Origin: Bacteroidaceae bacterium
GTDB taxonomy: Bacteria > Bacteroidota > Bacteroidia > Bacteroidales > Bacteroidaceae
NCBI GenBank assembly: GCA_017548075.1
Contig: JAFYNL010000004.1
Coordinates: 1 to 64,000 of the forward strand
Reading direction: 5' to 3'
DNA length: 64,000 bases
Shown: piece after piece, positions 1 to 64,000 of the stretch
Layout of the letters: each line of letters opens with the position of its first letter
Position numbering within the stretch: position 1 is the first letter of the stretch
The notes under the pieces: generated by a model
The model's input: only the letters and a program-made list of their open reading frames with translations
The model's database searches: none
What the model was told of the DNA's origin: nothing
Program-made: the position numbers and the translations under genes

Positions 1-63
1 AGGAATAGAAACTTGGTTCTAAGCATGTTTGTGAGTTTGTTTGATGCAAAGTTAATGAATAAA

Positions 64-84
64 TCTTCACTCTTCACCTTTCAT
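64..84 (+). repeat. Heptamer repeat upstream of xylE
   Basis: Three 7-base units TCTTCAC, TCTTCAC and CTTTCAT sit just upstream of the -7 element. Similar heptamer runs occur at other gene junctions in this window. Confidence 0.5.
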
Positions 85-98
85 TCGATAAAATTTTA

Positions 99-106
99 TA
101 TCTTTG
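99..106 (+). promoter_or_regulatory. Bacteroidota-type -7 element for xylE operon
   Basis: The octamer TATCTTTG matches the TAnnTTTG -7 consensus of the Bacteroidota housekeeping sigma factor. It lies 34 bases before the xylE start. The expected upstream TTTG is not clear; the sequence there is a run of heptamers (TCTTCAC, TCTTCAC, CTTTCAT). Confidence 0.55.
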
Positions 107-140
107 TGGGGCAAATGTGTAAATTTTATCTGAAACCAGT

Positions 141-1625
141 ATGAATTCAACTCAACAAACGGGCAGTAAGCCCTATTTGTTCTCTATCGTTCTTGTTGCG
201 GTGCTGGGAGGACTGCTTTTCGGCTACGATACCGCAGTCATTTCGGGTGCAGAGAAGGGTCTGCAGGCTTTCTTCATGGAGGCTAAGGACTTCACTTATT
301 CCAACAGTTGGCACGGCTTCACTTCGGCCAGCGCTTTGATTGGCTGCATCATCGGCTCGGCTCTCTCAGGCTTGCTGGCAACCAATCTTGGACGAAAGAA
401 GTCGCTCATCATTGCAGGCCTTCTGTTCTTCGTCTCCGCTTTGGGTTCGATGGAGCCTGAGTTCCTTCTGTTCGAGCACGGAACAGCCACTTTCTCGCTG
501 CTCATCATGTTCAACATCTACCGCATCATCGGTGGCATCGGCGTAGGTCTGGCCTCAGCGATTTGTCCGATGTATATTGGCGAAGTCGCGCCTTCGAACA
601 TCAGAGGAATGCTTGTCAGCTGGAACCAGTTCGCCATCATCTTCGGTCAGTTGGTGGTCTATTTCGTGAACTTCTTCATCCTTGGCGAGCACATCCAGCC
701 TTTGGTGGAAGAGATGGGCAGAGGCATCGCCGCCATCAATCCCGCAGCTCAATGGACAGTGACGACAGGCTGGCGCTATATGTTTGGCTCCGAAGCCGTT
801 CCTGCAGGCCTCTTTGCCTTGCTCATCTGCTTCGTGCCTGAGACACCTCGCTACCTCGTTTCTGTAGGCAAGGACGAGAAGGCTTTGGGCATTCTCTCAA
901 AGATAAACGGCTCGAGCAAGGCAGCTCAAATCCTGCAAGATATCAAAGACACAATGAAGGTGAAGACCGAAAAGCTGCTCACCTATGGCGCTCTCTGCAT
1001 CTTCATCGGCATCATGCTGAGTGTCTTCCAGCAGATTGTAGGCATCAACGCCGTCCTCTACTATGCTCCTCGCATCTTTGGCGACATGGGAATGCAAGAC
1101 CCGATGATGATTACCGTCATTATGGGCATCAGCAACATCCTGTTCACGCTGCTTGCCATTTTCACTGTGGAGAAATGGGGACGCAAACCTCTGCTCATCA
1201 CTGGTTCGATTGGAATGGCTTTGGGAGCTTTCGGCGTGGCTGCAAGTTTCGGTCATGCCGGCGTGGAATGGGTTACATCGCTCAGTTTGCTCATCTATGC
1301 AGCCTGCTTCATGTTCTCTTGGGGACCGATTTGCTGGGTGCTCATCGCCGAGATATTCCCGAATACGATTCGCGGCAAAGCAGTCGCCATCGCAGTTGCT
1401 TTCCAATGGATATTCAACTTCATCGTCTCCAGTTCCTTTGTGCCGATGTTCAATATGCACTTACAGGAAAGCGACGACTTCGGCCATTGGTTCACCTACG
1501 GACTTTACGGAATCCTCTGTGTCGTAGCTGCCATCTTCGTCTGGAAGCTCGTTCCTGAGACCAAAGGCAAGACGTTGGAGGATATGACAAAGTTGTGGAA
1601 GAGCAACAAAAAAATGAAAGAATGA
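141..1625 (+). CDS. xylE: D-xylose:H+ symporter (MFS sugar porter)
   Basis: This 494-residue protein is a twelve-helix sugar porter of the major facilitator superfamily, expected to bring xylose into the cytoplasm with a proton. Visible family signatures are GYDTAVISGA in helix 1 (around residue 29), LGRKKS after helix 2, PETPRYL near residue 233 at the end of the first half, EKWGRKPL near 345, and PETKGKTLE near the C-terminus. The length fits XylE. It is followed after 4 bases by xylulokinase and then xylose isomerase, so xylose is the most likely substrate. The family alone would also allow arabinose or another hexose or pentose, so substrate assignment rests on context. Confidence 0.9.
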   Translation: MNSTQQTGSKPYLFSIVLVAVLGGLLFGYDTAVISGAEKGLQAFFMEAKDFTYSNSWHGFTSASALIGCIIGSALSGLLATNLGRKKSLIIAGLLFFVSALGSMEPEFLLFEHGTATFSLLIMFNIYRIIGGIGVGLASAICPMYIGEVAPSNIRGMLVSWNQFAIIFGQLVVYFVNFFILGEHIQPLVEEMGRGIAAINPAAQWTVTTGWRYMFGSEAVPAGLFALLICFVPETPRYLVSVGKDEKALGILSKINGSSKAAQILQDIKDTMKVKTEKLLTYGALCIFIGIMLSVFQQIVGINAVLYYAPRIFGDMGMQDPMMITVIMGISNILFTLLAIFTVEKWGRKPLLITGSIGMALGAFGVAASFGHAGVEWVTSLSLLIYAACFMFSWGPICWVLIAEIFPNTIRGKAVAIAVAFQWIFNFIVSSSFVPMFNMHLQESDDFGHWFTYGLYGILCVVAAIFVWKLVPETKGKTLEDMTKLWKSNKKMKE

Positions 1626-1629
1626 AGAA

Positions 1630-3144
1630 ATGAAAGATATGAAAAAGAACTATTTGCTTGGTTATGACGTAGGCAGTTCCAGTGTGAAGGCCTCTTTGGT
1701 GGATGTGGAGAGCGGAGCTTGTGTGGCAACTGCTTTCTATCCCAAAACAGAAGCGCCCATTAAGGCTGTTCGACAAGGATGGGCAGAGCAAGACCCAGAG
1801 GCTTGGTGGAGCTACCTGAAGTCAGCCACAACCGACATTATGACTGCCAGCGGAGCAGCCAAAGATGAGGTGAAAGCCATCGGCATCTCCTATCAGATGC
1901 ACGGCCTCGTTTGTGTGGATAAAGACTTGAAGCCGCTTCGAGACTCCATCATTTGGTGCGACTCCAGAGCCGTTCCTTATGGTCAAAAGGCTTTTAGCGA
2001 CCTCGGAAGCGAGAAGTGCCTCAGCCATTTGCTCAACTCTCCTGGCAACTTCACAGCCTCCAAACTGGCTTGGGTCAAGGAAAACGAGCCCGAACTCTTC
2101 TCTAAAATATATAAGGTAATGTTGCCAGGCGACTATATTGCTTGCCGACTTTCTGGCACTCCAGCCACTACCATTAGCGGTCTTTCGGAGGGTATGATGT
2201 GGGACTTCGAGTCGGAGCAACCTGCTCAGTTCCTCTTGGACTACTATGGCATTCCTGCAGAGATGCTTTCCGACCTTGTCCCAACCTTTGGAGTTCAAGG
2301 TGAGGTCAATGCTTCCGCAGCTGCAGAACTGGGTCTGCAAGAGGGAACGCCCATCACTTATAGAGCTGGCGACCAACCCAATAATGCCCTCTCCCTGAAT
2401 GTCTTCGAGCCAGGAGAAGCAGCCACGACTGCCGGCACTTCTGGCGTCGTTTATGGTGTGCTTGGCAATGTGGCTTACGACCCAAAGAGCAGAGTCAACA
2501 CTTTCGCTCATGTCAATCACAGACAACAGACAACGGACAACGGACAACTGACAAGATTGGGTGTTCTGCTTTGCATTAATGGCACAGGCATCCTGAATTC
2601 TTGGATGCGTCGGAATGTTGCTCCTGCAAGTATCGGTTATGCTGAGATGAACGACCTTGCAGCTCAAGCTCCAATCGGGGCAGAAGGCCTTTCTATCCTT
2701 CCTTTCGGCAATGGAGCAGAGCGAGTGCTTCAGGACAAAGAAGTGGGAGCCAGCATCCACGGCATCAACTTCAACATCCACTCTCAAGCCCATCTCCTTC
2801 GTGCAGCTCAAGAAGGCATCGTCTTCAGTTTCGCTTATGGAATGGAGGTCATGAAACAGATGGGAATGGAACTCAAGACCATTCGAGCAGGCAAGGCCAA
2901 CATGTTCCTCAGTCCTATTTTCCGCGACACTTTGGCAGGCGTGACTGGCGCCACCATCGAGGTTTGCGATACCGACGGAAGCGTTGGAGCAGCCAGAGGA
3001 GCAGGCATCGGAGCAGGCATCTATGCCGACCACAACGAAGCCTTCGCCTCCCTGAAGAAGATCCAAGTCATCGAGCCCGTAGCCCAGAATCAACCCGCCT
3101 ACAAAGAAGCCTACGAACGCTGGCTCACATATCTCCCCCATTAA
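1630..3144 (+). CDS. xylB: Xylulokinase
   Basis: FGGY-family kinase of 504 residues that phosphorylates D-xylulose to xylulose 5-phosphate. Seen: the N-terminal phosphate loop [15 protein letters not shown], the SYQMHG substrate segment near residue 82, AGTSGVVYG near 276 and CINGTG near 313. An in-frame ATG three codons downstream ([12 protein letters not shown]) is an alternative start. The gene starts 4 bases after xylE and is followed by xylA after 31 bases, so the three form one operon. Odd feature: codons about 298-309 are made of a 7-base tandem repeat, which appears to insert several residues ([11 protein letters not shown]) ahead of the conserved [12 protein letters not shown] segment. 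Confidence 0.92.
2521..2555 (+). repeat. Five 7-bp tandem units inside xylB
   Basis: The units AGACAAC, AGACAAC, GGACAAC, GGACAAC and TGACAAG follow each other without a gap within the coding sequence. A change of one 7-base unit would shift the xylB frame, so this is a possible contingency locus. Confidence 0.75.
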
Positions 3145-3175
3145 ACCTAATAAACCCATTAACCCCATAATAATT

Positions 3176-4483
3176 ATGAAACAGTATTTTCCAGAGATTC
3201 CCGTCATCAAGTTTGAGGGCGTGAAAAGCAAAAATCCGTTGGCTTATCGTTACTATGACCGCGACAAAGTGGTTATGGGCAAGAAGATGAGCGAGTGGTT
3301 CAAGTTCGCAATGTGCTGGTGGCACACACTTTGTGCTGAAGGCGCTGACCAGTTCGGTGGAGGCACGAAGACCTTCCCTTGGAACAAAGCCGCCGACCCT
3401 GTTCAGGCTGCTAAGGACAAAGCCGACGCTGGCTTCGAAATCATGCAGAAGCTCGGCATCGACTACTATTGCTTCCACGATGTAGACCTCGTTGCAGAGG
3501 CTGCTACCGTAGAAGAGTACGAGAAGAACCTGAAGGAAGTGGTTGCTTACCTGAAGAAGAAGCAAGCCAAGACCGGCATCAAGCTCCTCTGGGGCACAGC
3601 CAACGTCTTCGGCCACAAGCGCTACATGAACGGAGCCAGCACCAATCCCGACTTCGACGTCGTTGCTCGCGCTATTGTGCAGATCAAGAACGCCATCGAT
3701 GCAACCATCGAGCTTGGCGGCACCAACTATGTCTTCTGGGGCGGTCGCGAAGGTTACATGAGCCTCCTCAATACAGACATGAAACGTGAGAAAGATCACA
3801 TGGCAACCATGCTGACAATGGCTCGCGACTATGCTCGCAGCAAAGGCTTCAAGGGCACATTCCTCATCGAGCCCAAGCCGATGGAGCCCAGCAAGCACCA
3901 GTATGATGTCGATACAGAAACCGTCATCGGCTTCCTCAAAGCTCACGGTCTCGACAAAGACTTCAAGGTGAACATCGAGGTGAACCATGCCACACTTGCA
4001 GGTCACACCTTCGAGCACGAACTGGCTTGCGCCGTTGATGCAGGCATGTTGGGTAGCATCGATGCCAATCGCGGTGACTATCAGAATGGCTGGGACACCG
4101 ACCAGTTCCCCATCGACCACTTCGAACTCGTTCAGGCCATGATGCAGATTATCAGAGGCGGCGGCTTCAAGGACGGCGGCACAAACTTCGACGCCAAGAC
4201 TCGCAGAAACAGCACCGACCTTGAGGATATCTTCATCGCTCACATCGCAGCAATGGACGCAATGGCTCATGCACTGCTCAGCGCAGCCGAAATCATCAAG
4301 AAGTCTCCCCTCCCGGCAATGCTGAAGGAGCGTTATGCAAGCTTCGACAAAGGCAAGGGCAAGAAGTTCGAACAAGGCAAGATGACCCTCGAAGAGGCTT
4401 ACGAGTATGGCAAGAAGGTAGGCGAACCCAAGCAAACCAGCGGCAAGCAGGAACTCTACGAAGCCATTGTGAATATGTATTAA
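3176..4483 (+). CDS. xylA: Xylose isomerase
   Basis: A 435-residue class II xylose isomerase that interconverts D-xylose and D-xylulose using two divalent metals in a TIM barrel. Seen: the catalytic-histidine region CFHDVDL near residue 100, the metal-binding [15 protein letters not shown] near 230, [17 protein letters not shown] near 266-282 and [19 protein letters not shown] near 292-310. The larger (about 435 residue) class II form with an extra N-terminal segment is typical for Bacteroidales. It is the last gene of the xylE-xylB-xylA operon and is followed by a strong hairpin terminator. Confidence 0.96.
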
Positions 4484-4509
4484 GCAGTCACAGAGCTTAT
4501 TCGAAACAT

Positions 4510-4540
4510 AAAGCCCGAGGTTTTCTCGGGCTTTAGTTTT
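4510..4540. terminator. Bidirectional hairpin terminator between xylA and GH36
   Basis: AAAGCCCGAG (4510-4519) pairs perfectly with CTCGGGCTTT (4525-4534) around a five-base loop, with T-rich sequence after it on the + strand and an A tract before it. It separates two convergent genes and could serve both. Confidence 0.85.
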
Positions 4541-6701
4541 ATTCTTTCGTAATCTCGATGATGTGACTAACGAGGTCGTTGGCCGAAGTCACCTTGATGC
4601 CGACCTTCATGAGATAGTCGCCTGTATAGACTTTATCGTTGCAGGGGAGCCAACTTTGCCTGCCAGACATGAGACAAATCTCTTTCACACGGTACTTCGC
4701 ATCTGCATCGAGGCCTTGCAGACGCGTGTTCAGGAGCCTTTCTCCATAGCGAGGATGGATGTCGTAAGCAAAGACGATGCTATGGGTTTTGCTATCGTTA
4801 ACGCGCTGAACAACACAATGTTGTCCTTTATATGGCGAGACGAGTCGGTAGAGATTGGGCGACCAGATAACTTCCTTCAGACGATTGTATTCCTTGATGG
4901 CCTCGCGACAATACTGGCGGTCATCATTCGAAAGACCTTTCAAGCCGATATCGAAGCCCAACTTTCCCTGGAAAGCGACATCCAGACGGAACTTGATGCT
5001 CGCCTTTCTGTTCCATTCTGTGACATGAGCACACATGGTTTTTGCGGGCATGAACTGCGAGTAACCCCATTGGATGAAGAGTCGCTCGATGGGATCTGTA
5101 TTGTCGCTGCACCAAAACTCGGTAAAGTAACGAAGTCCCGTAACATCCGACCTTCCTCCTCCACCCGAGCACATCATCATATAAAGGTCAGGATACTTTG
5201 CCTGCACTCTGTCGAGCACCTTGTAGAGTCCGCGCACATAATCGACATAGATGTTGCCCTGATTCTCCTTCAAATATGGGGAATAGATGTTGGTGATGGG
5301 CGAGTTGCAGTCCCATTTCATGAACTTGATGTCGGGATTCTCCTGCATCAGTCCGTCAACGACGCCAAAGACGAAGTCCTGAACCTTTGGGTTGCAGAGG
5401 TCGAGCACCATTTGATTGCGGAAATAATAGGTCTCTCTGGAAGGCAACTGAATGAGCCAATCGGGGTGTTTCTCTGCGAGTTCGCTCTTCGGATTCACCA
5501 TCTCGGGCTCTATCCAAATGCCGAAGTTGACGCCATTCTCCTTGGCTTTCTTGACGAGATAGGGAATGCCTTGAGGCAATTTATCCTGCGTCACTTGCCA
5601 ATCACCCAAGCCAGCATGGTCGTCCTTTCGAGGGTACTTGTTGCCGAACCAACCATCATCGAGCAGGAAGAGCTCGACGCCCAAGTCCTTTGCCTCACCA
5701 AAAAGTTCCACAAGCTTCTCCTCGTTGAAGTCGAAGTAAGTGTTCTCCCAGTTGTTGAGGAGCGTCATTCTGTCATCCTTGGCCTTGTGAAGTTGGTGGT
5801 TCATCATCCATCGTTGGAACCTGCGACTGCCTTCACCAACGCCTTTGGCAAGAGTGAAGAAGAAATCAGCCGTTTTGAAGACATCGCCTTTCTGCAGAAG
5901 ATAGGTCGAGGCATCGTGGTTGATGCCGCTCACAACTCGGAGAATATGCTGATTGTCCACTTCGAAGGTGAAGCGGAAGTTGCCTGTCCAACCAAGCGTT
6001 CCCATCAAAACAGTGCCTTCATTCTCGCTGACAGGACTTCCAAGACCAACCTCGAAGAACGGCTGAGCCATCATATTTGCTCGAGTTCCCAAGCGAGAAT
6101 CAACCACTTTCTTGCCGAACTGAAGTTCCTGACTGAGCATCTGCATCTCCTTTGCCCAGTCGCTCGAGAACTCGGTCAAGTAGTAGTTGGAAGCCTCGAA
6201 GTAGAGCATCGACGAAGCATACCTGCCAAGATAGACTTTTCCCTTTTCTTCGTGCTTAATCTCAGCCCATTGCTGGATGATATCCTCCTCAGGAAAGACC
6301 TTATAATAAAGCGTCACCTCGACTGGATAAAGCTCATCTCGAAGGACGACAGAGGTCTCGTTTCCTTGCTGCGAATGCTTTACATACTTCAAGATAGACG
6401 TTGGATTTCCGTCAGAATGACGAATCTCGAAGGTCGGCTCGTAGTAGTCCTCTGTACCCATAACTGGGTAAACCTCAAGGCCTTTGATGGTCGAACTGCT
6501 CAATCCAACTTGGGGCATCGATAGCTGCGAAAGGTCGGTCTGGCTCGAAAGGCGTTCTCCGAGGTAAGTCTGACAAAGTCGCTTTTGGGAATTTACCTTG
6601 AGAACCAATTGAGTGTGGTCTGTCTGGATGCTTATCGTTTGAGCCCAAAATGGGAAGAAGAGAATGAGAAAATAAGAAAATAAGAAGGTTCGCTTTGTCA
6701 T
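4539..6701 (-). CDS. Secreted alpha-galactosidase, GH36
   Basis: The protein has 720 residues from the chosen ATG at 6701, which gives a signal peptide (MTKRTFLFSYFLILFFPFWAQ). An upstream in-frame ATG at 6761 would add 20 residues that spoil the signal. It hydrolyses alpha-1,6-galactosides. Domains in order: signal; beta-sandwich N-terminal domain (about 25-320); TIM barrel (about 330-630) with the nucleophile Asp in MKWDCNS (near 464) and the acid/base Asp in FWCSDNTD (near 530); C-terminal beta domain. The CSGGGGRSD segment is the family fingerprint. The gene is convergent with xylA. The signal-peptide codons are built from an 8-base A/T-rich repeat. Confidence 0.92.
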   Translation of the reverse strand: MTKRTFLFSYFLILFFPFWAQTISIQTDHTQLVLKVNSQKRLCQTYLGERLSSQTDLSQLSMPQVGLSSSTIKGLEVYPVMGTEDYYEPTFEIRHSDGNPTSILKYVKHSQQGNETSVVLRDELYPVEVTLYYKVFPEEDIIQQWAEIKHEEKGKVYLGRYASSMLYFEASNYYLTEFSSDWAKEMQMLSQELQFGKKVVDSRLGTRANMMAQPFFEVGLGSPVSENEGTVLMGTLGWTGNFRFTFEVDNQHILRVVSGINHDASTYLLQKGDVFKTADFFFTLAKGVGEGSRRFQRWMMNHQLHKAKDDRMTLLNNWENTYFDFNEEKLVELFGEAKDLGVELFLLDDGWFGNKYPRKDDHAGLGDWQVTQDKLPQGIPYLVKKAKENGVNFGIWIEPEMVNPKSELAEKHPDWLIQLPSRETYYFRNQMVLDLCNPKVQDFVFGVVDGLMQENPDIKFMKWDCNSPITNIYSPYLKENQGNIYVDYVRGLYKVLDRVQAKYPDLYMMMCSGGGGRSDVTGLRYFTEFWCSDNTDPIERLFIQWGYSQFMPAKTMCAHVTEWNRKASIKFRLDVAFQGKLGFDIGLKGLSNDDRQYCREAIKEYNRLKEVIWSPNLYRLVSPYKGQHCVVQRVNDSKTHSIVFAYDIHPRYGERLLNTRLQGLDADAKYRVKEICLMSGRQSWLPCNDKVYTGDYLMKVGIKVTSANDLVSHIIEITKE

Positions 6702-6732
6702 GATTTCGTGTCGTATTTGAAGGTTTCTGCTG

Positions 6733-6740
6733 CAAAGATA
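6733..6740 (-). promoter_or_regulatory. -7 element for GH36 gene
   Basis: On the minus strand this reads TATCTTTG, a TAnnTTTG match 32 bases before the chosen GH36 start. It is divergent from the acyltransferase promoter and separated from it by heptamer repeats. Confidence 0.6.
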
Positions 6741-6748
6741 CAAAAAAA

Positions 6749-6776
6749 GTTCATAGTTCATAGTTCATAGTCCATA
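6749..6776 (+). repeat. Four 7-bp tandem units between divergent promoters
   Basis: GTTCATA is repeated three times, followed by GTCCATA. The array lies exactly between the minus-strand TATCTTTG and the plus-strand TAACTTTG, so a change in copy number would change the spacing of the divergent promoters. Confidence 0.8.
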
Positions 6777-6784
6777 GTTTTTCG

Positions 6785-6792
6785 TAACTTTG
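6785..6792 (+). promoter_or_regulatory. -7 element for acyltransferase gene
   Basis: TAACTTTG matches the TAnnTTTG consensus and lies 25 bases before the start at 6818. Confidence 0.6.
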
Positions 6793-6817
6793 TCCTCGAT
6801 ATAATAGAAACCCAACT

Positions 6818-7747
6818 ATGCCGCGAATCAAGGAACTCGACTTTCTGAAGGGCGTTCTCATACTGCTCGTCATCAGTTTTCACCTGGTCTATTTCGAGCA
6901 ACTATACCCCGAAATCAAGCAAGTGGTCTATACTTTCCACATGCCTGGCTTCCTGCTCATTTCGGGTTACCTGATGAACATAAGTAAAGAGCCCAAGGAT
7001 TTCCTGCGAACCCTGCTGTGGCTGGCGGTTCCGTATCTTGTTATGGAGAGTGGATACATCTATATGGCTTCGCTTCTTCCCATAAATGAGCACATCTACA
7101 ACCTCAATCCGAAGGTTTTCTTGGACCATCTTTTTCTCCATCCTCTCGGCCCTTATTGGTACTTGCATGCTTTGATTTTGTGCGGAGGTCTGTACTATTA
7201 TATATATAATAATGTAGAGCGAGGACTGATGACGCGATTCCTTCTAATAGGCATAGCCTATTATGTTCTGGCTCATGTCTTTGGAATTCTGTCGTTTTCA
7301 TCTTCCTTGTATTTCCTTGCAGGAGCAGTTCTTCGTCAGAGCGGCAAAGATTTCCTGCTTTTCTTCCTGCCTACAAGACTTTCCATCATAGCTTTCGCTT
7401 TGCTGGCATGCTTTACGAAATTCCCAACCCAGGCCAGTCTGAACGGAGCTTTGATAGTCTATTTTGCCATTTCCACCCTGCTTTCTCTCTACGAACATTT
7501 GCCCGAAAGAGTGCGTCAAGCCTTCCTCTTCTTAGGTCGGAACAGTCTGATGCTCTTCGTCTTCTCGCCCATCTTCACAGTTCTTTGCAAGCAGTTTGTT
7601 CCTTATCTCAAGTTCGATCCTACTGGCTTGCTCTTCCTGATTGTCTCTCTCGCATTTTGTGTAGGGGGAAGCCTCCTGATTGCTTGGCTGATAGACTTCG
7701 TCGGCGTCTCGAAGTACCTCTTTGGCAGACGGGCTTTGTCAAAGTGA
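6818..7747 (+). CDS. Membrane acyltransferase family 3 protein
   Basis: This 309-residue polytopic protein belongs to the acyltransferase-3/OafA-like family, which moves acyl groups to sugars or other carbohydrate acceptors at the inner membrane. The diagnostic start is RIKELDFLKGVLILLVISFH (residues 3-22), with the family Arg/Asp and His. HMPGFLLISGYL follows near residue 45. About ten hydrophobic segments are visible. There is no extracellular SGNH domain. The acceptor cannot be deduced. It stands alone between GH36 (divergent) and hsp20. Confidence 0.8.
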   Translation: MPRIKELDFLKGVLILLVISFHLVYFEQLYPEIKQVVYTFHMPGFLLISGYLMNISKEPKDFLRTLLWLAVPYLVMESGYIYMASLLPINEHIYNLNPKVFLDHLFLHPLGPYWYLHALILCGGLYYYIYNNVERGLMTRFLLIGIAYYVLAHVFGILSFSSSLYFLAGAVLRQSGKDFLLFFLPTRLSIIAFALLACFTKFPTQASLNGALIVYFAISTLLSLYEHLPERVRQAFLFLGRNSLMLFVFSPIFTVLCKQFVPYLKFDPTGLLFLIVSLAFCVGGSLLIAWLIDFVGVSKYLFGRRALSK

Positions 7748-7793
7748 CATGACTTTTTGTCGCCGTTTGTCCACATTCTGGTCACATTTTTGG

Positions 7794-7810
7794 TTGGCAC
7801 ATCTATTGTT
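7794..7810 (+). promoter_or_regulatory. Possible sigma-54 (-24/-12) promoter of hsp20
   Basis: TTGGCACATCTATTGTT resembles the -24/-12 consensus TGGCAC-N5-TTGC with correct spacing, but with T in place of the final C. A competing housekeeping-like element TATGTTTA (7811-7818) overlaps its downstream side, so the assignment is uncertain. Confidence 0.4.
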
Positions 7811-7859
7811 TATGTTTAGATGAAATGTTTAACCAAAAATATAATTAGGAGGTATGATT

Positions 7860-8285
7860 ATGTTACCAGTAATGTTTAAGAACAGTTGGTTCCCAACAGT
7901 ATTCGACGATTTTCTGAACACTGATTTTATGCCTCGAGCAAATAGTACGGCTCCGGCAGTCAATGTGAAAGAGAGTGAAACGGCTTACACGATGGAGCTC
8001 GCAGCTCCTGGCATCAAGAAGGAGTACTGCCGAGTTAACATCGATGACAACGGCAACTTGGCCATCGCAATTGAGAACAAGTGCGAACACAAGCACGAGG
8101 ACAAGAAGCATCACTACTTGAGACGCGAATTCTCCTACAGCAACTACGAACAGAGCTACACTCTGCCCGATGATGTGGAGCGCGACAAAATCTCTGCTAA
8201 GGTTGAGGACGGCATCCTGACCGTCACAATGCCAAAGATGGAGAAAGAAGTGAAGAAGTTGAGCAAAGCCATCGAAGTTTCATGA
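7860..8285 (+). CDS. Small heat shock protein Hsp20
   Basis: A cytoplasmic alpha-crystallin-type holdase of 141 residues that binds unfolding proteins without ATP. The alpha-crystallin domain spans about residues 30-128 (from PAVNVKESETAYTMELAAPG to the GILTVTMPK motif), and the C-terminal tail is short. Start: AGGAGG at 7847-7852 is seven bases before the ATG at 7860 but only one base before the ATG at 7854, so 7860 is preferred; this is one of the few strong Shine-Dalgarno sites in the window. A 22-bp-period palindromic element follows within 60 bases of the stop. Confidence 0.9.
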   Translation: MLPVMFKNSWFPTVFDDFLNTDFMPRANSTAPAVNVKESETAYTMELAAPGIKKEYCRVNIDDNGNLAIAIENKCEHKHEDKKHHYLRREFSYSNYEQSYTLPDDVERDKISAKVEDGILTVTMPKMEKEVKKLSKAIEVS

Positions 8286-8343
8286 CTTGGCAAATCATCC
8301 GAAACATAGGAGCAGCACTCTTCGGAGCCCTGCTCCTTTTTCG

Positions 8344-8461
8344 TTTCAAAACGACCCTCAGTTAAAATCAAAACTTAACACGTTAACTTGCCCAACTTAA
8401 CACGTTAAAATCGCAAACGTAACACGTTAACTTTGCCAACGTAACTGGGGTTGTTTGAAAA
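8344..8461. repeat. 22-bp periodic palindromic element, copy A
   Basis: Cores of the form TTAACACGTTAA begin at 8375 and 8397, and GTAACACGTTAA at 8419, with a fourth half-core at 8441: exactly 22-base steps. Spacers hold a degenerate TTGCAA. Ends are imperfect inverted repeats: AAACGACCCTCAGTTAA on the left and GTAACTGGGGTTGTTTG on the right. It lies between hsp20 and the radical SAM gene. Confidence 0.85.
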
Positions 8462-8534
8462 CACCACCAGATTCGCAAAACAAAAGAATACATAAAAATT
8501 CTTAACGCCACACTTTTAATTCTTCAAAAAATCG

Positions 8535-8542
8535 TATTTTTG
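8535..8542 (+). promoter_or_regulatory. -7 element touching the radical SAM start codon
   Basis: TATTTTTG matches TAnnTTTG and ends only four bases before the ATG at 8547. Transcription from it would begin at or next to the start codon, giving a leaderless message. Confidence 0.5.
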
Positions 8543-8546
8543 CAGC

Positions 8547-9623
8547 ATGGAAGTCGAGAAATTAGGTCTTCGCAGAAAGGTTGCACTCGAAGCAGCAAGA
8601 TTGCTCAGCAAGAGTCTCAGGTCGGAACATCCGCTCAGGCAGGTGTTCTGGGAGAGTACTGTCCGCTGCAATATCCATTGCCGCCATTGTGGAAGCGATT
8701 GCCGACAGATTGCTTCGACCCCAGATATGCCGAAGGAAGACTTCTTCCGAGTGCTGGATAATATTGCTGCAAAGCGAAATCCTGGCGATGTCTTCATTAT
8801 CCTCGGAGGTGGCGAACCCCTTGTGAGAGAGGATGTTGTGGAGTGTGCGAAGGGCATCTCTTCTCGTGGTTTCCCTTGGGGAATGGTGACGAACGGACTC
8901 TATCTCACACCCGAATTGTTCTACAAACTGAAGGACGCAGGACTTTGCTCCATAACAATCAGCCTCGACGGACTTGAGGAGCAACACACTTGGCTTCGTC
9001 GAAATCCCGATTGCTTCCGCATGGCAAGCCAGGCAATCGACATGATTGTGGCCGACGGAACACTCGTTTACGACATTATGACCTGCGTTCATCAGCACAA
9101 TTACGACACCCTTCCTGCTCTCAAAGAGTTCCTCATCGAGAAAGGCGTCTCGGATTGGCGACTCGCAACTATCTTCCCTGTTGGAAGAGGGGCTCAGGAT
9201 AAGGATCTGCAACTTTCGGGAGAACAGATGAGAGGCTTGCTCGACTTCATCAAAGAAACTCGTAAAGAAGGCCAGATTCACACTTCCTACGGCTGCGAAG
9301 GCTTCCTTGGGGCTTACGAAGGAGACGTTCGCGACTGGATGTTTCGCTGTACTGCAGGGGTAACGGTGGCTTCTGTGCTTGTGGACGGAGGCATTAGTGC
9401 TTGCACGAGCATCAGGTCGAATTATAGGCAGGGAAACATCTACGAGGACGATTTTATGGATGTTTGGGAGCATCGTTTCCAGCTCCACCGCAACCACAAA
9501 TGGATGAAAACCGACGATTGCAAAGCCTGCAAGTTCTGGCGTTACTGCGAAGGTGGCGGATTCCATCTGCGCGACGATGAAGGCAAACTGTTGCTCTGCA
9601 ACCTTAGAAAAATGAAAGAATAG
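8547..9623 (+). CDS. Radical SAM/SPASM maturase of a radical SAM-lipoprotein pair
   Basis: This 358-residue protein has the radical SAM cluster motif C41-x3-C45-x2-C48 (STVRCNIHCRHC), the glycine-rich GGGEPL segment near residue 90 and ISLDG near 140. Between about 250 and 352 lies a Cys-rich SPASM-like region (GCEG, FRC, SAC, CKACKFWRYC, CN) that should hold auxiliary iron-sulfur clusters, as in peptide-modifying enzymes such as anSME and mycofactocin or subtilosin maturases. A 73-residue lipoprotein with two YGxPP repeats starts 27 bases downstream. From memory this matches a radical SAM/lipoprotein pairing noted in Bacteroidota (TIGR04133/TIGR04134 type); the reaction is unknown to me. It is not the sulfatase activator by context. 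Confidence 0.8.
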   Translation: MEVEKLGLRRKVALEAARLLSKSLRSEHPLRQVFWESTVRCNIHCRHCGSDCRQIASTPDMPKEDFFRVLDNIAAKRNPGDVFIILGGGEPLVREDVVECAKGISSRGFPWGMVTNGLYLTPELFYKLKDAGLCSITISLDGLEEQHTWLRRNPDCFRMASQAIDMIVADGTLVYDIMTCVHQHNYDTLPALKEFLIEKGVSDWRLATIFPVGRGAQDKDLQLSGEQMRGLLDFIKETRKEGQIHTSYGCEGFLGAYEGDVRDWMFRCTAGVTVASVLVDGGISACTSIRSNYRQGNIYEDDFMDVWEHRFQLHRNHKWMKTDDCKACKFWRYCEGGGFHLRDDEGKLLLCNLRKMKE

Positions 9624-9650
9624 GAAAAAGAACTAAAAGAAAATAAGAAG

Positions 9651-9872
9651 ATGGCAAAGAAGATTATTTCAGTTTGGCGCATTTTGCTGGGTTCGTTCAT
9701 CACTTTGTTGGGCTTCACAGCTTGCAAAACGTCAAAGAAAGCGCAGCAAGAAGATAGTGCGGTAGTGCTTTACGGACCTCCGCCAGCAAAGGTCGAGAAG
9801 CCCAATCGTGAATTTGAAATGAAGCTTCTCTATGGTGCGCCTCCTGTTAAGATTAAGAAAGTGTCGGAATAA
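9651..9872 (+). CDS. Small lipoprotein partner of the radical SAM enzyme
   Basis: A 73-residue protein with a hydrophobic N-terminal segment ending in a lipobox-like FTAC (Cys25), so the mature part is about 49 residues anchored in the envelope. The mature part contains two copies of a motif, LYGPPPAK (40-47) and LYGAPPVK (60-67), exactly 20 residues apart, separated by charged residues. The Tyr-Gly-x-Pro-Pro sites are plausible targets of the adjacent radical SAM/SPASM enzyme; this is inference from adjacency. Nothing else in the sequence indicates function. Confidence 0.75.
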   Translation: MAKKIISVWRILLGSFITLLGFTACKTSKKAQQEDSAVVLYGPPPAKVEKPNREFEMKLLYGAPPVKIKKVSE

Positions 9873-10011
9873 AGCGTTTCGAATAACAATGTTATTTTTG
9901 TTATTGTCGTTAACGGCACAAGTCCTAATGGATGCCTTAAAATGCTAAAATTCCCGATGGAATGGGCGATTTTTGTGCTTTTGAGGCTCTAAAACGGCAG
10001 GATGAACACAA

Positions 10012-10038
10012 CAAAAAAAGCCCGGCAATTGCCGGACT
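10012..10038 (-). terminator. Terminator of the tRNA-Asn pair
   Basis: On the minus strand GTCCGGCAATTGCCGGGC forms a near-perfect hairpin followed by seven T residues, just downstream of the two tRNA-Asn genes. Confidence 0.85.
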
Positions 10039-10044
10039 TTCTGC

Positions 10045-10117
10045 GCTTCAGGATGGGCTTGAACCAACGACCCCATGATTAACAGTCATGTGCTCTAACC
10101 AACTGAGCTACTGAAGC
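10045..10117 (-). tRNA. tRNA-Asn (GTT), second of the pair
   Basis: The minus strand reads a full 73-base cloverleaf starting GCTTCAGTAGCTCAG, anticodon loop CTGTTAA with anticodon GTT, T arm GGTTCAAGCC, and acceptor closing CTGAAGC. It is identical to the neighbouring copy. Confidence 0.95.
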
Positions 10118-10145
10118 AATTTGCAACTGAGGAAAACCTTTCTGC

Positions 10146-10218
10146 GCTTCAGGATGGGCTTGAACCAACGACCCCATGATTAACAGTCATGTGCTCTAAC
10201 CAACTGAGCTACTGAAGC
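10146..10218 (-). tRNA. tRNA-Asn (GTT), first of the pair
   Basis: Same 73-base sequence as the copy 101 bases away, including the short flank after the 3' end (TTTCTGC on the plus strand). It is transcribed first from the minus-strand TACCTTTG at 10251-10258. Confidence 0.95.
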
Positions 10219-10250
10219 AGTTTTTTTGAGTTTTTCTCTCAATTGCGGTG

Positions 10251-10258
10251 CAAAGGTA
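10251..10258 (-). promoter_or_regulatory. -7 element for tRNA-Asn pair
   Basis: The minus strand reads TACCTTTG 33 bases upstream of the first tRNA-Asn. Confidence 0.6.
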
Positions 10259-10281
10259 TAGGTTTTTTCGAAAATATGCAA

Positions 10282-10289
10282 TATCTTTG
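10282..10289 (+). promoter_or_regulatory. -7 element for PfkB kinase gene
   Basis: TATCTTTG lies 19 bases before the ATG at 10308 and is divergent from the tRNA-Asn promoter. It decides the start: an upstream in-frame ATG at 10248 would lie before the promoter. Confidence 0.6.
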
Positions 10290-10307
10290 CAGAAAAATTT
10301 GCACTAT

Positions 10308-11282
10308 ATGGAGAAAATAATCGGAATTGGCAATGCCTTAGTCGATATTCTTGTCCGCTTGAATGATGATGCTTTCCTCGAACAGATAGGTCTGCCGAAG
10401 GGCAGTATGATGCTGATTGACGAGGCTCGGCAAAAGGAATTGCGGACATGCATGGAAAAGCTTCCAATGGAGCAGGCTACTGGCGGAAGTGCAGGCAATG
10501 CGATGCTTGCTCTCGCTAAACTTGGGGGAAATGCAGGTTTTGTGGGAAAGATTGGAACAGATGTTCTTGGCAAGTTCTATGCGGAAAACTGTAAAAAGGT
10601 GGGCATTGATGCTCGTCTGTTGGAGTGCAGTCTGCCGACGGGAGTCGCGAATACTTTCATTTCTCCTGATGGTGAACGAACCTTCGGAACTTGTTTGGGA
10701 GCTGCTTCCACCTTGCAGGCAAGCGACATCACACCTGCTCTCTTCGAAGGCGTCGCGATGGCTCACATCGAAGGCTACCTTGTGCAGAACCATGAATTGA
10801 TGGAGGCTATCTGTCAGACAGCAATGGAGATGAGTGTGCAACTCAGCCTTGACCTTGCCAGTTATAATGTTGTGGCAGCCGACTTGCCTTTCTTCCAGCA
10901 TTTGGTACAAGACTACATCGACATCGTCTTTGCAAATGAGGAGGAAGCAGCAGCCTTTACCGGTAAGAAAGAACCTATGGAAGCTTTGCGAGAGATTGCG
11001 GCTTTGAAGTGTTTGGCGGTAGTGAAACTCGGCAGCAAAGGAGCGAGTGCAAGGCTTGGACGAGAAGAAGTGATTGTGCCTGCAAATCGTGTTCCAGTTG
11101 TGGATACTACGGCGGCTGGCGACTTCTTTGCAGGTGGCTTTCTCTATGCTCTGAACAGAGGAGCCTCTTTGAAAGACTGCCTCAGTTGCGGAGCCTTGCT
11201 TAGCGAGCACATTATCGGAGTAGTTGGGACTCGTTTACCCGAGGAAGAGTGGAAAGAAATCAGAAAGAAGATTAAGATATGA
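10308..11282 (+). CDS. PfkB-family carbohydrate/nucleoside kinase
   Basis: A 325-residue ribokinase-fold kinase. It begins KIIGIGNALVDI, has the GGSAGNAM signature near residue 61 and the PfkB signature DTTAAGDFFAGGF near residue 265, whose Asp is the catalytic base. The adenosine-kinase-like branch is common in Bacteroidota, but the substrate (adenosine, ribose, fructose or other) cannot be decided from sequence. Its last four bases (ATGA) overlap the start of the S41 protease gene, so they are translated as one operon. Confidence 0.85.
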   Translation: MEKIIGIGNALVDILVRLNDDAFLEQIGLPKGSMMLIDEARQKELRTCMEKLPMEQATGGSAGNAMLALAKLGGNAGFVGKIGTDVLGKFYAENCKKVGIDARLLECSLPTGVANTFISPDGERTFGTCLGAASTLQASDITPALFEGVAMAHIEGYLVQNHELMEAICQTAMEMSVQLSLDLASYNVVAADLPFFQHLVQDYIDIVFANEEEAAAFTGKKEPMEALREIAALKCLAVVKLGSKGASARLGREEVIVPANRVPVVDTTAAGDFFAGGFLYALNRGASLKDCLSCGALLSEHIIGVVGTRLPEEEWKEIRKKIKI

Positions 11283-12913
11283 AACGCCTTATATATATAA
11301 TAATGTGTATGTTGCCGCTTTGTGTGGCAGCCCAGAAGAAGGAGAACGCCAATTCGGCCATCAGCAGGAATCTGGAGCTTTTCAACGATATCTACAAGCA
11401 GCTCGACCTTTTCTATGTGGATTCGCTCAATGCGGATACTGTGATAGGGTGGGGCATTCGCAGTATGCTTCAGCAAGTTGACCCGTTTACCGACTACTAT
11501 CCCGATGATGACGAGGACCTCAAACAGATGGCTACAGGCAAATATGCCGGCATTGGAAGCATCATTCGCTATCATAAGAAAGAGCAAAGAGCGGTTATTA
11601 GCGAGCCATACGAAGGCACTCCCAGTCAGTTGGCAGGTATTAAGGCTGGCGATGTGATTCTTTCCATCGACGGAAAAGATGTGAAGGGAATGCTTACGCC
11701 AAAGGTTAGCAGTATGCTCAGAGGCGAGGCTGGAACGACTTTCGAGCTGAAGGTTCGTCGAGGGCAAGAGGAGATACCGTTCCTTATCACTCGTCAAATG
11801 ATTCAGATTCCCCAGGTTCCTTATTCTGGAATGTTGAGCGACGGACAGACCGGCTACATCTATCTGACGGGCTTTACTGAGGGTGCTTGCAGAGAAGTTC
11901 GAGAGGCGCTCGATGAAGTCCGCAGTCAAGGAGCAAAACGCCTTGTGTTCGACCTTCGAGGCAATCCTGGTGGAGCCATCAATGAGGCTGTGGATATTGC
12001 CAATCTCTTTCTGCCTAAAGGCAAGAAAGTGGTCTATACAAAGGGTAAGATGACGCGCACCAATCGCGAATACTATACGGCTACAGAGCCCGTGGATAGT
12101 GTTATGCCGGTTATTGTGCTTGTTGATGGAGGCTCGGCTTCTGCTTCCGAAATTGTGGCAGGTTCTCTTCAGGATTTCGACAGAGCAGTCATCATGGGTA
12201 CAAGAACCTATGGAAAAGGCTTGGTACAGATGATTCGCGAGGTTCCTTATCACGGCAGCCTCAAGCTCACAACCAGTCGCTACTATATTCCAAGTGGCCG
12301 TTGCATCCAGGCTTACGACTATCGCCACCTTAATGCAGACGGTTCCGCAGGCACAGTTCCCGATAGTTTGACGAACCTTTTCCACACTTCTGGAGGTCGA
12401 GAAGTTCGCGATGGAGGCGGCATTAAGCCAGATGTGGAGGTCAAGCCAGACAGTCTTCCGAATATGATTCCCGAACTTGTTGCGAGCGATGAACTCTTTG
12501 ATTGGGCGACTTCCTACTGTCGCAATCATCCGACAATTCCGCCAGTTGGGGAGTTCAAACTGACTGATGAGGATTATGCGGCCTTTGTGGATAGTATCAG
12601 TAACAGCGGTTTCGAGGCTGGGAAGCCTGCTAAAGATGTGCTGAAAGTGCTTCGAGATGTCATTAAACGCGAGGGTTATCAGGAAGCGACAAAGGCTGAA
12701 CTCGATGCTTTGGAAGCCAAACTGACCTACGACATCAAGGATGATTTGCTGCGATTCCGTAAGGAAATAGAGCCTTATTTGTGTGACGAAATCGTCCATC
12801 GCTACTATTATCAGAAAGGTGGAGCTAAGCAACAACTTGTTGGAGACCCTTGTGTTGAGCGGGCTTTGCAGGTTCTTTCGAGTGACGAATACAATAAAAT
12901 CTTGGGCAAATGA
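11279..12913 (+). CDS. S41 family C-terminal processing peptidase
   Basis: The 544-residue protein has a signal peptide (cleavage after VAAQ, near residue 18), a PDZ domain around residues 85-160 (SEPYEGTPSQLAGIKAGDVILSI region) and the S41 serine protease core with the catalytic Ser in GGSASASE near 286 and the Lys in TYGKGLVQ near 314. It acts in the periplasm on the C-termini of exported proteins. The C-terminal 150 residues are a family extension. It overlaps both its upstream and downstream genes by ATGA. The first codons contain the word ATATATATAATAATGTGTAT, shared exactly with another signal-peptide gene at 46.3 kb. Confidence 0.93.
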   Translation: MKRLIYIIMCMLPLCVAAQKKENANSAISRNLELFNDIYKQLDLFYVDSLNADTVIGWGIRSMLQQVDPFTDYYPDDDEDLKQMATGKYAGIGSIIRYHKKEQRAVISEPYEGTPSQLAGIKAGDVILSIDGKDVKGMLTPKVSSMLRGEAGTTFELKVRRGQEEIPFLITRQMIQIPQVPYSGMLSDGQTGYIYLTGFTEGACREVREALDEVRSQGAKRLVFDLRGNPGGAINEAVDIANLFLPKGKKVVYTKGKMTRTNREYYTATEPVDSVMPVIVLVDGGSASASEIVAGSLQDFDRAVIMGTRTYGKGLVQMIREVPYHGSLKLTTSRYYIPSGRCIQAYDYRHLNADGSAGTVPDSLTNLFHTSGGREVRDGGGIKPDVEVKPDSLPNMIPELVASDELFDWATSYCRNHPTIPPVGEFKLTDEDYAAFVDSISNSGFEAGKPAKDVLKVLRDVIKREGYQEATKAELDALEAKLTYDIKDDLLRFRKEIEPYLCDEIVHRYYYQKGGAKQQLVGDPCVERALQVLSSDEYNKILGK

Positions 12914-14382
12914 AGATGAAAGGACACATAATCGCTTTGTTGGCTTTGGCTTTCGTCTTCCTTAATTCGAAGGCGCAAGAGCAAATCTCGACTGACACAC
13001 TTGCTCAGGATGGGATTGTTCGCGTTCTTGCCATAGGAAACAGCTTCTCTCAAGATGCCGTCGAACAATATCTTTGGGAGCTTGCAAACGAGGCTGGAGT
13101 GAAGATGATTATAGGTAATGCTTATCGAGGAGGACAAGGTTTCCATTCACATTGGATTGATGTGACGGAGGCGAACAATACTTTCGAGTATCGCAAAGTT
13201 GTGAATGGAAGGCGTACGAACAGGCCTCGCTCCTCGCTTTCGAGCATCATAACCGACGAACCTTGGAACTTCATTACCTTCCAACAAGTGAGTCAGGAGT
13301 CGGGTCTCACAACCACATTCGAGCCCGACCTTACCAATCTCATCCAATACAGCCAAGGTCTGCAGACAAATCCGAATGCCGTCTATGGCTATCATCAGAC
13401 TTGGGCATACTCTCACGACAGTACTCATGGAGGTTTCGCGAACTATGGAAATCGTCAGGAAGTCATGTATGATAGTATCTGTCAGGCAGTTATGTATGCT
13501 TTCCTGCAACATCCTGAACTGAAATTTGTTGTGCCAAGCGGAACTGCAATACAGAATGCTCGAACCACTTATCTTGGCGATAATATGAACAGAGACGGCT
13601 ATCATCTGGACCTGAAAATGGGCAGATATACGGCTGCTTGCACTTGGTTCGAGACGATTACGGGCATTTCTCCAGTTGGTTTCAGCTATCATCCGGATGG
13701 AATTGACTACCTGACTGCTCACACTTGCCAAGTTGCTGCACACGAGGCAGTTAGCCGTCCTTATGAGGTTACTGTGCTCGATCAGGAAGGCTTCCCTGCC
13801 ATCAATAATATTGTGCCTACAGGTTTGGTGAAACTCAACTTTGGAGCCGACCAGACTTCCGACCCTACTTGGAACAATATCACTCCTGACATCAGGACTC
13901 ACACCAATATTGTCGACAACAAAATGAATCCGACAGGCATTCTTGTGACCTTTACTGGCGAGTTTGGAGGCTCGAATAGGAACGGAGCCACCTATACTAC
14001 AACCAAGATGCTGATGCCTTCCGAAGTCTCTGGGTCCGCACTTTGGGGCTATGCAGTAGGTAAGTTCGGAGGTCAAGGTCCTCGCCAGAATGCCACTCTT
14101 CGCTTGAGTCATCTCAATCCAGAACTCAAGTATGAGTTCACTTTCTTTTCTTCTCGAGACAGATGTCAGGATTTCCGTCAGACAAGTTTCATAGTTCAAG
14201 GAGAAGACATTGGAGCCGACGACGTTCAATCTGCCAATAATTCTAAGGAAACGGCAGTAGTGAAACATGTTCGACCAACTGCCGACGGACAAGTGACAAT
14301 CACGATAATGCCGGGTTCGTACAACACTAGTCCGAACCAGTTCTACTACTTAAATGCCATGACCATCAAGACAAAGAAATAA
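12910..14382 (+). CDS. Secreted DUF4886 (SGNH-like) protein
   Basis: The 490-residue protein has a signal peptide (cleavage near SKAQ, residue 22). The segment VRVLAIGNSFSQDAVEQYL near residue 34 carries the GNS motif of SGNH-type hydrolases, which is typical of DUF4886 proteins, followed by WNFITFQQVSQESG near 117 and a His-rich region near 250. The last 200 residues look like a beta-rich accessory domain. It is probably an envelope or extracellular esterase, but the substrate is unknown. It starts inside the last codons of the S41 protease gene. Its stop codon overlaps the left arm of a palindromic element. Confidence 0.75.
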   Translation: MKMKGHIIALLALAFVFLNSKAQEQISTDTLAQDGIVRVLAIGNSFSQDAVEQYLWELANEAGVKMIIGNAYRGGQGFHSHWIDVTEANNTFEYRKVVNGRRTNRPRSSLSSIITDEPWNFITFQQVSQESGLTTTFEPDLTNLIQYSQGLQTNPNAVYGYHQTWAYSHDSTHGGFANYGNRQEVMYDSICQAVMYAFLQHPELKFVVPSGTAIQNARTTYLGDNMNRDGYHLDLKMGRYTAACTWFETITGISPVGFSYHPDGIDYLTAHTCQVAAHEAVSRPYEVTVLDQEGFPAINNIVPTGLVKLNFGADQTSDPTWNNITPDIRTHTNIVDNKMNPTGILVTFTGEFGGSNRNGATYTTTKMLMPSEVSGSALWGYAVGKFGGQGPRQNATLRLSHLNPELKYEFTFFSSRDRCQDFRQTSFIVQGEDIGADDVQSANNSKETAVVKHVRPTADGQVTITIMPGSYNTSPNQFYYLNAMTIKTKK

Positions 14383-14488
14383 ACGACCCTCAGTTAAAAT
14401 CAAAACGTAACACGTTAACTTTGCAAACTTAACAGGTTAAAATCGCAATCATAACACGTTAACTTTGGCAACGTAACTGCAGTCGTTT
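14381..14488. repeat. 22-bp periodic palindromic element, copy B
   Basis: Cores begin at 14407 (GTAACACGTTAA), 14429 (TTAACAGGTTAA), 14451 (ATAACACGTTAA) and a half-core at 14473: exact 22-base steps. Arms: AAACGACCCTCAGTTAA from 14381 and GTAACTGCAGTCGTTT to 14488. The left arm overlaps the TAA stop of the preceding gene. This is the cleanest copy. Confidence 0.9.
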
Positions 14489-14550
14489 CCCAACTTAACT
14501 CGACAACTGATAATCAGGAACTTAGAAAATCAACAAAATCAACAAATAAA

Positions 14551-15051
14551 ATGGCTCAACAAAAACAGATTCAGATTCAATTCAGGCTGATGGATGTCCG
14601 TCAACTTCAGTTTGTCAACCTCGCAAACGAGTGGCCTGAAGGTGAGATGCAAATCAACAACCAGCTCCAGTTCAACTGCGATACGGACAAGCGAATTGTG
14701 CGTTGCAACGCCAATTTCGAGTACAAGAAGAACGACATAACTCAGCTCATTTTGGGAGTTCAAACGGTCTTCGAGTTCACTCGCGACAGTTGGAGTTCAC
14801 TCTATCAACTCAATGAAGATCAATGGGTTCTGCCGGCAGGCCTGGTTCAACATATGGCAGACATTACTATAGGAAGTGCTCGCGGAATCATGGCAATTCG
14901 AAGCGAGGAAGCTGGCATTCCTAAACAGATTCTTCCGCTCGTCAACCCAGGTCAGATGCTTCGCAACAATATCGCTTTCAAGCGCGTTCCACAGCAGAAT
15001 AACAATCCTTCCGCTCCCATTCCGATGGATGGAACCTTGGGAACTGCTTAG
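14551..15051 (+). CDS. SecB-like cytoplasmic protein
   Basis: A 166-residue protein without a signal peptide. The C-terminal segment reads IGSARGIMAIRSEEAGIPKQILPLVNP; the pattern ARG...G.P...LP.VNP resembles the end of the SecB export chaperone. The central part is rich in alternating polar and hydrophobic strands (QINNQLQFNCDTDKRIVRCNANFEY). I infer a SecB-fold chaperone, for protein export or as part of a toxin-antitoxin-chaperone scheme, but no toxin is nearby. It lies between a palindromic element and der, probably with its own transcript, though no clear TAnnTTTG was found. Confidence 0.55.
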   Translation: MAQQKQIQIQFRLMDVRQLQFVNLANEWPEGEMQINNQLQFNCDTDKRIVRCNANFEYKKNDITQLILGVQTVFEFTRDSWSSLYQLNEDQWVLPAGLVQHMADITIGSARGIMAIRSEEAGIPKQILPLVNPGQMLRNNIAFKRVPQQNNNPSAPIPMDGTLGTA

Positions 15052-15105
15052 GAAGAAAGAGTCTTTTTTCCGCTTTGCTTTATTGCAAACTTCGCGAAAA
15101 AATCG

Positions 15106-15113
15106 TATCTTTG
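15106..15113 (+). promoter_or_regulatory. -7 element for der
   Basis: TATCTTTG lies 20 bases upstream of the der start codon. Confidence 0.6.
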
Positions 15114-15133
15114 CACGCAAAATAGATTAAGGT

Positions 15134-16444
15134 ATGTCGAATATTGTAGCCATAGTGGGTCGCCCGAATGTCGGGAAAAGCACCCTCTTCAACCGCTTAA
15201 CCCAGACTCGTCATGCAATTGTGAGTGAGGAAGCGGGCACTACTCGCGACCGTCAGTACGGCAAATGCGAGTGGGGAAACCGCGAGTTCTCAGTCATCGA
15301 TACTGGAGGCTGGGTGGTTGGTAGCGATGATATCTTCGAGGAAGAGATTCGAAAGCAAGTTGCTCTTGCTACCGACGAAGCCGATGTCATCCTCTTTCTC
15401 GTTGATATTCAGAACGGTATCACAGATTTGGACGAGGACGTAGCCAGCATTCTTCGTCGCACGAAAAAGCCGGTTCTGCTCGTCTGCAACAAGATGGACA
15501 ACAACGAAACCTATCTTGCGGCAGAGTTCTACTCGCTCGGATTGGGCGAACCTCAATGCATTTCGGCTGCAACGGGAAGCGGTACAGGCGATCTGCTCGA
15601 CCTCGTAGTCAGCAAGTTCCCTAAAGAAAGTGACGCTCTTCCCGATGAAGACATTCCCAGATTTGCAGTTGTGGGACGTCCGAATGCAGGCAAATCGAGC
15701 CTCGTTAACGCTTTTATCGGCGAGGAACGAAACATTGTGACCGATATCGCAGGCACTACTCGCGACAGTATTTATACCCGATACGACAAGTTTGGCTTCG
15801 ACTTCTATCTTGTTGATACTGCGGGCATTCGCCGCAAGAACAAGGTGAGCGAGGACTTGGAGTTCTATAGTGTGATGCGAAGCATTCGCAGCATTGAGAA
15901 TAGCGACGTTTGCATCCTCATGATAGACGCAACCAGAGGAATCGAAAGTCAAGACCTCAACATCTTCCAACTCATTCAGAAGAACCAGAAGAGCCTCGTT
16001 GTTGTGGTCAACAAATGGGATCTTGTGCCCGATAAAGACACGAAGGTAATGAAGACGATGGAGGATGCGATTCGCGAAAGAATGGCTCCGTTTACCGATT
16101 TTCCCATCATCTTCGGCTCGGCTCTCACAAAGCAACGCATCTTCAAGGTGCTCGAAACGGCCAAAGACGTCTTCTTGAATCGTCGTCGTAAAGTGTCAAC
16201 TCACAAATTGAACGAGGAAATGCTTCCTCTCATCGAGGCCTATCCGCCACCATCGATGAAGGGAAAATACATCAAGATAAAGTATTGCATGCAGATTCCA
16301 GACACTCGAGTGCCCTCGTTTGTCTTCTATGCAAACCTTCCTCAATATGTGAAAGAGCCCTACAAACGCTTCCTCGAAAACAAGATTCGCGAACGTTGGG
16401 ACTTTACAGGATGCCCCATAAATATCTTCATCAGACAGAAATAA
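15134..16444 (+). CDS. der: Ribosome biogenesis GTPase Der (EngA)
   Basis: A 436-residue double GTPase needed for 50S ribosome assembly. The first G domain has [14 protein letters not shown] (residue 8), DTGG and NKMD; the second has [14 protein letters not shown] (near 182), DTAG and NKWD (near 294); the C-terminal KH-like domain (about 350-436) ends with NIFIRQK. Length and order are standard. A lipoprotein gene follows after 7 bases and an M16 peptidase after that, in the same direction. Confidence 0.97.
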
Positions 16445-16451
16445 AGTCAAC

Positions 16452-16838
16452 ATGAAACGCTGCCATTTCCTTCTTCCCATCATCATTCTGCTACTTTCTG
16501 CTTGCTCGAAAGGCCTCATGACTCACGAAGCCGCTCAAAAAGCTGCAGTAAAGTACTACAAGATGCTCATCAAAGGCAACTACAAAGGCTTTGTGAATGG
16601 GTATGCTTCTGCAGAAAATATGCCGGAAGACTTTCGCAGTCAACTCATAGATGCAACGGCGCAATTCATGGCGAACGATGATATGCGGAATCTCATAGCT
16701 GTGTCTGCGATAAGCGACAGTTTGGGAGAAGACAGTACTGCTTTTGTTATGTTGCAACTTAACTTTAGCGATAGTACAAGCGAACAAATAGGAATTCCCC
16801 TCATCTTGCTTGAGGAAGGATGGAAGATGAACTATTGA
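16452..16838 (+). CDS. Small lipoprotein, DUF4878-like
   Basis: A 128-residue lipoprotein with lipobox LSAC (Cys18). The mature part (AAVKYYKMLIKGNYKGFVNGY ... EEGWKMNY) has the short alpha/beta pattern of the NTF2-like DUF4878 lipoproteins that are common in Bacteroidota. Function unknown. It starts seven bases after der and is likely co-transcribed. Confidence 0.65.
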   Translation: MKRCHFLLPIIILLLSACSKGLMTHEAAQKAAVKYYKMLIKGNYKGFVNGYASAENMPEDFRSQLIDATAQFMANDDMRNLIAVSAISDSLGEDSTAFVMLQLNFSDSTSEQIGIPLILLEEGWKMNY

Positions 16839-16875
16839 ATGAAAATAGGAAATTAAGATAATTAGATAAAAGGAA

Positions 16876-19677
16876 ATGAAAAAACTCATCTCTCTGCTGC
16901 TTACGATTTTCGTCGTTTCTGCAGTTCAGGCACAACAAATGCCACCAATTCCTCTTGACCCCGCAGTCAAGACTGGCAAACTCGAGAATGGACTTACTTA
17001 TTACATCCGCCATAATGAGTGGCCGGAAAAGCGTTGCGACTTCTACATAGCTCAGCAAGTCGGCTCTATGCAAGAGGAGGACGATCAACGAGGTCTCGCT
17101 CACTTCCTCGAACATATGTGTTTCAACGGCACAACTCACTTTCCTGGAGATGCTCTGAAGCAATATCTGGAACGCATCGGAGTCAAGTTCGGCGAGAATC
17201 TCAACGCTTATACTTCCTTCGACGAAACAGTCTATAATATTAATAATGTAAATGTTGAGATTGCTGGAGCCATTGATTCTTGTCTCCTCATCCTGCATGA
17301 CTGGAGTCACGACCTATTGCTCGAGGACAAGGAAATCGATAAGGAAAGAGGCGTTATCGAAGAGGAATGGCGCGTTCGTCGCAGCGCTCAATTGCGTCTT
17401 GTCGAGGCTGCGTTGCCCACTATCTGCAAGGACAGTAAGTATGCTAACCGCATGCCAATCGGCACAATGGAGGTTGTGAAGAACTTCCCATATGAAACTC
17501 TTCGCAGTTACTACCGCAAGTGGTATCGTCCCGACCTGCAGGCTCTGGTCATCGTAGGTGATGTAGATCCAGATGCTATCGAGCAGAAACTGAAGGAAAT
17601 GTTTGCCGACATTGCTCCTGCTCCAGCCGATGCAGCCGTTCGCGAAGAGTTCCCTGTACCCGACAACCAAGAGCCTTTGGTTTTCATCGGTCAGGACAAG
17701 GAGTTCCCAGGCATGGTGGCATCCATCATGTTCAAGGACGATCCTCTTCCCAGAGAAATGAGAGGAACGATGCTTTACATTGCTCATGACCTCGTTCAGG
17801 ATGCTATCTCAGGTATGCTAAACGAGCGTCTCAATGAGATTACCCGTCAGGCAGATGCTCCCTTCTCAGGTGCCGATGTTATGTTCAGCGAGTACCTTGT
17901 GGCAAAGACAAAAGATGCTCTCACTCTCGATGTCAGCATGAAGGAGAATCGCTATACAGAAGGCATCAAGGCAGCTTACAGAGAGTTGCTTCGTGCTTCA
18001 AGGAACGGCTTCACAGAAAGCGAGTTTCAGCGTTTCAAGGACGAGTATCTTTCGCAAATCGATGCTGCTTATGAGGCTCGCGACAAGCGTACGAATACCT
18101 CTTTTGTCAATGCTTATGTTCGTCATTTCCTTGATAATATACCATCGGCAGGCATCGAGTACATGCATCAATTAATGCATCAGATCGTGCCAAACCTTCC
18201 TTTGTCTATGATTAATTCTGCTCTTGCAGAACTGCCCCAAGAGAATCGTGCCGTCCTTGTCTTTATGCCAGAGAAGGAAGGTTTGGTTTGTCCAACAGAG
18301 CAGGAAATACTTCAAGCAATGAAGGAAGTTGATGCAGAAGACATCGCGGCCTTTACCGAGGAGGTCAGCACAGAACCTCTTGTGCCCGAACTTAAGAGCA
18401 AAGTCAAGGTTAAGAAGATAACCGACGACATTTATGGAGCTAGGCTCATTACCCTGAGCAACGGCATGAAGATTCATGTTAAGCAGACCGATTACAGTCC
18501 CAACAAGATAATCTTCCGCGCAACATCTTGGGGTGGAAACAGCCTCTACAGCAACGACGAGTACATCAACTCTGGTAATGTCGGTCTTGTTCGCCAAGGA
18601 GGTTTGGGCAACTTCTCTGCTGTCGATTTGAACAAGAAGCTTGCAGGCGTTCAGGCAGGAGCTTCCGCAAGTGTTGGCGCTCGTACTGAAAGTGTTGAAG
18701 GCAATTGTGTGAAGAAGGATTTGGAGAAGATGCTTCAGCTCGTTTACCTGAACTTCACCTCTCCTCGACGCGATGATGATGCCTTTACTTCACAGATTGA
18801 GCGCACTCGCAATGCTTTAAAGAACCAAGACCTCAACCCGCAAACTGCTCTTCAGGATAGTGTCATTAGTGTAGTTTACAATAATGATGTTCGCGCAAAA
18901 CGTTTGAAAGAAGCAGATTTGGACCGCATCAACTACGACCGCTTGCTTGAGATGTATCGCGAACGCTTTGCAAATGCTGGCGACTTCGAGTTCTTTATGG
19001 TGGGCGACGTAAATGCCGATTCTGTTGCTCCTTTGCTGGCAAAGTATCTCGGAGCACTTCCTGCAAAGGGCAAGAAGGAGAATTATAAGATTATCGACCA
19101 ACGCATGACGAAAGGTGAGCGCGAGTGCTACTTCACGAAAGAACAGGATACGCCGAACTCCTTGAATGTCTTCCTCTATCATGCTCCCATGAAGGAGACC
19201 TTGAAGAACGACATTCTTGTCGATATGCTTCAACAAGCTATGACTATGCTCTACACAGAGACTGTTCGCGAGGACGAGGGCGGAGCTTATGGCGTGCCTG
19301 TCAACGGAGGTCTCAGCGACTATCCTGAAGAGGTCGCAACCATGCAGATTGTTCTTCCTACGGCTCCCGAAAAGCGTATTGCTATGACGTCTGTCGTGAA
19401 CGATGGCATCAAGAAGATGATGGAGCAAGGACCTTCCGAAGAGAACCTCGGCAAGATAAAGGAGTATATGCTCCGTTCTCATCAAGAGGACTTGAAGAAT
19501 AATGGCTACTGGATGAACAGCCTTGTTTCGAAGGCTCGCTACAATCAAGAATTCGTAGAGGGCTATGAAGAGTGCGTTCAAGCCATTACTGTCGAGGACA
19601 TCAAGCAGGTTGCTAAGCAAATCTTCGCTAGTGGCAACCGTATAGTTGTCAGCATGGAAACACCGAAGGAGGATTAG
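16876..19677 (+). CDS. Secreted M16 (pitrilysin) family zinc protease
   Basis: The 933-residue protein has a signal peptide (cleavage after VQAQ, near residue 21). The inverted zinc motif HFLEH is near residue 76, with the third ligand Glu in GVIEEEW near 158. It is followed by the three other M16 domains, with the R/Y pair region in the last domain (TVREDEGGAYGV near 797). It likely degrades peptides in the periplasm. Heptamer repeats start at its stop codon and fill the gap to the following ABC permease gene. Confidence 0.93.
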   Translation: MKKLISLLLTIFVVSAVQAQQMPPIPLDPAVKTGKLENGLTYYIRHNEWPEKRCDFYIAQQVGSMQEEDDQRGLAHFLEHMCFNGTTHFPGDALKQYLERIGVKFGENLNAYTSFDETVYNINNVNVEIAGAIDSCLLILHDWSHDLLLEDKEIDKERGVIEEEWRVRRSAQLRLVEAALPTICKDSKYANRMPIGTMEVVKNFPYETLRSYYRKWYRPDLQALVIVGDVDPDAIEQKLKEMFADIAPAPADAAVREEFPVPDNQEPLVFIGQDKEFPGMVASIMFKDDPLPREMRGTMLYIAHDLVQDAISGMLNERLNEITRQADAPFSGADVMFSEYLVAKTKDALTLDVSMKENRYTEGIKAAYRELLRASRNGFTESEFQRFKDEYLSQIDAAYEARDKRTNTSFVNAYVRHFLDNIPSAGIEYMHQLMHQIVPNLPLSMINSALAELPQENRAVLVFMPEKEGLVCPTEQEILQAMKEVDAEDIAAFTEEVSTEPLVPELKSKVKVKKITDDIYGARLITLSNGMKIHVKQTDYSPNKIIFRATSWGGNSLYSNDEYINSGNVGLVRQGGLGNFSAVDLNKKLAGVQAGASASVGARTESVEGNCVKKDLEKMLQLVYLNFTSPRRDDDAFTSQIERTRNALKNQDLNPQTALQDSVISVVYNNDVRAKRLKEADLDRINYDRLLEMYRERFANAGDFEFFMVGDVNADSVAPLLAKYLGALPAKGKKENYKIIDQRMTKGERECYFTKEQDTPNSLNVFLYHAPMKETLKNDILVDMLQQAMTMLYTETVREDEGGAYGVPVNGGLSDYPEEVATMQIVLPTAPEKRIAMTSVVNDGIKKMMEQGPSEENLGKIKEYMLRSHQEDLKNNGYWMNSLVSKARYNQEFVEGYEECVQAITVEDIKQVAKQIFASGNRIVVSMETPKED

Positions 19678-19705
19678 AGATTAGGGATTAGAGAATAGAG
19701 AGAAG
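19671..19705 (+). repeat. Five 7-bp tandem units between M16 and mlaE
   Basis: GGATTAG, AGATTAG, GGATTAG, AGAATAG and AGAGAAG run from the M16 stop codon (the TAG of the first unit) to three bases before the mlaE ATG. The whole intergenic gap consists of this array. Confidence 0.8.
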
Positions 19706-19707
19706 CT

Positions 19708-20451
19708 ATGTTTATCACCAAGTGGTTGGCCGCTTTCGGTCGTTATATTCAACTCATGGGACGAGTGCTGAGCATTCCCGAAAGGTGGAGAATGTTCATG
19801 CGACAGTATATCCGTGAGATGGGATCGCTTGGTGTGGACTCCATCGGCATTGTGCTCTTGATCAGTTTCTTCATTGGAGCGGTCATCTGCATACAGATAA
19901 AGCTGAACATTCAAAGTCCTTGGATGCCGACTTTCACTACAGGTTATACCACTCGAGAGATCATGCTTTTGGAGTTTTCTTCAAGCATAATGTGTCTTAT
20001 CCTTGCAGGAAAAGTCGGCTCTAACATTGCTTCCGAGATAGGAACTATGCGGGTAACGCAACAGATTGATGCCCTCGAGATTATGGGCGTCAATTCTGCT
20101 TCGTTCCTCATTCTGCCCAAAGTGGTCGGCATGATGACGATGGTTCCCTTTCTTGTCGTGTTTAGTATAGTTGCAGGCTTCGTTGGAGCATACGCCACAG
20201 CCTTAGCTGGCATCATTACTCCTGACGATTTGACGATTGGTTTGCTACATAGTTTCAACCAATGGTATGTGTGGACGAGCATCATCAAGAGCATTTTCTT
20301 TGCCTTCATCATTAGTAGTGTGGCTTCCTATCACGGGTACTTCGTGGAAGGAGGAAGTTTCGATGTGGGCAAAGCGAGCACGAATGCAGTCGTTTCCAGC
20401 AGTATGCTCATTCTCTTTTCCGACATTTTCTTAACGAGTATGTTAGCATAA
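19708..20451 (+). CDS. MlaE-family ABC permease
   Basis: A 247-residue inner-membrane permease of the MlaE/YrbE family, with about five membrane segments and the family's conserved segment EIGTMRVTQQIDALEIMGVN (near residue 110-130). It works with the ATPase immediately downstream (3-base gap) in phospholipid transport between the membranes. No MCE/MlaD protein gene is adjacent in this window, so the substrate-binding partner must be elsewhere. Confidence 0.9.
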   Translation: MFITKWLAAFGRYIQLMGRVLSIPERWRMFMRQYIREMGSLGVDSIGIVLLISFFIGAVICIQIKLNIQSPWMPTFTTGYTTREIMLLEFSSSIMCLILAGKVGSNIASEIGTMRVTQQIDALEIMGVNSASFLILPKVVGMMTMVPFLVVFSIVAGFVGAYATALAGIITPDDLTIGLLHSFNQWYVWTSIIKSIFFAFIISSVASYHGYFVEGGSFDVGKASTNAVVSSSMLILFSDIFLTSMLA

Positions 20452-20454
20452 GTC

Positions 20455-21231
20455 ATGATTGAAGTTCAGCATCTATACAAGAGTTTCGATGGCAGAGACA
20501 TTCTCTCGGACATCAACATGACTTTCCTCGACGGGCAAACCAACCTCATCATCGGTCAGTCGGGCTCAGGAAAGACTGTTTTGATGAAGAACATAGTCGG
20601 TCTTTTCACGCCAACAAAGGGCAAGATTCTCTATGATGGACGCGACTTTGTGACGATGGATAAAAGGGAACGAGTGATGATGAGACGTGAGATGGGAATG
20701 ATTTTCCAGAGTGCTGCTCTCTTCGACTCCATGACTGTTTTGGAGAATGTAATGTTTCCGTTGGATATGTTCTCTGATATGAATCAGTCGGATAGAGTGA
20801 AGCGAGCCCGTTTCTGCTTGGAGAGGGTGAATCTGAAAGGTGCTGAAGACAAGATGCCAGGCGAGATAAGTGGTGGTATGCAAAAGCGAGTCGCGATTGC
20901 AAGAGCGATTGCCTTGAATCCGAAATACTTGTTCTGCGACGAGCCGAACTCAGGTCTCGACCCAAAGACAAGCCTCGTCATCGACGACCTTATCAGCAGT
21001 ATCACCCACGAATACGGAATGACGACCATCATCAACACTCATGATATGAACTCGGTTCTCGGCATTGGCGAGAGCATTCTCTTCATTTGTGACGGACACA
21101 AAGAGTGGGAAGGTTCGAAAGACGAAATCATGGGTTCGACCAACGAAAAGCTCAACTCGTTCATCTTTGCAAGCGATCTGCTGAGACAGGTAAAGGAGGA
21201 GAAGGCTAAGGGATTGGATATAGGAGATTAG
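20455..21231 (+). CDS. MlaF-family ABC transporter ATPase
   Basis: The 258-residue ATPase has Walker A GQSGSGKT (near residue 33), signature ISGGMQKRVAIARA (near 139) and Walker B YLFCDEPNSGLDP (near 162). The GMQKR signature and the NSGLDP form are typical for the MlaF branch. It pairs with the preceding permease. Its tail codons (GGATTGG, ATATAGG, AGATTAG) follow the heptamer pattern, and lptB follows after five bases. Confidence 0.9.
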   Translation: MIEVQHLYKSFDGRDILSDINMTFLDGQTNLIIGQSGSGKTVLMKNIVGLFTPTKGKILYDGRDFVTMDKRERVMMRREMGMIFQSAALFDSMTVLENVMFPLDMFSDMNQSDRVKRARFCLERVNLKGAEDKMPGEISGGMQKRVAIARAIALNPKYLFCDEPNSGLDPKTSLVIDDLISSITHEYGMTTIINTHDMNSVLGIGESILFICDGHKEWEGSKDEIMGSTNEKLNSFIFASDLLRQVKEEKAKGLDIGD

Positions 21232-21236
21232 AAGAT

Positions 21237-22028
21237 ATGGAAGAACAGGAAAGAATGCAACTCAGAAGCGAGGGTCTTGTCAAGATTTATGGCAAGCGAA
21301 CCGTAGTAAACAACGTCACTTTCGACGTTCGTCAAGGTGAGATTGTAGGCTTGCTTGGTCCGAACGGAGCAGGTAAGACGACCTCTTTCTACATGACTAC
21401 GGGCCTTGTCCTTCCCAATGCTGGCCACATTTACTTGGGAGATGAGGAGATAACCAACCTTCCTGTCTATCAAAGAGCTCGTCGAGGTATCGGCTATCTT
21501 GCGCAAGAAGCGAGCGTTTTCCGTAAGATGAGTGTCGAAGACAATATTGCTAGTGTGCTGGAAATGACGGACTTACCTCGCGAAGCCCAGCGTGAAAAGC
21601 TCGAAAGTCTGATTCAAGAGTTCCATCTCGAAAAGGTTCGAAAGAACATTGGAGACCGTTTGAGTGGTGGAGAAAGACGTAGAACTGAGATTGCTCGCTG
21701 CCTTGCAATAGACCCGAAGTTCATCATGTTGGACGAACCCTTTGCTGGTGTCGACCCGATAGCTGTGGAGGACATACAATATATTGTGTGGAAACTGAAG
21801 CAAAGGAACATCGGAGTCCTCATTACGGACCATAATGTGGAGGAAACGCTCTGCATTACCGATCGCGCTTATCTCCTGTTCGAAGGTCAGATTCTCTTCC
21901 ACGGAACACCTCAGGAACTGAGTGTAAATCCCATCGTTCTCGATAAGTATCTCACTCGTAGTTTCGTCTTGAGACTCAAGGACTTTCAGCAAATGGAGGA
22001 AGAACGAACGCAAACAGAGGAAACGTAA
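21237..22028 (+). CDS. lptB: LPS export ABC ATPase LptB
   Basis: A 263-residue ATPase that powers lipopolysaccharide extraction from the inner membrane. Seen: Walker A GPNGAGKTTSFYM (near residue 41), the LptB-type YLAQEASVFRKMSVEDNI (near 85), LSGGERRRTEIARCLA (near 141) and FIMLDEPFAGVDPIAV (near 163). The YLAQE and GGERRR forms separate LptB from branched-chain amino-acid ATPases. Its TAA stop lies inside the left arm of a palindromic element. Confidence 0.93.
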   Translation: MEEQERMQLRSEGLVKIYGKRTVVNNVTFDVRQGEIVGLLGPNGAGKTTSFYMTTGLVLPNAGHIYLGDEEITNLPVYQRARRGIGYLAQEASVFRKMSVEDNIASVLEMTDLPREAQREKLESLIQEFHLEKVRKNIGDRLSGGERRRTEIARCLAIDPKFIMLDEPFAGVDPIAVEDIQYIVWKLKQRNIGVLITDHNVEETLCITDRAYLLFEGQILFHGTPQELSVNPIVLDKYLTRSFVLRLKDFQQMEEERTQTEET

Positions 22029-22138
22029 CTCAGTTAAATCGCAAACGTAACGTGTTACGTTGGCAAAGTTAACGTGTTACGATTGCAAACTTAACGTGTT
22101 ATGTTTGGCAACTTAACTGCAGTCGTTTTCGAACGACC
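22021..22138. repeat. 22-bp periodic palindromic element, copy C
   Basis: Cores begin at 22047 (GTAACGTGTTAC), 22069 (TTAACGTGTTAC), 22091 (TTAACGTGTTAT) and a half-core at 22113 (TTAACTGCAGTCG): exact 22-base steps. The central dinucleotide is GT, not AC as in copy A. The left arm AAACGTAACTCAGTTAA overlaps the lptB stop; the right arm ends in GCAGTCGTTTTCGAACG. Confidence 0.9.
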
Positions 22139-22200
22139 TTAGGAAATGGCACTAAGCAAATGCCTATCGAGTTGAAATAATAAAATTATGTTCCATAAAC

Positions 22201-22246
22201 TTTGTACTTTGAACTAATTGTTGTACCTTTGCACCCGCTTTAGAAG
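22201..22246 (+). promoter_or_regulatory. Promoter of trigger factor, twin of the tRNA-Arg/kor promoter
   Basis: TTTG (22201-22204), 19 bases, then TACCTTTG (22224-22231) match the Bacteroidota consensus exactly. The 46-base block, through GCACCCGCTTTAGAAG, is nearly the same as 58111-58156. Confidence 0.75.
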
Positions 22247-22278
22247 AAAAGGATAATAATCAAACACAAACATATACA

Positions 22279-23640
22279 ATGAAGATATCATTTGAAAACG
22301 TCGACAAAGTAAGTGCTTTGCTTACCCTAAACATCGAGAAGAAAGATTACGAAGATAAGGTGAAGACCGCTCTCAAGGACTTCAGCAAGAAAGCAAGTCT
22401 GCCAGGTTTCCGTCCTGGAAAAGTGCCTGCATCATTGATTCAGAAGCGTTTTGGCGCAGAAGTGAAGGCAGAGGAAATCAACAAACTTCTCAGCGAAGAA
22501 ATCAACAAATACATTCGCGAGAACAAGATCAACATGCTTGCAGAGCCTCTTCCAAACGAGGAAAAGACTCCTCAGGTTGACTTCGAGGCTCAGGATGACT
22601 TTACCTTTGCATTCGATATCGCACTTGCTCCCGAATTCGACGCCAAGCTCTCCAAGAAGGACAAGCTCACCTACTACGACATCAAGGTTGATGATGCTTT
22701 GGTAGATCAGCAGGTTCAAAGCTACTGCCAGCGTGGAGGTCAGCATGTAAAGGCTGAGAGCTACGAGGCTCGCGATATGGTGAAGGGCACACTCACACAG
22801 CTCAACACAAAGAACAATACGCTCAAGGACGGCATTACCGTCGAGGATGCAGTTATGCTTCCTGAGTATATGAAGGACAACAAGGAGAAGGCAAAGTTCG
22901 AGGGAGCCAAGCTTGGTGACGTCATTACCTTCAATCCTTCAAAGGCTTACAAGGGTAGCGCAACCGAACTTGCCAGCCTGCTCCACATCACAAAGCAAGA
23001 GGCAGAGGAAATGAAGTCGAACTTCAACTTCCAGATCAGCGAGATTATGCGCTTCGAGCCTGCTAAGGTTGACCAGGAACTCTTTGACAATGTGCTCGGA
23101 AAGGGCGTGGTGAAGAGCGAGAAGGAATTCCGCGAGTTTATCGCCAACGACATTAAGAAGAACTTCGCAAGCGAGGCTGAATATCAGTTCACACAAGATC
23201 TTCGCGACTATATCTTAGGTCGTGTAGGTAAGGTTGAGTTCCCAGAAGCTCTCCTGAAGCGTTTCATGAAACTCCGCAACCAAGACAAGGGCGAGGAATA
23301 TGTTGATGATAACTTCGAGAAGAGCCTGCCCGAACTGCTTTGGCACCTTGCTAAAGAGCAGATCTGCGACCAGTTGGAAGTGAAGGTTCAGCACGAGGAT
23401 GTCCTCGAGACAGCTAAGCGCTATACCCGCATTCAGTTCGCACAATATGGAATGGTAAACCTTCCTGAAGAGACCGTCACCAACTATGCAGCCGAAATGC
23501 TCAAGAATGAGCAACAGGCTCAAGGTCTTGTGGAACGTACCGTCGAGAACCTTATGGCAGCAAAGGCCAAGGAAGCAGTTACGCTGAAGACTAAGGAAGT
23601 AACAATGGAAGAGTTCCGCAAGCTCTCGGAAAAGAAGTAA
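22279..23640 (+). CDS. tig: Trigger factor
   Basis: The 453-residue ribosome-associated chaperone has the ribosome-docking signature GFRPGKVP (near residue 44), a middle region about 150-250 and a C-terminal helical arm domain with Lys/Glu-rich helices. The middle region lacks the usual FKBP-type catalytic pattern (no IDFxG or GFE motifs); it reads GDVITFNPSKAYKG instead, so peptidyl-prolyl isomerase activity is doubtful. This divergence is probably common to the phylum. It leads into clpP and clpX in the classic tig-clpP-clpX order. Confidence 0.93.
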   Translation: MKISFENVDKVSALLTLNIEKKDYEDKVKTALKDFSKKASLPGFRPGKVPASLIQKRFGAEVKAEEINKLLSEEINKYIRENKINMLAEPLPNEEKTPQVDFEAQDDFTFAFDIALAPEFDAKLSKKDKLTYYDIKVDDALVDQQVQSYCQRGGQHVKAESYEARDMVKGTLTQLNTKNNTLKDGITVEDAVMLPEYMKDNKEKAKFEGAKLGDVITFNPSKAYKGSATELASLLHITKQEAEEMKSNFNFQISEIMRFEPAKVDQELFDNVLGKGVVKSEKEFREFIANDIKKNFASEAEYQFTQDLRDYILGRVGKVEFPEALLKRFMKLRNQDKGEEYVDDNFEKSLPELLWHLAKEQICDQLEVKVQHEDVLETAKRYTRIQFAQYGMVNLPEETVTNYAAEMLKNEQQAQGLVERTVENLMAAKAKEAVTLKTKEVTMEEFRKLSEKK

Positions 23641-23710
23641 TATTGTCAAACCAAATGATGCGTGCGAGCGCCCTTGCGTGCGTGCGCATTATTATATATA
23701 ATGTAGAAAT

Positions 23711-24379
23711 ATGGAAAACGACTTTCGCAAATTTGCTACCCGTCACTTGGGTATGAACAGTATGGTGCTCGATGATGTCATCAGCATGCAGAATCAGTAC
23801 CTCAACCCCTACATCCTTGAGGAGCGTCAGCTTAATGTTACGCAGATGGACGTCTTCAGCCGTTTGATGATGGACCGCATCATCTTCCTCGGCACACAGA
23901 TTGACGATTACACAGCCAACACTCTTCAAGCACAACTTCTCTACTTGGATAGTGCTGATCCAGGCAAGGATATCAGCATCTACATCAATAGTCCTGGTGG
24001 TAGCGTGCATGCAGGACTTGGTATTTACGACACGATGCAGTTCGTTTCGAGCGACGTTGCAACCATCTGCACAGGCATGGCCGCAAGTATGGCTGCCGTT
24101 TTGCTTGTGGCAGGTACGGAAGGCAAGCGTAGTGCTCTGAAGCATAGTCGTGTCATGATTCACCAGCCTATGGGAGGTGCTCAAGGACAGGCTAGCGACA
24201 TAGAGATTACGGCTCGCGAGATTCAGAAACTCAAGAAAGAACTCTACACCATTATAGCCGAGCACTCTCATACCGACTTTGATAAGGTATGGGCAGATAG
24301 TGATCGTGACTATTGGATGACGGCGCAAGAGGCTCAGGAGTATGGCATGATTGATCGCGTAATGACTCGCAAGAACTAA
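23711..24379 (+). CDS. clpP: ATP-dependent Clp protease proteolytic subunit
   Basis: The 222-residue serine peptidase forms the ClpXP chamber. The catalytic triad is visible: Ser in TGMAASMAAVLL (near residue 120), His in RVMIHQPMGG (near 145) and Asp in DSDRDYWM (near 197). The N-terminal 25 residues form a family-specific extension (FRKFATRHLGMNSM). The leader has a GC-rich TGCGTGCG stretch that may fold with TGCGTGCGCA. clpX follows after 16 bases. Confidence 0.96.
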   Translation: MENDFRKFATRHLGMNSMVLDDVISMQNQYLNPYILEERQLNVTQMDVFSRLMMDRIIFLGTQIDDYTANTLQAQLLYLDSADPGKDISIYINSPGGSVHAGLGIYDTMQFVSSDVATICTGMAASMAAVLLVAGTEGKRSALKHSRVMIHQPMGGAQGQASDIEITAREIQKLKKELYTIIAEHSHTDFDKVWADSDRDYWMTAQEAQEYGMIDRVMTRKN

Positions 24380-24395
24380 ACAAACAGGGAAAATC

Positions 24396-25640
24396 ATGGC
24401 AGGAAAGCATAAGAATCGTTGCTCTTTTTGTGGACGCACAGAGGATGAGGTAGCATTATTGCTGACCGGCCTAAGCGGGTTTATCTGCGACGAATGTGCT
24501 CGTCAGGCAGAACAGATTGTCCGTGAGAACATGGGCAGCAAGGTTCGTCAGAAAGCAGGCAACGGCGCAGAGCTTAATATGGACGAACTTCCTAAACCTC
24601 GTGACATTAAGAATTTCCTGGATCAATATGTCATCGGACAAGACTCAGCCAAGCGATATCTTTCCGTAGCAGTTTACAATCACTATAAACGCTTGGCGCA
24701 AAAGGTGGATGATGATGGTGTTGAGATAGAAAAGAGCAACATCATTATGGTGGGCTCCACGGGAACTGGCAAGACTTTGCTGGCTCGCACGATTGCCAAA
24801 CTGCTCAAAGTGCCCTTCACCATCGTGGATGCCACCATCTTTACGGAAGCTGGTTATGTCGGAGAGGATGTGGAAAGCATCCTTACGAGGCTGCTGCAAG
24901 TGGCTGATTATGATGTGACGGCAACCGAAAGAGGTATTGTCTTCATTGATGAAATCGATAAGATTGCGCGCAAACAGGACAATCCAAGCATTACAAGAGA
25001 TGTAAGTGGCGAAGGAGTTCAGCAAGGACTTCTCAAGTTGCTCGAGGGTTCGATAGTTAACGTGCCACCCAAAGGCGGCAGGAAGCATCCGGATCAGGAC
25101 TACATTCATGTAGATACACGCAACATTCTCTTTATTTGTGGTGGCGCTTTCGATGGCATTGAACGCAAGATAGCACAGCGTTTGAATACTCATGTGGTAG
25201 GTTACGATAGTGTTCAGAACCAGCAGAAAATCGATACGAAGGACTTGATGAAGTACGTCATGCCACAGGATTTGAAGAGCTTCGGCCTTATTCCTGAGAT
25301 TATTGGCCGTCTTCCTGTGTTGACTTACCTCAATCCCCTTGATCGCGAAGCCTTGCGAAAGATACTGACAGAGCCTAAGAACTCGCTCGTCAAGCAACAG
25401 ATAAAGCTCTTTGCAATGGATGGCATCAAGCTCACTTTCGAAGAGGAAGCGCTGGATTACATTGTAGATAAAGCCATAGAGTACAAGCTTGGTGCTCGCG
25501 GCTTGCGTTCCATCATGGAAGGAATCATGATTGAAGCGCAGTATAATGCCCCTTCAAAAGACGAAAAGACGCTCACTATAACGCGTCAATATGCCGAGGA
25601 ACAGATAGAAAAGCAAAAGGAGAAGCTGTCAAAATCATAA
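24396..25640 (+). CDS. clpX: ATP-dependent Clp protease ATP-binding subunit
   Basis: A 414-residue AAA+ unfoldase. The N-terminal zinc-binding domain has CSFCGRTE and CDEC (residues 9-36). The AAA domain has Walker A GSTGTGKT (near residue 117), Walker B VFIDEIDK (near 186) and the arginine-containing sensor regions. GARGLRSIMEGIM (near 369) is the sensor-2 motif. The length is standard. It ends the tig-clpP-clpX operon; recQ has its own promoter. Confidence 0.97.
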   Translation: MAGKHKNRCSFCGRTEDEVALLLTGLSGFICDECARQAEQIVRENMGSKVRQKAGNGAELNMDELPKPRDIKNFLDQYVIGQDSAKRYLSVAVYNHYKRLAQKVDDDGVEIEKSNIIMVGSTGTGKTLLARTIAKLLKVPFTIVDATIFTEAGYVGEDVESILTRLLQVADYDVTATERGIVFIDEIDKIARKQDNPSITRDVSGEGVQQGLLKLLEGSIVNVPPKGGRKHPDQDYIHVDTRNILFICGGAFDGIERKIAQRLNTHVVGYDSVQNQQKIDTKDLMKYVMPQDLKSFGLIPEIIGRLPVLTYLNPLDREALRKILTEPKNSLVKQQIKLFAMDGIKLTFEEEALDYIVDKAIEYKLGARGLRSIMEGIMIEAQYNAPSKDEKTLTITRQYAEEQIEKQKEKLSKS

Positions 25641-25678
25641 TTTCTTTTAAAAGATTTGGTGGTTTGAATAAAAAGATG

Positions 25679-25686
25679 TATCTTTG
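25679..25686 (+). promoter_or_regulatory. -7 element for recQ
   Basis: TATCTTTG matches TAnnTTTG, 28 bases before the recQ start. Confidence 0.6.
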
Positions 25687-25714
25687 TCTGTAGCTTCGTT
25701 TTATTACCACCTAA

Positions 25715-27892
25715 ATGAAAGAGATTAACCTGACTGAACATCTGAAGCATTATTTTGGCTTCGACACCTTCAAGGGTGACCAGGAAGCCATCATCCGAAA
25801 CCTTCTCGAGGGCAAGGACACCTTTGTCCTGATGCCTACTGGCGGCGGTAAGTCCCTCTGCTATCAGTTGCCCGCTTTACTGAGCGAAGGTACTGCTATC
25901 GTTGTGTCTCCTCTCATCGCTCTAATGAAGAATCAGGTGGATGCTATCCGTCAGTTGACTGATGACGACGGCATCGCGCACTATCTCAACTCGTCGCTCA
26001 CCAAAGCACAAATTGATGCGGCAAAGGAAGACGTTATTGCTGGGCGCACAAAGTTGCTGTATGTTGCACCCGAATCGCTGACTAAAGAGGAGAACATACG
26101 CTTCCTTTCCAACACGAAGATCTCGTTCTATGCAGTCGATGAGGCGCATTGTATCTCTGAATGGGGACATGATTTCCGTCCGGAATACCGCAACATTCGG
26201 CCTTTGGTGGACCAAATAGGAAAGGCTCCGATTATAGCCTTGACTGCTACAGCTACAGATAAAGTCCGCACAGACATCAAGAAAAATCTTGGAATACCTG
26301 ATGCTGCGGAGTTCAAGAGCTCATTTAATAGGCCAAATCTTTACTACGAAATTCGTCCGAAAACGAAGGATGTTGATAAAGATATCACACGTTTTGTGCT
26401 CCAAAACAAGGGTAAGAGCGGCATTATTTATTGTCTGAGTCGTCGTCGTGTTGAGGAATTGGCGGAAATGCTCCGTACCAATAATATTCCTGCACGCGCC
26501 TATCATGCAGGAATGGAATCGGCAGAAAGGGCCGAGACTCAGGACGATTTCCTCATGGAGCGCATCGATGTCATCGTGGCCACCATTGCTTTTGGTATGG
26601 GCATCGACAAGCCGGATGTTCGTTACGTTATTCATTACGACATTCCCAAAAGCCTGGAAGGCTATTATCAGGAAACTGGTCGAGCAGGAAGAGATGGCGG
26701 AGAAGGCATTTGTCTGACGTTCTTCTCGCCTCATGACCTTCGAAAATTGGAGAAGTTCATGCAGGGTAAGCCTGTCGCAGAGCAGGATATCGGCCGACAG
26801 CTCCTGCAAGAAACGGCTGCTTATGCAGAAACTTCTATCTGTCGTCGCAAGTTCCTCTTGCATTATTTCGGTGAAGAATATGAACCTGAGAACTGCGGAA
26901 AGTGTGACAATTGCCTGCATCCTCGCGAAAGAGTGAAGGCTGTCAACGAACTTTTGCAAGTGCTTAAGGTCATCAATGCCATCAAGGAAGGGTTCAAGAC
27001 ACAGCATGTCATCGACATTCTTGTTGGCAACGAGACCGACGATGTCATAGCTCATCGCCACGAACTCCTCAACTGCTTCGGTTGCGGAGATGACCATGAG
27101 GCTCCATACTGGAATGCAGTCATCCGCCAAGCTATGATTTCGGGATACATAGAGAAAGGCATCGAGAACTACGGCCTGCTGAGTATCACGGAACAGGGAC
27201 GTGCCTATATGAAAGATCCCGAAGAGTTCTACGTCATGGAAGACCGCGAGTTCGACGACTTCAACGACGTTGCAGGAGAAGGGACTTCTGTGCTCGACGA
27301 GACCTTGTTCGCTATGCTCAAAGACCTTCGCCGAGATGTTGCTCGCCGAAAGAACTTGCCTCCTTATGTCATCTTCCAGGATCCTTCGCTCGAAGATATG
27401 GCGACGTCATATCCCACAACAGTCGAAGAGTTGAAGAATATCAAGGGCGTAGGCGAAGGCAAGGCAAATCGTTATGGAGCCGAGTTCTGTCAACTCATCG
27501 CGCGTTACTGCGAGGAGAACGAGATTGACCGCTTCGAGGACTTCCGCGTGCGTACCCTCGTCAACAAGAGCGCCGATAAAGTCAGCATCATTCTCGCCAT
27601 CGACAGACAGGTTGACCTTGAGGAAATCGCTAGAACTAAAGGCTTGACTCTTGACGAACTGCTCGACGAAATTTATTCCATCGTTGATAGTGGCACAAAA
27701 CTCAACTTGGATTATTACATCCGAGAGGTAATGGATGACGACCACATGCAAGACATCTACGACTATTTCCGCGAGGCAGAGGATAACAATATTGACGATG
27801 CTCTCGAGGAGTTCGCAGATGATGAGGACGAATACACCGAGGAGGAAATCAAACTTGTCCGTATCAAGTTCCTTGCCGAAAACGGCCACTAA
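25715..27892 (+). CDS. recQ: ATP-dependent DNA helicase RecQ
   Basis: The 725-residue protein has Walker A MPTGGGKSLCYQLPA (near residue 40), the DEAH box VDEAHCISEWGHDFRPEY (near 140), helicase motif VI QETGRAGRDG (near 318), the zinc-binding cysteines of the RQC domain (CRRKFLLHYFGE, CGKCDNCL near 376-402) and an HRDC domain near 530-610. A highly acidic C-terminal tail (DDEDEYTEEE) extends about 110 residues past HRDC. It unwinds DNA in recombination and repair. Confidence 0.96.
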   Translation: MKEINLTEHLKHYFGFDTFKGDQEAIIRNLLEGKDTFVLMPTGGGKSLCYQLPALLSEGTAIVVSPLIALMKNQVDAIRQLTDDDGIAHYLNSSLTKAQIDAAKEDVIAGRTKLLYVAPESLTKEENIRFLSNTKISFYAVDEAHCISEWGHDFRPEYRNIRPLVDQIGKAPIIALTATATDKVRTDIKKNLGIPDAAEFKSSFNRPNLYYEIRPKTKDVDKDITRFVLQNKGKSGIIYCLSRRRVEELAEMLRTNNIPARAYHAGMESAERAETQDDFLMERIDVIVATIAFGMGIDKPDVRYVIHYDIPKSLEGYYQETGRAGRDGGEGICLTFFSPHDLRKLEKFMQGKPVAEQDIGRQLLQETAAYAETSICRRKFLLHYFGEEYEPENCGKCDNCLHPRERVKAVNELLQVLKVINAIKEGFKTQHVIDILVGNETDDVIAHRHELLNCFGCGDDHEAPYWNAVIRQAMISGYIEKGIENYGLLSITEQGRAYMKDPEEFYVMEDREFDDFNDVAGEGTSVLDETLFAMLKDLRRDVARRKNLPPYVIFQDPSLEDMATSYPTTVEELKNIKGVGEGKANRYGAEFCQLIARYCEENEIDRFEDFRVRTLVNKSADKVSIILAIDRQVDLEEIARTKGLTLDELLDEIYSIVDSGTKLNLDYYIREVMDDDHMQDIYDYFREAEDNNIDDALEEFADDEDEYTEEEIKLVRIKFLAENGH

Positions 27893-27922
27893 GAAATCCG
27901 CTCCACAAGACATCTTCCAACA

Positions 27923-27990
27923 ACTGCAGTGACGATGGCCAACTTCACGTGTGATGTTTGCCAACTTTACGAGTGACGTTTGGTAACGAA
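27923..27990. repeat. 22-bp periodic palindromic element, degenerate copy H
   Basis: TTCACGTGTGAT begins at 27944 and TTTACGAGTGAC at 27966, a 22-base step, with GGCCAAC and TTTGCCAAC spacers. Left part: ACTGCAGTGACG. It begins 30 bases after the recQ stop and has lost most symmetry. Confidence 0.6.
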
Positions 27991-28086
27991 GCTATTTCTT
28001 TCTACAGATTTGCTTAATCTTTGTTCAAAAACTCCTATACTTGCGAATATAACTAACAAAAGAAAGTCAGAAATCCCAGAATGTCG

Positions 28087-28094
28087 TACCTTTG
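28087..28094 (+). promoter_or_regulatory. -7 element for the secreted chimeric protein
   Basis: TACCTTTG matches TAnnTTTG. The leader is about 70 bases long and contains a small GAGA/TCTC hairpin (28106-28119). Confidence 0.55.
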
Positions 28095-28169
28095 CACCTC
28101 GATTGAGAGAAAATCTCGAAAATAAGCATTAACTAATAGATTTATTATATAAGGTAAATTAATTACACT

Positions 28170-29270
28170 ATGAAAAGGCAAAGTTTTTTAAGGCTTGTGG
28201 GCCTAATGTTACTGGCGCTTACCATGAACCAGCCAGCACACGCTGGTGATTTTTTAAGTTGGTTGAGTGACTTCTTTAATGAGTATTACAACGAGCGAGA
28301 GTATGGTCCGCAATGTTATTCTGAAGTTAATGCAAAAACTGGCATAGGTGAGGGTAAGGTCTATGTGGAGTGGGCAAGACAAAATACGAGTTATAGCGCA
28401 GAATATGTGAGTCCAAAACTCAAGACAGAGATTTCTGTTCAATCACCATCCGACCTTACTTCAAGAGCAGGATATGGAAATACAACCACGAATCACAAAT
28501 ATGTTTTCTGTGCCTCCCCAGAGGAGGGTTGGGAATTTGAAGGCGTGTACACCGATGAAGATTGTCAATATGAGTATAGTCCTACTGATAGCCAAATACA
28601 AGATGGGATTTATGCTGGTAAAGTAGAAGTAGCAACAAATAGTTCTACGAGTTCTACTAATCACCCAGTTCTGAACCTCTATGCACGTTTTTCTTTAAGT
28701 GTCACCATTGGTAGCCGTTTGTACAGCACACTCTACTACAGCAACTACAACTTCAAGGTGCCCACTGGCGTAACCGCTACTACTTATAAACTTGGCAACG
28801 GCAGCGGCAAGCTTGATGTGAGCACGACCTATAGCGCAGGCCAAATAATCCCTGCCGGCGAGGCTGTTGTGCTGAATGGTGCTGCTGGAACATATGAGTT
28901 TGTTCCTGTATCTGGCACCTATGCAAAGGACAACAAAAATATTCTGCAGGGCTTTGACGAAGCAACCACAACCACCGGCGGCGACAAGTACTATGCCCTC
29001 CAGTGGAGTAATGAGAAGGGCAAGGTCGGCTTCTTCTGGGTTAACAATAATGGTGCCGCATTCACAAGTCCTGCCCACAAGGCATACCTCGCCCTCAGCG
29101 GAACATCCGGCGTTAAGGGCTTTACCTTTGAGGAAGAAGACCCAACAGGCATCAATGAAGTTGAGTCCAACTTCAACGATGACGAAGTTATCTATAACAT
29201 CGCTGGTCAGCGCATTAACAAGATGCAGAAGGGTATTAACATTATTAACGGTAAAAAGATTCTGAAGTAA
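28170..29270 (+). CDS. Secreted protein of unknown function with sorting-like tail
   Basis: The 366-residue protein has a signal peptide (cleavage near AHAG, residue 25). The first half (to about residue 175) is AT-rich, unlike its neighbours, and unrecognised. The second half (from about SRLYSTLYYSNYNFKVP) has the base composition of the rest of the window and resembles a C-terminal beta domain that I believe recurs in many Prevotella secreted proteins (IPAGEAVVLNGAAGTYEF, AHKAYLAL). It ends with IYNIAGQRINKMQKGINIING-type residues, a short tail like type IX secretion sorting signals. It looks like a modular cell-surface protein in which a variable head was joined to a conserved tail. One base separates it from the next small gene. 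Confidence 0.65.
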   Translation: MKRQSFLRLVGLMLLALTMNQPAHAGDFLSWLSDFFNEYYNEREYGPQCYSEVNAKTGIGEGKVYVEWARQNTSYSAEYVSPKLKTEISVQSPSDLTSRAGYGNTTTNHKYVFCASPEEGWEFEGVYTDEDCQYEYSPTDSQIQDGIYAGKVEVATNSSTSSTNHPVLNLYARFSLSVTIGSRLYSTLYYSNYNFKVPTGVTATTYKLGNGSGKLDVSTTYSAGQIIPAGEAVVLNGAAGTYEFVPVSGTYAKDNKNILQGFDEATTTTGGDKYYALQWSNEKGKVGFFWVNNNGAAFTSPAHKAYLALSGTSGVKGFTFEEEDPTGINEVESNFNDDEVIYNIAGQRINKMQKGINIINGKKILK

Positions 29271-29271
29271 T

Positions 29272-29451
29272 ATGAAAAAGACATATATCATACCCGAGGC
29301 CATCAGCATCAGCCTTGACCCCAAAATGCCTCTCCTTCTTGGTTATTCCGATGGCATGGGTGATGGCCAGATCCTTACCAAAGAGAATGTTGATGGGCTT
29401 AATGATAGCTCCACAGGTGGCGGCAAGAACATCTGGGACGAGGAATGGTAA
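29272..29451 (+). CDS. 59-residue small protein, MKKTYIIPE type
   Basis: An intact short reading frame starts one base after the stop of the secreted protein and ends at TAA. It begins MKKTYIIPEA, has no membrane segment or cleavable signal, is Gly/Asp/Asn rich and ends with the acidic-aromatic NIWDEEW. From memory, small proteins with the same start and a Trp-Asp-Glu end are frequent in Prevotella; their function is unknown to me. Tight coupling to the upstream gene and the hairpin terminator after it support a two-gene operon. Confidence 0.65.
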   Translation: MKKTYIIPEAISISLDPKMPLLLGYSDGMGDGQILTKENVDGLNDSSTGGGKNIWDEEW

Positions 29452-29509
29452 CAGGCGAGCCTGTCCGGCCTCTTCCTAACCCTCTCCTAGAGGAAAGGGA
29501 ATAGATAAG

Positions 29510-29550
29510 AGAAGAGCCCGCTTGGCAGTAATGTCAGGCGGGCTTCTCTA
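29510..29550. terminator. Hairpin terminator after the small protein
   Basis: AGAAGAGCCCGCTTG pairs with CAGGCGGGCTTCTCT across a short loop, giving a long stem. It lies between convergent transcripts (the small-protein operon and kbl). Confidence 0.75.
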
Positions 29551-29613
29551 TTCTTTGCTGTGGTTAGTTTACTTCAGCACACCACGGGGAAGAACCTTGG
29601 CGTTTGAAGTTTT

Positions 29614-30801
29614 CTACTTCAACACGCCGAGTTCTTTGCCGACCTTAATGAAGGCTGCGATGCACTTGTCGAGGTGTTCGCGCTTGTGTCCTGCAGAGAG
29701 TTGAACACGGATGCGAGCCTCGCCCTTCGGCACAACAGGATAGTAGAAACCTGTTACGTAGATGCCTTCTTCCTGCATCTTTGCGGCGAAAACCTGCGAG
29801 AGTTTTGCGTCGTAAAGCATTACAGCGCAAATTGCACTCTGCGTTGGTTTGATGTCGAAACCTGCTGCCATCATCTTGTCGCGGAAGTAGTTGACGTTCT
29901 CTACCAAGCGGTCGTGCAGTTCGTTGCTTTCCTTGAGCATCTTGAAGACCTCAAGCGAAGCGCCGATAATGCAAGGTGCCAGAGAGTTGGAGAATAGGTA
30001 AGGGCGTGAACGTTGACGCAGCAAGTCGATGATTTCCTTGCGACCTGTTGTGAAGCCACCAAGTGCGCCACCAAAAGCTTTGCCGAGCGTGCCTGTATAG
30101 ATATCGACGCGTCCGTAAGTGTCGGTCAGTTCGCTGACACCATGACCTGTTTTGCCTACGACTCCAGCCGAGTGGCTTTCATCGACCATCACAAGTGCGT
30201 CGTACTTCTCAGCGAGGTCACAAATCTTATCCATCGGGGCAACATTGCCATCCATCGAGAACACGCCGTCGGTCACGATGATGCGGAAGCGCTGTGCCTG
30301 TGCCTCTTGCAGGCACTTTTCCAGTTCTTCCATGTTGGCGTTGGCATAACGATAGCGTTTTGCCTTGCAGAGGCGAACGCCGTCGATGATGCTGGCGTGG
30401 TTGAGCGCATCGCTGATGATGGCATCTTCTTCCGTGAAGAGAGGCTCGAAAACGCCACCATTTGCATCGAAGCAAGCTGCATAGAGGATGGTGTCCTCCG
30501 TCTTGAAGTAGTCGCTGATGGCAGCCTCCAGTTGCTTGTGAATGTCCTGTGTGCCGCAGATGAAACGCACGCTCGACATACCAAAACCGCGTTCCTGCAT
30601 CATCTTGGTAGCACCCTCGATGAGACGTGGGTGGTCGGAGAGGCCGAGGTAGTTGTTTGCACAGAAGTTAAGCACTTCCTTTCCCTTCACCTGAATGGCA
30701 GCCTTCTGCGGACTTTCTATGAGGCGCTCTTCCTTGTAAAGGCCAGCTTCACGAATCTCAGCGAGCGTCTGACTGAGATGTTCTTTCATTTTTCCGTACA
30801 T
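29614..30801 (-). CDS. kbl: Glycine C-acetyltransferase (2-amino-3-ketobutyrate CoA ligase)
   Basis: The 395-residue PLP enzyme of the alpha-oxoamine synthase family cleaves 2-amino-3-oxobutyrate with CoA into glycine and acetyl-CoA. Seen: N-terminus MYGKMKEHLSQTLAEIREAG, FCANNYLGLSDHP near residue 45, DESHSAGVVGKTGHG near 207 and the PLP Lys in TGTLGKAFGGALGG near 243. It is divergent from the threonine dehydrogenase gene, so the two steps of threonine breakdown share one regulatory region. Confidence 0.95.
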   Translation of the reverse strand: MYGKMKEHLSQTLAEIREAGLYKEERLIESPQKAAIQVKGKEVLNFCANNYLGLSDHPRLIEGATKMMQERGFGMSSVRFICGTQDIHKQLEAAISDYFKTEDTILYAACFDANGGVFEPLFTEEDAIISDALNHASIIDGVRLCKAKRYRYANANMEELEKCLQEAQAQRFRIIVTDGVFSMDGNVAPMDKICDLAEKYDALVMVDESHSAGVVGKTGHGVSELTDTYGRVDIYTGTLGKAFGGALGGFTTGRKEIIDLLRQRSRPYLFSNSLAPCIIGASLEVFKMLKESNELHDRLVENVNYFRDKMMAAGFDIKPTQSAICAVMLYDAKLSQVFAAKMQEEGIYVTGFYYPVVPKGEARIRVQLSAGHKREHLDKCIAAFIKVGKELGVLK

Positions 30802-30840
30802 AGTATGTTAGTTTATTGAGGTTATATTAAATTTGTTATG

Positions 30841-30848
30841 CAAAAGTA
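30841..30848 (-). promoter_or_regulatory. -7 element for kbl
   Basis: The minus strand reads TACTTTTG, a TAnnTTTG match 40 bases upstream of kbl. Confidence 0.55.
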
Positions 30849-30857
30849 CAAAATATT

Positions 30858-30892
30858 TATGAATTATGGATGACTAATTATGAATAATTTCG
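30858..30892 (+). repeat. Heptamer-like run between kbl and tdh promoters
   Basis: TATGAAT, TATGGAT, GACTAAT, TATGAAT and AATTTCG follow a 7-base period and fill the space between the two divergent -7 elements. Confidence 0.55.
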
Positions 30893-30900
30893 TAACTTTG
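30893..30900 (+). promoter_or_regulatory. -7 element for tdh
   Basis: TAACTTTG lies 33 bases upstream of the ATG at 30934 and rules out an upstream in-frame ATG at 30880. Confidence 0.6.
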
Positions 30901-30933
30901 TGGTCGCAAAAAACTAAAACTTACAAAACACGA

Positions 30934-31887
30934 ATGAAAAACATACTTATTATTGGTTCAACAGGTCAGATTGGTTCTGAACTGACCATGCATCTGAGAA
31001 GTATTTATGGTAACGAACACGTTGTAGCAGGCTACATTCCTGGAGCTGAGCCGAAAGGTGAACTCTTGGAAAGTGGTCCGTCGGCTCTTGCAGACGTTAT
31101 TGATGCGCAGAGCATTGCTGATGCGGTGAAGAAGTACAACGTCGACGCCATCTACAACCTTGCGGCTCTGCTGTCAGTTGTGGCTGAGTCGAAGCCTCGT
31201 TTGGCTTGGAAGATTGGCATCGACGGCCTTTGGAACATCCTCGAGATTGCTCGCGAGAACAATTGCGCAGTATTCACTCCCAGTTCTATCGGCTCGTTTG
31301 GATTGGAGACGCCACACGATATGACCCCTCAAGACACCATTCAGAGGCCTCGTACCATTTATGGTGTTTCGAAGGTGACGACTGAGTTGCTGAGCGACTG
31401 GTACTTCCACAAGTACGGAGTTGACACGCGTTCCGTTCGCTTCCCAGGCATCATTTCCTACGTCACACCTCCAGGTGGTGGCACTACCGACTATGCTGTC
31501 GACATCTATTACTACGCCGTTCGTGGCGAACGCTTTACCTGTCCCATCAAGGCTGGCACGCACATGGACATGATGTATATGCCTGATGCTCTTCACGCAG
31601 CACAGATGCTGATGGAGGCCGACCCGACTCGACTGAAACATCGCAACGGCTTCAACATCGCAGCGATGAGTTTCGACCCCGAAATGATTTACCAGAACAT
31701 CAAGAAGTACAAGCCCGAGTTCGAGATGGTCTATGACGTTGATCCTTTGAAACAGTCGATTGCTGACTCTTGGCCCAATTTGATGGACGACAGTTGTGCT
31801 CGTCAGGAATGGGATTGGAAGCACCAGTATGGCCTCGATGAAATGACGAAGGACATGCTCGAAAAGTTGGCTAAGAAGCTTCTTTAA
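30934..31887 (+). CDS. L-threonine 3-dehydrogenase, short-chain (SDR) type
   Basis: A 317-residue NAD-dependent protein of the extended SDR (epimerase-like) fold. Seen: NAD loop GSTGQIGSEL (residues 7-16), NLAALLSVVAE near 80, YGVSKVTTE with the catalytic Tyr and Lys near 145, and GGGTTDYAVD near 185, as in the UDP-galactose-epimerase-like threonine dehydrogenases. It should oxidise threonine to 2-amino-3-oxobutyrate, which the divergent Kbl splits to glycine. An epimerase role is the alternative, but the kbl linkage argues for threonine. Confidence 0.85.
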   Translation: MKNILIIGSTGQIGSELTMHLRSIYGNEHVVAGYIPGAEPKGELLESGPSALADVIDAQSIADAVKKYNVDAIYNLAALLSVVAESKPRLAWKIGIDGLWNILEIARENNCAVFTPSSIGSFGLETPHDMTPQDTIQRPRTIYGVSKVTTELLSDWYFHKYGVDTRSVRFPGIISYVTPPGGGTTDYAVDIYYYAVRGERFTCPIKAGTHMDMMYMPDALHAAQMLMEADPTRLKHRNGFNIAAMSFDPEMIYQNIKKYKPEFEMVYDVDPLKQSIADSWPNLMDDSCARQEWDWKHQYGLDEMTKDMLEKLAKKLL

Positions 31888-31922
31888 GAGAGATTCTTAG
31901 TCCTTCTGCAAGGCTGATAAAT

Positions 31923-31963
31923 AAAGAGAGCGTGCCGCGTCGAAAAACGTAGCACGCTCTTAT
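31923..31963. terminator. Bidirectional terminator between tdh and lpdA
   Basis: AAGAGAGCGTGC pairs with GCACGCTCTT (with further inner pairing GCGT/ACGT), followed by ATTCT. It lies in a convergent gap. Confidence 0.8.
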
Positions 31964-31965
31964 TC

Positions 31966-32077
31966 TAAATGTAGCACGTTACGATGGCAATCATAACGTG
32001 TTAAGTTTGCAATCGTAACACGTTACGTTCGCGATTTAACCACGTTACGTTTGACAACGACGCTGCAGTCGTTTCAA
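31966..32077. repeat. 22-bp periodic palindromic element, copy D
   Basis: Cores begin at 31971 (GTAGCACGTTAC), 31993 (ATAACGTGTTAA), 32015 (GTAACACGTTAC) and about 32037 (TAACCACGTTAC), followed by GACGCTGCAGTCGTTTCAA. The right arm overlaps the lpdA stop codon (minus strand TGA, 32074-32076). Confidence 0.85.
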
Positions 32078-33285
32078 TTCACCTCTATGAGTACCTCCGA
32101 AAGAGTCGGGTGAATGTGGACGGTTTCGCGAAGTTGACGGAGCGTCGCACCAAGGGTGATGTAGGCAGTAACCTCTTGAACGAGGTCGGCAGCGTGTGCT
32201 CCGAAGACATGAGCACTAAGCAACTTTCCTTCCTCAGGCTCGCAGCAAAGCTTCACCATACCTTCCGTCTCGTTCATCGCGAGAGCCTTTCCGTTAGCAC
32301 GATAGAAGGCTTTGTGGCACTCGAACGCTGTTCCGGCTTCCTTCAACTGGTCCTCCGTCGGTCCGACACAAGCAGCTTCCGGCTCTGTGAAGATGGCTGC
32401 AGGCATTACCTCGAAACGAATCTTGTCCTCGATGCCGAGGATGCGATTCACGACATGAATGCCCTGCATCTCCGCAGCATGAGCCAACATCTGCCGGCTA
32501 TTCACGTCGCCGATGGCATAGATACCTTTCACAGATGTCTCGAAGTCATCGTTGACGGCAATTCCACCCCGCTCGTCAAAGTCGAAACCAGCATTCGCGA
32601 AGTCCGCCGAAACGTTTGGCTTGCGGCCTGTTGCCATGAGGATGATGTCGGCATCAATCTCCGAGAGATCTTGTACGGCTGTCTTCATGCGGAAAGTTAT
32701 GCCGCGCTTCTCGAGGAGTTTCCGAAGACGTTTGGCAATGTCGCTGTCCACCATCGGCAAGCACTCCTTGAGATATTCGATGACGGTCACTTCCGAACCA
32801 AAGCGTTGGAACACGCTCGCGAACTCCATCCCTATGACGCCCGCGCCGATGATGCAGAGCTTCTGGGGTCGCTCCTTGAGCCCGAGCAAGCCAGTAGAAT
32901 CGACGACTCGCGGACTGTCGGCTCCTGCAATAGGCAACATCTTGGGCGAGCTGCCCGTTGCCACGATGATGTTGGGAGCCGTGTAGCCGCTTACGGTGTG
33001 TGCGTCGATGAAGACTCCTTTCTCGCGAACCAGCGTGATGTTGGGATGAGAAAGCAGCGTCTCAACGCCTCCACGCAGCGCCTCCACCACTTGCTGCTGC
33101 CTTTCAACGGCTTCAGCAAAAGTGGTAGAGTGTACGTAAGTTTTCGTCGGAATGCAACCAACATTGAGACAAGTGCCACCAACATTGACGTCCTCGAAGA
33201 TAACGACCTTGAGTCCGTGCTTTGCAGCATAGACGGCAGCCTTGTAGCCACCAGGTCCGGCACCTATAATAATAAGGTCTGTCAT
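32074..33285 (-). CDS. lpdA: Dihydrolipoyl dehydrogenase (glycine cleavage L protein)
   Basis: The 403-residue FAD/NAD disulfide oxidoreductase reoxidises the dihydrolipoyl arm of GcvH. Seen: FAD loop IIIGAGPGGYKAA (residue 4), redox disulfide GGTCLNVGCIPTK (near 36), NAD loop CIIGAGVIGMEFA (near 145), IYAIGDVN (near 258) and the C-terminal HIHPTLSE with the active-site His. It is shorter than usual (about 450-470) but has all domains. Its start overlaps the gcvPB stop by ATGA. It is the last gene of the gcv operon. Confidence 0.93.
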   Translation of the reverse strand: MTDLIIIGAGPGGYKAAVYAAKHGLKVVIFEDVNVGGTCLNVGCIPTKTYVHSTTFAEAVERQQQVVEALRGGVETLLSHPNITLVREKGVFIDAHTVSGYTAPNIIVATGSSPKMLPIAGADSPRVVDSTGLLGLKERPQKLCIIGAGVIGMEFASVFQRFGSEVTVIEYLKECLPMVDSDIAKRLRKLLEKRGITFRMKTAVQDLSEIDADIILMATGRKPNVSADFANAGFDFDERGGIAVNDDFETSVKGIYAIGDVNSRQMLAHAAEMQGIHVVNRILGIEDKIRFEVMPAAIFTEPEAACVGPTEDQLKEAGTAFECHKAFYRANGKALAMNETEGMVKLCCEPEEGKLLSAHVFGAHAADLVQEVTAYITLGATLRQLRETVHIHPTLSEVLIEVN

Positions 33286-34799
33286 ACTTCTAACGATTTC
33301 CAATAGGTTGTCACAGGTTGCTTTGCAGCCAGAACATCATCGACGCGACCGATGGGAGTATTGTGAGGAGCAGTCTTCACAAGCTCTGGATCAGTCTTGG
33401 CTTCCTCGGCAATCTTGCGCATCACGGCAATGAAGGCATCAATCGTCTCCTTGCTCTCGTTCTCGGTAGGCTCAATCATGAGGCTCTCGTGGAAGAGTAG
33501 GGGGAAGTAGATGGTTGGTGCGTGGTAGCCGTAATCAAGTAGACGCTTGGCAACATCCATCGTTGTGACGCCTGTCGTCTTGTCCACAAGGCCGTCGAAG
33601 ACCACTTCGTGCTTGCACAAGCCCTTGATTGGAAGCAGGTACTCGCCCTTCAAACTTTCCTTGATATAGTTGGCGTTGAGGGTTGCCAGAGGTCCTACCT
33701 TCTTGATGTTTTCACTTCCAAGCGACAGGATGTAAGCGTAGGCTTTCAGCATGACGCCAAAGTTGCCGAAGAAGTTGCCGATGCTGCCGAGTGAAGAGTC
33801 TGTGCCCCAGTCGACGATAAAGCCTTCCCATTCGGTCGGTCCGTCTTCGGGAATGTCGTAATTGACCACAACCTTCTTGACTCTTGGGGTAGGCAGGAAC
33901 TGTTCCAAACCCTCGCGAACGCCGACTGGACCGCTGCCAGGACCGCCACCGCCATGAGGTGTGGAGAACGTCTTGTGCAGGTTGATATGCATGACGTCGA
34001 AGCCCATATCGCCAGGACGGCACTCTCCGAGCAGCGCATTGAGGTTCGCTCCGTCGTAATACATCAGGCCACCGGCCTTATGAACAAGTTCCGTAATCTC
34101 CAAGACACGCGGTTCGAAGATGCCAAGCGTATTGGGATTGGTCATCATCATGGCTGCCACTTCGCTTCCCATCTCATTAAGAAGTTCGCGAAGATGCTCG
34201 ACATCGACGGTGCCGTCAGCAAGGCTCTTCACCTCCACGACTTCGAGTCCGCAGACAGCTGCCGAGGCAGGATTGGTGCCGTGAGCAGAGTCGGGAATCA
34301 ATACCTTTGTGCGAGCGGCATCCTTTCGGCTTTCGTGATAGGCGCGAATGACCATCAAGCCGGTCAACTCGCCATGTGCTCCGGCACAAGGATTCAAGGT
34401 GAATTCCTTGAGGCCAGCAAGCTCGGCAAGCGATTCTTGCAGATTGTAGTACACTTCCAGCGCACCTTGACATGTTACGGCGGGTTGCAGAGGATGCAAT
34501 CCGGCGAAAGCTTTCATGCCAGCAATCTCTTCGTTGATGACAGGATTGTACTTCATCGTGCATGAGCCGAGTGGATAGAAACCGTCGTTCACGCCGAAGT
34601 TGTTGTGACTGAGATTTGTGTAGTGACGAACGACAGTCAGTTCGTCGCACTCGGGCAACCTTGCTGCTTCCTTGCGGCGAAGTGCTGCGGGAAGCTCTGC
34701 AGTTGTGTGTGTGCGGTCATAATCCTGCGGAAGGGAGTAACCCTTGCGTCCTTTCTTCGACAACTCGAAGATAAGGTTTCCATATAATGTCCTGTTCAT
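33282..34799 (-). CDS. gcvPB: Glycine dehydrogenase (decarboxylating) subunit 2
   Basis: A 505-residue PLP-dependent P protein, beta half. The PLP Lys is in NLHKTFSTPHGGGGPG (near residue 270). The N-terminal region LPECDELTVVRHYTNLSHNNFGVNDGFYPLGSCTMKYNP is the family mark. It decarboxylates glycine together with GcvPA. It overlaps both neighbours by ATGA. Split P protein is one of two known arrangements. Confidence 0.96.
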   Translation of the reverse strand: MNRTLYGNLIFELSKKGRKGYSLPQDYDRTHTTAELPAALRRKEAARLPECDELTVVRHYTNLSHNNFGVNDGFYPLGSCTMKYNPVINEEIAGMKAFAGLHPLQPAVTCQGALEVYYNLQESLAELAGLKEFTLNPCAGAHGELTGLMVIRAYHESRKDAARTKVLIPDSAHGTNPASAAVCGLEVVEVKSLADGTVDVEHLRELLNEMGSEVAAMMMTNPNTLGIFEPRVLEITELVHKAGGLMYYDGANLNALLGECRPGDMGFDVMHINLHKTFSTPHGGGGPGSGPVGVREGLEQFLPTPRVKKVVVNYDIPEDGPTEWEGFIVDWGTDSSLGSIGNFFGNFGVMLKAYAYILSLGSENIKKVGPLATLNANYIKESLKGEYLLPIKGLCKHEVVFDGLVDKTTGVTTMDVAKRLLDYGYHAPTIYFPLLFHESLMIEPTENESKETIDAFIAVMRKIAEEAKTDPELVKTAPHNTPIGRVDDVLAAKQPVTTYWKSLEV

Positions 34800-36145
34800 A
34801 CCTTTGCCTCCTCTTCCTTAAATTCCTGAATAATCTCGACGAGTTCGTCAATCTCTTCTGTTGAGCGTTGCTCCGTGACAGCCAGCATGAGCGTCTTCTC
34901 GCCGACCTTTACGCCAGCGAGATAGCCGTTGGCGGTGCATTCGTCGAGGAGCGCATCGAGGTCTCCCTCATAATCTACGCAGAACTCATTGAAGAAAGGC
35001 TGTCCCGGGAAAGTTTCCTTGAACTTGCCTGTCGCGATGAGTTTGTCGCGAAGACTGTGTGCGCCGGCATAGCTCATCTCCGCCACTTCACGAAGGCCCT
35101 CTTTGCCCATGAGGCTGAGGTATATCGTGACGTACAGCGCCATGAGGCTCTGGTTGGAACAGATGTTGGAGGTTGCCTTCTGACGGCGTATGTGTTGCTC
35201 TCGAGCCTGCAGCGTCAAGACGAAAGCACGCTGGCCGCGATTGTCGAGTGTCTGTCCCACGATGCGTCCAGGAAGCTTTCGCATCAGCTTCTCTGTGCAA
35301 GCCATATAGCCCACGCCAGGACCTCCAAAGGTCATTGGAATGCCGAGGCTCTGGCCTTCGCCTACAGCCACATCGGCTCCCCATTCTGCAGGAGTCTTCA
35401 GGATAGCAAGGTCGGAAGGATTGGCATTCACTACGAAGATGCCCTTCTGCTCGTGGATAGCGTCGGCAATACCTGTGTAATCTTCGACGATGCCGAAGTA
35501 GTTGGGCTGCTGAACGATGAGTCCTGCGACGCCACCTTCCGCGATTTCCTTGTCGAGGGCGCTGCGGTTGAGGACACCGTTCTCAGCAGGAACGAGCTTG
35601 ATGGGGAAGCCGTGGAAGTGCGCATAGGTCTCTACGACGCGACGAACCTTTGGGTCAACGGTCTCGCTCACCAAGACGCAATTTGCCTTCTTGGCATTGC
35701 CCCAAGCCATCATGGCAGCTTCCGCCGTTGCAGTTGCGCCGTCGTACATCGAGGCGTTGGCAATGTCCATGCCCGTCAGCTCTGCAATCATCGACTGATA
35801 CTCGAAGATGTAGTGCAACGTGCCTTGTGATATCTCGGCCTGATAGGGAGTATATGAGGTCAGGAACTCTGAGCGTTGGATGAGGTTTTGCACTACGCTT
35901 GGAGCATAGTGGTCGTAGCATCCTGCACCGGCAAAGCAGACGAGTTGCTGCGTATTGCCAAGTGCGGTCAGTTGTTCGAAGAAGAGTCGCAGGTCGGTTT
36001 CCGAGAGAGCTTCGGGCAGTTCGTAGTCTCTCTTGAATCGCGCAGCCTCAGGAATGTCGGCAAAGAGGTCGTGAACACTCTTCGAGCCAGTAGCCTTCAG
36101 CATTTCCTGCAAGTCCTCTTCCGTGTGTGGAAAGTACTTGAACAT
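34796..36145 (-). CDS. gcvPA: Glycine dehydrogenase (decarboxylating) subunit 1
   Basis: The 449-residue alpha half of the split P protein begins FKYFPHTEEDLQEML and contains FAGAGCYDHYAPSVV (near residue 70), YTPYQAEISQGTLHYIFEYQ (near 95-115) and TFGGPGVGYMA (near 268). It partners GcvPB, whose ATG overlaps its stop. It follows gcvH by 7 bases. Confidence 0.96.
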   Translation of the reverse strand: MFKYFPHTEEDLQEMLKATGSKSVHDLFADIPEAARFKRDYELPEALSETDLRLFFEQLTALGNTQQLVCFAGAGCYDHYAPSVVQNLIQRSEFLTSYTPYQAEISQGTLHYIFEYQSMIAELTGMDIANASMYDGATATAEAAMMAWGNAKKANCVLVSETVDPKVRRVVETYAHFHGFPIKLVPAENGVLNRSALDKEIAEGGVAGLIVQQPNYFGIVEDYTGIADAIHEQKGIFVVNANPSDLAILKTPAEWGADVAVGEGQSLGIPMTFGGPGVGYMACTEKLMRKLPGRIVGQTLDNRGQRAFVLTLQAREQHIRRQKATSNICSNQSLMALYVTIYLSLMGKEGLREVAEMSYAGAHSLRDKLIATGKFKETFPGQPFFNEFCVDYEGDLDALLDECTANGYLAGVKVGEKTLMLAVTEQRSTEEIDELVEIIQEFKEEEAKV

Positions 36146-36152
36146 GGTTATT

Positions 36153-36533
36153 TTACTCTTTGCAATGTTCCTTATAGGCTTCTACATCCATCAGGTTGTC
36201 GAGTTCCGAGGGGTCGGAGAGCTGCACCTTGATGATCCAGTTGGCAAAGGCGTCTTCGTTCAGAAGCTCGGGTGTGTCCTCGAGAGCCTCGTTAACCTCA
36301 ACGACGGTGCCGCTTACGGGAGAAATCAGGTCGCTTGCTGCCTTGACGCTTTCAACGGCGCCAAACTCCTCGCCTGCAGTTACCTCGTCGTCCACTTCGG
36401 GCATATCGACATAAACCACATTGCCGAGAGCATGCTGAGCATAGTCCGAAATACCAATGTAACCGTATTCGCCTTCAACGCGAATGTACTCGTGTGACTC
36501 GCTGTAACGGAGTCCTTCTTCAAATTTAGCCAT
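36153..36533 (-). CDS. gcvH: Glycine cleavage system H protein
   Basis: The 126-residue lipoyl carrier has the lipoylation Lys in GAVESVKAASDLISPVSG (near residue 63), the WIIKVQ segment near 105 and YKEHC at the end. It shuttles the aminomethyl group between P, T and L proteins. It is separated from gcvT by a gene that is not part of the pathway. Confidence 0.97.
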   Translation of the reverse strand: MAKFEEGLRYSESHEYIRVEGEYGYIGISDYAQHALGNVVYVDMPEVDDEVTAGEEFGAVESVKAASDLISPVSGTVVEVNEALEDTPELLNEDAFANWIIKVQLSDPSELDNLMDVEAYKEHCKE

Positions 36534-36555
36534 AAATTAAAATGTGAAATTGTGA

Positions 36556-36580
36556 TAATAAGAAAATAAGAAAAAGGAGG
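36556..36580 (+). repeat. Right flank of the four-helix-bundle gene
   Basis: AATAAGAAAATAAGAAAAAG followed by GAGG. It is in inverse orientation to the related sequence at 36951-36981 on the other side of the gene. Confidence 0.6.
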
Positions 36581-36582
36581 AA

Positions 36583-36945
36583 TCATTCATCCTGACTATC
36601 TCTTGTCTTCTTAATTACCTTGATTAATGTACCTATAATTATATTTAAATCGTTTTTTAATGACTCGTATTCGTGTTGTTCAATTGTTTCTGATAAGAAA
36701 AGAAGGTCTATCCAATAGTCTGTTTCGCCAGCTTCTTTTAGGGCGATAGAGAGTTTCGTGACGAAATCTGGCTTTGTTTGGGCATATTTGCTTTCAGCAA
36801 TGTTTGCCCCAATACTTGTTCCAGACTTATAGACCTGATTGGAGATAACATATTCTTGCCGTTCTTCGCGAAGGAACTTGTGCAGTTTTATCATGCGCAA
36901 ACCAAAGTTTTTGCTTAGTTCAGCTAACAGATTGTTCTTAATCAT
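36583..36945 (-). CDS. Four-helix-bundle (S23-type) protein
   Basis: A 120-residue protein from the ATG at 36945 (a TTG two codons earlier is the alternative). Four amphipathic helices and the segments LREERQEYVISNQVYKSGTSIGANIAESK and LKEAGETDYWIDLL identify the family called four helix bundle protein or S23, first known from intervening sequences in 23S rRNA genes. Its role is not established. It sits between gcvT and gcvH, splits an otherwise compact operon, and is bordered by inverted A/T-rich repeats, suggesting a mobile cassette. Confidence 0.88.
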   Translation of the reverse strand: MIKNNLLAELSKNFGLRMIKLHKFLREERQEYVISNQVYKSGTSIGANIAESKYAQTKPDFVTKLSIALKEAGETDYWIDLLFLSETIEQHEYESLKNDLNIIIGTLIKVIKKTRDSQDE

Positions 36946-36950
36946 TCCCA

Positions 36951-36981
36951 ACCTTTCTTATTCTCTTATTTTCTTAATTTC
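36951..36981 (-). repeat. Left flank of the four-helix-bundle gene
   Basis: On the minus strand TAAG recurs every 8 bases (AAGAAAATAAGAGAATAAGA, then AAGG). It resembles the plus-strand flank at 36556-36580, so the two form an inverted pair around the gene. Confidence 0.6.
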
Positions 36982-38061
36982 TTATTTGTGGTAATGTTTA
37001 TCGTAAAATTTCTTCTTTACCACTTTGCCTTCGAACACTTTCTTGCGGATTTGGACGGCAAGGGGAGTGTCAAGTTTGGCGAATTCTGTCTTGACGAGAG
37101 CCATGCAGACGCTCTTATCGACGCTGAGGCAATGGTAGCCCGTTGTTACTTCGCCCACTACTTCTCCCTCGGTGTTCAGGACGGCGTAGCCATGCCTGGG
37201 AATCGCTTTGTCTGCGAGTTCGATGCCGACGAGCTTTTGAGCGACGCCGTTTGCCTTCTGCTCGACGAGTGCTTCCTTACCGATGAACTCCTCTTTATCC
37301 AGCTTGCAGAACATCGAAAGACCAGCCATAACGGGAGAGATTTCTGCGCTGAGTTCGTCGCCATACAGGGGAAGTCCGACTTCGAAGCGCAAGGTGTCGC
37401 GACATCCGAGACCGCAAGGTTTGCAACGTCCGCTTTCGATGAGCTTGTCCCAAGACTTCTGAGTGAACTCATGAGAACCATAAATCTCGAAACCATCCTC
37501 GCCAGTATAGCCTGTGCGACTAATGATGATGTCGCACACGACCTTTGCCGTGTAGAATTTCAACTCGCTGCATGGGATTCCGAGCACTTCCTCAACGACG
37601 GTTTCGGCTTCAGGACCTTGTACTGCAAGCTGCCCGTAGAAATCACTTTGGTGGTCGAGTTTGATGTCGAAGCCTGCTGTGTGCTCCTTCATCCAAGCCA
37701 CATCCTTGTCGATATTTGCGGCGTTGATGACGAGGAAGAAGTCGTTATCGCCCATCTTATACACGAGCAAGTCGTCGACTGTGCCGCCGTTGGGGTAGAG
37801 CATCATGCCGTAGTAGATTTGTCCGACTGGTGCTCCAGCCACATCATTTGTGAAGATGTGCTGAACATACTTCTCTGCATCGGGACCTGTGATGCGCACT
37901 TCGCCCATGTGACTCACGTCGAAAACGCCACAATGCTGACGAACGGCATTATGCTCGTCTGTGATGTTGGAGTACTGAATAGGCATAATGAATCCGCCGA
38001 AGGGCGACATGAGTGCGCCCAAAGCCACATGGCGGTCATAGAGACACGTTTTCTTTTCCAT
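36982..38061 (-). CDS. gcvT: Glycine cleavage system T protein (aminomethyltransferase)
   Basis: The 359-residue protein begins MEKKTCLYDRHVALGALMSPFGGFIMPIQY; an in-frame ATG 11 codons earlier lies inside lplA and is less like the family. It moves the one-carbon unit from the H protein to tetrahydrofolate. Seen: FDVSHMGEVRITG (near residue 46), the active-site region NDVAGAPVGQIYYGMMLYPNGG (near 75) and SRTGYTGEDGFEIYG (near 182). It overlaps the lplA stop by 26 bases. Confidence 0.95.
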   Translation of the reverse strand: MEKKTCLYDRHVALGALMSPFGGFIMPIQYSNITDEHNAVRQHCGVFDVSHMGEVRITGPDAEKYVQHIFTNDVAGAPVGQIYYGMMLYPNGGTVDDLLVYKMGDNDFFLVINAANIDKDVAWMKEHTAGFDIKLDHQSDFYGQLAVQGPEAETVVEEVLGIPCSELKFYTAKVVCDIIISRTGYTGEDGFEIYGSHEFTQKSWDKLIESGRCKPCGLGCRDTLRFEVGLPLYGDELSAEISPVMAGLSMFCKLDKEEFIGKEALVEQKANGVAQKLVGIELADKAIPRHGYAVLNTEGEVVGEVTTGYHCLSVDKSVCMALVKTEFAKLDTPLAVQIRKKVFEGKVVKKKFYDKHYHK

Positions 38062-38761
38062 AGATAAATATTGGGTTAAGGTATTCTTGTTCAATTGTTT
38101 CGATGTTTTTGACGTCTTCCTCGGTCAGTCGGAGCTCTTTGTTGCAGAGCTTTTCTACTGCGAACCGCTTGAACTCTTCGATAGAGAGGTTCGTGTGCTC
38201 CTTGAGTAGAGTGATGCGTTGGCGAACGCTTTCTACTCCGTGCTTGTCGAGCTTTTGCTGAGGCGGCGTGATGGCGTTGAGCATGTGACGCATGTCTGTG
38301 TCGAAGAGCATTGTGCCGTGGACGATACTATGGCCGGGAATGTGGTAGAAGGCGTTGCCCGAGACCTTCTTCCCAGCGATGAGGACGTCGTTGTTCTGCG
38401 TTGAGGTCGCCTCGAGTCCAAGTTCCTGGAGCATCTTCGTCACCATTTGCATGTACTCCTTGAAAGTGGTCTGAACCTCGTCGGAGCGAGTGATGTAGCT
38501 CATCATCACATTCGATTTGTCGGCATAAACGCAGCCGCCTCCGCTTTTGCGACGGTAGAACTGGATGCCGTGCTCGCGGCAATAGGGGATGTTCACCTCG
38601 TTTTCGATGACCTGATGCCTGCCGAAGATGACCGTCGGTTCCACTTGCCAGAGGAAGAAGAGGTCGTCGCCTTCGTTGAGACTACGAGCCGCGAATTCCT
38701 CCATTGCCAGATAGAAGGAGAGGCGTCGCGTTTCGTCCGAAGGCAGAGACAAGTAGGTCAT
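38036..38761 (-). CDS. Lipoate--protein ligase
   Basis: The 241-residue LplA/LipB-fold protein starts at MTYLSLPSDETRRLSFYLA. RRKSGGGCVYADKSN (near residue 68) is the lipoyl-AMP binding signature, and the Lys in IAGKKVSGNAF (near 125) is the lysine that contacts the lipoyl group. As first gene of the gcv operon it most likely lipoylates GcvH. The C-terminal domain (RITLLKEHTNLSIEEFKRFA) is short. Confidence 0.9.
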   Translation of the reverse strand: MTYLSLPSDETRRLSFYLAMEEFAARSLNEGDDLFFLWQVEPTVIFGRHQVIENEVNIPYCREHGIQFYRRKSGGGCVYADKSNVMMSYITRSDEVQTTFKEYMQMVTKMLQELGLEATSTQNNDVLIAGKKVSGNAFYHIPGHSIVHGTMLFDTDMRHMLNAITPPQQKLDKHGVESVRQRITLLKEHTNLSIEEFKRFAVEKLCNKELRLTEEDVKNIETIEQEYLNPIFIYGKENVSL

Positions 38762-38790
38762 GCTAATAGTCGTTAGTCGCTTAACGCCTA

Positions 38791-38798
38791 CAAAGATA
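38791..38798 (-). promoter_or_regulatory. -7 element for the lplA-gcv operon
   Basis: The minus strand reads TATCTTTG 30 bases upstream of lplA. Confidence 0.6.
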
Positions 38799-38819
38799 CT
38801 GCTTTTTCTTGGAAAAGCA

Positions 38820-39090
38820 AAATGAAAGCCCAACTTTTTATGTTTTCTTAATTAAGTTTGCTTCTGCGGGCGACCTTTGTTCCTTGCCGAAAATGTAAAG
38901 GAATTTTCCCGAAACGCCAATCTCAATTACAGAAAACGGCCTCCGTCGCAGCCAAAGGCCTTAAAGGCTCCAAATTTTGCCGTTTTCGTATCCGTTTGAG
39001 AGTCAGTATCTTGCAAGGTCGGGTAGGAAATCGTAGCAGAGAAAAAGGTCAGGAAATATGTGCTTTTCGACTAAAAATGCCCCATTTCAT
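38820..39090. other. Non-coding stretch between lplA and greA
   Basis: No convincing gene was found here. A plus-strand open frame of 88 codons (38858-39124) lacks a start context, has an Arg/Lys-rich random composition and matches nothing known. The stretch contains several GGCC/GGCCTT inverted words (around 38940-38970) that could fold. The flanking promoter and palindromic element are listed separately. Confidence 0.5.
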
Positions 39091-39200
39091 CGACAGATTT
39101 AACGTGCGAAGTTGGGAAACTTAACTAAGGTCGTTGGCAAAGTTAACGTGTTAAGTTTGAAACTTAACTGAGGGTCGTCGACAAACTTTGCCTGTTAAGT
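39091..39200. repeat. 22-bp periodic palindromic element, copy E
   Basis: TTAACGTGCGAA begins at 39099, TTAACTAAGG at 39121, TTAACGTGTTAA at 39143 and TTAACTGAGGGTCGT at 39164. Steps are 22, 22 and 21 bases. The arm AACTGAGGGTCG is on the right, so this copy is inverted relative to A to C. It lies upstream of greA, not downstream of a gene end. Confidence 0.8.
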
Positions 39201-39344
39201 TATCGATTTTCAAACGTCATCTTCAAAAACTTGTCAAGTTTTTTCCAGCAATCCATCTGCTCTTTTCTGTTCGAAGAGCAAAGCAGAAAGACCTTTTTCC
39301 TTCACTTTTCCTCTTTTTCTCTTGTACCTATAAATAATAATGTG

Positions 39345-39352
39345 TACCTTTG
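39345..39352 (+). promoter_or_regulatory. -7 element for greA, leaderless arrangement
   Basis: TACCTTTG ends eight bases before the ATG at 39361, so the transcript should start at or within a few bases of that codon. Confidence 0.55.
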
Positions 39353-39360
39353 CAAGTCGA

Positions 39361-39825
39361 ATGGAATATATGACGCAAGAAGGCTACGACAAACTCGTGG
39401 CCGAACTACACCAACTTGAGACGGTGGAACTGCCTCGAGTGAAGGATGCGATTGCTGAGGCTCGCGACAAAGGCGACCTTAGCGAGAACTTCGAGTATCA
39501 TGCTGCAAAGCGCGAACAAGGTAAACTGTTGGGACGAATTCGCTTCAAGCAAAGAGTGCTGGAGTTCGCCAGAGTTATCGACAAATCTCGTTTGGCTGCC
39601 GATTCTGTAATGCTCCTCACGAAAGTGGAGATGACCAATCTCAATACCAACACCAGGATGACTTACACAATTGTCAGCCCTCACGAAGCCGACCTGCGAG
39701 CAAGCAAGATTTCCATAAAGTCTCCCATTGCCCGAGCCTTGCTGGGAAAGAAGGTTGGAGATGTTGTTGAGGTAAATGTTCCGGCTGGCGTTCAAAGGCT
39801 CCGCATCGAGAGCATCCAACTGTAG
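39361..39825 (+). CDS. greA: Transcription elongation factor GreA
   Basis: A 154-residue protein that rescues backtracked RNA polymerase. The start MEYMTQEGYDKLVAEL matches the family; the in-frame ATG at 39340 lies before the -7 element and is rejected. The N-terminal coiled coil carries the acidic tip ARDKGDLSENFEYHAAK (near residue 33-50), and the C-terminal FKBP-like domain has SPIARALLGKKVGDVVEV (near 121). It has no Shine-Dalgarno site and almost no leader. Confidence 0.95.
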   Translation: MEYMTQEGYDKLVAELHQLETVELPRVKDAIAEARDKGDLSENFEYHAAKREQGKLLGRIRFKQRVLEFARVIDKSRLAADSVMLLTKVEMTNLNTNTRMTYTIVSPHEADLRASKISIKSPIARALLGKKVGDVVEVNVPAGVQRLRIESIQL

Positions 39826-39841
39826 GAATAGCGTTCAGGGC

Positions 39842-41338
39842 CTATTTTACCGCAATCTTCTTGCCCCTGAAAATGTAGATTCCCTTAGCTGAAGGACGGC
39901 CATTCAGACGACGACCAGAGAGGTCGAACCAAGCGTCGCCTTCGCTATGAGCAAAGAATTCTGGGCTCTGAACTTTCGTGACGTTTGGACTTTCGTCGAG
40001 CCACTTGAAGTATTCGCCATAAGAACCTCTGACTGTAAGCGCCATAAAGAAGTTCGTGCCAGCTGTACTGTGGTCTTGAGGGGTGAAACTATCGTCTAGA
40101 CGGAAGAGTTCGCCTTCGTCATCAAGGTGAGCATCTCGAAAAGCCAGATAGTTACTGAAGGGAACGACTGTATCGCCTCTTGAGTGAAGGAATTGAATGC
40201 GATGTTGAGGCTGCCAACCTGAAGCGACTCCGTTGTCGACCATCGCTTGATAAAGGTATGCCCACTTGCCTGAATAGTTCTTGTAACCTGGTTTGAAGAT
40301 CTTGTCGAGCTTGCCCCAAACACTGTTCGAGGAAGGCGAATAGAAGAGTTCTGCCATTTGTGCAGGCGTATAATGGCGTCCGTTGGCATCAAGGCCGTTC
40401 TGCAATTGTTGATACCACTTCTTGCTGATGTCGCCAGTAGAGTATTGCTTGCTGGCCAGCCAATCCATAATGCCTGTGTCGAGGAACTGCTGAGAGAAGT
40501 AGTCTTCGAGTGTGTGGCCTTGCATGATAGGGTGGCTGTCGAGTGCGCCTTTCACAATCATCGGCATTACCATCGGCATTGTGCACATTCCCTTTTGGTG
40601 GCTGGTTTCAGCATCGAAACTGTTTCCGTCGTCCTCCATATAGTATTGCATTGTGGCAAGAAGGTCGTAAGGTCCGTCGCCACAAATGCTTCCGCGGAAC
40701 CTCAACTCGTCTGAAAGATCATTCTGTTCAATGTAACGATGAACTGCGAGGGCAACTGCTCCACCTTGCGAGAAACCCCAACTGAAGCTGCGCCAATCGC
40801 TCTTGAAGTCCAAAGCCCGATTGTCGTTGATATGCTTCTGATAAAGCTCGAGTCCATACTGAACGGCATCCATTACTTGCTGGGCAGTCAGTTCCTGCGA
40901 AAGATAAGGATGACTCCTGTCTTTGCTCACGCCATAACCCTCGTAATCAGGAGCAATGACGACACTATGAGCAACGAAATTGTAGTTGGAATTCAAGCCC
41001 ATTCCGTACTTGCTTTTCACCAACATACTGAACAAAAGGCGGTCTTGTGAGTTTTGATCCGATGTGGGACACTCTTTGTCGGCAGTAATCGTATAGTGAC
41101 TGTAAATGTGAAGCGACTCGATACTATCGGTTGCAGCGGGCTTCGAAGGCATCCAAGCAATGAGCAAGGACGAGAGAACTACGTCTTCGCCACTCGCACT
41201 CTTCGAAGGATAGTTGAATGTATAGAACCGCGCATCTGTGCTTTTATAGACCTGCACAAGGCTGTCGGACACCTCTGCAACTTGTGCCTTTACCACAAGG
41301 CAACAAAGGAAAATGGCAAGTAAAAGGCTCTTCTTCAT
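39842..41338 (-). CDS. Secreted alpha/beta hydrolase with sorting-like tail
   Basis: The 498-residue protein has a signal peptide (cleavage after VKAQ near residue 19). The nucleophile elbow GFSQGG near residue 188, with VIAPDYEGYGVS near 128, fits a secretory-lipase/alpha-beta hydrolase fold. It ends WFDLSGRRLNGRPSAKGIYI followed by FRGKK, the short C-terminal tail seen on Bacteroidota proteins thought to use type IX-like sorting. The substrate is unknown, probably an ester. It sits 65 bases downstream of tRNA-Leu without a clear own promoter. Confidence 0.75.
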   Translation of the reverse strand: MKKSLLLAIFLCCLVVKAQVAEVSDSLVQVYKSTDARFYTFNYPSKSASGEDVVLSSLLIAWMPSKPAATDSIESLHIYSHYTITADKECPTSDQNSQDRLLFSMLVKSKYGMGLNSNYNFVAHSVVIAPDYEGYGVSKDRSHPYLSQELTAQQVMDAVQYGLELYQKHINDNRALDFKSDWRSFSWGFSQGGAVALAVHRYIEQNDLSDELRFRGSICGDGPYDLLATMQYYMEDDGNSFDAETSHQKGMCTMPMVMPMIVKGALDSHPIMQGHTLEDYFSQQFLDTGIMDWLASKQYSTGDISKKWYQQLQNGLDANGRHYTPAQMAELFYSPSSNSVWGKLDKIFKPGYKNYSGKWAYLYQAMVDNGVASGWQPQHRIQFLHSRGDTVVPFSNYLAFRDAHLDDEGELFRLDDSFTPQDHSTAGTNFFMALTVRGSYGEYFKWLDESPNVTKVQSPEFFAHSEGDAWFDLSGRRLNGRPSAKGIYIFRGKKIAVK

Positions 41339-41362
41339 AGTTGGTTAGTTCTTCGTTTAATG

Positions 41363-41399
41363 CAAAACAGGCCGATAGCCTCTTGGCTACCAGCCTGTT
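41363..41399 (-). terminator. Hairpin terminator after tRNA-Leu
   Basis: AACAGGC (41366-41372) pairs with GCCTGTT (41393-41399), with inner AGCC/GGCT pairing. On the minus strand the stem is followed by TTTTGC. Confidence 0.65.
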
Positions 41400-41403
41400 C
41401 CTG

Positions 41404-41485
41404 TACCCCGAGCCGGGGTCGAACCGGCACAGGTTTCCCTATCGGTGTTTGAGACCGACGCGTCTACCGATTCCGCCATCGGGGC
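41404..41485 (-). tRNA. tRNA-Leu (CAA)
   Basis: The minus strand folds as an 82-base class II tRNA starting GCCCCGATGGCGGAATCGG, anticodon stem TCGGT/ACCGA with loop CTCAAAC (anticodon CAA), a variable arm and T arm GGTTCGACCC. Confidence 0.93.
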
Positions 41486-41498
41486 TTAAAACCGGCTG

Positions 41499-41506
41499 CA
41501 AAGGTA
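41499..41506 (-). promoter_or_regulatory. -7 element for tRNA-Leu
   Basis: The minus strand reads TACCTTTG 14 bases upstream of tRNA-Leu. Confidence 0.6.
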
Positions 41507-41538
41507 AGACATTTTTTTGTTCTTACCAAACTTTTTCG

Positions 41539-41546
41539 TAACTTTG
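41539..41546 (+). promoter_or_regulatory. -7 element for the sulfatase gene
   Basis: TAACTTTG matches TAnnTTTG. It falls inside the open frame of the sulfatase upstream of the likely signal peptide, so the first coding residues must lie downstream of it. Confidence 0.55.
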
Positions 41547-41558
41547 TGCCCAGAAACC

Positions 41559-41593
41559 TATAAACTTGACACTATAAACTCGAAACTTTACAT
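41559..41593 (+). repeat. Heptamer-like run in the sulfatase leader
   Basis: TATAAAC, TTGACAC, TATAAAC, TCGAAAC and TTTACAT follow a 7-base period directly after the -7 element and run into the signal-peptide codons. Confidence 0.55.
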
Positions 41594-43175
41594 AGTATCG
41601 CTCTTTGGCACTCTGCCTTTGACGCTTTTCGCCAAGTCGCACCACAACATAATATATATAATGTGTGACGACATGGGTTATGGCGATTTGGGTTGCTATG
41701 GGCAGAAGTACATCTCGACTCCTAACATCGACAGGATGGCAAAGGAGGGAATGCGCTTCACTCAGGCTTATGCCGGCTGTCCTGTAAGTGCTCCAAGTCG
41801 TTGCTCCTTCATGACTGGTCAGCATACTGGACACGCTAAGATTCGTGGCAACAAAGAGTATTGGGGTGGCACACTCAGGCAGAATATGTTCGGGAAGAAT
41901 GCCGACTATTATGTCATAGGTCAGGAACCTTATGATATGACGCAGCCTATCATCCCCGAACTCTTCAAGGAGAAAGGCTACAGGACAGGCATGTTCGGCA
42001 AGTGGGCAGGAGGTTATTGGAATTATGACTATCCCAACACTTATGCCCAACTGCCTGATGGCAATACAGATACCAGCAAAAGTCGCGAGAGTTCTTCATG
42101 TTCTTTGCCCAACCTCAGAGGCATAGATTGCTTCTATGGGCCAGTTTGTCAGTTTCAGGCACACACTTACTATCCCAATTTCCTCAATCGTTACGATCCT
42201 GAAGGCAAGGGTGACAAGTATCTTGTGGCAGAGGTGATGGAGCAGAACATCAAGCATCCAGCCATCAATTCTGGCAGTAAAGACTACGAGGAACGAGAGC
42301 AGTATTCAGCCGACCTTATCCATCGTTATGCATTAGAATGGCTCGATCGACAGACAAAAGACGAGCCTTTCCTCGGCATCTTCACCTACACTTTGCCGCA
42401 TGCCGAGCTTTGGCAGCCGAAAGACTCTATTGTGGAGCACTATCATCGGCTTTTCCCCTCTGAAGAGGAGCGTTCCTATAGAACCAATGCGGGCAGTTGG
42501 TATTATGGTGGAAGCGACAAGCATGCTCAGTTCGCGGCTATGATAACGCGGCTTGATGCTTATGTAGGTGAGATACTTGAGAAACTAAAGGAGAAGGGAT
42601 TGGCAGAGAACACGCTCGTTGTCTTTACCAGCGATAATGGACCTCATGAGGAGGGTGGGGCAGACCCGAGTTTCTTTGGCAGAGATGGAAAGTTGCGAGG
42701 CATCAAACGAAGCACTTACGAAGGCGGCATTCGCATCCCTTTCATCTGTTGGGGCAAAGGCGTTCCCAAAGGTACAGTTAACGATCATCAGCTCGCTTTC
42801 TATGACCTTATGCCCACCTTTATGGAGTATAGTGGAGCTTTCTCCAAGAAAGAGATTATAGAACATAGTCTTGAATCTCCTTCGTTCGATGGCATTTCTT
42901 TCTGTCCAACCCTTCGAGGCAAGAGCCGAAAGCAGCAGAAACACGACTTCCTATATTGGGAGATGAGCGATGGCCCGACACAAGTGATTGGTGTTCGTCA
43001 AGGTGATTGGAAACTTGTGGTCAGTCAGGGAAAGCCTTTCCTATATAATCTCAAGACTGATATCCACGAAGACTACGACCTCAAAGCCACTTATCCCGAT
43101 AAACTCACCGAACTTATCCGGATTGTCCATCAAGAGCATACAGACAGTCCGCTCTTCCCTATCACTTTGCCATAA
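41574..43175 (+). CDS. Secreted sulfatase, Ser-type active site
   Basis: About 533 residues. The formylglycine site reads CPVSAPSRCSFMTGQHTGH, that is S-x-P-x-R, so the modified residue is a Ser and needs an anaerobic radical SAM activator, which is not in this window. CDDMGYGDLGCYG near the N-terminus and FTSDNGPHEEGG (near residue 355) are metal-site motifs of family S1 sulfatases. Start problem: there is no ATG upstream of the catalytic domain. The ATA at 41574 would give an ideal signal peptide (MNSKLYIVSLFGTLPLTLFA); a TTG at 41517 lies before the -7 element. The start is therefore tentative. Confidence 0.85.
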   Translation: MNSKLYIVSLFGTLPLTLFAKSHHNIIYIMCDDMGYGDLGCYGQKYISTPNIDRMAKEGMRFTQAYAGCPVSAPSRCSFMTGQHTGHAKIRGNKEYWGGTLRQNMFGKNADYYVIGQEPYDMTQPIIPELFKEKGYRTGMFGKWAGGYWNYDYPNTYAQLPDGNTDTSKSRESSSCSLPNLRGIDCFYGPVCQFQAHTYYPNFLNRYDPEGKGDKYLVAEVMEQNIKHPAINSGSKDYEEREQYSADLIHRYALEWLDRQTKDEPFLGIFTYTLPHAELWQPKDSIVEHYHRLFPSEEERSYRTNAGSWYYGGSDKHAQFAAMITRLDAYVGEILEKLKEKGLAENTLVVFTSDNGPHEEGGADPSFFGRDGKLRGIKRSTYEGGIRIPFICWGKGVPKGTVNDHQLAFYDLMPTFMEYSGAFSKKEIIEHSLESPSFDGISFCPTLRGKSRKQQKHDFLYWEMSDGPTQVIGVRQGDWKLVVSQGKPFLYNLKTDIHEDYDLKATYPDKLTELIRIVHQEHTDSPLFPITLP

Positions 43176-43193
43176 AGGGCAGTTCCACTATTA

Positions 43194-43817
43194 TCAGGTA
43201 TTTATTGTTTTAATTATCCCTTGTAACTCGACCAGGAAACGGGCTGCTTGTGCTCCATCCATTTGGACATGATGGAATTGGAACGATATGGGCAGAGTAG
43301 TCTTGAACAGTCCTTTGCGATATTTGCCCCAAGCCAGAAACGGGTTGTTGAAGATGCCGTTGTACTGATTAACGATACAGTCGAACTCCGTCTGTACTAC
43401 GGCAGAGGTGCCGATAACCATTGAGTCGTCGATCGTAATGTTCTTGCATTCTTTGGCCGCCTTGGTTGTCAGTTCCAGATAATCATGGTTGAATTGTTGC
43501 AAATCGTTGGAAAAAGGTATGTCACACCAACTGATGCCGCCATTGCAATTGCTCACAATGACATTGATGGCGAGCCTGTCGTAGCAGAATAACTTGCCAT
43601 CTTCGGGCAGCACATAGAACTCTTCTACTTGACTCGCAGCCTTGCCGATGCACCAACACAGCAGCATATTGAACTTCAAGCCTGACTGCTTGCGGACCTT
43701 CAGCAGATGGCTGACATCAAATGTCTTCATAAGCGTCACCATCGGCATTGTCGACTTCATCCACATATCGAAGGCATACGCCCGACTTGTTTCTTTTGGA
43801 TTGATTTCTGTCTTCAT
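43194..43817 (-). CDS. Chloramphenicol acetyltransferase-like protein
   Basis: A 207-residue CAT-fold acetyltransferase. The catalytic motif is intact: FHHVQMDGAQAARFL (His near residue 182, HHxxxDG). FNMLLCWCIGKAA (near 48) and GKYRKGLFKTTLPISFQ match the trimeric enzyme's core. The similarity is clear, but the N-terminal half differs from classical resistance enzymes, so the substrate could be another hydroxyl compound. It stands alone, divergent from an SGNH hydrolase gene. Confidence 0.8.
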   Translation of the reverse strand: MKTEINPKETSRAYAFDMWMKSTMPMVTLMKTFDVSHLLKVRKQSGLKFNMLLCWCIGKAASQVEEFYVLPEDGKLFCYDRLAINVIVSNCNGGISWCDIPFSNDLQQFNHDYLELTTKAAKECKNITIDDSMVIGTSAVVQTEFDCIVNQYNGIFNNPFLAWGKYRKGLFKTTLPISFQFHHVQMDGAQAARFLVELQGIIKTINT

Positions 43818-43911
43818 CTGATTTCTTCCTTTTCCAGTTTCATTACTTTCACAGGGCGCAATAATATCCTCTCTGTTTCCACGATATGTCTTTTATTTCA
43901 GTTTGGTGTTG

Positions 43912-43919
43912 CAAAGGTA
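43912..43919 (-). promoter_or_regulatory. -7 element for the CAT-like gene
   Basis: The minus strand reads TACCTTTG, only 12 bases from the plus-strand TAACTTTG, so the two divergent promoters overlap and may interfere. Confidence 0.6.
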
Positions 43920-43931
43920 CGATTATTTTTG

Positions 43932-43939
43932 TAACTTTG
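43932..43939 (+). promoter_or_regulatory. -7 element for the SGNH hydrolase gene
   Basis: TAACTTTG lies 30 bases upstream of the chosen start at 43970. Confidence 0.6.
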
Positions 43940-43969
43940 CCATCGAAATTATTATTAATGATATACAAT

Positions 43970-45067
43970 ATGAAAAGAATACTATTGATTGTAGCATGTG
44001 CGATGTGCCTGATACCGTTGGTGGCACAGACAAAGTGGATGAACCCTTTAGAGCAAGGCGATAACATAGTGCACGGGCGATGGTGGAACAACGAGTTGAG
44101 GGACAACTTCTTCCGCTTGACTCCAAGAGCCGAGAGCAAGGTTCGTGGTGCAGTCTGGAGGCTTTCCAAGCAATCTGCAGGACTCTCTATTTGCTTCCAC
44201 ACAAACGCTCCCAGTGTAAAAGTTCGCTACAAACTGAGGGGAGGTCTGAATATGTTCCACATGCCCACGACAGGCGTCTCTGGAGTTGACCTCTATGCCA
44301 CAGATGCCAACGGCAAACTGCGTTGGTGTGCCAGCAAGTTCAACGAGTCGTTCAAGGATACCGTCAACTATGAGTTCAAGGACTTGACATACTTCACAGG
44401 CGAAGACAAAGGCTACGACTTCGAACTCTACTTGCCGCTATACAACGAGGTGGCTTGGATGGAGATTGGCGTGCCCGAAGACAGAGAGCTGCGCTTCATT
44501 CCTGTTCCAGACGAGAAGCCCATTGTTGTTTATGGCACTTCTATAGGGCAGGGGGCTTGTGCATCGCGCCCAGGTATGGCTTGGACCAATATTGTGCATC
44601 GCGAGTCGGGCTATCCCGTCATCAATCTCGCTTTCTCGGGCAACGGCCAGCTGGAAGAGGAGATGTTCCAGTTCTTGTCGGAAATAGATGCAAAACTCTT
44701 TGTCATCGACTGCCTTCCCAATATGGCGACGGAGCGCACGGAACTGATTTACGACCGACTCTTGAAGGGAGTTGCCATTCTTCGCGAAAAGAGTCAGGCT
44801 CCCATTCTTTTTGTCGAGCACGACTATGCAAACGGAGCCAGCTCGCAGCAGAATATCGATTGGTACACAGGTTCCAATCGTGAGCAGCAACGAGCCTACA
44901 AGGCTTTGAAGAAGCAAGGTGTGAAGCGCCTTTATTATCTAAGTCACGACGAGATGGGCTTCACGCAAGATTCCATGGTAGAAGGCCTTCATCCCAACGA
45001 CCTCGGGATGCGCCAGTATGCTGATGCCTACCTTCGGAAGCTTCGCAAGATTTTGCCCCGCCGCTAA
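43970..45067 (+). CDS. Secreted SGNH/GDSL hydrolase
   Basis: 365 residues from the ATG at 43970, which gives the signal peptide MKRILLIVACAMCLIPLVAQ; earlier in-frame ATGs lie in or before the promoter. An N-terminal beta domain (about 30-175) is followed by the SGNH domain with Ser in YGTSIGQGACASRPG (near 190), Gly/Asn in NLAFSGNGQ (near 220) and the Asp/His pair region in EGLHPNDLG (near 338). It probably removes acyl groups from carbohydrates or peptides outside the cell; the substrate is unknown. A strong hairpin terminator follows. Confidence 0.82.
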   Translation: MKRILLIVACAMCLIPLVAQTKWMNPLEQGDNIVHGRWWNNELRDNFFRLTPRAESKVRGAVWRLSKQSAGLSICFHTNAPSVKVRYKLRGGLNMFHMPTTGVSGVDLYATDANGKLRWCASKFNESFKDTVNYEFKDLTYFTGEDKGYDFELYLPLYNEVAWMEIGVPEDRELRFIPVPDEKPIVVYGTSIGQGACASRPGMAWTNIVHRESGYPVINLAFSGNGQLEEEMFQFLSEIDAKLFVIDCLPNMATERTELIYDRLLKGVAILREKSQAPILFVEHDYANGASSQQNIDWYTGSNREQQRAYKALKKQGVKRLYYLSHDEMGFTQDSMVEGLHPNDLGMRQYADAYLRKLRKILPRR

Positions 45068-45093
45068 GGTCAACCTACATTATATAATAATAC

Positions 45094-45137
45094 AATAGAG
45101 GCTGCGTCATTTGCTTTGACACAGCCTCTATTTTTGC
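45094..45137. terminator. Bidirectional hairpin terminator
   Basis: AATAGAGGCTGCGTCA (45094-45109) pairs with TGACACAGCCTCTATT (45117-45132), followed by a T run. It lies between convergent genes. Confidence 0.88.
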
Positions 45138-45151
45138 TGTAATGCTCCCCT

Positions 45152-45889
45152 CTAGAAAGCGACTTTGAGGCCGACTGTCATGGTGCTGAACTTCGGACCA
45201 TAAGAGCTACGAAGCACGCTGAAGGGATTGTATTTGTAATAGATGCCTAAGTGGTGGACGATAACTTCTGCTCCCACACCTACTGAGAAGCGGTTCTGGT
45301 GTACGTTGCCACTTGTTATCTTCTTCTTTTCCCCATCTTCATAGTAGCGAGTTTTGAGGGAGCCATAAGGCGTGAAGTACAGCTCAGGTCCTACGGCAAA
45401 GTATATCTTCTTGTTCAGGTAGTGATAGTACTTCAAAGGGAAAGAAAGACTGAATGTGTGGATGCGGCTGAACTTAGGCTCTGTTCCTTCAGGATAGTCC
45501 TGCATAGAGATGACTCCTCGCTCGTCCTTAGAGAACATCTTGAAATCAGTCACTCTGTAGTTTCTCCAATCGAATCCCATTCCGATGCGCATGAAATCTT
45601 TTCTTCCTACGCGAACCTGGCTGCTGATCACATCGCCCCATTCAATCTCGTAAGACTGCCCCATGTCGATGCTAACATCTTTGGCCTGACTAACTCCCCC
45701 AATGAAGCCGAAGGAGAGGCTGCTGCTCAACGAGAACTTTACTTCTCTGTATGAGCCAGACTTGTTGACTCTGACTCCAGGCAACTCGAAATCCCAACCG
45801 CCTGGATTCTCGTCGTCAAAGATGTTGTCTGCTGATACGCTTGTCAATCCCATAACTGCCATTATGATGGCTGCTAAAAACTTTTTCAT
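45152..45889 (-). CDS. Outer membrane beta-barrel protein
   Basis: 245 residues from the ATG at 45889, with signal peptide MKKFLAAIIMAVMGLTSVSA. The mature part has alternating beta strands (IGMGFDWRNYRVTDFKMF, FSLSFPLKYYHYLNKKIYFAVGPELYF) and ends with a strand closing in Phe (MTVGLKVAF), as outer-membrane barrels do. Function unknown. It is the last gene of the ECF sigma factor cluster, 24 bases after the preceding gene. Confidence 0.75.
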   Translation of the reverse strand: MKKFLAAIIMAVMGLTSVSADNIFDDENPGGWDFELPGVRVNKSGSYREVKFSLSSSLSFGFIGGVSQAKDVSIDMGQSYEIEWGDVISSQVRVGRKDFMRIGMGFDWRNYRVTDFKMFSKDERGVISMQDYPEGTEPKFSRIHTFSLSFPLKYYHYLNKKIYFAVGPELYFTPYGSLKTRYYEDGEKKKITSGNVHQNRFSVGVGAEVIVHHLGIYYKYNPFSVLRSSYGPKFSTMTVGLKVAF

Positions 45890-45913
45890 TGTTTGATACA
45901 TTATTATTTGTTA

Positions 45914-46375
45914 TTACTTCTTCTTGAATGTTTTCCTGAGGTCGGCAAGCGAGGCTTTGCCTTCCATATAGGCCAGAGTTATGTCGTAGTGGTCCGACTT
46001 ATCTCGGCACTGGTAGCAGATGTAGCGGTGTCGGCTTCTCTTGCTGTCGGTAAGTTGAACGATGGCGTAATAGATGAAGCCGTCGTGACTCTCATACTCC
46101 ATGTTGCTTTCGTCGTCAGAGATGCGTCCGTCCATGTCCTTGGTAAAGAGAGCGTCTACCTTTGCCCTTTCCTTGCTGTTTGCTGAGAACTTGATGGTGT
46201 GGAGCACATCTAGCTTGTAGGGAGCGAGGCTTTCTCCTTTGATGAGGCTTTCTCTCATTTCCTCTTTGTCAAGAAGTCTTCCTTCGAAGACCTCGTTGAT
46301 GTGTAGGCCTTCTTGTGCTGTGATGTTCAGGGTGATGCAGAGTAGCATACACATTATTATATATATCTGTTTCAT
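45914..46375 (-). CDS. Secreted protein of the sigma-factor cluster, DUF6108-like
   Basis: A 153-residue protein with a signal peptide (MKQIYIIMCMLLCITLNITA). The mature region has no motif that I can assign with certainty; it recalls the Bacteroidota family DUF6108. It starts within the last codon of the anti-sigma gene (ATGA overlap), so it belongs to the same transcript. The first codons carry the word ATATATATAATAATGTGTAT, also found in the S41 protease gene. Confidence 0.6.
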   Translation of the reverse strand: MKQIYIIMCMLLCITLNITAQEGLHINEVFEGRLLDKEEMRESLIKGESLAPYKLDVLHTIKFSANSKERAKVDALFTKDMDGRISDDESNMEYESHDGFIYYAIVQLTDSKRSRHRYICYQCRDKSDHYDITLAYMEGKASLADLRKTFKKK

Positions 46376-46833
46376 GGTGTGTTGAATAGTTCGTGGAGTT
46401 GTTGTTCTTCATTTCCGTTGCTGAATATCTCTTGCAGAGCTTCTTGCCCTATTTGCATAGCTAATGTTTTGTCGTTGAGCATTTTGCCATCGACGTAAGC
46501 TACCGCCATGCTTTCCTCCTTTTGCTGAGGTGGTGCCAGTAGAATGACAGCGAAGGCGGCTATGCAGGCTGCTGCTATGAAGGGCCACAAAGGAATGCGG
46601 CGAGAGGTTGTTGTTGCTTGAACCTCAGAGAATCTGTCTAAGGCCTCTACCGAAGGTGTCTGTTGTCTTTCGTCCAGAATGGTGAACATCTGGGCATAAG
46701 GAATCAAGTCCTTGGGCAGATCTTGAGTGTAGCAGAAGTAGTCTTTGAGCAGCTTCAGTTCTTCCTGTGAGCTCTCGCCATCCATATAGCGGTCGAGGAG
46801 CACACGTACGTATTCTGATGTTACCTTATTCAT
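46372..46833 (-). CDS. Probable anti-sigma factor
   Basis: A 153-residue protein, one membrane helix (IPLWPFIAAACIAAFAVILLA, near 85-105), a cytoplasmic N-terminal part of about 80 residues (DRYMDGESSQEELKLLKDYF) and a short external part. The topology and position directly after an ECF sigma factor (ATGA overlap) indicate an anti-sigma factor. The N-terminal region has no visible zinc motif. Confidence 0.75.
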   Translation of the reverse strand: MNKVTSEYVRVLLDRYMDGESSQEELKLLKDYFCYTQDLPKDLIPYAQMFTILDERQQTPSVEALDRFSEVQATTTSRRIPLWPFIAAACIAAFAVILLAPPQQKEESMAVAYVDGKMLNDKTLAMQIGQEALQEIFSNGNEEQQLHELFNTP

Positions 46834-47339
46834 GATATTATGTCTTGATTTCGCTTCATAAGTTTCTCCAAAAGGTTCTTTCTTGCCTTGCAAAGAGCAG
46901 TTCGAACAGTTACTTCGCTGATGCCGAGCACTTCTGCTATCACGCTGTTCTCGAGTCCATCCTGCTGGCTCATCTTGAGAATCTGCATCTGTGAGAAAGG
47001 AAGCTCTGCTATGTTGTCTTCGAGCCACTGAGCGTTCTCTTTCTCTTCGAGCATCCATCCTGAGTCGTGAGTGCTGATGAGCCTTATCTCGTCGCTCAGC
47101 TCCATTGGTATGATGCGCTTTTTGCGAAGTTTTGAGACGCAGAGATTCTTGCAAATGGCGTATGTAAGTGCTTGGACAGAACGGACTTCGTCGAGCTTCT
47201 CCCTGATTGTCCATAGCCTGAGCAGAGTGTCCTGAACATTGTCTTCTGCCTCGCTTTCTTCTTTTAGGAAGCGGCGGCTGAGGGACAGGATGTCGGCCCT
47301 CATTTGTTTAGCTAATGTGCAGAACTCTTTTCTCTCCAT
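46830..47339 (-). CDS. ECF-type RNA polymerase sigma factor
   Basis: The 169-residue sigma-70 family protein has region 2 (about residues 8-75: LSRRFLKEESEAEDNVQDTLLRLW) and region 4 (about 110-165: LPFSQMQILKMSQQDGLENSVIAEVLGISEVTVRTALCKARKNL, the helix-turn-helix). It heads a four-gene cluster: sigma, anti-sigma, secreted DUF protein, outer-membrane barrel. The cluster probably senses an envelope condition; the signal is unknown. Confidence 0.92.
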   Translation of the reverse strand: MERKEFCTLAKQMRADILSLSRRFLKEESEAEDNVQDTLLRLWTIREKLDEVRSVQALTYAICKNLCVSKLRKKRIIPMELSDEIRLISTHDSGWMLEEKENAQWLEDNIAELPFSQMQILKMSQQDGLENSVIAEVLGISEVTVRTALCKARKNLLEKLMKRNQDIIS

Positions 47340-47430
47340 TATGCTGTTGTCCTATTATATAGACGCAAAAAAAGAAATATTGTTCCCGCGAATACAGGAA
47401 AAAAGTGAATTATTTTACAACTTACAGAAA

Positions 47431-47472
47431 AAGCGGACGAAGGTTGATGTGATGATTGGCCTTCGTCCGCTT
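47431..47472 (-). terminator. Terminator of the GH97 gene
   Basis: AAGCGGACGAAGG (47431-47443) pairs with CCTTCGTCCGCTT (47460-47472), and T residues follow on the minus strand. Confidence 0.85.
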
Positions 47473-47496
47473 GGTTTGTGCTTTAGAGAATTATTT

Positions 47497-49440
47497 CTAG
47501 AGTTCAATGCTTGCGCACCAGCCGCCGTTGCGAGCCATGTGGATAGGCAGAACAGAACTCTTGCCTACTCTGCTTTCTTTGCGGAGATAGTCCATTGCAA
47601 TAATGTGAGCATTCACACCATCTTCAAAGCTAACCATCTTGTATTGCTTGCCTTCGGGCAGGAAGTCGAGCTTGAGTTGGAAGTCACGCTCAGAACTGTT
47701 GGTGATGCCACCGATAAACCACTTGTTGCCTTTGCGCTTTGCTGTGATGCAATACTGACCTGCTTCTGCTTCGAGAACACGAGTCTCGTCCCAGTTAACT
47801 GGCACGCTTGTGAGGAAGTCGCGGCAATCGGGCCACTGGTCATAACGGCATGGGTTGTCCATCAGCATTTGCAGATTGCTCTCAGCAAGTACGAAGATAG
47901 CCAAGTTGAAGACCTTTGTGCCCACACCAGAGCAGATAGGACGGTTTCCATGATGGCGTTCGGGCTGATAGTTCAGCATTGAGCCTGGCGTATAGTCCAT
48001 AGGTCCGACGGCATTACGAAGGAAGGGAAGCCATACGGTATTGTCGGGTTTGCAGCTTCCGTTATACTCCATACCACGCACACCTTCGTATGTCAGGACA
48101 TTGGGATACTTGTAATCCAAGCCGCTGGGATGGAATGCTCCGTGGAAGTCGACGAAGATATGATGCTTGGCAGCCTCTTTGGCCACGCGCTCGTAGAAAT
48201 TGATCATCCATTGGTCCTGACGGTCCATGAAGTCGATCTTAGTGCCCTTGATACCCCATTCCTCAAACTTCTGGAAGAGGTCCATGTGGTGTTCGACTGT
48301 GAGCCAAGGCAGCCAAAGGATGACGCCCACGCCCTTGCTTTTGCCGTAAGAGATAATCTCGGGCAGATGCACTTCGGGATTGGTCTCGAAGGGGTTGCGT
48401 GTGTTCTTTGCCCAGCCTTCATCAATGAGGATGTAGCCCACACCGTTGCGAGCTGCGAAGTCAATGAAATACTTATATGTATCGAGGTTGATGCCTGATT
48501 TGAATGTTACGTCAGGACCGAAGGGAATGCCGTTGAGCCAGTCCCAGCAAGTCTGTCCGACCTTAATCCAATCGGTATCGCCAATCTCGTTTGCAGGAGC
48601 GAGACGAACGGGGAAGGTGTTCTCGGCCAGCTGACCATCGCTCTGAGTGATAAGCATATAGCGCCAAGGGAAGGTGCGAGTGCCCTTTGTCTTGGCTACA
48701 TAGTCGGCTTCTTTGAGAATCTTATGGCTGCGGTCGCCCTGATCTTCGTATTCAATCGGGCACTTTGGCTGAGTAATTGTGAAAGCGTTGTTGCCTTCGC
48801 CGGTTGATTTGAGGAAGACGCCTGCATAGTCGAACAGGTCGAACTCGGAGATGAGGACTTTCTGCTTCTCGCCCATAACGAGGATGGGGAGTTCGCTCAT
48901 ACGGTCGTCGGCCTTCCAAGCATTGCTTTCAACGACTGAGTAGTTCTCTTCGCAGCTGGTCTTGAAGCCGCCAGGTTGCTGAAGGACGAGCTTTGCGGGC
49001 TTGGTGAGTTGCCAGGTTCCGTCCTCGCCCATCACTTCGATATCGCCCTTCAGGGCTGTGATGAAGCGGTAAGCGACGCCGTCGTTATAGACACGCCACT
49101 CAACCTTGTAGCCTCCGCCAAAAGTGGTTGTGAGCAACGTATAGTTGTTCTCGACCTTGCTGAACTTGAGGGGATGGATAGGCGAAATAGTCTCGTTGAC
49201 CTTCGTCACCTTGCTGCTTTTGAGGACGGGCTTTTCGCCAAGAGTACGATCTTTGAGGGTCATACCGATGTGGCACGCGAAGAGTTGTTCTCCATGACTC
49301 TCTACGTCGTAGTAAATGCGGTCGGAGACGGTTACTGTTACTTTTGTCTGTCCGTCTGGACTCGTTGCGCTGACTTGTTTCTGCGCTTTGGCGGCAAAGC
49401 TCGAAAGGAGCAGAACCGCAAGGAAAAGTGACTTCTTCAT
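47497..49440 (-). CDS. Secreted GH97 glycosidase (probably alpha-galactosidase type)
   Basis: The 647-residue protein has a signal peptide (cleavage after AKAQ, near residue 20), an N-terminal beta-sandwich domain (about 25-270), a TIM barrel (about 280-560) and a C-terminal beta domain. GH97 enzymes act as inverting alpha-glucosidases or retaining alpha-galactosidases. This protein has KIDFMDRQDQ near residue 402; an Asp in this position is the nucleophile in the retaining branch, so alpha-galactosidase is favoured. The calcium-binding Glu residues are consistent (FVDFHGAFHPSG, LTYEGVRGMEYN). It stands next to FKBP genes without an evident link. Confidence 0.88.
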   Translation of the reverse strand: MKKSLFLAVLLLSSFAAKAQKQVSATSPDGQTKVTVTVSDRIYYDVESHGEQLFACHIGMTLKDRTLGEKPVLKSSKVTKVNETISPIHPLKFSKVENNYTLLTTTFGGGYKVEWRVYNDGVAYRFITALKGDIEVMGEDGTWQLTKPAKLVLQQPGGFKTSCEENYSVVESNAWKADDRMSELPILVMGEKQKVLISEFDLFDYAGVFLKSTGEGNNAFTITQPKCPIEYEDQGDRSHKILKEADYVAKTKGTRTFPWRYMLITQSDGQLAENTFPVRLAPANEIGDTDWIKVGQTCWDWLNGIPFGPDVTFKSGINLDTYKYFIDFAARNGVGYILIDEGWAKNTRNPFETNPEVHLPEIISYGKSKGVGVILWLPWLTVEHHMDLFQKFEEWGIKGTKIDFMDRQDQWMINFYERVAKEAAKHHIFVDFHGAFHPSGLDYKYPNVLTYEGVRGMEYNGSCKPDNTVWLPFLRNAVGPMDYTPGSMLNYQPERHHGNRPICSGVGTKVFNLAIFVLAESNLQMLMDNPCRYDQWPDCRDFLTSVPVNWDETRVLEAEAGQYCITAKRKGNKWFIGGITNSSERDFQLKLDFLPEGKQYKMVSFEDGVNAHIIAMDYLRKESRVGKSSVLPIHMARNGGWCASIEL

Positions 49441-49481
49441 ATTGTCAGTTTTAGTAAATTGTAATCTTATCTAGTGATGTT

Positions 49482-49566
49482 TCGAAACGTAACGTGTTAC
49501 GTTGGCAAACTTAACGTGTTACGATTGCGATCATAACGTGTTACGTTTGCCAACGACACTGGCTTA
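49482..49566. repeat. 22-bp periodic palindromic element, copy F
   Basis: Cores begin at 49489 (GTAACGTGTTAC), 49511 (TTAACGTGTTAC) and 49533 (ATAACGTGTTAC): exact 22-base steps. Then CAACGACACTGG. The right end meets the stop codon of the FKBP gene at 49564. Confidence 0.85.
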
Positions 49567-50469
49567 GTTTTTGGGACCTTCGTTGTCAATCCCTAAAAGC
49601 TCTACAGTAAAGATGAGGCAAGAAAAGGGAGGAATCTTTGCTTGCTCACGATCCTTGTAGGCCAATTCCTGAGGAACATAAAGCATCCACTTACTGCCTA
49701 CAGGCATCATGCAGAGTGCTTCAGTCCAACCTGCAATCACTTGTCCAACAGGGAAAGTAACGGGTTTGTTTCTCTTGTATGAGCTGTCGAACTCTGTTCC
49801 GTCGATGAGGTGGCCTTCGTAGTTAACCTTAACCTTATCCTCTTTCTTGGGAAGTTCGCCTGTACCCATAGTCAGAACCTTGTATTGAAGACCGCTTGGA
49901 GTTACCTTCACGCTGTCCTTCTTGGCGTTAGCCTTGAGGAACTCTTCGCCAGCAATACGGTTTGCACCATATTTCTTCTCCATGTTGACCTTGTGATAGT
50001 ACTCCATCTGCTTCTTGACAATCTTTTGAGTGCTGTCCATAGAAATGGTTGCATTCTCGCCAGTAAAGCCTTCGCGGAAACCCTGAACGAAGAGAGCCTT
50101 GTTCAAGATATCAGTACTATCGTTCACTTGCTTTGATGCTCCAGGATAAACCTGTTCCTCAACTTGTTGACGAATCTCGATACCAGCCAGACGAGCCTTC
50201 TCTCTCTTGTCGGCCTCGGTAAGTTCTGCTTGCTCGAAACCCTTCAGGAAATCAACGACAAAAGTGGTGTCGATGCCCATTCGCTGAGCCAAGTAGTTCT
50301 TCAGACCGTTGGAATTTGCACGACCAAAGTGGTAGCTGAAAACGTCAACACTAACAGTATCGACAACCTCGACAGGCTGCTTTGAGTTTTTCTTCTTGGT
50401 AGTCTTCTTGGCAGCACTCATGCCCAGAGAAAGACTGGCACAGAGTGCGAACAGAATAAGTTTCTTCAT
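49564..50469 (-). CDS. Periplasmic FKBP-type peptidyl-prolyl isomerase
   Basis: The 301-residue protein has a signal peptide (MKKLILFALCASLSLGMSA), an N-terminal helical dimerisation region (about 40-190) and an FKBP domain (about 195-300) with VNYEGHLIDGTEFDSS and the PVGSKWMLYVPQELAY segment. FkpA-like. It catalyses prolyl isomerisation in folding of envelope proteins. It is third in a tandem of three FKBP genes, 12 bases after the second. Basic runs (KKTTKKKNSK) follow the signal. Confidence 0.92.
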   Translation of the reverse strand: MKKLILFALCASLSLGMSAAKKTTKKKNSKQPVEVVDTVSVDVFSYHFGRANSNGLKNYLAQRMGIDTTFVVDFLKGFEQAELTEADKREKARLAGIEIRQQVEEQVYPGASKQVNDSTDILNKALFVQGFREGFTGENATISMDSTQKIVKKQMEYYHKVNMEKKYGANRIAGEEFLKANAKKDSVKVTPSGLQYKVLTMGTGELPKKEDKVKVNYEGHLIDGTEFDSSYKRNKPVTFPVGQVIAGWTEALCMMPVGSKWMLYVPQELAYKDREQAKIPPFSCLIFTVELLGIDNEGPKN

Positions 50470-50481
50470 TTTACTTCCAAA

Positions 50482-51348
50482 TTATTCGATACCAAGCAGT
50501 TCAATCTTGAAGATGAGGCAAGAGAACGGAGTGATCTTACCAGCTTCGCGTTCGCCATAAGCCTGTTCCTGAGGAATATAAACATTCCAAACAGAGCCGA
50601 CAGGCATATTGGTCAGAGCCTTTGTCCATCCAGGAATAACCTGATTGCAACGGAACTTAGCGGGTTCGTTACGCTGGTAGCTGCTATCGAAGATAGTGTC
50701 GTTGATGAGTTTGCCTTCGTACTGAACGCTAACCTTGTTTGTGTCAACAGGAATGGCACCTGTACCTTCAGTGAGAACTTCGTAGTAAACACCATCGCCG
50801 AGTTCCTTGATGCCGTCCTTCTTGGCAATCTTTGCCATGTAGTCCTCGCACTCTTTCTTCCAGTCGCCATACTTCTCAGCCATAACTCTGGCCTTAACAG
50901 TCTGCATCAATGTCTCCATTGTCTGAGCTGCTTCGTCGGGTGTCATGAGACAATCCTTACCAGTTGAAGCAGAAATGAAGCCTGCCAAAAGGTTCTGAAG
51001 ACTTACAGTACGAGTGCTATCGTCACCAAAGATTTCGTAGCTGATGCCAGGAATCCATTGCTGACTGATTTGCTGACCCATTTGAAGACCTGCATAGTAG
51101 GCAGCCTTCTTCTTGTTGTCACCAGCATTTGCACCTTCTTTCAAGCCTTTGAAGAACTCGTCCATATAGGTTGTGTCAACACCCATACGCTGAGTCAGAT
51201 AGTCTTTCAGGCCACGAGTTTGAGCTACGCCTACTGCATAAGTAAGTGTATCAACGTCGTCTTTCAGGTTAGCTTTGGGAGTGCCATTACCGCAACTGCC
51301 CAGAATAGCAGCCAATACAACGGCTGCAATGATTGAAAACTTTTTCAT
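50482..51348 (-). CDS. Lipoprotein FKBP-type peptidyl-prolyl isomerase
   Basis: A 288-residue lipoprotein (lipobox LGSC, Cys19), with FkpA-like N-terminal helices (about 30-175) and an FKBP domain (about 180-288: VSVQYEGKLINDTIFDSSY, MPVGSVWNVYIPQEQAYGERE). Membrane-anchored folding helper. It is the second of three tandem paralogues; it resembles the third most closely. Confidence 0.92.
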   Translation of the reverse strand: MKKFSIIAAVVLAAILGSCGNGTPKANLKDDVDTLTYAVGVAQTRGLKDYLTQRMGVDTTYMDEFFKGLKEGANAGDNKKKAAYYAGLQMGQQISQQWIPGISYEIFGDDSTRTVSLQNLLAGFISASTGKDCLMTPDEAAQTMETLMQTVKARVMAEKYGDWKKECEDYMAKIAKKDGIKELGDGVYYEVLTEGTGAIPVDTNKVSVQYEGKLINDTIFDSSYQRNEPAKFRCNQVIPGWTKALTNMPVGSVWNVYIPQEQAYGEREAGKITPFSCLIFKIELLGIE

Positions 51349-51382
51349 GTCTTTAAAATTTATTAGTTTGTGAGTTTAGAAT

Positions 51383-51967
51383 TTACAGTACCTTAATGAG
51401 TTCAACATCGAAGATGAGTGTGCTGAAAGGCGGAATGCTTGCTCCTGCTCCCTGTTCTCCGTAAGCCAGAAGATAGGGGATAGTGAAGCGGAACTTAGCA
51501 CCTTCCTTCATCAGTTGCACGCCTTCAGTCCAACCTGTAATGACTTGATTCAGGCCGAAGTCAGCAGGTTCTCCACGCTTGTAGCTGCTATCGAAGACAG
51601 TTCCGTCGAGCAATCTTCCCTCATAATGGCAGCGAACAGTATCGGTTGCTTTAGGACTCTTGCCCGTTCCTTCCTGCAAAACTTCATACTGAAGGCCGCT
51701 CTTCGTTACAGTTACACCAGCCTTCTTCGCATTTGCATCCAGATAGGCTTTGCCTTCTGCGATGTGAGCTTGAGCCTCTTCTTTCTGCTTCTTTGTGAAG
51801 TACTCTTGAAGCATAATCTGAGCCTCGCGGCTAGAGAAAGCAGTTTCCTTGCCTTCGATTACATCGCTAATGCTTTTTGCGAAGTCTTCAATGCTGAAGT
51901 TCTCTATGTTCATACTCTTTATCTGTTGACCTATTCCAAGGCCCAGAGCATAGCTAATCTTGTCCAT
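51383..51967 (-). CDS. Cytoplasmic FKBP-type peptidyl-prolyl isomerase
   Basis: A 194-residue protein without a signal peptide: N-terminal helices MDKISYALGLGIGQQIKSM, then an FKBP domain from about 85 (VRCHYEGRLLDGTVFDSSYKRGEPADF, IPYLLAYGEQGAG). FklB-like. As first gene of the triplet it carries the promoter. One cytoplasmic, one lipid-anchored and one periplasmic paralogue thus lie side by side. Confidence 0.92.
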   Translation of the reverse strand: MDKISYALGLGIGQQIKSMNIENFSIEDFAKSISDVIEGKETAFSSREAQIMLQEYFTKKQKEEAQAHIAEGKAYLDANAKKAGVTVTKSGLQYEVLQEGTGKSPKATDTVRCHYEGRLLDGTVFDSSYKRGEPADFGLNQVITGWTEGVQLMKEGAKFRFTIPYLLAYGEQGAGASIPPFSTLIFDVELIKVL

Positions 51968-51996
51968 TTTATATACATATTACATTAAATGCGCAG

Positions 51997-52004
51997 CAAA
52001 ATTA
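51997..52004 (-). promoter_or_regulatory. -7 element for the FKBP triplet
   Basis: The minus strand reads TAATTTTG 30 bases before the first FKBP gene. Confidence 0.5.
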
Positions 52005-52048
52005 AAACATTTTCTCTACTTTGCGCACTTCCGCATCGTTTTTTTTGC

Positions 52049-52056
52049 TATATTTG
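52049..52056 (+). promoter_or_regulatory. -7 element for the sirtuin gene
   Basis: TATATTTG matches TAnnTTTG and lies 29 bases before the ATG at 52085, excluding the in-frame ATG at 51989. Confidence 0.5.
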
Positions 52057-52084
52057 CATATCTTTAACCAAAAATGGGGCAATT

Positions 52085-52780
52085 ATGAGAGTTGTAGTCT
52101 TGACTGGTGCGGGCATGAGTGCAGAAAGTGGCATCAGTACTTTCCGCGATAATGGAGGTCTTTGGGATCAATACAATGTAGAGGATGTTGCGACTCCTGA
52201 AGGTTGGGCTCGCGATCCGAAACTTGTGACAGAGTTCTATAACATTCGCAGAAAGCAATTGCTCGAAGTAAAACCTTGCCTCGGACACGAACTCGTGGCC
52301 CAGCTTGAAGACAAGCATGCTGTGACAGTTGTGACGCAGAATGTGGACGACCTCCACGAAAGAGCTGGTAACAGCTATGTGATACATCTTCATGGAGAAC
52401 TGATGAAAGTGACCAGCAGTTGGTCTCCTAATGACCCTCGATACATTAAGACTCTCGACAAAGATCACCTCGAAGTGTCCATCGGCGACCTTGCTGATGA
52501 CGGAAGCCAGCTTCGTCCTTTCATTGTTTGGTTTGGCGAGGCAGTTCCTGAAATAGATAAAGCCGTAGAAGAATGCGCAAAAGCAGATATGCTGATTGTC
52601 ATCGGAACCAGTCTCAACGTCTATCCTGCTGCAGGACTTACCCGTTGTGTTCGTCCAGGAACGCCCATCTATCTTATTGATCCCAAGCCTGTTGCATGGA
52701 ATAGTGATGTGCCTGTTCATCAAATCATGAAGGGTGCAAGCGAAGGAATGAAAGAACTAATGACTATTCTTAACTCATAA
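52085..52780 (+). CDS. cobB: NAD-dependent protein deacylase (sirtuin)
   Basis: 231 residues. NAD-site GAGMSAESGISTFRD (near residue 7), TQNVDDLHERAG (near 80) and catalytic His in LHGEL (near 101) are all present, as are WFGEAVPE and GTSLNVYPAAG. It removes acyl groups from Lys using NAD. The small domain between the HGE motif and LRPFIVWFGE has no Cys at all, so the usual zinc site (CxxC twice) is missing. From memory other Bacteroidota sirtuins share this. The next gene starts 14 bases later. Confidence 0.9.
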   Translation: MRVVVLTGAGMSAESGISTFRDNGGLWDQYNVEDVATPEGWARDPKLVTEFYNIRRKQLLEVKPCLGHELVAQLEDKHAVTVVTQNVDDLHERAGNSYVIHLHGELMKVTSSWSPNDPRYIKTLDKDHLEVSIGDLADDGSQLRPFIVWFGEAVPEIDKAVEECAKADMLIVIGTSLNVYPAAGLTRCVRPGTPIYLIDPKPVAWNSDVPVHQIMKGASEGMKELMTILNS

Positions 52781-52794
52781 ATCGAAGAAAACTA

Positions 52795-54456
52795 ATGCCA
52801 AGTGAACTGAGAATACGTTGCCGCAATAATGGCAAGAGAATAAGCGTGCCCTTCGGCAGTAATCTTTATGATGCCTTTGCCTTAGCGAACTTCCAGATGG
52901 AGTATGGTCCTGTGGCGGCTCGCGTCAACAATAAAGTGCAGGGCATGAACTATCGCTTCTATAATAATAAAGATGTGGAGTTCCTGTCGCTCACTTCCCA
53001 TAGTGGGATGAGGACTTATACGCGAACGCTCTTCTTCATCCTTGCAAAAGCAGTTGAAGACGTCTATCCCGATGCACAACTCCTTATCGGCGGTTCTGTT
53101 TGTCGAGGCTATTATTGTCAGCTCCGCATAGGTCGTCCTGTAGAGGATGAGGATGTTCGTCGGATAAAGCAACGAATGCAGGAAATCATAGATGCCGATA
53201 TGCCCATTCATCGCATACAATGTCCTATTGAAGAGGCTATTGAGATGTTCGAGAAGCGAGGTATGAAGAGTAAAGTCCAGTTGTTGGAAAGTCAGGACGA
53301 ACTCTATACCTATTATTATAAATTGGGCGACACAATTGATTATTTCTACAGTTGTTTGCTTACTCGCACAAGTCAGATACATCTCTTCGACCTCATCAAG
53401 TTCTACGACGGCATGCTTCTTCGTGCTCCTTCGCGAAAAGACCCTTCGCAGTTGGAAGAGATCATCGAGCAGAACAAGAAGATGTTCGACGTCATTCGCG
53501 AGCATCAGAGATGGCAGGAGATTCTTGGCGTGCAAACAGTTGGCGAACTCAATTATGCCATAAAGGAAGGTTATGCAACAGACCTTATTAATGTCAGCGA
53601 GGCTTTGCAGTCGAAGAAACTCAGTAACATTGCCGACGAGATAGCTGAGCGAGGTGCCCGTATCGTCTTGCTCGCAGGCCCGAGCAGTAGCGGTAAGACA
53701 ACGACAGCCAAGCGGCTTGCAATCCTTGTGATGGCTTGTGGCTTGCGTCCTCATACCATCAGCACAGACGACTACTTTGTCAATCGTGTTGATACGCCAA
53801 AGGATGCCAACGGAGAGTATGACTTCGAGTGTATTGGAGCAGTTGATACGACTTTCTTCAACAAGCAGATGAATGCCTTGCTAATGGGCGAAGAGGTAGA
53901 GCTTCCGCGTTATGACTTTAAGAAGGGTGAGCGTGTTTTCGAAGGAAGGAAGCTTAAGATAGGCCCTGAAGATGTCATTATCCTTGAAGGTAATCATGCT
54001 CTTAACCCAATCCTCACACAACAGATACCAGAGGAGAAGAAATATCGCATCTATGTCTCTACCCTTACTACCATTCAGCTGGACGACCACAACCACATTC
54101 CGACAGCTGACATTCGATTGCTTCGTCGCATTCTTCGCGACTATAAACATCGCGGCTACTCAGCAGTAGAGACTATCAAGCGTGCTCCAAGCGTCAGTGC
54201 TGGCGAGGAGAAGTGGATTTTCCCCTTCCAAGGGTTTGCTGATGCGACTTTCAATAGTGCCTTGCTTTATGAGTTAGGTGTCATTCGCGAGCAAGTGATG
54301 CCCATCCTGGAACAAGTGCCAGAACGAGCTTTGGAATATGCTGAAGCAAGTCGTCTGCGCAAGTTCTTGGCTTACTTCCGAGGCATTCCTGGAGACCAAG
54401 TACCACCTTCAAGCTTGCTTCGTGAGTTTGCAGGAGGAAGTTCGTTCAAGTATTAA
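52795..54456 (+). CDS. Nucleoside kinase with threonyl-tRNA-synthetase-like N-terminus
   Basis: A 553-residue fusion. Residues about 1-60 are TGS-like, and about 70-200 resemble the second (editing-associated) domain of threonyl-tRNA synthetase, without the synthetase core. From about 285 there is a uridine-kinase/phosphoribulokinase domain with Walker A GPSSSGKTTTAKRL (near 295), STDDYFVNR (near 322) and EGNHALNP (near 400). The family is common in Bacteroidota and Firmicutes; the phosphate acceptor is likely a nucleoside (uridine/cytidine), but this is inferred. It is co-directional with the sirtuin and DUF5009 genes. Confidence 0.88.
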   Translation: MPSELRIRCRNNGKRISVPFGSNLYDAFALANFQMEYGPVAARVNNKVQGMNYRFYNNKDVEFLSLTSHSGMRTYTRTLFFILAKAVEDVYPDAQLLIGGSVCRGYYCQLRIGRPVEDEDVRRIKQRMQEIIDADMPIHRIQCPIEEAIEMFEKRGMKSKVQLLESQDELYTYYYKLGDTIDYFYSCLLTRTSQIHLFDLIKFYDGMLLRAPSRKDPSQLEEIIEQNKKMFDVIREHQRWQEILGVQTVGELNYAIKEGYATDLINVSEALQSKKLSNIADEIAERGARIVLLAGPSSSGKTTTAKRLAILVMACGLRPHTISTDDYFVNRVDTPKDANGEYDFECIGAVDTTFFNKQMNALLMGEEVELPRYDFKKGERVFEGRKLKIGPEDVIILEGNHALNPILTQQIPEEKKYRIYVSTLTTIQLDDHNHIPTADIRLLRRILRDYKHRGYSAVETIKRAPSVSAGEEKWIFPFQGFADATFNSALLYELGVIREQVMPILEQVPERALEYAEASRLRKFLAYFRGIPGDQVPPSSLLREFAGGSSFKY

Positions 54457-54482
54457 ACCTTTCAAACAAATAATTAGTTATC

Positions 54483-55619
54483 ATGAAGAAAAAGACAGAC
54501 GAGAAAGCAGTACAGTTGCCTTCGGATCGACTGATGTCGATTGATGCCCTTCGAGGTTTTGATATGTTGTTCATTATGGGTGGAGCAGCCTTGTTTATAG
54601 CCCTTGCCGAGTGGATTCCTTGCAGTTTCACTCAGGCAATAGCTGAGCAAATGGAACATGTTGAGTGGCACGGACTTAAGCATCACGACACCATCTTCCC
54701 TTTGTTCCTCTTTATTGCAGGCATTTCCTTCCCATTCTCTTTGGCAAAGCAACGCAAGCAAGGTCGCTCTGAGTGGGGTATTCATAGGAAAGTCATCTAT
54801 CGTGGCTTGATGCTTGTCTTCTTGGGAGTTGTCTATAATGGCTTGCTTGACTTCGACTTCGAGAATCTTCGTTATGCTAGCGTTCTTGGCCGAATCGGCT
54901 TGGCTTGGATGTTTGCAGCCCTCATCTTCATACATACAAAGTGGCAAACAAGAGTGTTTATAACGGCAGCTCTGCTTGTTGGTTATTGGCTTGTGGCTGG
55001 CTTCATCCCTGCTCCAGACGGGGGTGGAGAAGACATCTTCTCTGCTCAGGGCTCTATCGTAGGCTATGTTGACCGCATCCTTCTGCCTGGAAGAATTTAT
55101 TATGGAAACATTGATCCGGAAGGCATTCTGAGTGTTATCCCTGCTATCGGCACAGCTCTTTTGGGTATGTTTACAGGCGAATTGGTGAAGTCGAAGCGCG
55201 AAAGCCTGACTCCTGGCAAAAAGGTTCTGTGGATGATACTTGCCGGCATTGTGCTTTTGGTTGTTGGTCTGCTTTGGAACGAAGTGTTCCCCATCAACAA
55301 GAAGATGTGGACAAGTTCCTTCGTACTGGTTGTCGGAGCCTATTCTGTGCTGATGTTTGCCCTCTTCTATTATATTATAGATGTGTTGAACTGGCGTAAG
55401 TGGACGCTCTTCTTCACAGTTATCGGCATGAATTCCATCACTATCTACCTTGCTCAGAGATTTGTCAAATTCTCCTATACCTCGGAGAAACTCTTCAGCG
55501 GACTGGTGAAACTGATGCCAGAGAACTCGCAAGCCTTCTTTACTCAAGTGGCTTATATTGCAGTTTGCTGGTTCTTCCTCTATTTCCTCTATCGCAAGCG
55601 TGTATTCCTGAAAGTGTAA
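54483..55619 (+). CDS. DUF5009 / heparan-N-acetyltransferase-like membrane protein
   Basis: A 378-residue polytopic protein with about ten helices. The start SDRLMSIDALRGFDMLFIMGG and the segment HVEWHGLKHHDTIFPLFLFIAGISFPFSLAKQ (near 55-90, with the conserved His and Asp) match DUF5009 proteins related to heparan-alpha-glucosaminide N-acetyltransferase. It probably moves acetyl groups across the inner membrane onto a sugar. It lies directly before a GH27 enzyme, so an acetylated carbohydrate is plausible, but the substrate is unknown. Confidence 0.82.
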   Translation: MKKKTDEKAVQLPSDRLMSIDALRGFDMLFIMGGAALFIALAEWIPCSFTQAIAEQMEHVEWHGLKHHDTIFPLFLFIAGISFPFSLAKQRKQGRSEWGIHRKVIYRGLMLVFLGVVYNGLLDFDFENLRYASVLGRIGLAWMFAALIFIHTKWQTRVFITAALLVGYWLVAGFIPAPDGGGEDIFSAQGSIVGYVDRILLPGRIYYGNIDPEGILSVIPAIGTALLGMFTGELVKSKRESLTPGKKVLWMILAGIVLLVVGLLWNEVFPINKKMWTSSFVLVVGAYSVLMFALFYYIIDVLNWRKWTLFFTVIGMNSITIYLAQRFVKFSYTSEKLFSGLVKLMPENSQAFFTQVAYIAVCWFFLYFLYRKRVFLKV

Positions 55620-55652
55620 ATTAAATAAGTATAAAACCTAAAACTGACAATT

Positions 55653-57872
55653 ATGATGAAACAGTTTCTTTCCCTCTTAGTGCTTGCCGGCACTATGTCG
55701 CTCTCATCCCTTGCTCAGGATGTTAGTCTGGAGAATGCTAAGTTCCATGTTGGAGACGATGCTTCGTGGGCTGGTGTGAATGTTGACGAAAGCGGTTGGC
55801 GCGACATCAAGAACACGATGACTTGGACTTCGCAAGGCGTCAGAATCGAGAACGGCTTCGGCTGGTATCGCTATCATGTAACCATTCCAAAGAGTTTGCT
55901 CGAGAAATCCGACCTCAAAGAGACCGTCGACTTCAATATGGGCAAGATTGATGATGCCGACGAAGTTTATCTGAACGGCAAGCTCATTGGTAAGAGTGGT
56001 GGTTTCCCTGGTGATGCGAAGGGCTACAGAAGTGCTTGGAGCCTTCCTAGAGTTTATCGTGTAAAGGCCAACGATCCTATCATCAAGTGGGATGCAGACA
56101 ATGTGATTGCCGTTAGAGTCTATAATGGAGGCGATCCTGGCGGCATGTTTGCTGGCCCAGCTACTGTGAGAGTTCCCAATACAATCGACAATCTGAGCAT
56201 CAGCATCAAGGAAGGTGCTAACGGTCAGAGTGTCAGCACACTTACAAGCAAGATGGCTGCTACCAAGAACGGCGTCTTCAAGGTTCAGGTGGAAGACCCT
56301 GAAACGGGCAAAGTGCTTGCAGAGAAGTCGATGAAGGTTTCTGTGAACGAGAAGAAGAACCGCGTCATCAGTCTTCCTTATGACAACCATCAAATGGTTC
56401 GTATCGTATCGAGCTTCACAGAGAGCAAGACTGGCTTGAGCACAGAAACGAAGTACATTCCCAAGTACATCCTCACTCCTGCAGCTCCGGCAGAGCCTCG
56501 CTTCAACACTACTCCTCTTTATGGTGTTCGCCCAGGTTCTCCCATCCACTTCCGCTTTGGTGTTAGTGGCGAGAAACCCATGAAGATTACTTCCGACGAT
56601 CTGCCTGCAGGTCTCGCCATCAATCCTGATAACGGAGCTTTGAGCGGCTCTCTCGAAAAGCCAGGTTCTTATACCTTTACTGTAAAGGCAAAGAATGCGA
56701 AGGGTGAGCAGACACAGAAGTTCACAATTCGTTGCGGCAGTAAGATTGGTCTCACACCTCCAATGGGTTGGAACTCATGGAATTGCTGGGGCTTGAGTGT
56801 CACGCAAGATAAGGTCATCAGCAGTTCTAAGGCTCTCATTGAAAAAGGTTTGGCCGACTATGGTTACTGCTATATGAATATCGACGATGGCTGGGAAGCA
56901 AAGGAACGCAACCCAGATGGAACGATTGCAGTCAACGAGAAGTTCCCAAGCATGAAAGATTTGGGCGACTGGCTTCACTCGGAAGGCTTGAAGTTCGGCA
57001 TCTATTCCTCTCCTGGCGACCTTACTTGTGGTGGCTACCTTGGTTCTATCGACCATGAACTGCAGGATGCGGAGAGTTATAACAGTTGGGGTATCGACTA
57101 CCTGAAGTACGACTGGTGCGGCTATGGTCGCAAGCATAGGACAGAGCCTGACAATCAGACTGTTGCCAGCTATGTTCGTCCTTACTTGTTGATGGAGCGT
57201 TGTCTTCGTCAGCAACCTCGCGACATCTTCTACAGCCTTTGCCAATATGGAATGGCTGAGGTATGGAAGTGGGGTGAAGCCGTTGATGCTAATTCTTGGC
57301 GTACTACCGGCGATATTACGGATACTTGGGAGAGCCTCTACGACATTGGTTTCGGCCAGCAGCCCGACCTCTATCCTTATGCAAAGCCAGGTCATTGGAA
57401 CGATCCCGATATGCTGATTGTGGGTAAAGTGGGTTGGAGCAACAATCTTCGCGACAGCCGACTGACTCCCGACGAGCAATACACTCACATCAGTCTTTGG
57501 ACGCTCCTTGCCAGCAATATGCTCATTGGTTGCGATATTGCTCAGATGGACGAGTTTACCGTTAGTCTGCTCTGCAACCACGAAGTAAATGCAGTCAATC
57601 AGGACATCCTTGGCAAGCAGGCTCAAAGAGTCGTTCAGGATGGAGCCATTCAGGTTTGGGCTCGTCCTTTGAGCGATGGCAGCTATGCAGTCGGCATCTT
57701 CAATGTAGGTGCGACAGACGCAAGGGTTGACTTCAAGAAGTACTTTGGCGAGATGGGAATCGAGACTCTGAAGGGTGTTCGCGACCTTTGGCGTCAGAAA
57801 GACCTCAGCACTTCCGATGTGAAATACTTCATTCCCACTCATGGAGTCAAGTACCTGAAAGTGAAGTTCTAA
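55653..57872 (+). CDS. Secreted multidomain GH27 alpha-galactosidase
   Basis: The 739-residue protein has a signal peptide (cleavage near SLAQ). About 25-180: a galactose-binding-like beta domain (WYRYHVTIPKSLL, DDADEVYLNGKLIG). About 285-370: an Ig-like putative sugar-binding domain (DLPAGLAINPDNGALSG). About 373-660: the GH27 barrel beginning LTPPMGWNSWNCWG, with nucleophile Asp in YLKYDWCGYG (near 482) and acid/base Asp in WRTTGDITDTW (near 549). The last part is a beta domain. It removes terminal alpha-galactose. An ATG one codon downstream (55656) is an equal choice. Confidence 0.93.
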   Translation: MMKQFLSLLVLAGTMSLSSLAQDVSLENAKFHVGDDASWAGVNVDESGWRDIKNTMTWTSQGVRIENGFGWYRYHVTIPKSLLEKSDLKETVDFNMGKIDDADEVYLNGKLIGKSGGFPGDAKGYRSAWSLPRVYRVKANDPIIKWDADNVIAVRVYNGGDPGGMFAGPATVRVPNTIDNLSISIKEGANGQSVSTLTSKMAATKNGVFKVQVEDPETGKVLAEKSMKVSVNEKKNRVISLPYDNHQMVRIVSSFTESKTGLSTETKYIPKYILTPAAPAEPRFNTTPLYGVRPGSPIHFRFGVSGEKPMKITSDDLPAGLAINPDNGALSGSLEKPGSYTFTVKAKNAKGEQTQKFTIRCGSKIGLTPPMGWNSWNCWGLSVTQDKVISSSKALIEKGLADYGYCYMNIDDGWEAKERNPDGTIAVNEKFPSMKDLGDWLHSEGLKFGIYSSPGDLTCGGYLGSIDHELQDAESYNSWGIDYLKYDWCGYGRKHRTEPDNQTVASYVRPYLLMERCLRQQPRDIFYSLCQYGMAEVWKWGEAVDANSWRTTGDITDTWESLYDIGFGQQPDLYPYAKPGHWNDPDMLIVGKVGWSNNLRDSRLTPDEQYTHISLWTLLASNMLIGCDIAQMDEFTVSLLCNHEVNAVNQDILGKQAQRVVQDGAIQVWARPLSDGSYAVGIFNVGATDARVDFKKYFGEMGIETLKGVRDLWRQKDLSTSDVKYFIPTHGVKYLKVKF

Positions 57873-57897
57873 GCCGCAACGGATTCCCCTAAACCAT

Positions 57898-57930
57898 AAG
57901 GCCTGAGGCAAAATGTCCCAGGCCTTTTTC
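57898..57930 (+). terminator. Terminator of the GH27 gene
   Basis: AAGGCCTG (57898-57905) pairs with CAGGCCTT (57919-57926), followed by TTTC. Confidence 0.8.
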
Positions 57931-57938
57931 TTGCTCTC

Positions 57939-58050
57939 CAAACAACCCTCAGTTAAAATCCAAACGTAACAGGTTACGATTGCAATCATAACAGGTTAAG
58001 TTTGCCAACTTAACACGTTAACTTTTCAATTAACCCACGTTAACTTTGCA
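57939..58050. repeat. 22-bp periodic palindromic element, copy G
   Basis: Cores begin at 57966 (GTAACAGGTTAC), 57988 (ATAACAGGTTAA) and 58010 (TTAACACGTTAA), 22 bases apart, and a fourth near 58030 carries two extra bases. Left arm: AAACAACCCTCAGTTAA. The right arm has decayed. Confidence 0.85.
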
Positions 58051-58110
58051 AGGTAGCCACACCTAGTTTGTCAACTAGCTTTACTTTGTTGAGAAAATAA
58101 CAATACATAT

Positions 58111-58156
58111 TTTGTATTTTGAATTAAATGTTGTAACTTTGCGCCCGATTTAGAAG
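58111..58156 (+). promoter_or_regulatory. Promoter of tRNA-Arg and korAB
   Basis: TTTG (58111-58114), 19 bases, TAACTTTG (58134-58141), followed by GCGCCCGATTTAGAAG. This block differs from the trigger factor promoter at only a handful of positions. No other promoter is visible before korA. Confidence 0.75.
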
Positions 58157-58182
58157 GCCTCATGTAACCAATTTACGAGCCT

Positions 58183-58254
58183 GCTCCTGTAGTTCAACGG
58201 ATAGAATAGAAGTTTCCTAAACTTTAGATAGGGGTTCGATTCCCCTCGGGAGTA
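58183..58254 (+). tRNA. tRNA-Arg (CCT)
   Basis: GCTCCTGTAGTTCAACGG starts the molecule; anticodon stem GAAGT/ACTTT with loop TTCCTAA (anticodon CCT); T arm GGGGTTCGATTCCCC; acceptor end CGGGAGT plus A. Only 23 bases separate it from the korA ATG, with no promoter or terminator between. Confidence 0.93.
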
Positions 58255-58277
58255 CAACTTTTAGTTCATATTTAACG

Positions 58278-60113
58278 ATGGAAATAAAGGAAAAAGAATC
58301 TGTAGTAGTAAGGTTCTCAGGTGATTCCGGCGACGGTATGCAGTTGGCCGGAAATATTTTTTCTACTGTGTCTGCAACCGTGGGCAACAGTATTAGTACG
58401 TTCCCAGATTATCCTGCCGACATCCGAGCTCCGCAAGGTTCGCTCACAGGTGTCAGCGGATTTCAGGTTCATATTGGTGCCGAGCAGGTTTATACGCCAG
58501 GCGACCTCTGCGATGTGCTTGTGGCAATGAATGCTGCAGCCCTGAAGACGCAGTATCGCTATGCTAAGCCCGATGCCGCTATCATCATCGATACCGACAG
58601 CTTCGGACCTAAGGATTTGGAGAAGGCTCAGTTCCAAACCGAGGACTATCTCGGCGAGATGGGAATCGACCCGGACAGAGTGATTGCTTGTCCGCTTTCC
58701 TCTATGGTGAAGGATTGCCTGGCAGATAGCGGAATGGATGCAAAGAGCATCAGTAAATGTCGCAATATGTTTGCCCTCGGACTTGTTTGTTGGCTCTTCG
58801 ACAGAGACATCAACATTGCCTTCAACTTCCTCAAAGAGAAGTTCGCAAAGAAGCCAGAAATTGCCGAAGCAAACATCAAAGTCATCCAAGCTGGCTACGA
58901 TTACGGACACAACACCCATTCGAGTGTGGCGAATGTCTATCGCATAGAGACCAAGAACAAAGTGCCTGGTCGATATATGGACATAACTGGCAATAAAGCA
59001 ACGGCTTATGGTTTCATCGCAGCTGCCGAGAAAGCTGGACTGAAACTCTATCTCGGCTCTTATCCCATCACCCCTGCAACCGATGTTCTTCACGAACTCT
59101 CCAAGCACAAGAGCCTGGGTGTGATTACCGTTCAATGCGAGGACGAGATTGCCGGTTGCGCAAGTGCAGTAGGAGCTTCTTTTGCTGGGGCTTTGGCTGT
59201 GACGAGCACCTCTGGTCCTGGCATCTGCTTGAAGAGCGAGGCAATGAACCTTGCGGTCATCATGGAACTGCCTTTGGTTGTTCTCGATGTTCAGAGGGGC
59301 GGTCCTGCAACGGGACTTCCTACCAAGAGCGAACAGACCGACCTCTTGCAAGCTCTCTTCGGAAGAAATGGTGAGAGCCCAATGCCTGTGGTTGCTGCGG
59401 CCAGTCCTACCGATTGCTTCGAAATGGCTTTTGCTGCCTCGAAGATGGCTCTCGAGCATATGACTCCAGTCATTCTGATGACCGATGCCTTTGTGGCCAA
59501 CGGTTCGGCCGCTTTCAAACTTCCCGATTTGAAGAGCTATCCCACCATCCAACCTCCTTATGTTCCTGAGGAACTCAAGGGCTCTTGGACTCCTTATATG
59601 CGTAATGAGGAGGGCGTTCGCTACTGGGCTGTGCCTGGTAGGGAAGGTTTCGAACACATCTTGGGTGGTCTCGAGAAGGATGACAAGACGGGTGCCATCA
59701 GCACGAATCCAGAGAATCATGACCTCATGACTCGCAAGCGCCAAGCTAAGATTGATGCGATTCCTGTTCCTGACCTCGAAGTCTTGGGCGATAAGGAAGA
59801 TGCCGAGTTGTTGATTGTCGGCTTTGGAGGGACTTACGGACACCTTCATGCTGCAATGGACGAACTGCGAGCAAAGGGAAAGAAAGTGGCTCTGGCTCAC
59901 TTCCGCTACATCAATCCGCTTCCCAAGAACACTTCCGAAGTGCTCCTGAAGTACCCGAAAGTTGTGGTTGCAGAGCAGAACATGGGTCAGCTTGCAGGTT
60001 GGCTCCGCATGAAAGTCGATGGCTTCGTGCCCATGAAGTTCAATCAAGTGAAAGGACAACCGTTTGTTGTGAACGAGTTGGTCGAAGCATTCACACAGAT
60101 TATCAACAAGTAA
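58278..60113 (+). CDS. korA: 2-oxoacid:acceptor oxidoreductase, fused gamma-alpha subunit
   Basis: A 611-residue protein. The N-terminal gamma domain (about 1-190: VVVRFSGDSGDGMQLAGNIFS) is fused to the alpha domain (about 215-600: GSYPITPATDVLHEL, STSGPGICLKSEAM, GGPATGLPTKSEQTDLLQA). With KorB it oxidises 2-oxoglutarate (or a related 2-oxoacid) with CoA, reducing ferredoxin. The PTKSEQ and TSGPG motifs are characteristic of the KorA group. It is followed by korB after 17 bases. Confidence 0.93.
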   Translation: MEIKEKESVVVRFSGDSGDGMQLAGNIFSTVSATVGNSISTFPDYPADIRAPQGSLTGVSGFQVHIGAEQVYTPGDLCDVLVAMNAAALKTQYRYAKPDAAIIIDTDSFGPKDLEKAQFQTEDYLGEMGIDPDRVIACPLSSMVKDCLADSGMDAKSISKCRNMFALGLVCWLFDRDINIAFNFLKEKFAKKPEIAEANIKVIQAGYDYGHNTHSSVANVYRIETKNKVPGRYMDITGNKATAYGFIAAAEKAGLKLYLGSYPITPATDVLHELSKHKSLGVITVQCEDEIAGCASAVGASFAGALAVTSTSGPGICLKSEAMNLAVIMELPLVVLDVQRGGPATGLPTKSEQTDLLQALFGRNGESPMPVVAAASPTDCFEMAFAASKMALEHMTPVILMTDAFVANGSAAFKLPDLKSYPTIQPPYVPEELKGSWTPYMRNEEGVRYWAVPGREGFEHILGGLEKDDKTGAISTNPENHDLMTRKRQAKIDAIPVPDLEVLGDKEDAELLIVGFGGTYGHLHAAMDELRAKGKKVALAHFRYINPLPKNTSEVLLKYPKVVVAEQNMGQLAGWLRMKVDGFVPMKFNQVKGQPFVVNELVEAFTQIINK

Positions 60114-60130
60114 AAGGAGGACACACAATT

Positions 60131-61123
60131 ATGGCTTATACGAATAACGATTTCAAGAAAGGACAGCCGCGTTGGTGTCCTGGTTGTGGCGACCACTTCT
60201 TCCTGGCCAGCCTTCATAAAGCAATGGCCGAGATAGGAGTCGCTCCCTCACAAACTGCCGTCATTAGCGGTATTGGTTGCTCAAGTCGTTTACCTCATTA
60301 TATGGCGACTTATGGCATGAACACCATTCATGGTCGAGCAGCAGCAATTGCTACCGGTTGCAAGGTTGCCAACCCTGACTTGACCGTCTGGCAAGTTAGT
60401 GGAGATGGCGACGGACTCGCTATCGGAGGTAATCACTTCATTCATGCTAACCGCAGAAACATCAACCTGAATATGATTCTGCTGAACAATCGCATTTATG
60501 GCTTGACTAAGGGCCAGTACAGCCCCACCAGTCCTCGCGGTTTCGTCAGCAAGTCTTCTCCTTACGGAACAGTTGAAGACCCATTCCGCCCAGCCGAACT
60601 TTGCTTCGGAGCAAGAGGTCATTTCTTTGCTCGCTCGGTTGCTACCGACGCTCCTGGAACCATCGAGATTCTCAAGGCTGCCTACAATCATAAGGGAACC
60701 AGCGTTTGCGAGATTCTGCAGAACTGCGTCATCTTCAACAATGGCACCCACGATGCCGTTTACAGCAAGGAAGGTCGCGCAAAGAATGCTATCTACTTGA
60801 AGCACGGCGAGAAGATGCTCTTCGGAGAGAACAACGAGTATGGCATTGTTCAGGAAGGCTTTAACATCAAGGCCGTGAAACTTGGTGAGGAAGGTTACAC
60901 AGAAGCCGACGTTCTGGTTCACGATGCGAAATGCGAGGACAATACCTTGCAGCTCAAACTCGCTGAGATGGAATGGCCCATTGCACTTGGTGTGATTCGC
61001 GATGTTGAGGCTCCTACCTACGACGAGAGCGTTTGGAGTCAGATTGAGGAAATCAAAGCGGCCAAGAAGTATCACAACTTCGCAGAACTCCTCGAAACAA
61101 ACGACATTTGGGAGGTTAAGTAA
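60131..61123 (+). CDS. korB: 2-oxoacid:ferredoxin oxidoreductase beta subunit
   Basis: The 330-residue thiamin-diphosphate subunit has RWCPGCGDHFFLA (near residue 14), GIGCSSRLPHYM (near 48) and the TPP/Mg site GDGDGLAIGGNHFIHANRRNINLNMILLNNRIYGLTKGQ (near 92-131). AAGGAGG at 60114-60120 precedes the ATG at 60131, one of the few strong ribosome sites here. It forms a two-subunit enzyme with KorA. 2-Oxoglutarate is the likely substrate. Confidence 0.94.
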   Translation: MAYTNNDFKKGQPRWCPGCGDHFFLASLHKAMAEIGVAPSQTAVISGIGCSSRLPHYMATYGMNTIHGRAAAIATGCKVANPDLTVWQVSGDGDGLAIGGNHFIHANRRNINLNMILLNNRIYGLTKGQYSPTSPRGFVSKSSPYGTVEDPFRPAELCFGARGHFFARSVATDAPGTIEILKAAYNHKGTSVCEILQNCVIFNNGTHDAVYSKEGRAKNAIYLKHGEKMLFGENNEYGIVQEGFNIKAVKLGEEGYTEADVLVHDAKCEDNTLQLKLAEMEWPIALGVIRDVEAPTYDESVWSQIEEIKAAKKYHNFAELLETNDIWEVK

Positions 61124-61156
61124 ATGTAGAACAAACAAACTAATTAAGTCTGATAT

Positions 61157-64000
61157 ATGAAAAACAGCTTTTTACCAATGAGGGTAGTGGGACTTTGCGC
61201 CTTCAGCCTTCTTTGTGTTCTCTGTGCTTCGGCTCAGCAGACCACTTTCCAGTTTTCCACAGCTCAGCGCGGTCCGGTTATTGGTCCGCTTCATTATGGT
61301 ATCTTCTACGAGGAAATCAATCATGCTGGTGATGGAGGCATTTATGCCGAACTCATTCGCAATGGTTCGATGGAGGAAAGCAACTCGAATCCCACCTATT
61401 GGAGCAAGGTAGGAAATGCTACCCTCGGCATCTCGTCGCAGAACCTCATCAATGGTGCTCAGAAGTATGCTATGCAGCTCAATCTGACCAAAGAGGGAGA
61501 TGGAGTTCGCAATACTGGTTATTGGGGTATAAACATTGTGAAGGGTCAGACCTACAAAGTCAGTTTCTGGATTCGTACAGCCGATGATTGGAATGGAAAT
61601 GTGACGCTGGCTCTCGAAAACGAAGAGGGTAACGACTTGGGACATACAGTTGTGCCGGTCAACGACGCAGGTTCTTGGCTGAGATATGCCACAGAGATCA
61701 CTGCCACAGGCAACTGCCAGCAAGGATATTTCGCTATCAAAGGCAGTAAGTCTGGTACGATTTACCTGGATTGTGTGAGTCTGTTCCCACCTACATTCAA
61801 AGGTCGCGAGAATGGAATGCGTATCGATTTGGCTGAGAAGCTGGCTGCTTTGCATCCGAAGTTTATGCGCTTCCCTGGTGGCTGCTATATCGAAGGCGGC
61901 AATCGTTACCAGTGGCGACATACTGTCGGACCTGTTGAAGAGCGATTGGGTATCTACAACAGTCAGTGGGGTTATCCTGTTACGAATGGAATGGGCTTCC
62001 ACGAATTCCTGCAGCTGGCCGAGGACTTGGGTGCAGAGCCTATGTTTGTGGTCAATATGGGAATGGGCCATGGATGGTATCAGGACTACCAGCACATACA
62101 AGATTTCATTCAGGAGGCTCTCGATGCACTTGAGTATGCTAATGGCGACGCCTCTACTTTCTGGGGAGCTAAGCGAGTTGCAGCAGGCCATCCGGAACCT
62201 TTCGGAATGCGATTGATGGAGATTGGTAACGAGAACTACAATTACAGCTTCAACAACAATAACGACCAGAGTGACCACTATCCCGAGCGTTATCGTCAGT
62301 TCTACGATGCCATCAAAGCAAACTGGCCAGGAACAATCTGCATTGGTAATGTGGAGAGTTGGGGTACAGACAATCCCAGTTGGCGTAATGCCAATCCCGT
62401 AGATGTTGTGGACGAGCACTATTATCGTTCTCCCGATTGGTTTGCTTCCAATTACCACAAATACGACAATACCAGCCGAACCAGTCACAAGATCTACAAT
62501 GGCGAATATGCTGTTACAAGCGACTGCGGTACAAATGGAACACTGAAAGCTGCTCTTGGAGAAGCCATCTATATGGCTGGAATGGAACGCAACTCCGATG
62601 TCTGCATCATGGCTTCGTATGCTCCCATCTTCAAGAACGAGAACGATGCTCAGTGGAACCCCGATATGCTGCACTATAATGCTTACACAAGCTTTGGTAC
62701 ACCTTCCTATTGGGCTCAGGAGATGATGGCTTCTATTGTCGGAAATCAGAACATTACCTGGACAGAATCGGGGAACACCATCAGTTCCAACGATGCACTT
62801 CTGGGTGTTGGTTCGTGGAATACGGAAGCCACCTATTCGAACATTCGCATCACTGATGCCGCGAACAATATCGTCTTCGAGCAGACAGAACCCATCACAT
62901 CGCCCAGAAGTATGCAAGGAACTTATCGCACCTTCGATGTTTGCACGGGCAATTGCACCATCGAGATGGATGCGGTAAAGAATAGTGGCGACGAGGGTTT
63001 CCTCATCAACTTCGCTTTCATCGATGCTGGCAACTATGCTTGGTGGAACCTTGGAGGTTGGGGAAATGCAAGGCACGGAGTGGAACAGGCCATAAATGGT
63101 TCGAAGACGACTCTTGCAACTGCCGACGGAAACATTGTGACTGGCCGAACCTATCACATCAAGATTGTCCGCGAGGGACTTACGGCTAAATGCTACCTCG
63201 ATGGCTCGCTCGTTCATACTGTTACTCTTACCGAGAAAACTGGAGAGCGCCTCTACCTTTGTGCTGCTTTGAACGAGGCTGAGGACAAAGCCATCATCAA
63301 GGTCATCAACTACAACAGCAAGGCCGTTTCTACCAACTTTACCTTCACCGATGCTACAATCGGAGGTGATGCTGAGATTCGCATCATGAGCAATGCCGAC
63401 AACTATGCCGAGAACTCTTTGGCCGAGCCGGAGAAAGTTGTACCGAGGAATGAGACATTAACCCCTCAGAACGATAAAACGCTCTTGTTCGAGGTGCCGG
63501 CCTATTCGCTTTCCATCATTCAGGTTCCGCTTTCACAGGTAAGTGCGGAGGAGAAGACTCAACCGGTTAATCCACCTTCTGCTTCCGTCAACTACGACTT
63601 CGAAGACGATGCGCAGAGCTTGGGTTTTACTGATGGCAACCACGCTTTCTATACCGCTGATAACGGCTATGTCGATTTGGGAAACCAAGCGGCTCTGGCC
63701 ATTGGCGAGATATTGAACGGTGGAGCCTATAGCGTCAGTCTCAATCTTTTTTTTTCGGACAGCGGTAACCTCGGCAACTATTGCTGGTCGTGGAATGTCA
63801 ACAATGGCACAAGTTCCTATGCAGGACTAATCAACCAGGCCAACAACGTCAACTGGTACTTCGAGAGGAAAACCCAACCGGGTTCCGTTGCAGTCAATTC
63901 TCGCTCGGGTTTGAGTTGGAAGACTTGGCACAATGTCACCGTTACCGCAGATTCCGAAACCACAAGCATTTACATCGATGGTGTGTTGCGCCAAACAGAA
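61157..64000 (+). CDS. Secreted GH51 alpha-L-arabinofuranosidase (3' end outside window)
   Basis: The frame is open from 61157 to the end of the window (948 codons). Signal peptide: MKNSFLPMRVVGLCAFSLLC, cleaved near ASAQ. About 40-200 is a carbohydrate-binding-like beta domain (NGSMEESNSNPTYWSKVG); the GH51 barrel follows with the acid/base Glu in MEIGNENYN (near 356) and the nucleophile Glu in IYNGEYAV (near 450); then a beta domain with a LamG-like fold (YHIKIVREGLTAKCYLDG, near 675) and a second lectin-like domain from about 810. It releases arabinofuranose from arabinoxylan or arabinan. A run of nine T at about 63747-63755 lies in the coding sequence. Confidence 0.88.
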   Translation, partial: MKNSFLPMRVVGLCAFSLLCVLCASAQQTTFQFSTAQRGPVIGPLHYGIFYEEINHAGDGGIYAELIRNGSMEESNSNPTYWSKVGNATLGISSQNLINGAQKYAMQLNLTKEGDGVRNTGYWGINIVKGQTYKVSFWIRTADDWNGNVTLALENEEGNDLGHTVVPVNDAGSWLRYATEITATGNCQQGYFAIKGSKSGTIYLDCVSLFPPTFKGRENGMRIDLAEKLAALHPKFMRFPGGCYIEGGNRYQWRHTVGPVEERLGIYNSQWGYPVTNGMGFHEFLQLAEDLGAEPMFVVNMGMGHGWYQDYQHIQDFIQEALDALEYANGDASTFWGAKRVAAGHPEPFGMRLMEIGNENYNYSFNNNNDQSDHYPERYRQFYDAIKANWPGTICIGNVESWGTDNPSWRNANPVDVVDEHYYRSPDWFASNYHKYDNTSRTSHKIYNGEYAVTSDCGTNGTLKAALGEAIYMAGMERNSDVCIMASYAPIFKNENDAQWNPDMLHYNAYTSFGTPSYWAQEMMASIVGNQNITWTESGNTISSNDALLGVGSWNTEATYSNIRITDAANNIVFEQTEPITSPRSMQGTYRTFDVCTGNCTIEMDAVKNSGDEGFLINFAFIDAGNYAWWNLGGWGNARHGVEQAINGSKTTLATADGNIVTGRTYHIKIVREGLTAKCYLDGSLVHTVTLTEKTGERLYLCAALNEAEDKAIIKVINYNSKAVSTNFTFTDATIGGDAEIRIMSNADNYAENSLAEPEKVVPRNETLTPQNDKTLLFEVPAYSLSIIQVPLSQVSAEEKTQPVNPPSASVNYDFEDDAQSLGFTDGNHAFYTADNGYVDLGNQAALAIGEILNGGAYSVSLNLFFSDSGNLGNYCWSWNVNNGTSSYAGLINQANNVNWYFERKTQPGSVAVNSRSGLSWKTWHNVTVTADSETTSIYIDGVLRQTE

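Follow-up and report, generated by a model that had tools for sequence, protein, structure and literature searches.

Eight intergenic elements with palindromic cores lie in the 64,000 nucleotides of DNA analysed here (the whole stretch, referred to as “the window”), and they raise the question of which of their properties is kept: the letters of the cores, a fold of the nucleic acid, or the geometry with which the cores are laid out. These elements, called “arrays” below, are the following.

Array 1, 8349..8456, unstranded: both arms; cores at 8375/8397/8419; preceded by a predicted terminator.
Array 2, 14381..14488, unstranded: both arms; cores at 14407/14429/14451; starts within the stop codon of the gene at 12910-14382.
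Array 3, 22021..22128, unstranded: both arms; cores at 22047/22069/22091; overlaps the end of the gene at 21237-22028.
Array 4, 27918..27992, unstranded: degenerate, with 2-3 units.
Array 5, 31951..32062, unstranded: in a convergent gene gap, 63 bp past a stop codon; core orientation mixed.
Array 6, 39083..39170, unstranded: degenerate; within a divergent gap of 599 bp.
Array 7, 49470..49571, unstranded: cores at 49489/49511/49533.
Array 8, 57940..58059, unstranded: cores at 57966/57988/58010; a tRNA-Arg (58183) lies downstream.

The initial annotation had described eight copies that share one plan, with palindromic cores at exact 22-base steps. All eight are present and are recovered by a profile of the array, which finds no ninth in the window, though two of them, at 27923 and 39091, are degenerate. 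The step itself stands: pairs of cores with at most 2 mismatches per core fall at lag 22 (n=11), lag 44 (n=8) and lag 30 (n=1), and at no other lag in the range from 13 to 44, though most of the cores listed contain 1-2 mismatches. The sequence TTAACNNGTTAA, with at most one mismatch, has 14 matches in the window, 5 of them exact, where 1.2 are expected and the maximum over 100 shuffles is 4; the match at 63559 is isolated. A search of the whole window against Rfam at gathering thresholds returns four tRNAs and nothing else.

Neither the regular distances between arrays nor the replacement of one letter class by another at a given site can be seen without more of the genome than the window. 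When the profile (whose alignment omits rows L001, which repeats the window, and L020, L033 and L038, which are lone matches in unrelated organisms) is applied to a 449-kb sample of the source genome, it finds 55 arrays, which makes the phenomenon larger than first described, and the same profile finds none in the reversed sequence. Fifty of these are in gaps between genes, 4 are at the ends of stretches and 1 is within a called gene; an array has from 2 to 6 units of 22 bp, mostly 3 or 4. The host is an uncultured gut-type bacterium, and arrays are also present in several of its relatives.

Arrays are distant from start codons and commonest directly past a stop codon, with about one per 7-8 kb, and of 110 arrays placed in tandem gaps, 95 lie closer to the stop upstream than to the start that follows. 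This placement would be natural if the arrays acted in RNA, as hairpins which terminate transcripts or make them more stable at the 3′ ends of genes, and in five of eight arrays folded as RNA the z score lies between -2.4 and -5.3; in addition, some GC-rich arrays of the related genome G051 end like intrinsic terminators, and one was scored as a terminator. Against this, the other three z scores are only -0.9 to -1.8, the array at 8344 is already preceded by a separate predicted terminator (8324-8336) which lies between it and the stop codon, divergent gaps hold 27 of the 182 placed arrays, and a role in RNA does not predict the kilobase spacing described below. A role in RNA is judged improbable, and the separate terminator before the array at 8344, taken with the arrays in divergent gaps, favours a role at the level of DNA. 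Intrinsic termination as the general role is rejected, because three regions that were scanned hold no more predicted terminators than expected overall (22 vs 18.1, 11 vs 18.4 and 22 vs 21.2); seven of the eight window arrays lie in these regions, and only weak matches were found, inside two of them (8423-8443 and 39132-39148). By eye, a hairpin followed by a run of T, which the terminator scan did not call, lies upstream of the array at 57939, and the stretch preceding the array at 31966 resembles it.

The relatives show how far the letters can be separated from the step. Used alone in three of them, the source-genome profile yields arrays which are not evenly spaced (coefficient of variation, CV, 0.91-1.10); the arrays of these relatives mostly have other letters, and a “sequence-blind” detector was built once the profile had failed in this way. 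It recovers arrays of 22-bp period with different core letters, its counts including some residual AT-rich matches (e.g. in G053, G065 and G069). In all, 372 of 376 steps are 22 bp, but the detector selects lag 22, and the independent evidence for the period comes from lag scans, in which 22 (plus 44) is far ahead of all other lags. One genome can hold several unrelated core classes; units resemble one another within an array, while letters differ between arrays; and in mosaic arrays differing classes stay in 22-bp register across the boundary between them. In the 12 two-armed arrays, the length from arm to arm is 20 + 22n in every case (64, 86 or 108 bp). The proposal that the period is kept while the letters drift is thus borne out where the letters are unrelated, where one class gives way to another within an array and, sparsely, in other genera, and since unrelated classes have an identical step, the constraint exceeds what recent duplication would leave.

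The contrast between units that are similar within an array and arrays that are dissimilar is also what neutral minisatellites would produce, if slippage kept the period, template-switch correction kept the palindromes, and the repeats were tolerated only away from promoters, where the proximity to stops rather than starts would place them. The arrays of one genome, G070, which have a 22-bp period but no dyad symmetry (20.6 vs 20.4 of 44 in column-permuted controls), are consistent with such an origin. However, slippage offers no known reason for 22 bp in class upon class, nor for even spacing at the kilobase scale, and a neutral origin is very unlikely.

Dyad symmetry is above controls, and is common but not universal among arrays. 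The initial annotation held that period and symmetry are both kept and that selection might act for a folded nucleic acid or for a protein bound every two helical turns; the period is kept, but the arrays of G070 do without symmetry, an observation that weighs against folding being essential. The second palindrome reported in the spacers is no separate evidence, because a sequence of period 22 with one dyad automatically has another 11 bp away. Within units of the source genome, core position 3 shows clear covariation between paired bases (inside a core, 0 of 2000 permutations; across the spacer, 2 of 2000), position 5 shows a weaker one inside a core (30 of 2000), and the remaining core positions show no excess. 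When the two halves of an element are compared with chimeras, 5 of 52 elements have own halves that score higher than the median chimera, in a test that favours chimeras; a test with optimised own centres, which is biased, gives the opposite result.

Palindromic cores also invite comparison with operators of sequence-specific dimeric regulators, or with sites for a segregation or nucleoid-occlusion protein of the ParB/Noc kind. A CGTG centre and a TTTGC-type spacer recur in many arrays of class I, and the central dinucleotide of the core is self-complementary in only 10 of 180 units of the source genome against 64 expected, as in operators whose centre is not contacted. On the other hand, one genome can have several unrelated core classes, and a density of about one array per 7-8 kb would be high for a regulon. 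This explanation is doubtful, if slightly less so than a role in RNA. Each of the 18 genomes searched, array-dense or sparse, has a single ParB_N match, and a ParB/Noc paralogue as the reader is rejected on that ground.

The arrays are evenly spaced along the chromosome. In the source genome, 50 gaps between arrays have a mean of 7566 bp, a minimum of 3531 bp and a CV of 0.40, while 25,000 draws of random placement in intergenic gaps give a mean CV of 0.81-0.87 and a lowest value of 0.53; gaps below 3.5 kb number 0 against 15-17 expected, and no draw has fewer than 5. If the detector is run at a lower threshold, this genome also yields three arrays close to a neighbour, at 377, 447 and 1007 bp. 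Two more genomes, whose letters are partly different, have CVs of 0.46, with 0 of 3000 draws equally even, and 0.50, with a fraction of 0.0003, each with one gap below 3 kb against 7.6 and 6.5 expected. Over 18 stretches from ten genomes, 4 of 159 gaps are below 3 kb where 45.3 are expected and the lowest of 2000 draws has 28; this count treats arrays separated by less than 500 bp as one and excludes matches that are of low complexity or inside genes, filters which also drop array 6 and leave 7 of the 8 window arrays. Arrays of unlike letters keep apart as well: neighbours within 3 kb make up 3 of 94 pairs of unlike class and 1 of 65 of like class. The pooled CV is 0.68, the less even stretches being G011_C15 (0.78), G069_C2 (0.67) and G034_C34 (0.64). 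The number of genes between arrays has about the same CV as the distance, which leaves physical distance and gene number undistinguished. In G053 arrays are sparse (8 per 200 kb) and no more even than chance, and by the sequence-blind detector they are also sparse in other genera, so a grid of this kind is not essential across the family.

The sites of the arrays are partly conserved between species, with turnover. Sharing exceeds chance: among pairs of orthologous sites, both are occupied in 8, one only in 12 and neither in 112 (p = 4e-6, the pairs not being independent), and 6 of 14 distinct occupied sites are common to at least one relative; these counts exclude two matches of simple AT sequence in G051. 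A single intergenic site may hold arrays of different letters in different species: the gap orthologous to that of array 7 is likewise 123 bp in G051, and it is occupied by an array of other letters.

Turnover of this kind might instead indicate small non-autonomous mobile elements, similar to MITEs or REPs, which are moved by a structure-recognising enzyme and evened out by target immunity or purging. Arrays are present or absent at orthologous gaps between species, and the array-free gaps are often only a few bp long. The imperfect inverted arms are real but not general, since both are found in 12, one in 21 and neither in 19 of 52 sampled source-genome arrays; at least one is thus present in 33 of 52, compared with 14 of 2000 random 100-bp stretches. 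Cassettes of the CATG type with three units, whose inverted ends are close to perfect, are found beside other arrays. But a target duplication of at least 3 bp is found in none of the 12 two-armed arrays (one has 2 bp); a search for transposases of the Y1 family finds no match to Y1_Tnp (RAYT) in the source genome, which is 88% complete, nor in 8 of 11 array-dense genomes, one of the three matches being marginal; and the keeping-apart extends to unlike letter classes. Mobile elements are an unlikely explanation, but the one to be taken most seriously among the alternatives. REP amplification driven by RAYT is rejected on the same Y1 results.

Several known systems resemble the arrays in part. 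REP/BIME traits include a GTAG or CGTC tag at one end of the palindrome, a RAYT gene, and binding by gyrase or IHF; BIME-2 is reportedly, according to Moulin and colleagues, a gyrase target and topological insulator. By inspection, the arm sequences here are AAACGAC and GTCGTTT. BIME/REP elements are described as interspersed extragenic palindromic units of alternating symmetry at the 3′ ends of genes, with a proposed role in supercoil relief (PMC2817692, PMC3733652). The present arrays are likewise high-copy, intergenic and palindromic, with dyad symmetry above controls, but they stand apart in a lattice fixed at 22 bp, in letters that can be exchanged, in their regular spacing over kilobases and in the lack of a Y1 match in 8 of 11 dense genomes. 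The BrickBuilt MITE of Porphyromonas gingivalis is closer in host, also a member of the Bacteroidales, and similarly has short tandem units between inverted ends; in the portions available, the report gives a 23-nt unit, AGAYCATARTATCCTCTCRTRTG, with a single consensus, 19 copies in one strain and ends resembling IS5-family elements, and states no spacing rule (PMC4596501). By eye, the 22-bp unit here differs from that consensus in letters as well as length. The sites of parS/Noc are palindromic, dispersed over the chromosome as the arrays are, and have chromosome-level roles, but each has one sequence class, whereas the arrays have many, with one ParB_N gene per genome. A limited search of the open-access literature found no match, in agreement with the view that no described family is involved, and no evenly or regularly spaced palindromic arrays; titles and abstracts on Prevotella or Bacteroides repeats contain nothing on these arrays.

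The reading preferred here is that each array is one site in a grid that spans the chromosome and is read by its geometry, perhaps as topological insulators or loop anchors; this is plausible, though somewhat short of an even chance. It is possible, more tentatively, that what the cell reads is the 22-bp lattice (two turns at 11 bp per turn) rather than the letters, so that one class can replace another at a fixed site without any change of step or spacing. On the preferred reading, geometry is what is maintained: a step of 22 bp, with dyads often recurring at 11 bp, and the separation of neighbouring sites, whereas the letters are free to change. The lattice would be read by an architectural factor, present in abundance and able to wrap or bridge DNA; candidates are DNA gyrase and nucleoid proteins that dimerise or polymerise, and selection would act on one working site per domain. 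A step of 22.0 rather than 21 bp might, speculatively, suit underwound DNA held at 11 bp per turn. Among the points on the other side, the many letter classes in one genome mean that a reader of the grid would have to be blind to sequence, and the arrays in divergent gaps weaken the tie to positive supercoils behind genes. A sequence-independent system of chromosome organisation of this kind would have no known counterpart.

It is an old question what divides a bacterial chromosome into topological domains of about 10 kb, and whether these are marked in the sequence. The arrays are visible, countable marks in DNA near that scale, evenly placed in several species, and at orthologous sites they have been gained, lost and changed in letters in nature. 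Should they be domain marks, that question is open to direct test; should they be mobile elements, a rule that keeps them apart across unrelated sequences would be equally surprising. Taken together, the arrays suggest an undescribed mode of chromosome organisation.

The eight intergenic arrays attributed to the window by the initial annotation, in which palindromic cores TTAAC-NN-GTTAA recur at 22-bp steps, are present (arrays 1 to 8, at 8344, 14381, 22021, 27923, 31966, 39091, 49482 and 57939). Cores with at most one mismatch number 14 in the window, compared to 1.2 expected and a maximum of 4 in 100 shuffles, and when two mismatches per core are allowed, core pairs occur at lags of 22 (11 pairs), 44 (8) and 30 (1), with none at any other lag from 13 to 44. 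The second palindrome, which had been described as alternating with the core, does exist, but it follows from the period and a single dyad. A self-complementary centre dinucleotide is rare in the window's own genome, being found in 10 of 180 units where 64 are expected. Arrays in the sample of this genome contain 2 units (7 arrays), 3 (21), 4 (19), 5 (3) or 6 (2); an unusually long array, with nine cores at 22-bp steps, begins at 3733 of L075, a stretch of a rumen Bacteroidales genome. Two other features of the window are a tandem tRNA-Asn pair (10037-10223; 86-nt copies 101 bp apart and 99% alike) and a short repeat like TGTTGTACCTTTGCACCC at 22219, 28082 and 58129, 70-90 bp behind three arrays, which we take to resemble a Bacteroidetes-type promoter of the next gene.

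Copies beyond the window are borne out by a profile built from 64 array segments, which yields 55 merged arrays (nhmmer) in 449 kb of the 2.66-Mb own genome (a 66-contig draft with 88% completeness) and none in the same sequence reversed; at least 262 matches, both strands counted, occur in the genome, 150 of 1150 first-look candidates having been scored. With genes called by our own simple model, 50 of the 55 arrays lie in gaps, 4 at a stretch end and 1 within a called gene, and among those listed the median distance is 24 bp to a stop codon (n=55) and 185 bp to a start codon (n=45). Arrays are carried by 14/35 convergent, 27/235 tandem and 9/37 divergent gene pairs in this sample, and by 45/127, 110/809 and 27/139 such gaps, respectively, across all sampled genomes (186 arrays, 4 at an edge; 3 to 280 kb per other genome, most of them drafts), where 95 of the 110 tandem-gap arrays are closer to the upstream stop than to the next start. 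A role in RNA stays alive as an alternative, since five of eight arrays fold better as RNA than shuffles do; action at the DNA level is favoured, because one array sits behind a predicted terminator and because divergent gaps carry arrays.

Of 101 same-genus genomes, the own one included, 10 contain the exact double core, which is absent from the 60 other genomes of a family draw (three of them same-genus) and from the 59 other genomes of an order draw. A narrower pattern matched 71 stretches in a named collection, of which 68 belong to uncultured Bacteroidales, Bacteroidaceae or Prevotellaceae genomes, from herbivore guts where the title names a habitat, and 3 are lone matches in unrelated organisms. 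Profile matches occur in 31 of the 101 same-genus genomes, many of which have only a few; same-genus G137 has 1 array in 120 kb, and G108, G105 and G112, from other genera of the family, have 4, 2 and 1 arrays per 100 kb. About 175 kb from ten genomes outside the family contained 3 weak matches (scores 51-55), and 50 kb of E. coli contained none.

The suggestion that letters drift while the period is kept is upheld by lag scans, in which 22, taken together with 44, predominates by a wide margin in the own genome (G000) and in the compared genomes G011, G026, G051, G053, G069 and G070, several of which have other classes of core letters; it is not prominent in G010 or G065 (100 kb each). A combined detector that scores the 22-bp period blind to sequence (threshold 50) finds 52 arrays in G000 (429 kb), 26 in G051 (200 kb), 24 in G011 (195 kb), 8 each in G053 (200 kb) and G065 (100 kb) and 3 in G010 (100 kb), and none in either of two shuffles of every genome scanned. 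Control periods of 20, 21, 23, 24 and 26 give 0-5 arrays; a period of 18, scored with the threshold scaled, yields 3-13 arrays in each genome, so that the counts for G010 and G065 do not exceed this control. The letter classes found include TTAACGTGTTAA, GCCGCACGCGGC, TACATGTA, AATGGTTAACCATT, CTTCTGCAGAAG and ACTAGTGTGACG. Dyad symmetry in lag-selected arrays averages 28.2 of 44, compared to 21.2 for column-permuted controls, and in 76 of 112 arrays no more than 1 permutation in 30 reaches the array's score; G070 shows no symmetry above these controls (1 of 10 arrays).

The classes also share a register. In 18 arrays with at least two CATG at 22-bp steps, flanking CGTG/CACG lies at offset 0 modulo 22 from CATG in 24 of 48 cases and at offset 5 or 17 in 13 more, many of the latter because of overlapping CGTGCCGTG. 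One G051 array (about 78.4 kb into the C10 stretch) holds three letter classes on a single lattice, and arm-to-arm lengths in the own genome are 64, 86 or 108 bp, equal to 20 modulo 22 in 12 of 12. Three nearly identical three-unit CATG cassettes occur in G051 contig C5 near 120544, 130777 and 139484 (all in segment L132); they have nearly perfect inverted ends GTTCGTTATA, are in register with adjoining arrays, and are possibly discrete nested cassettes.

Sites of arrays are partly conserved. Among 132 adjacent gene pairs that the own sample has in common with stretches from eight other genomes, counted after removal of simple AT matches, an array is present in both genomes in 8, in the own genome only in 6, in the other only in 6 and in neither in 112 (Fisher p 4e-6, where one site may count several times); of 14 distinct occupied sites, 6 are common to the own genome and at least one relative. 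Letters are exchanged at such sites: downstream of the gene that ends at 8285 lie TTAACACGTTAA arrays in G000 and G051, an array of the TACATGTA class in G026 and one of the ACTAGT class in G070; G000 and G051 both have a 123-bp gap at 49482, with unlike array letters; at 31966 the G011 array is of the AATGGTTAACCATT class. At the 14381 site, the orthologous stop has no array behind it in any of the 15 relatives (of 23 listed) in which this stop and the next start are readable; weak arrays lie behind the next gene in G088, G005 and G034 (scores 50-55, roughly 630-760 bp past the stop) and about 1.1 kb past it in G051 (score 50), where a closer match was rejected as an AT palindrome. A 1118-bp gap in G051 C10 contains a degenerate array together with a long AT palindrome and a short-period repeat of GAGTCAAGAGT, and its window orthologue is only 82 bp long. 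The arrays may have a mobile origin, given their inverted arms and orthologous gaps that are either filled or nearly empty; target duplications of 3 bp or more, however, are not seen at any of 12 two-armed arrays.

Arrays are also kept apart. The 50 gaps between arrays in the own genome have a mean of 7566 bp, a CV of 0.40 and a minimum of 3531 bp; a cut-off of E = 1 adds no array, and E = 1e-4 leaves 46 gaps with a CV of 0.44. Random placement (five schemes, 5000 draws each) was never as even (lowest CV 0.53), and no random draw had fewer than 5 gaps under 3.5 kb, where 0 are seen. Spacing is also more even than random placement in G051 (25 gaps, CV 0.46) and G011 (23 gaps, CV 0.50), where a single gap per genome falls under 3 kb, and is not beyond random in G053 (7 gaps). 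When 18 stretches from ten genomes are pooled (CV 0.68), 4 of 159 gaps are under 3 kb, compared to 45.3 expected, comprising 3 of 94 between unlike and 1 of 65 between like classes, as assigned by simple motif counts. Three close neighbours in the own genome at a lower threshold count against even spacing; less even stretches are G011_C15 (CV 0.78), G069_C2 (0.67) and G034_C34 (0.64), and the window alone has a CV of 0.58 once array 6 drops out.

The nearest functional analogue of the arrays is BIME-2, cited as a topological insulator targeted by gyrase in PMC2817692 and PMC3733652. A reader of the arrays would sense geometry and distance, and the keeping-apart of arrays, the register across classes and the exchange of letters at fixed sites point to something of this kind acting on them.
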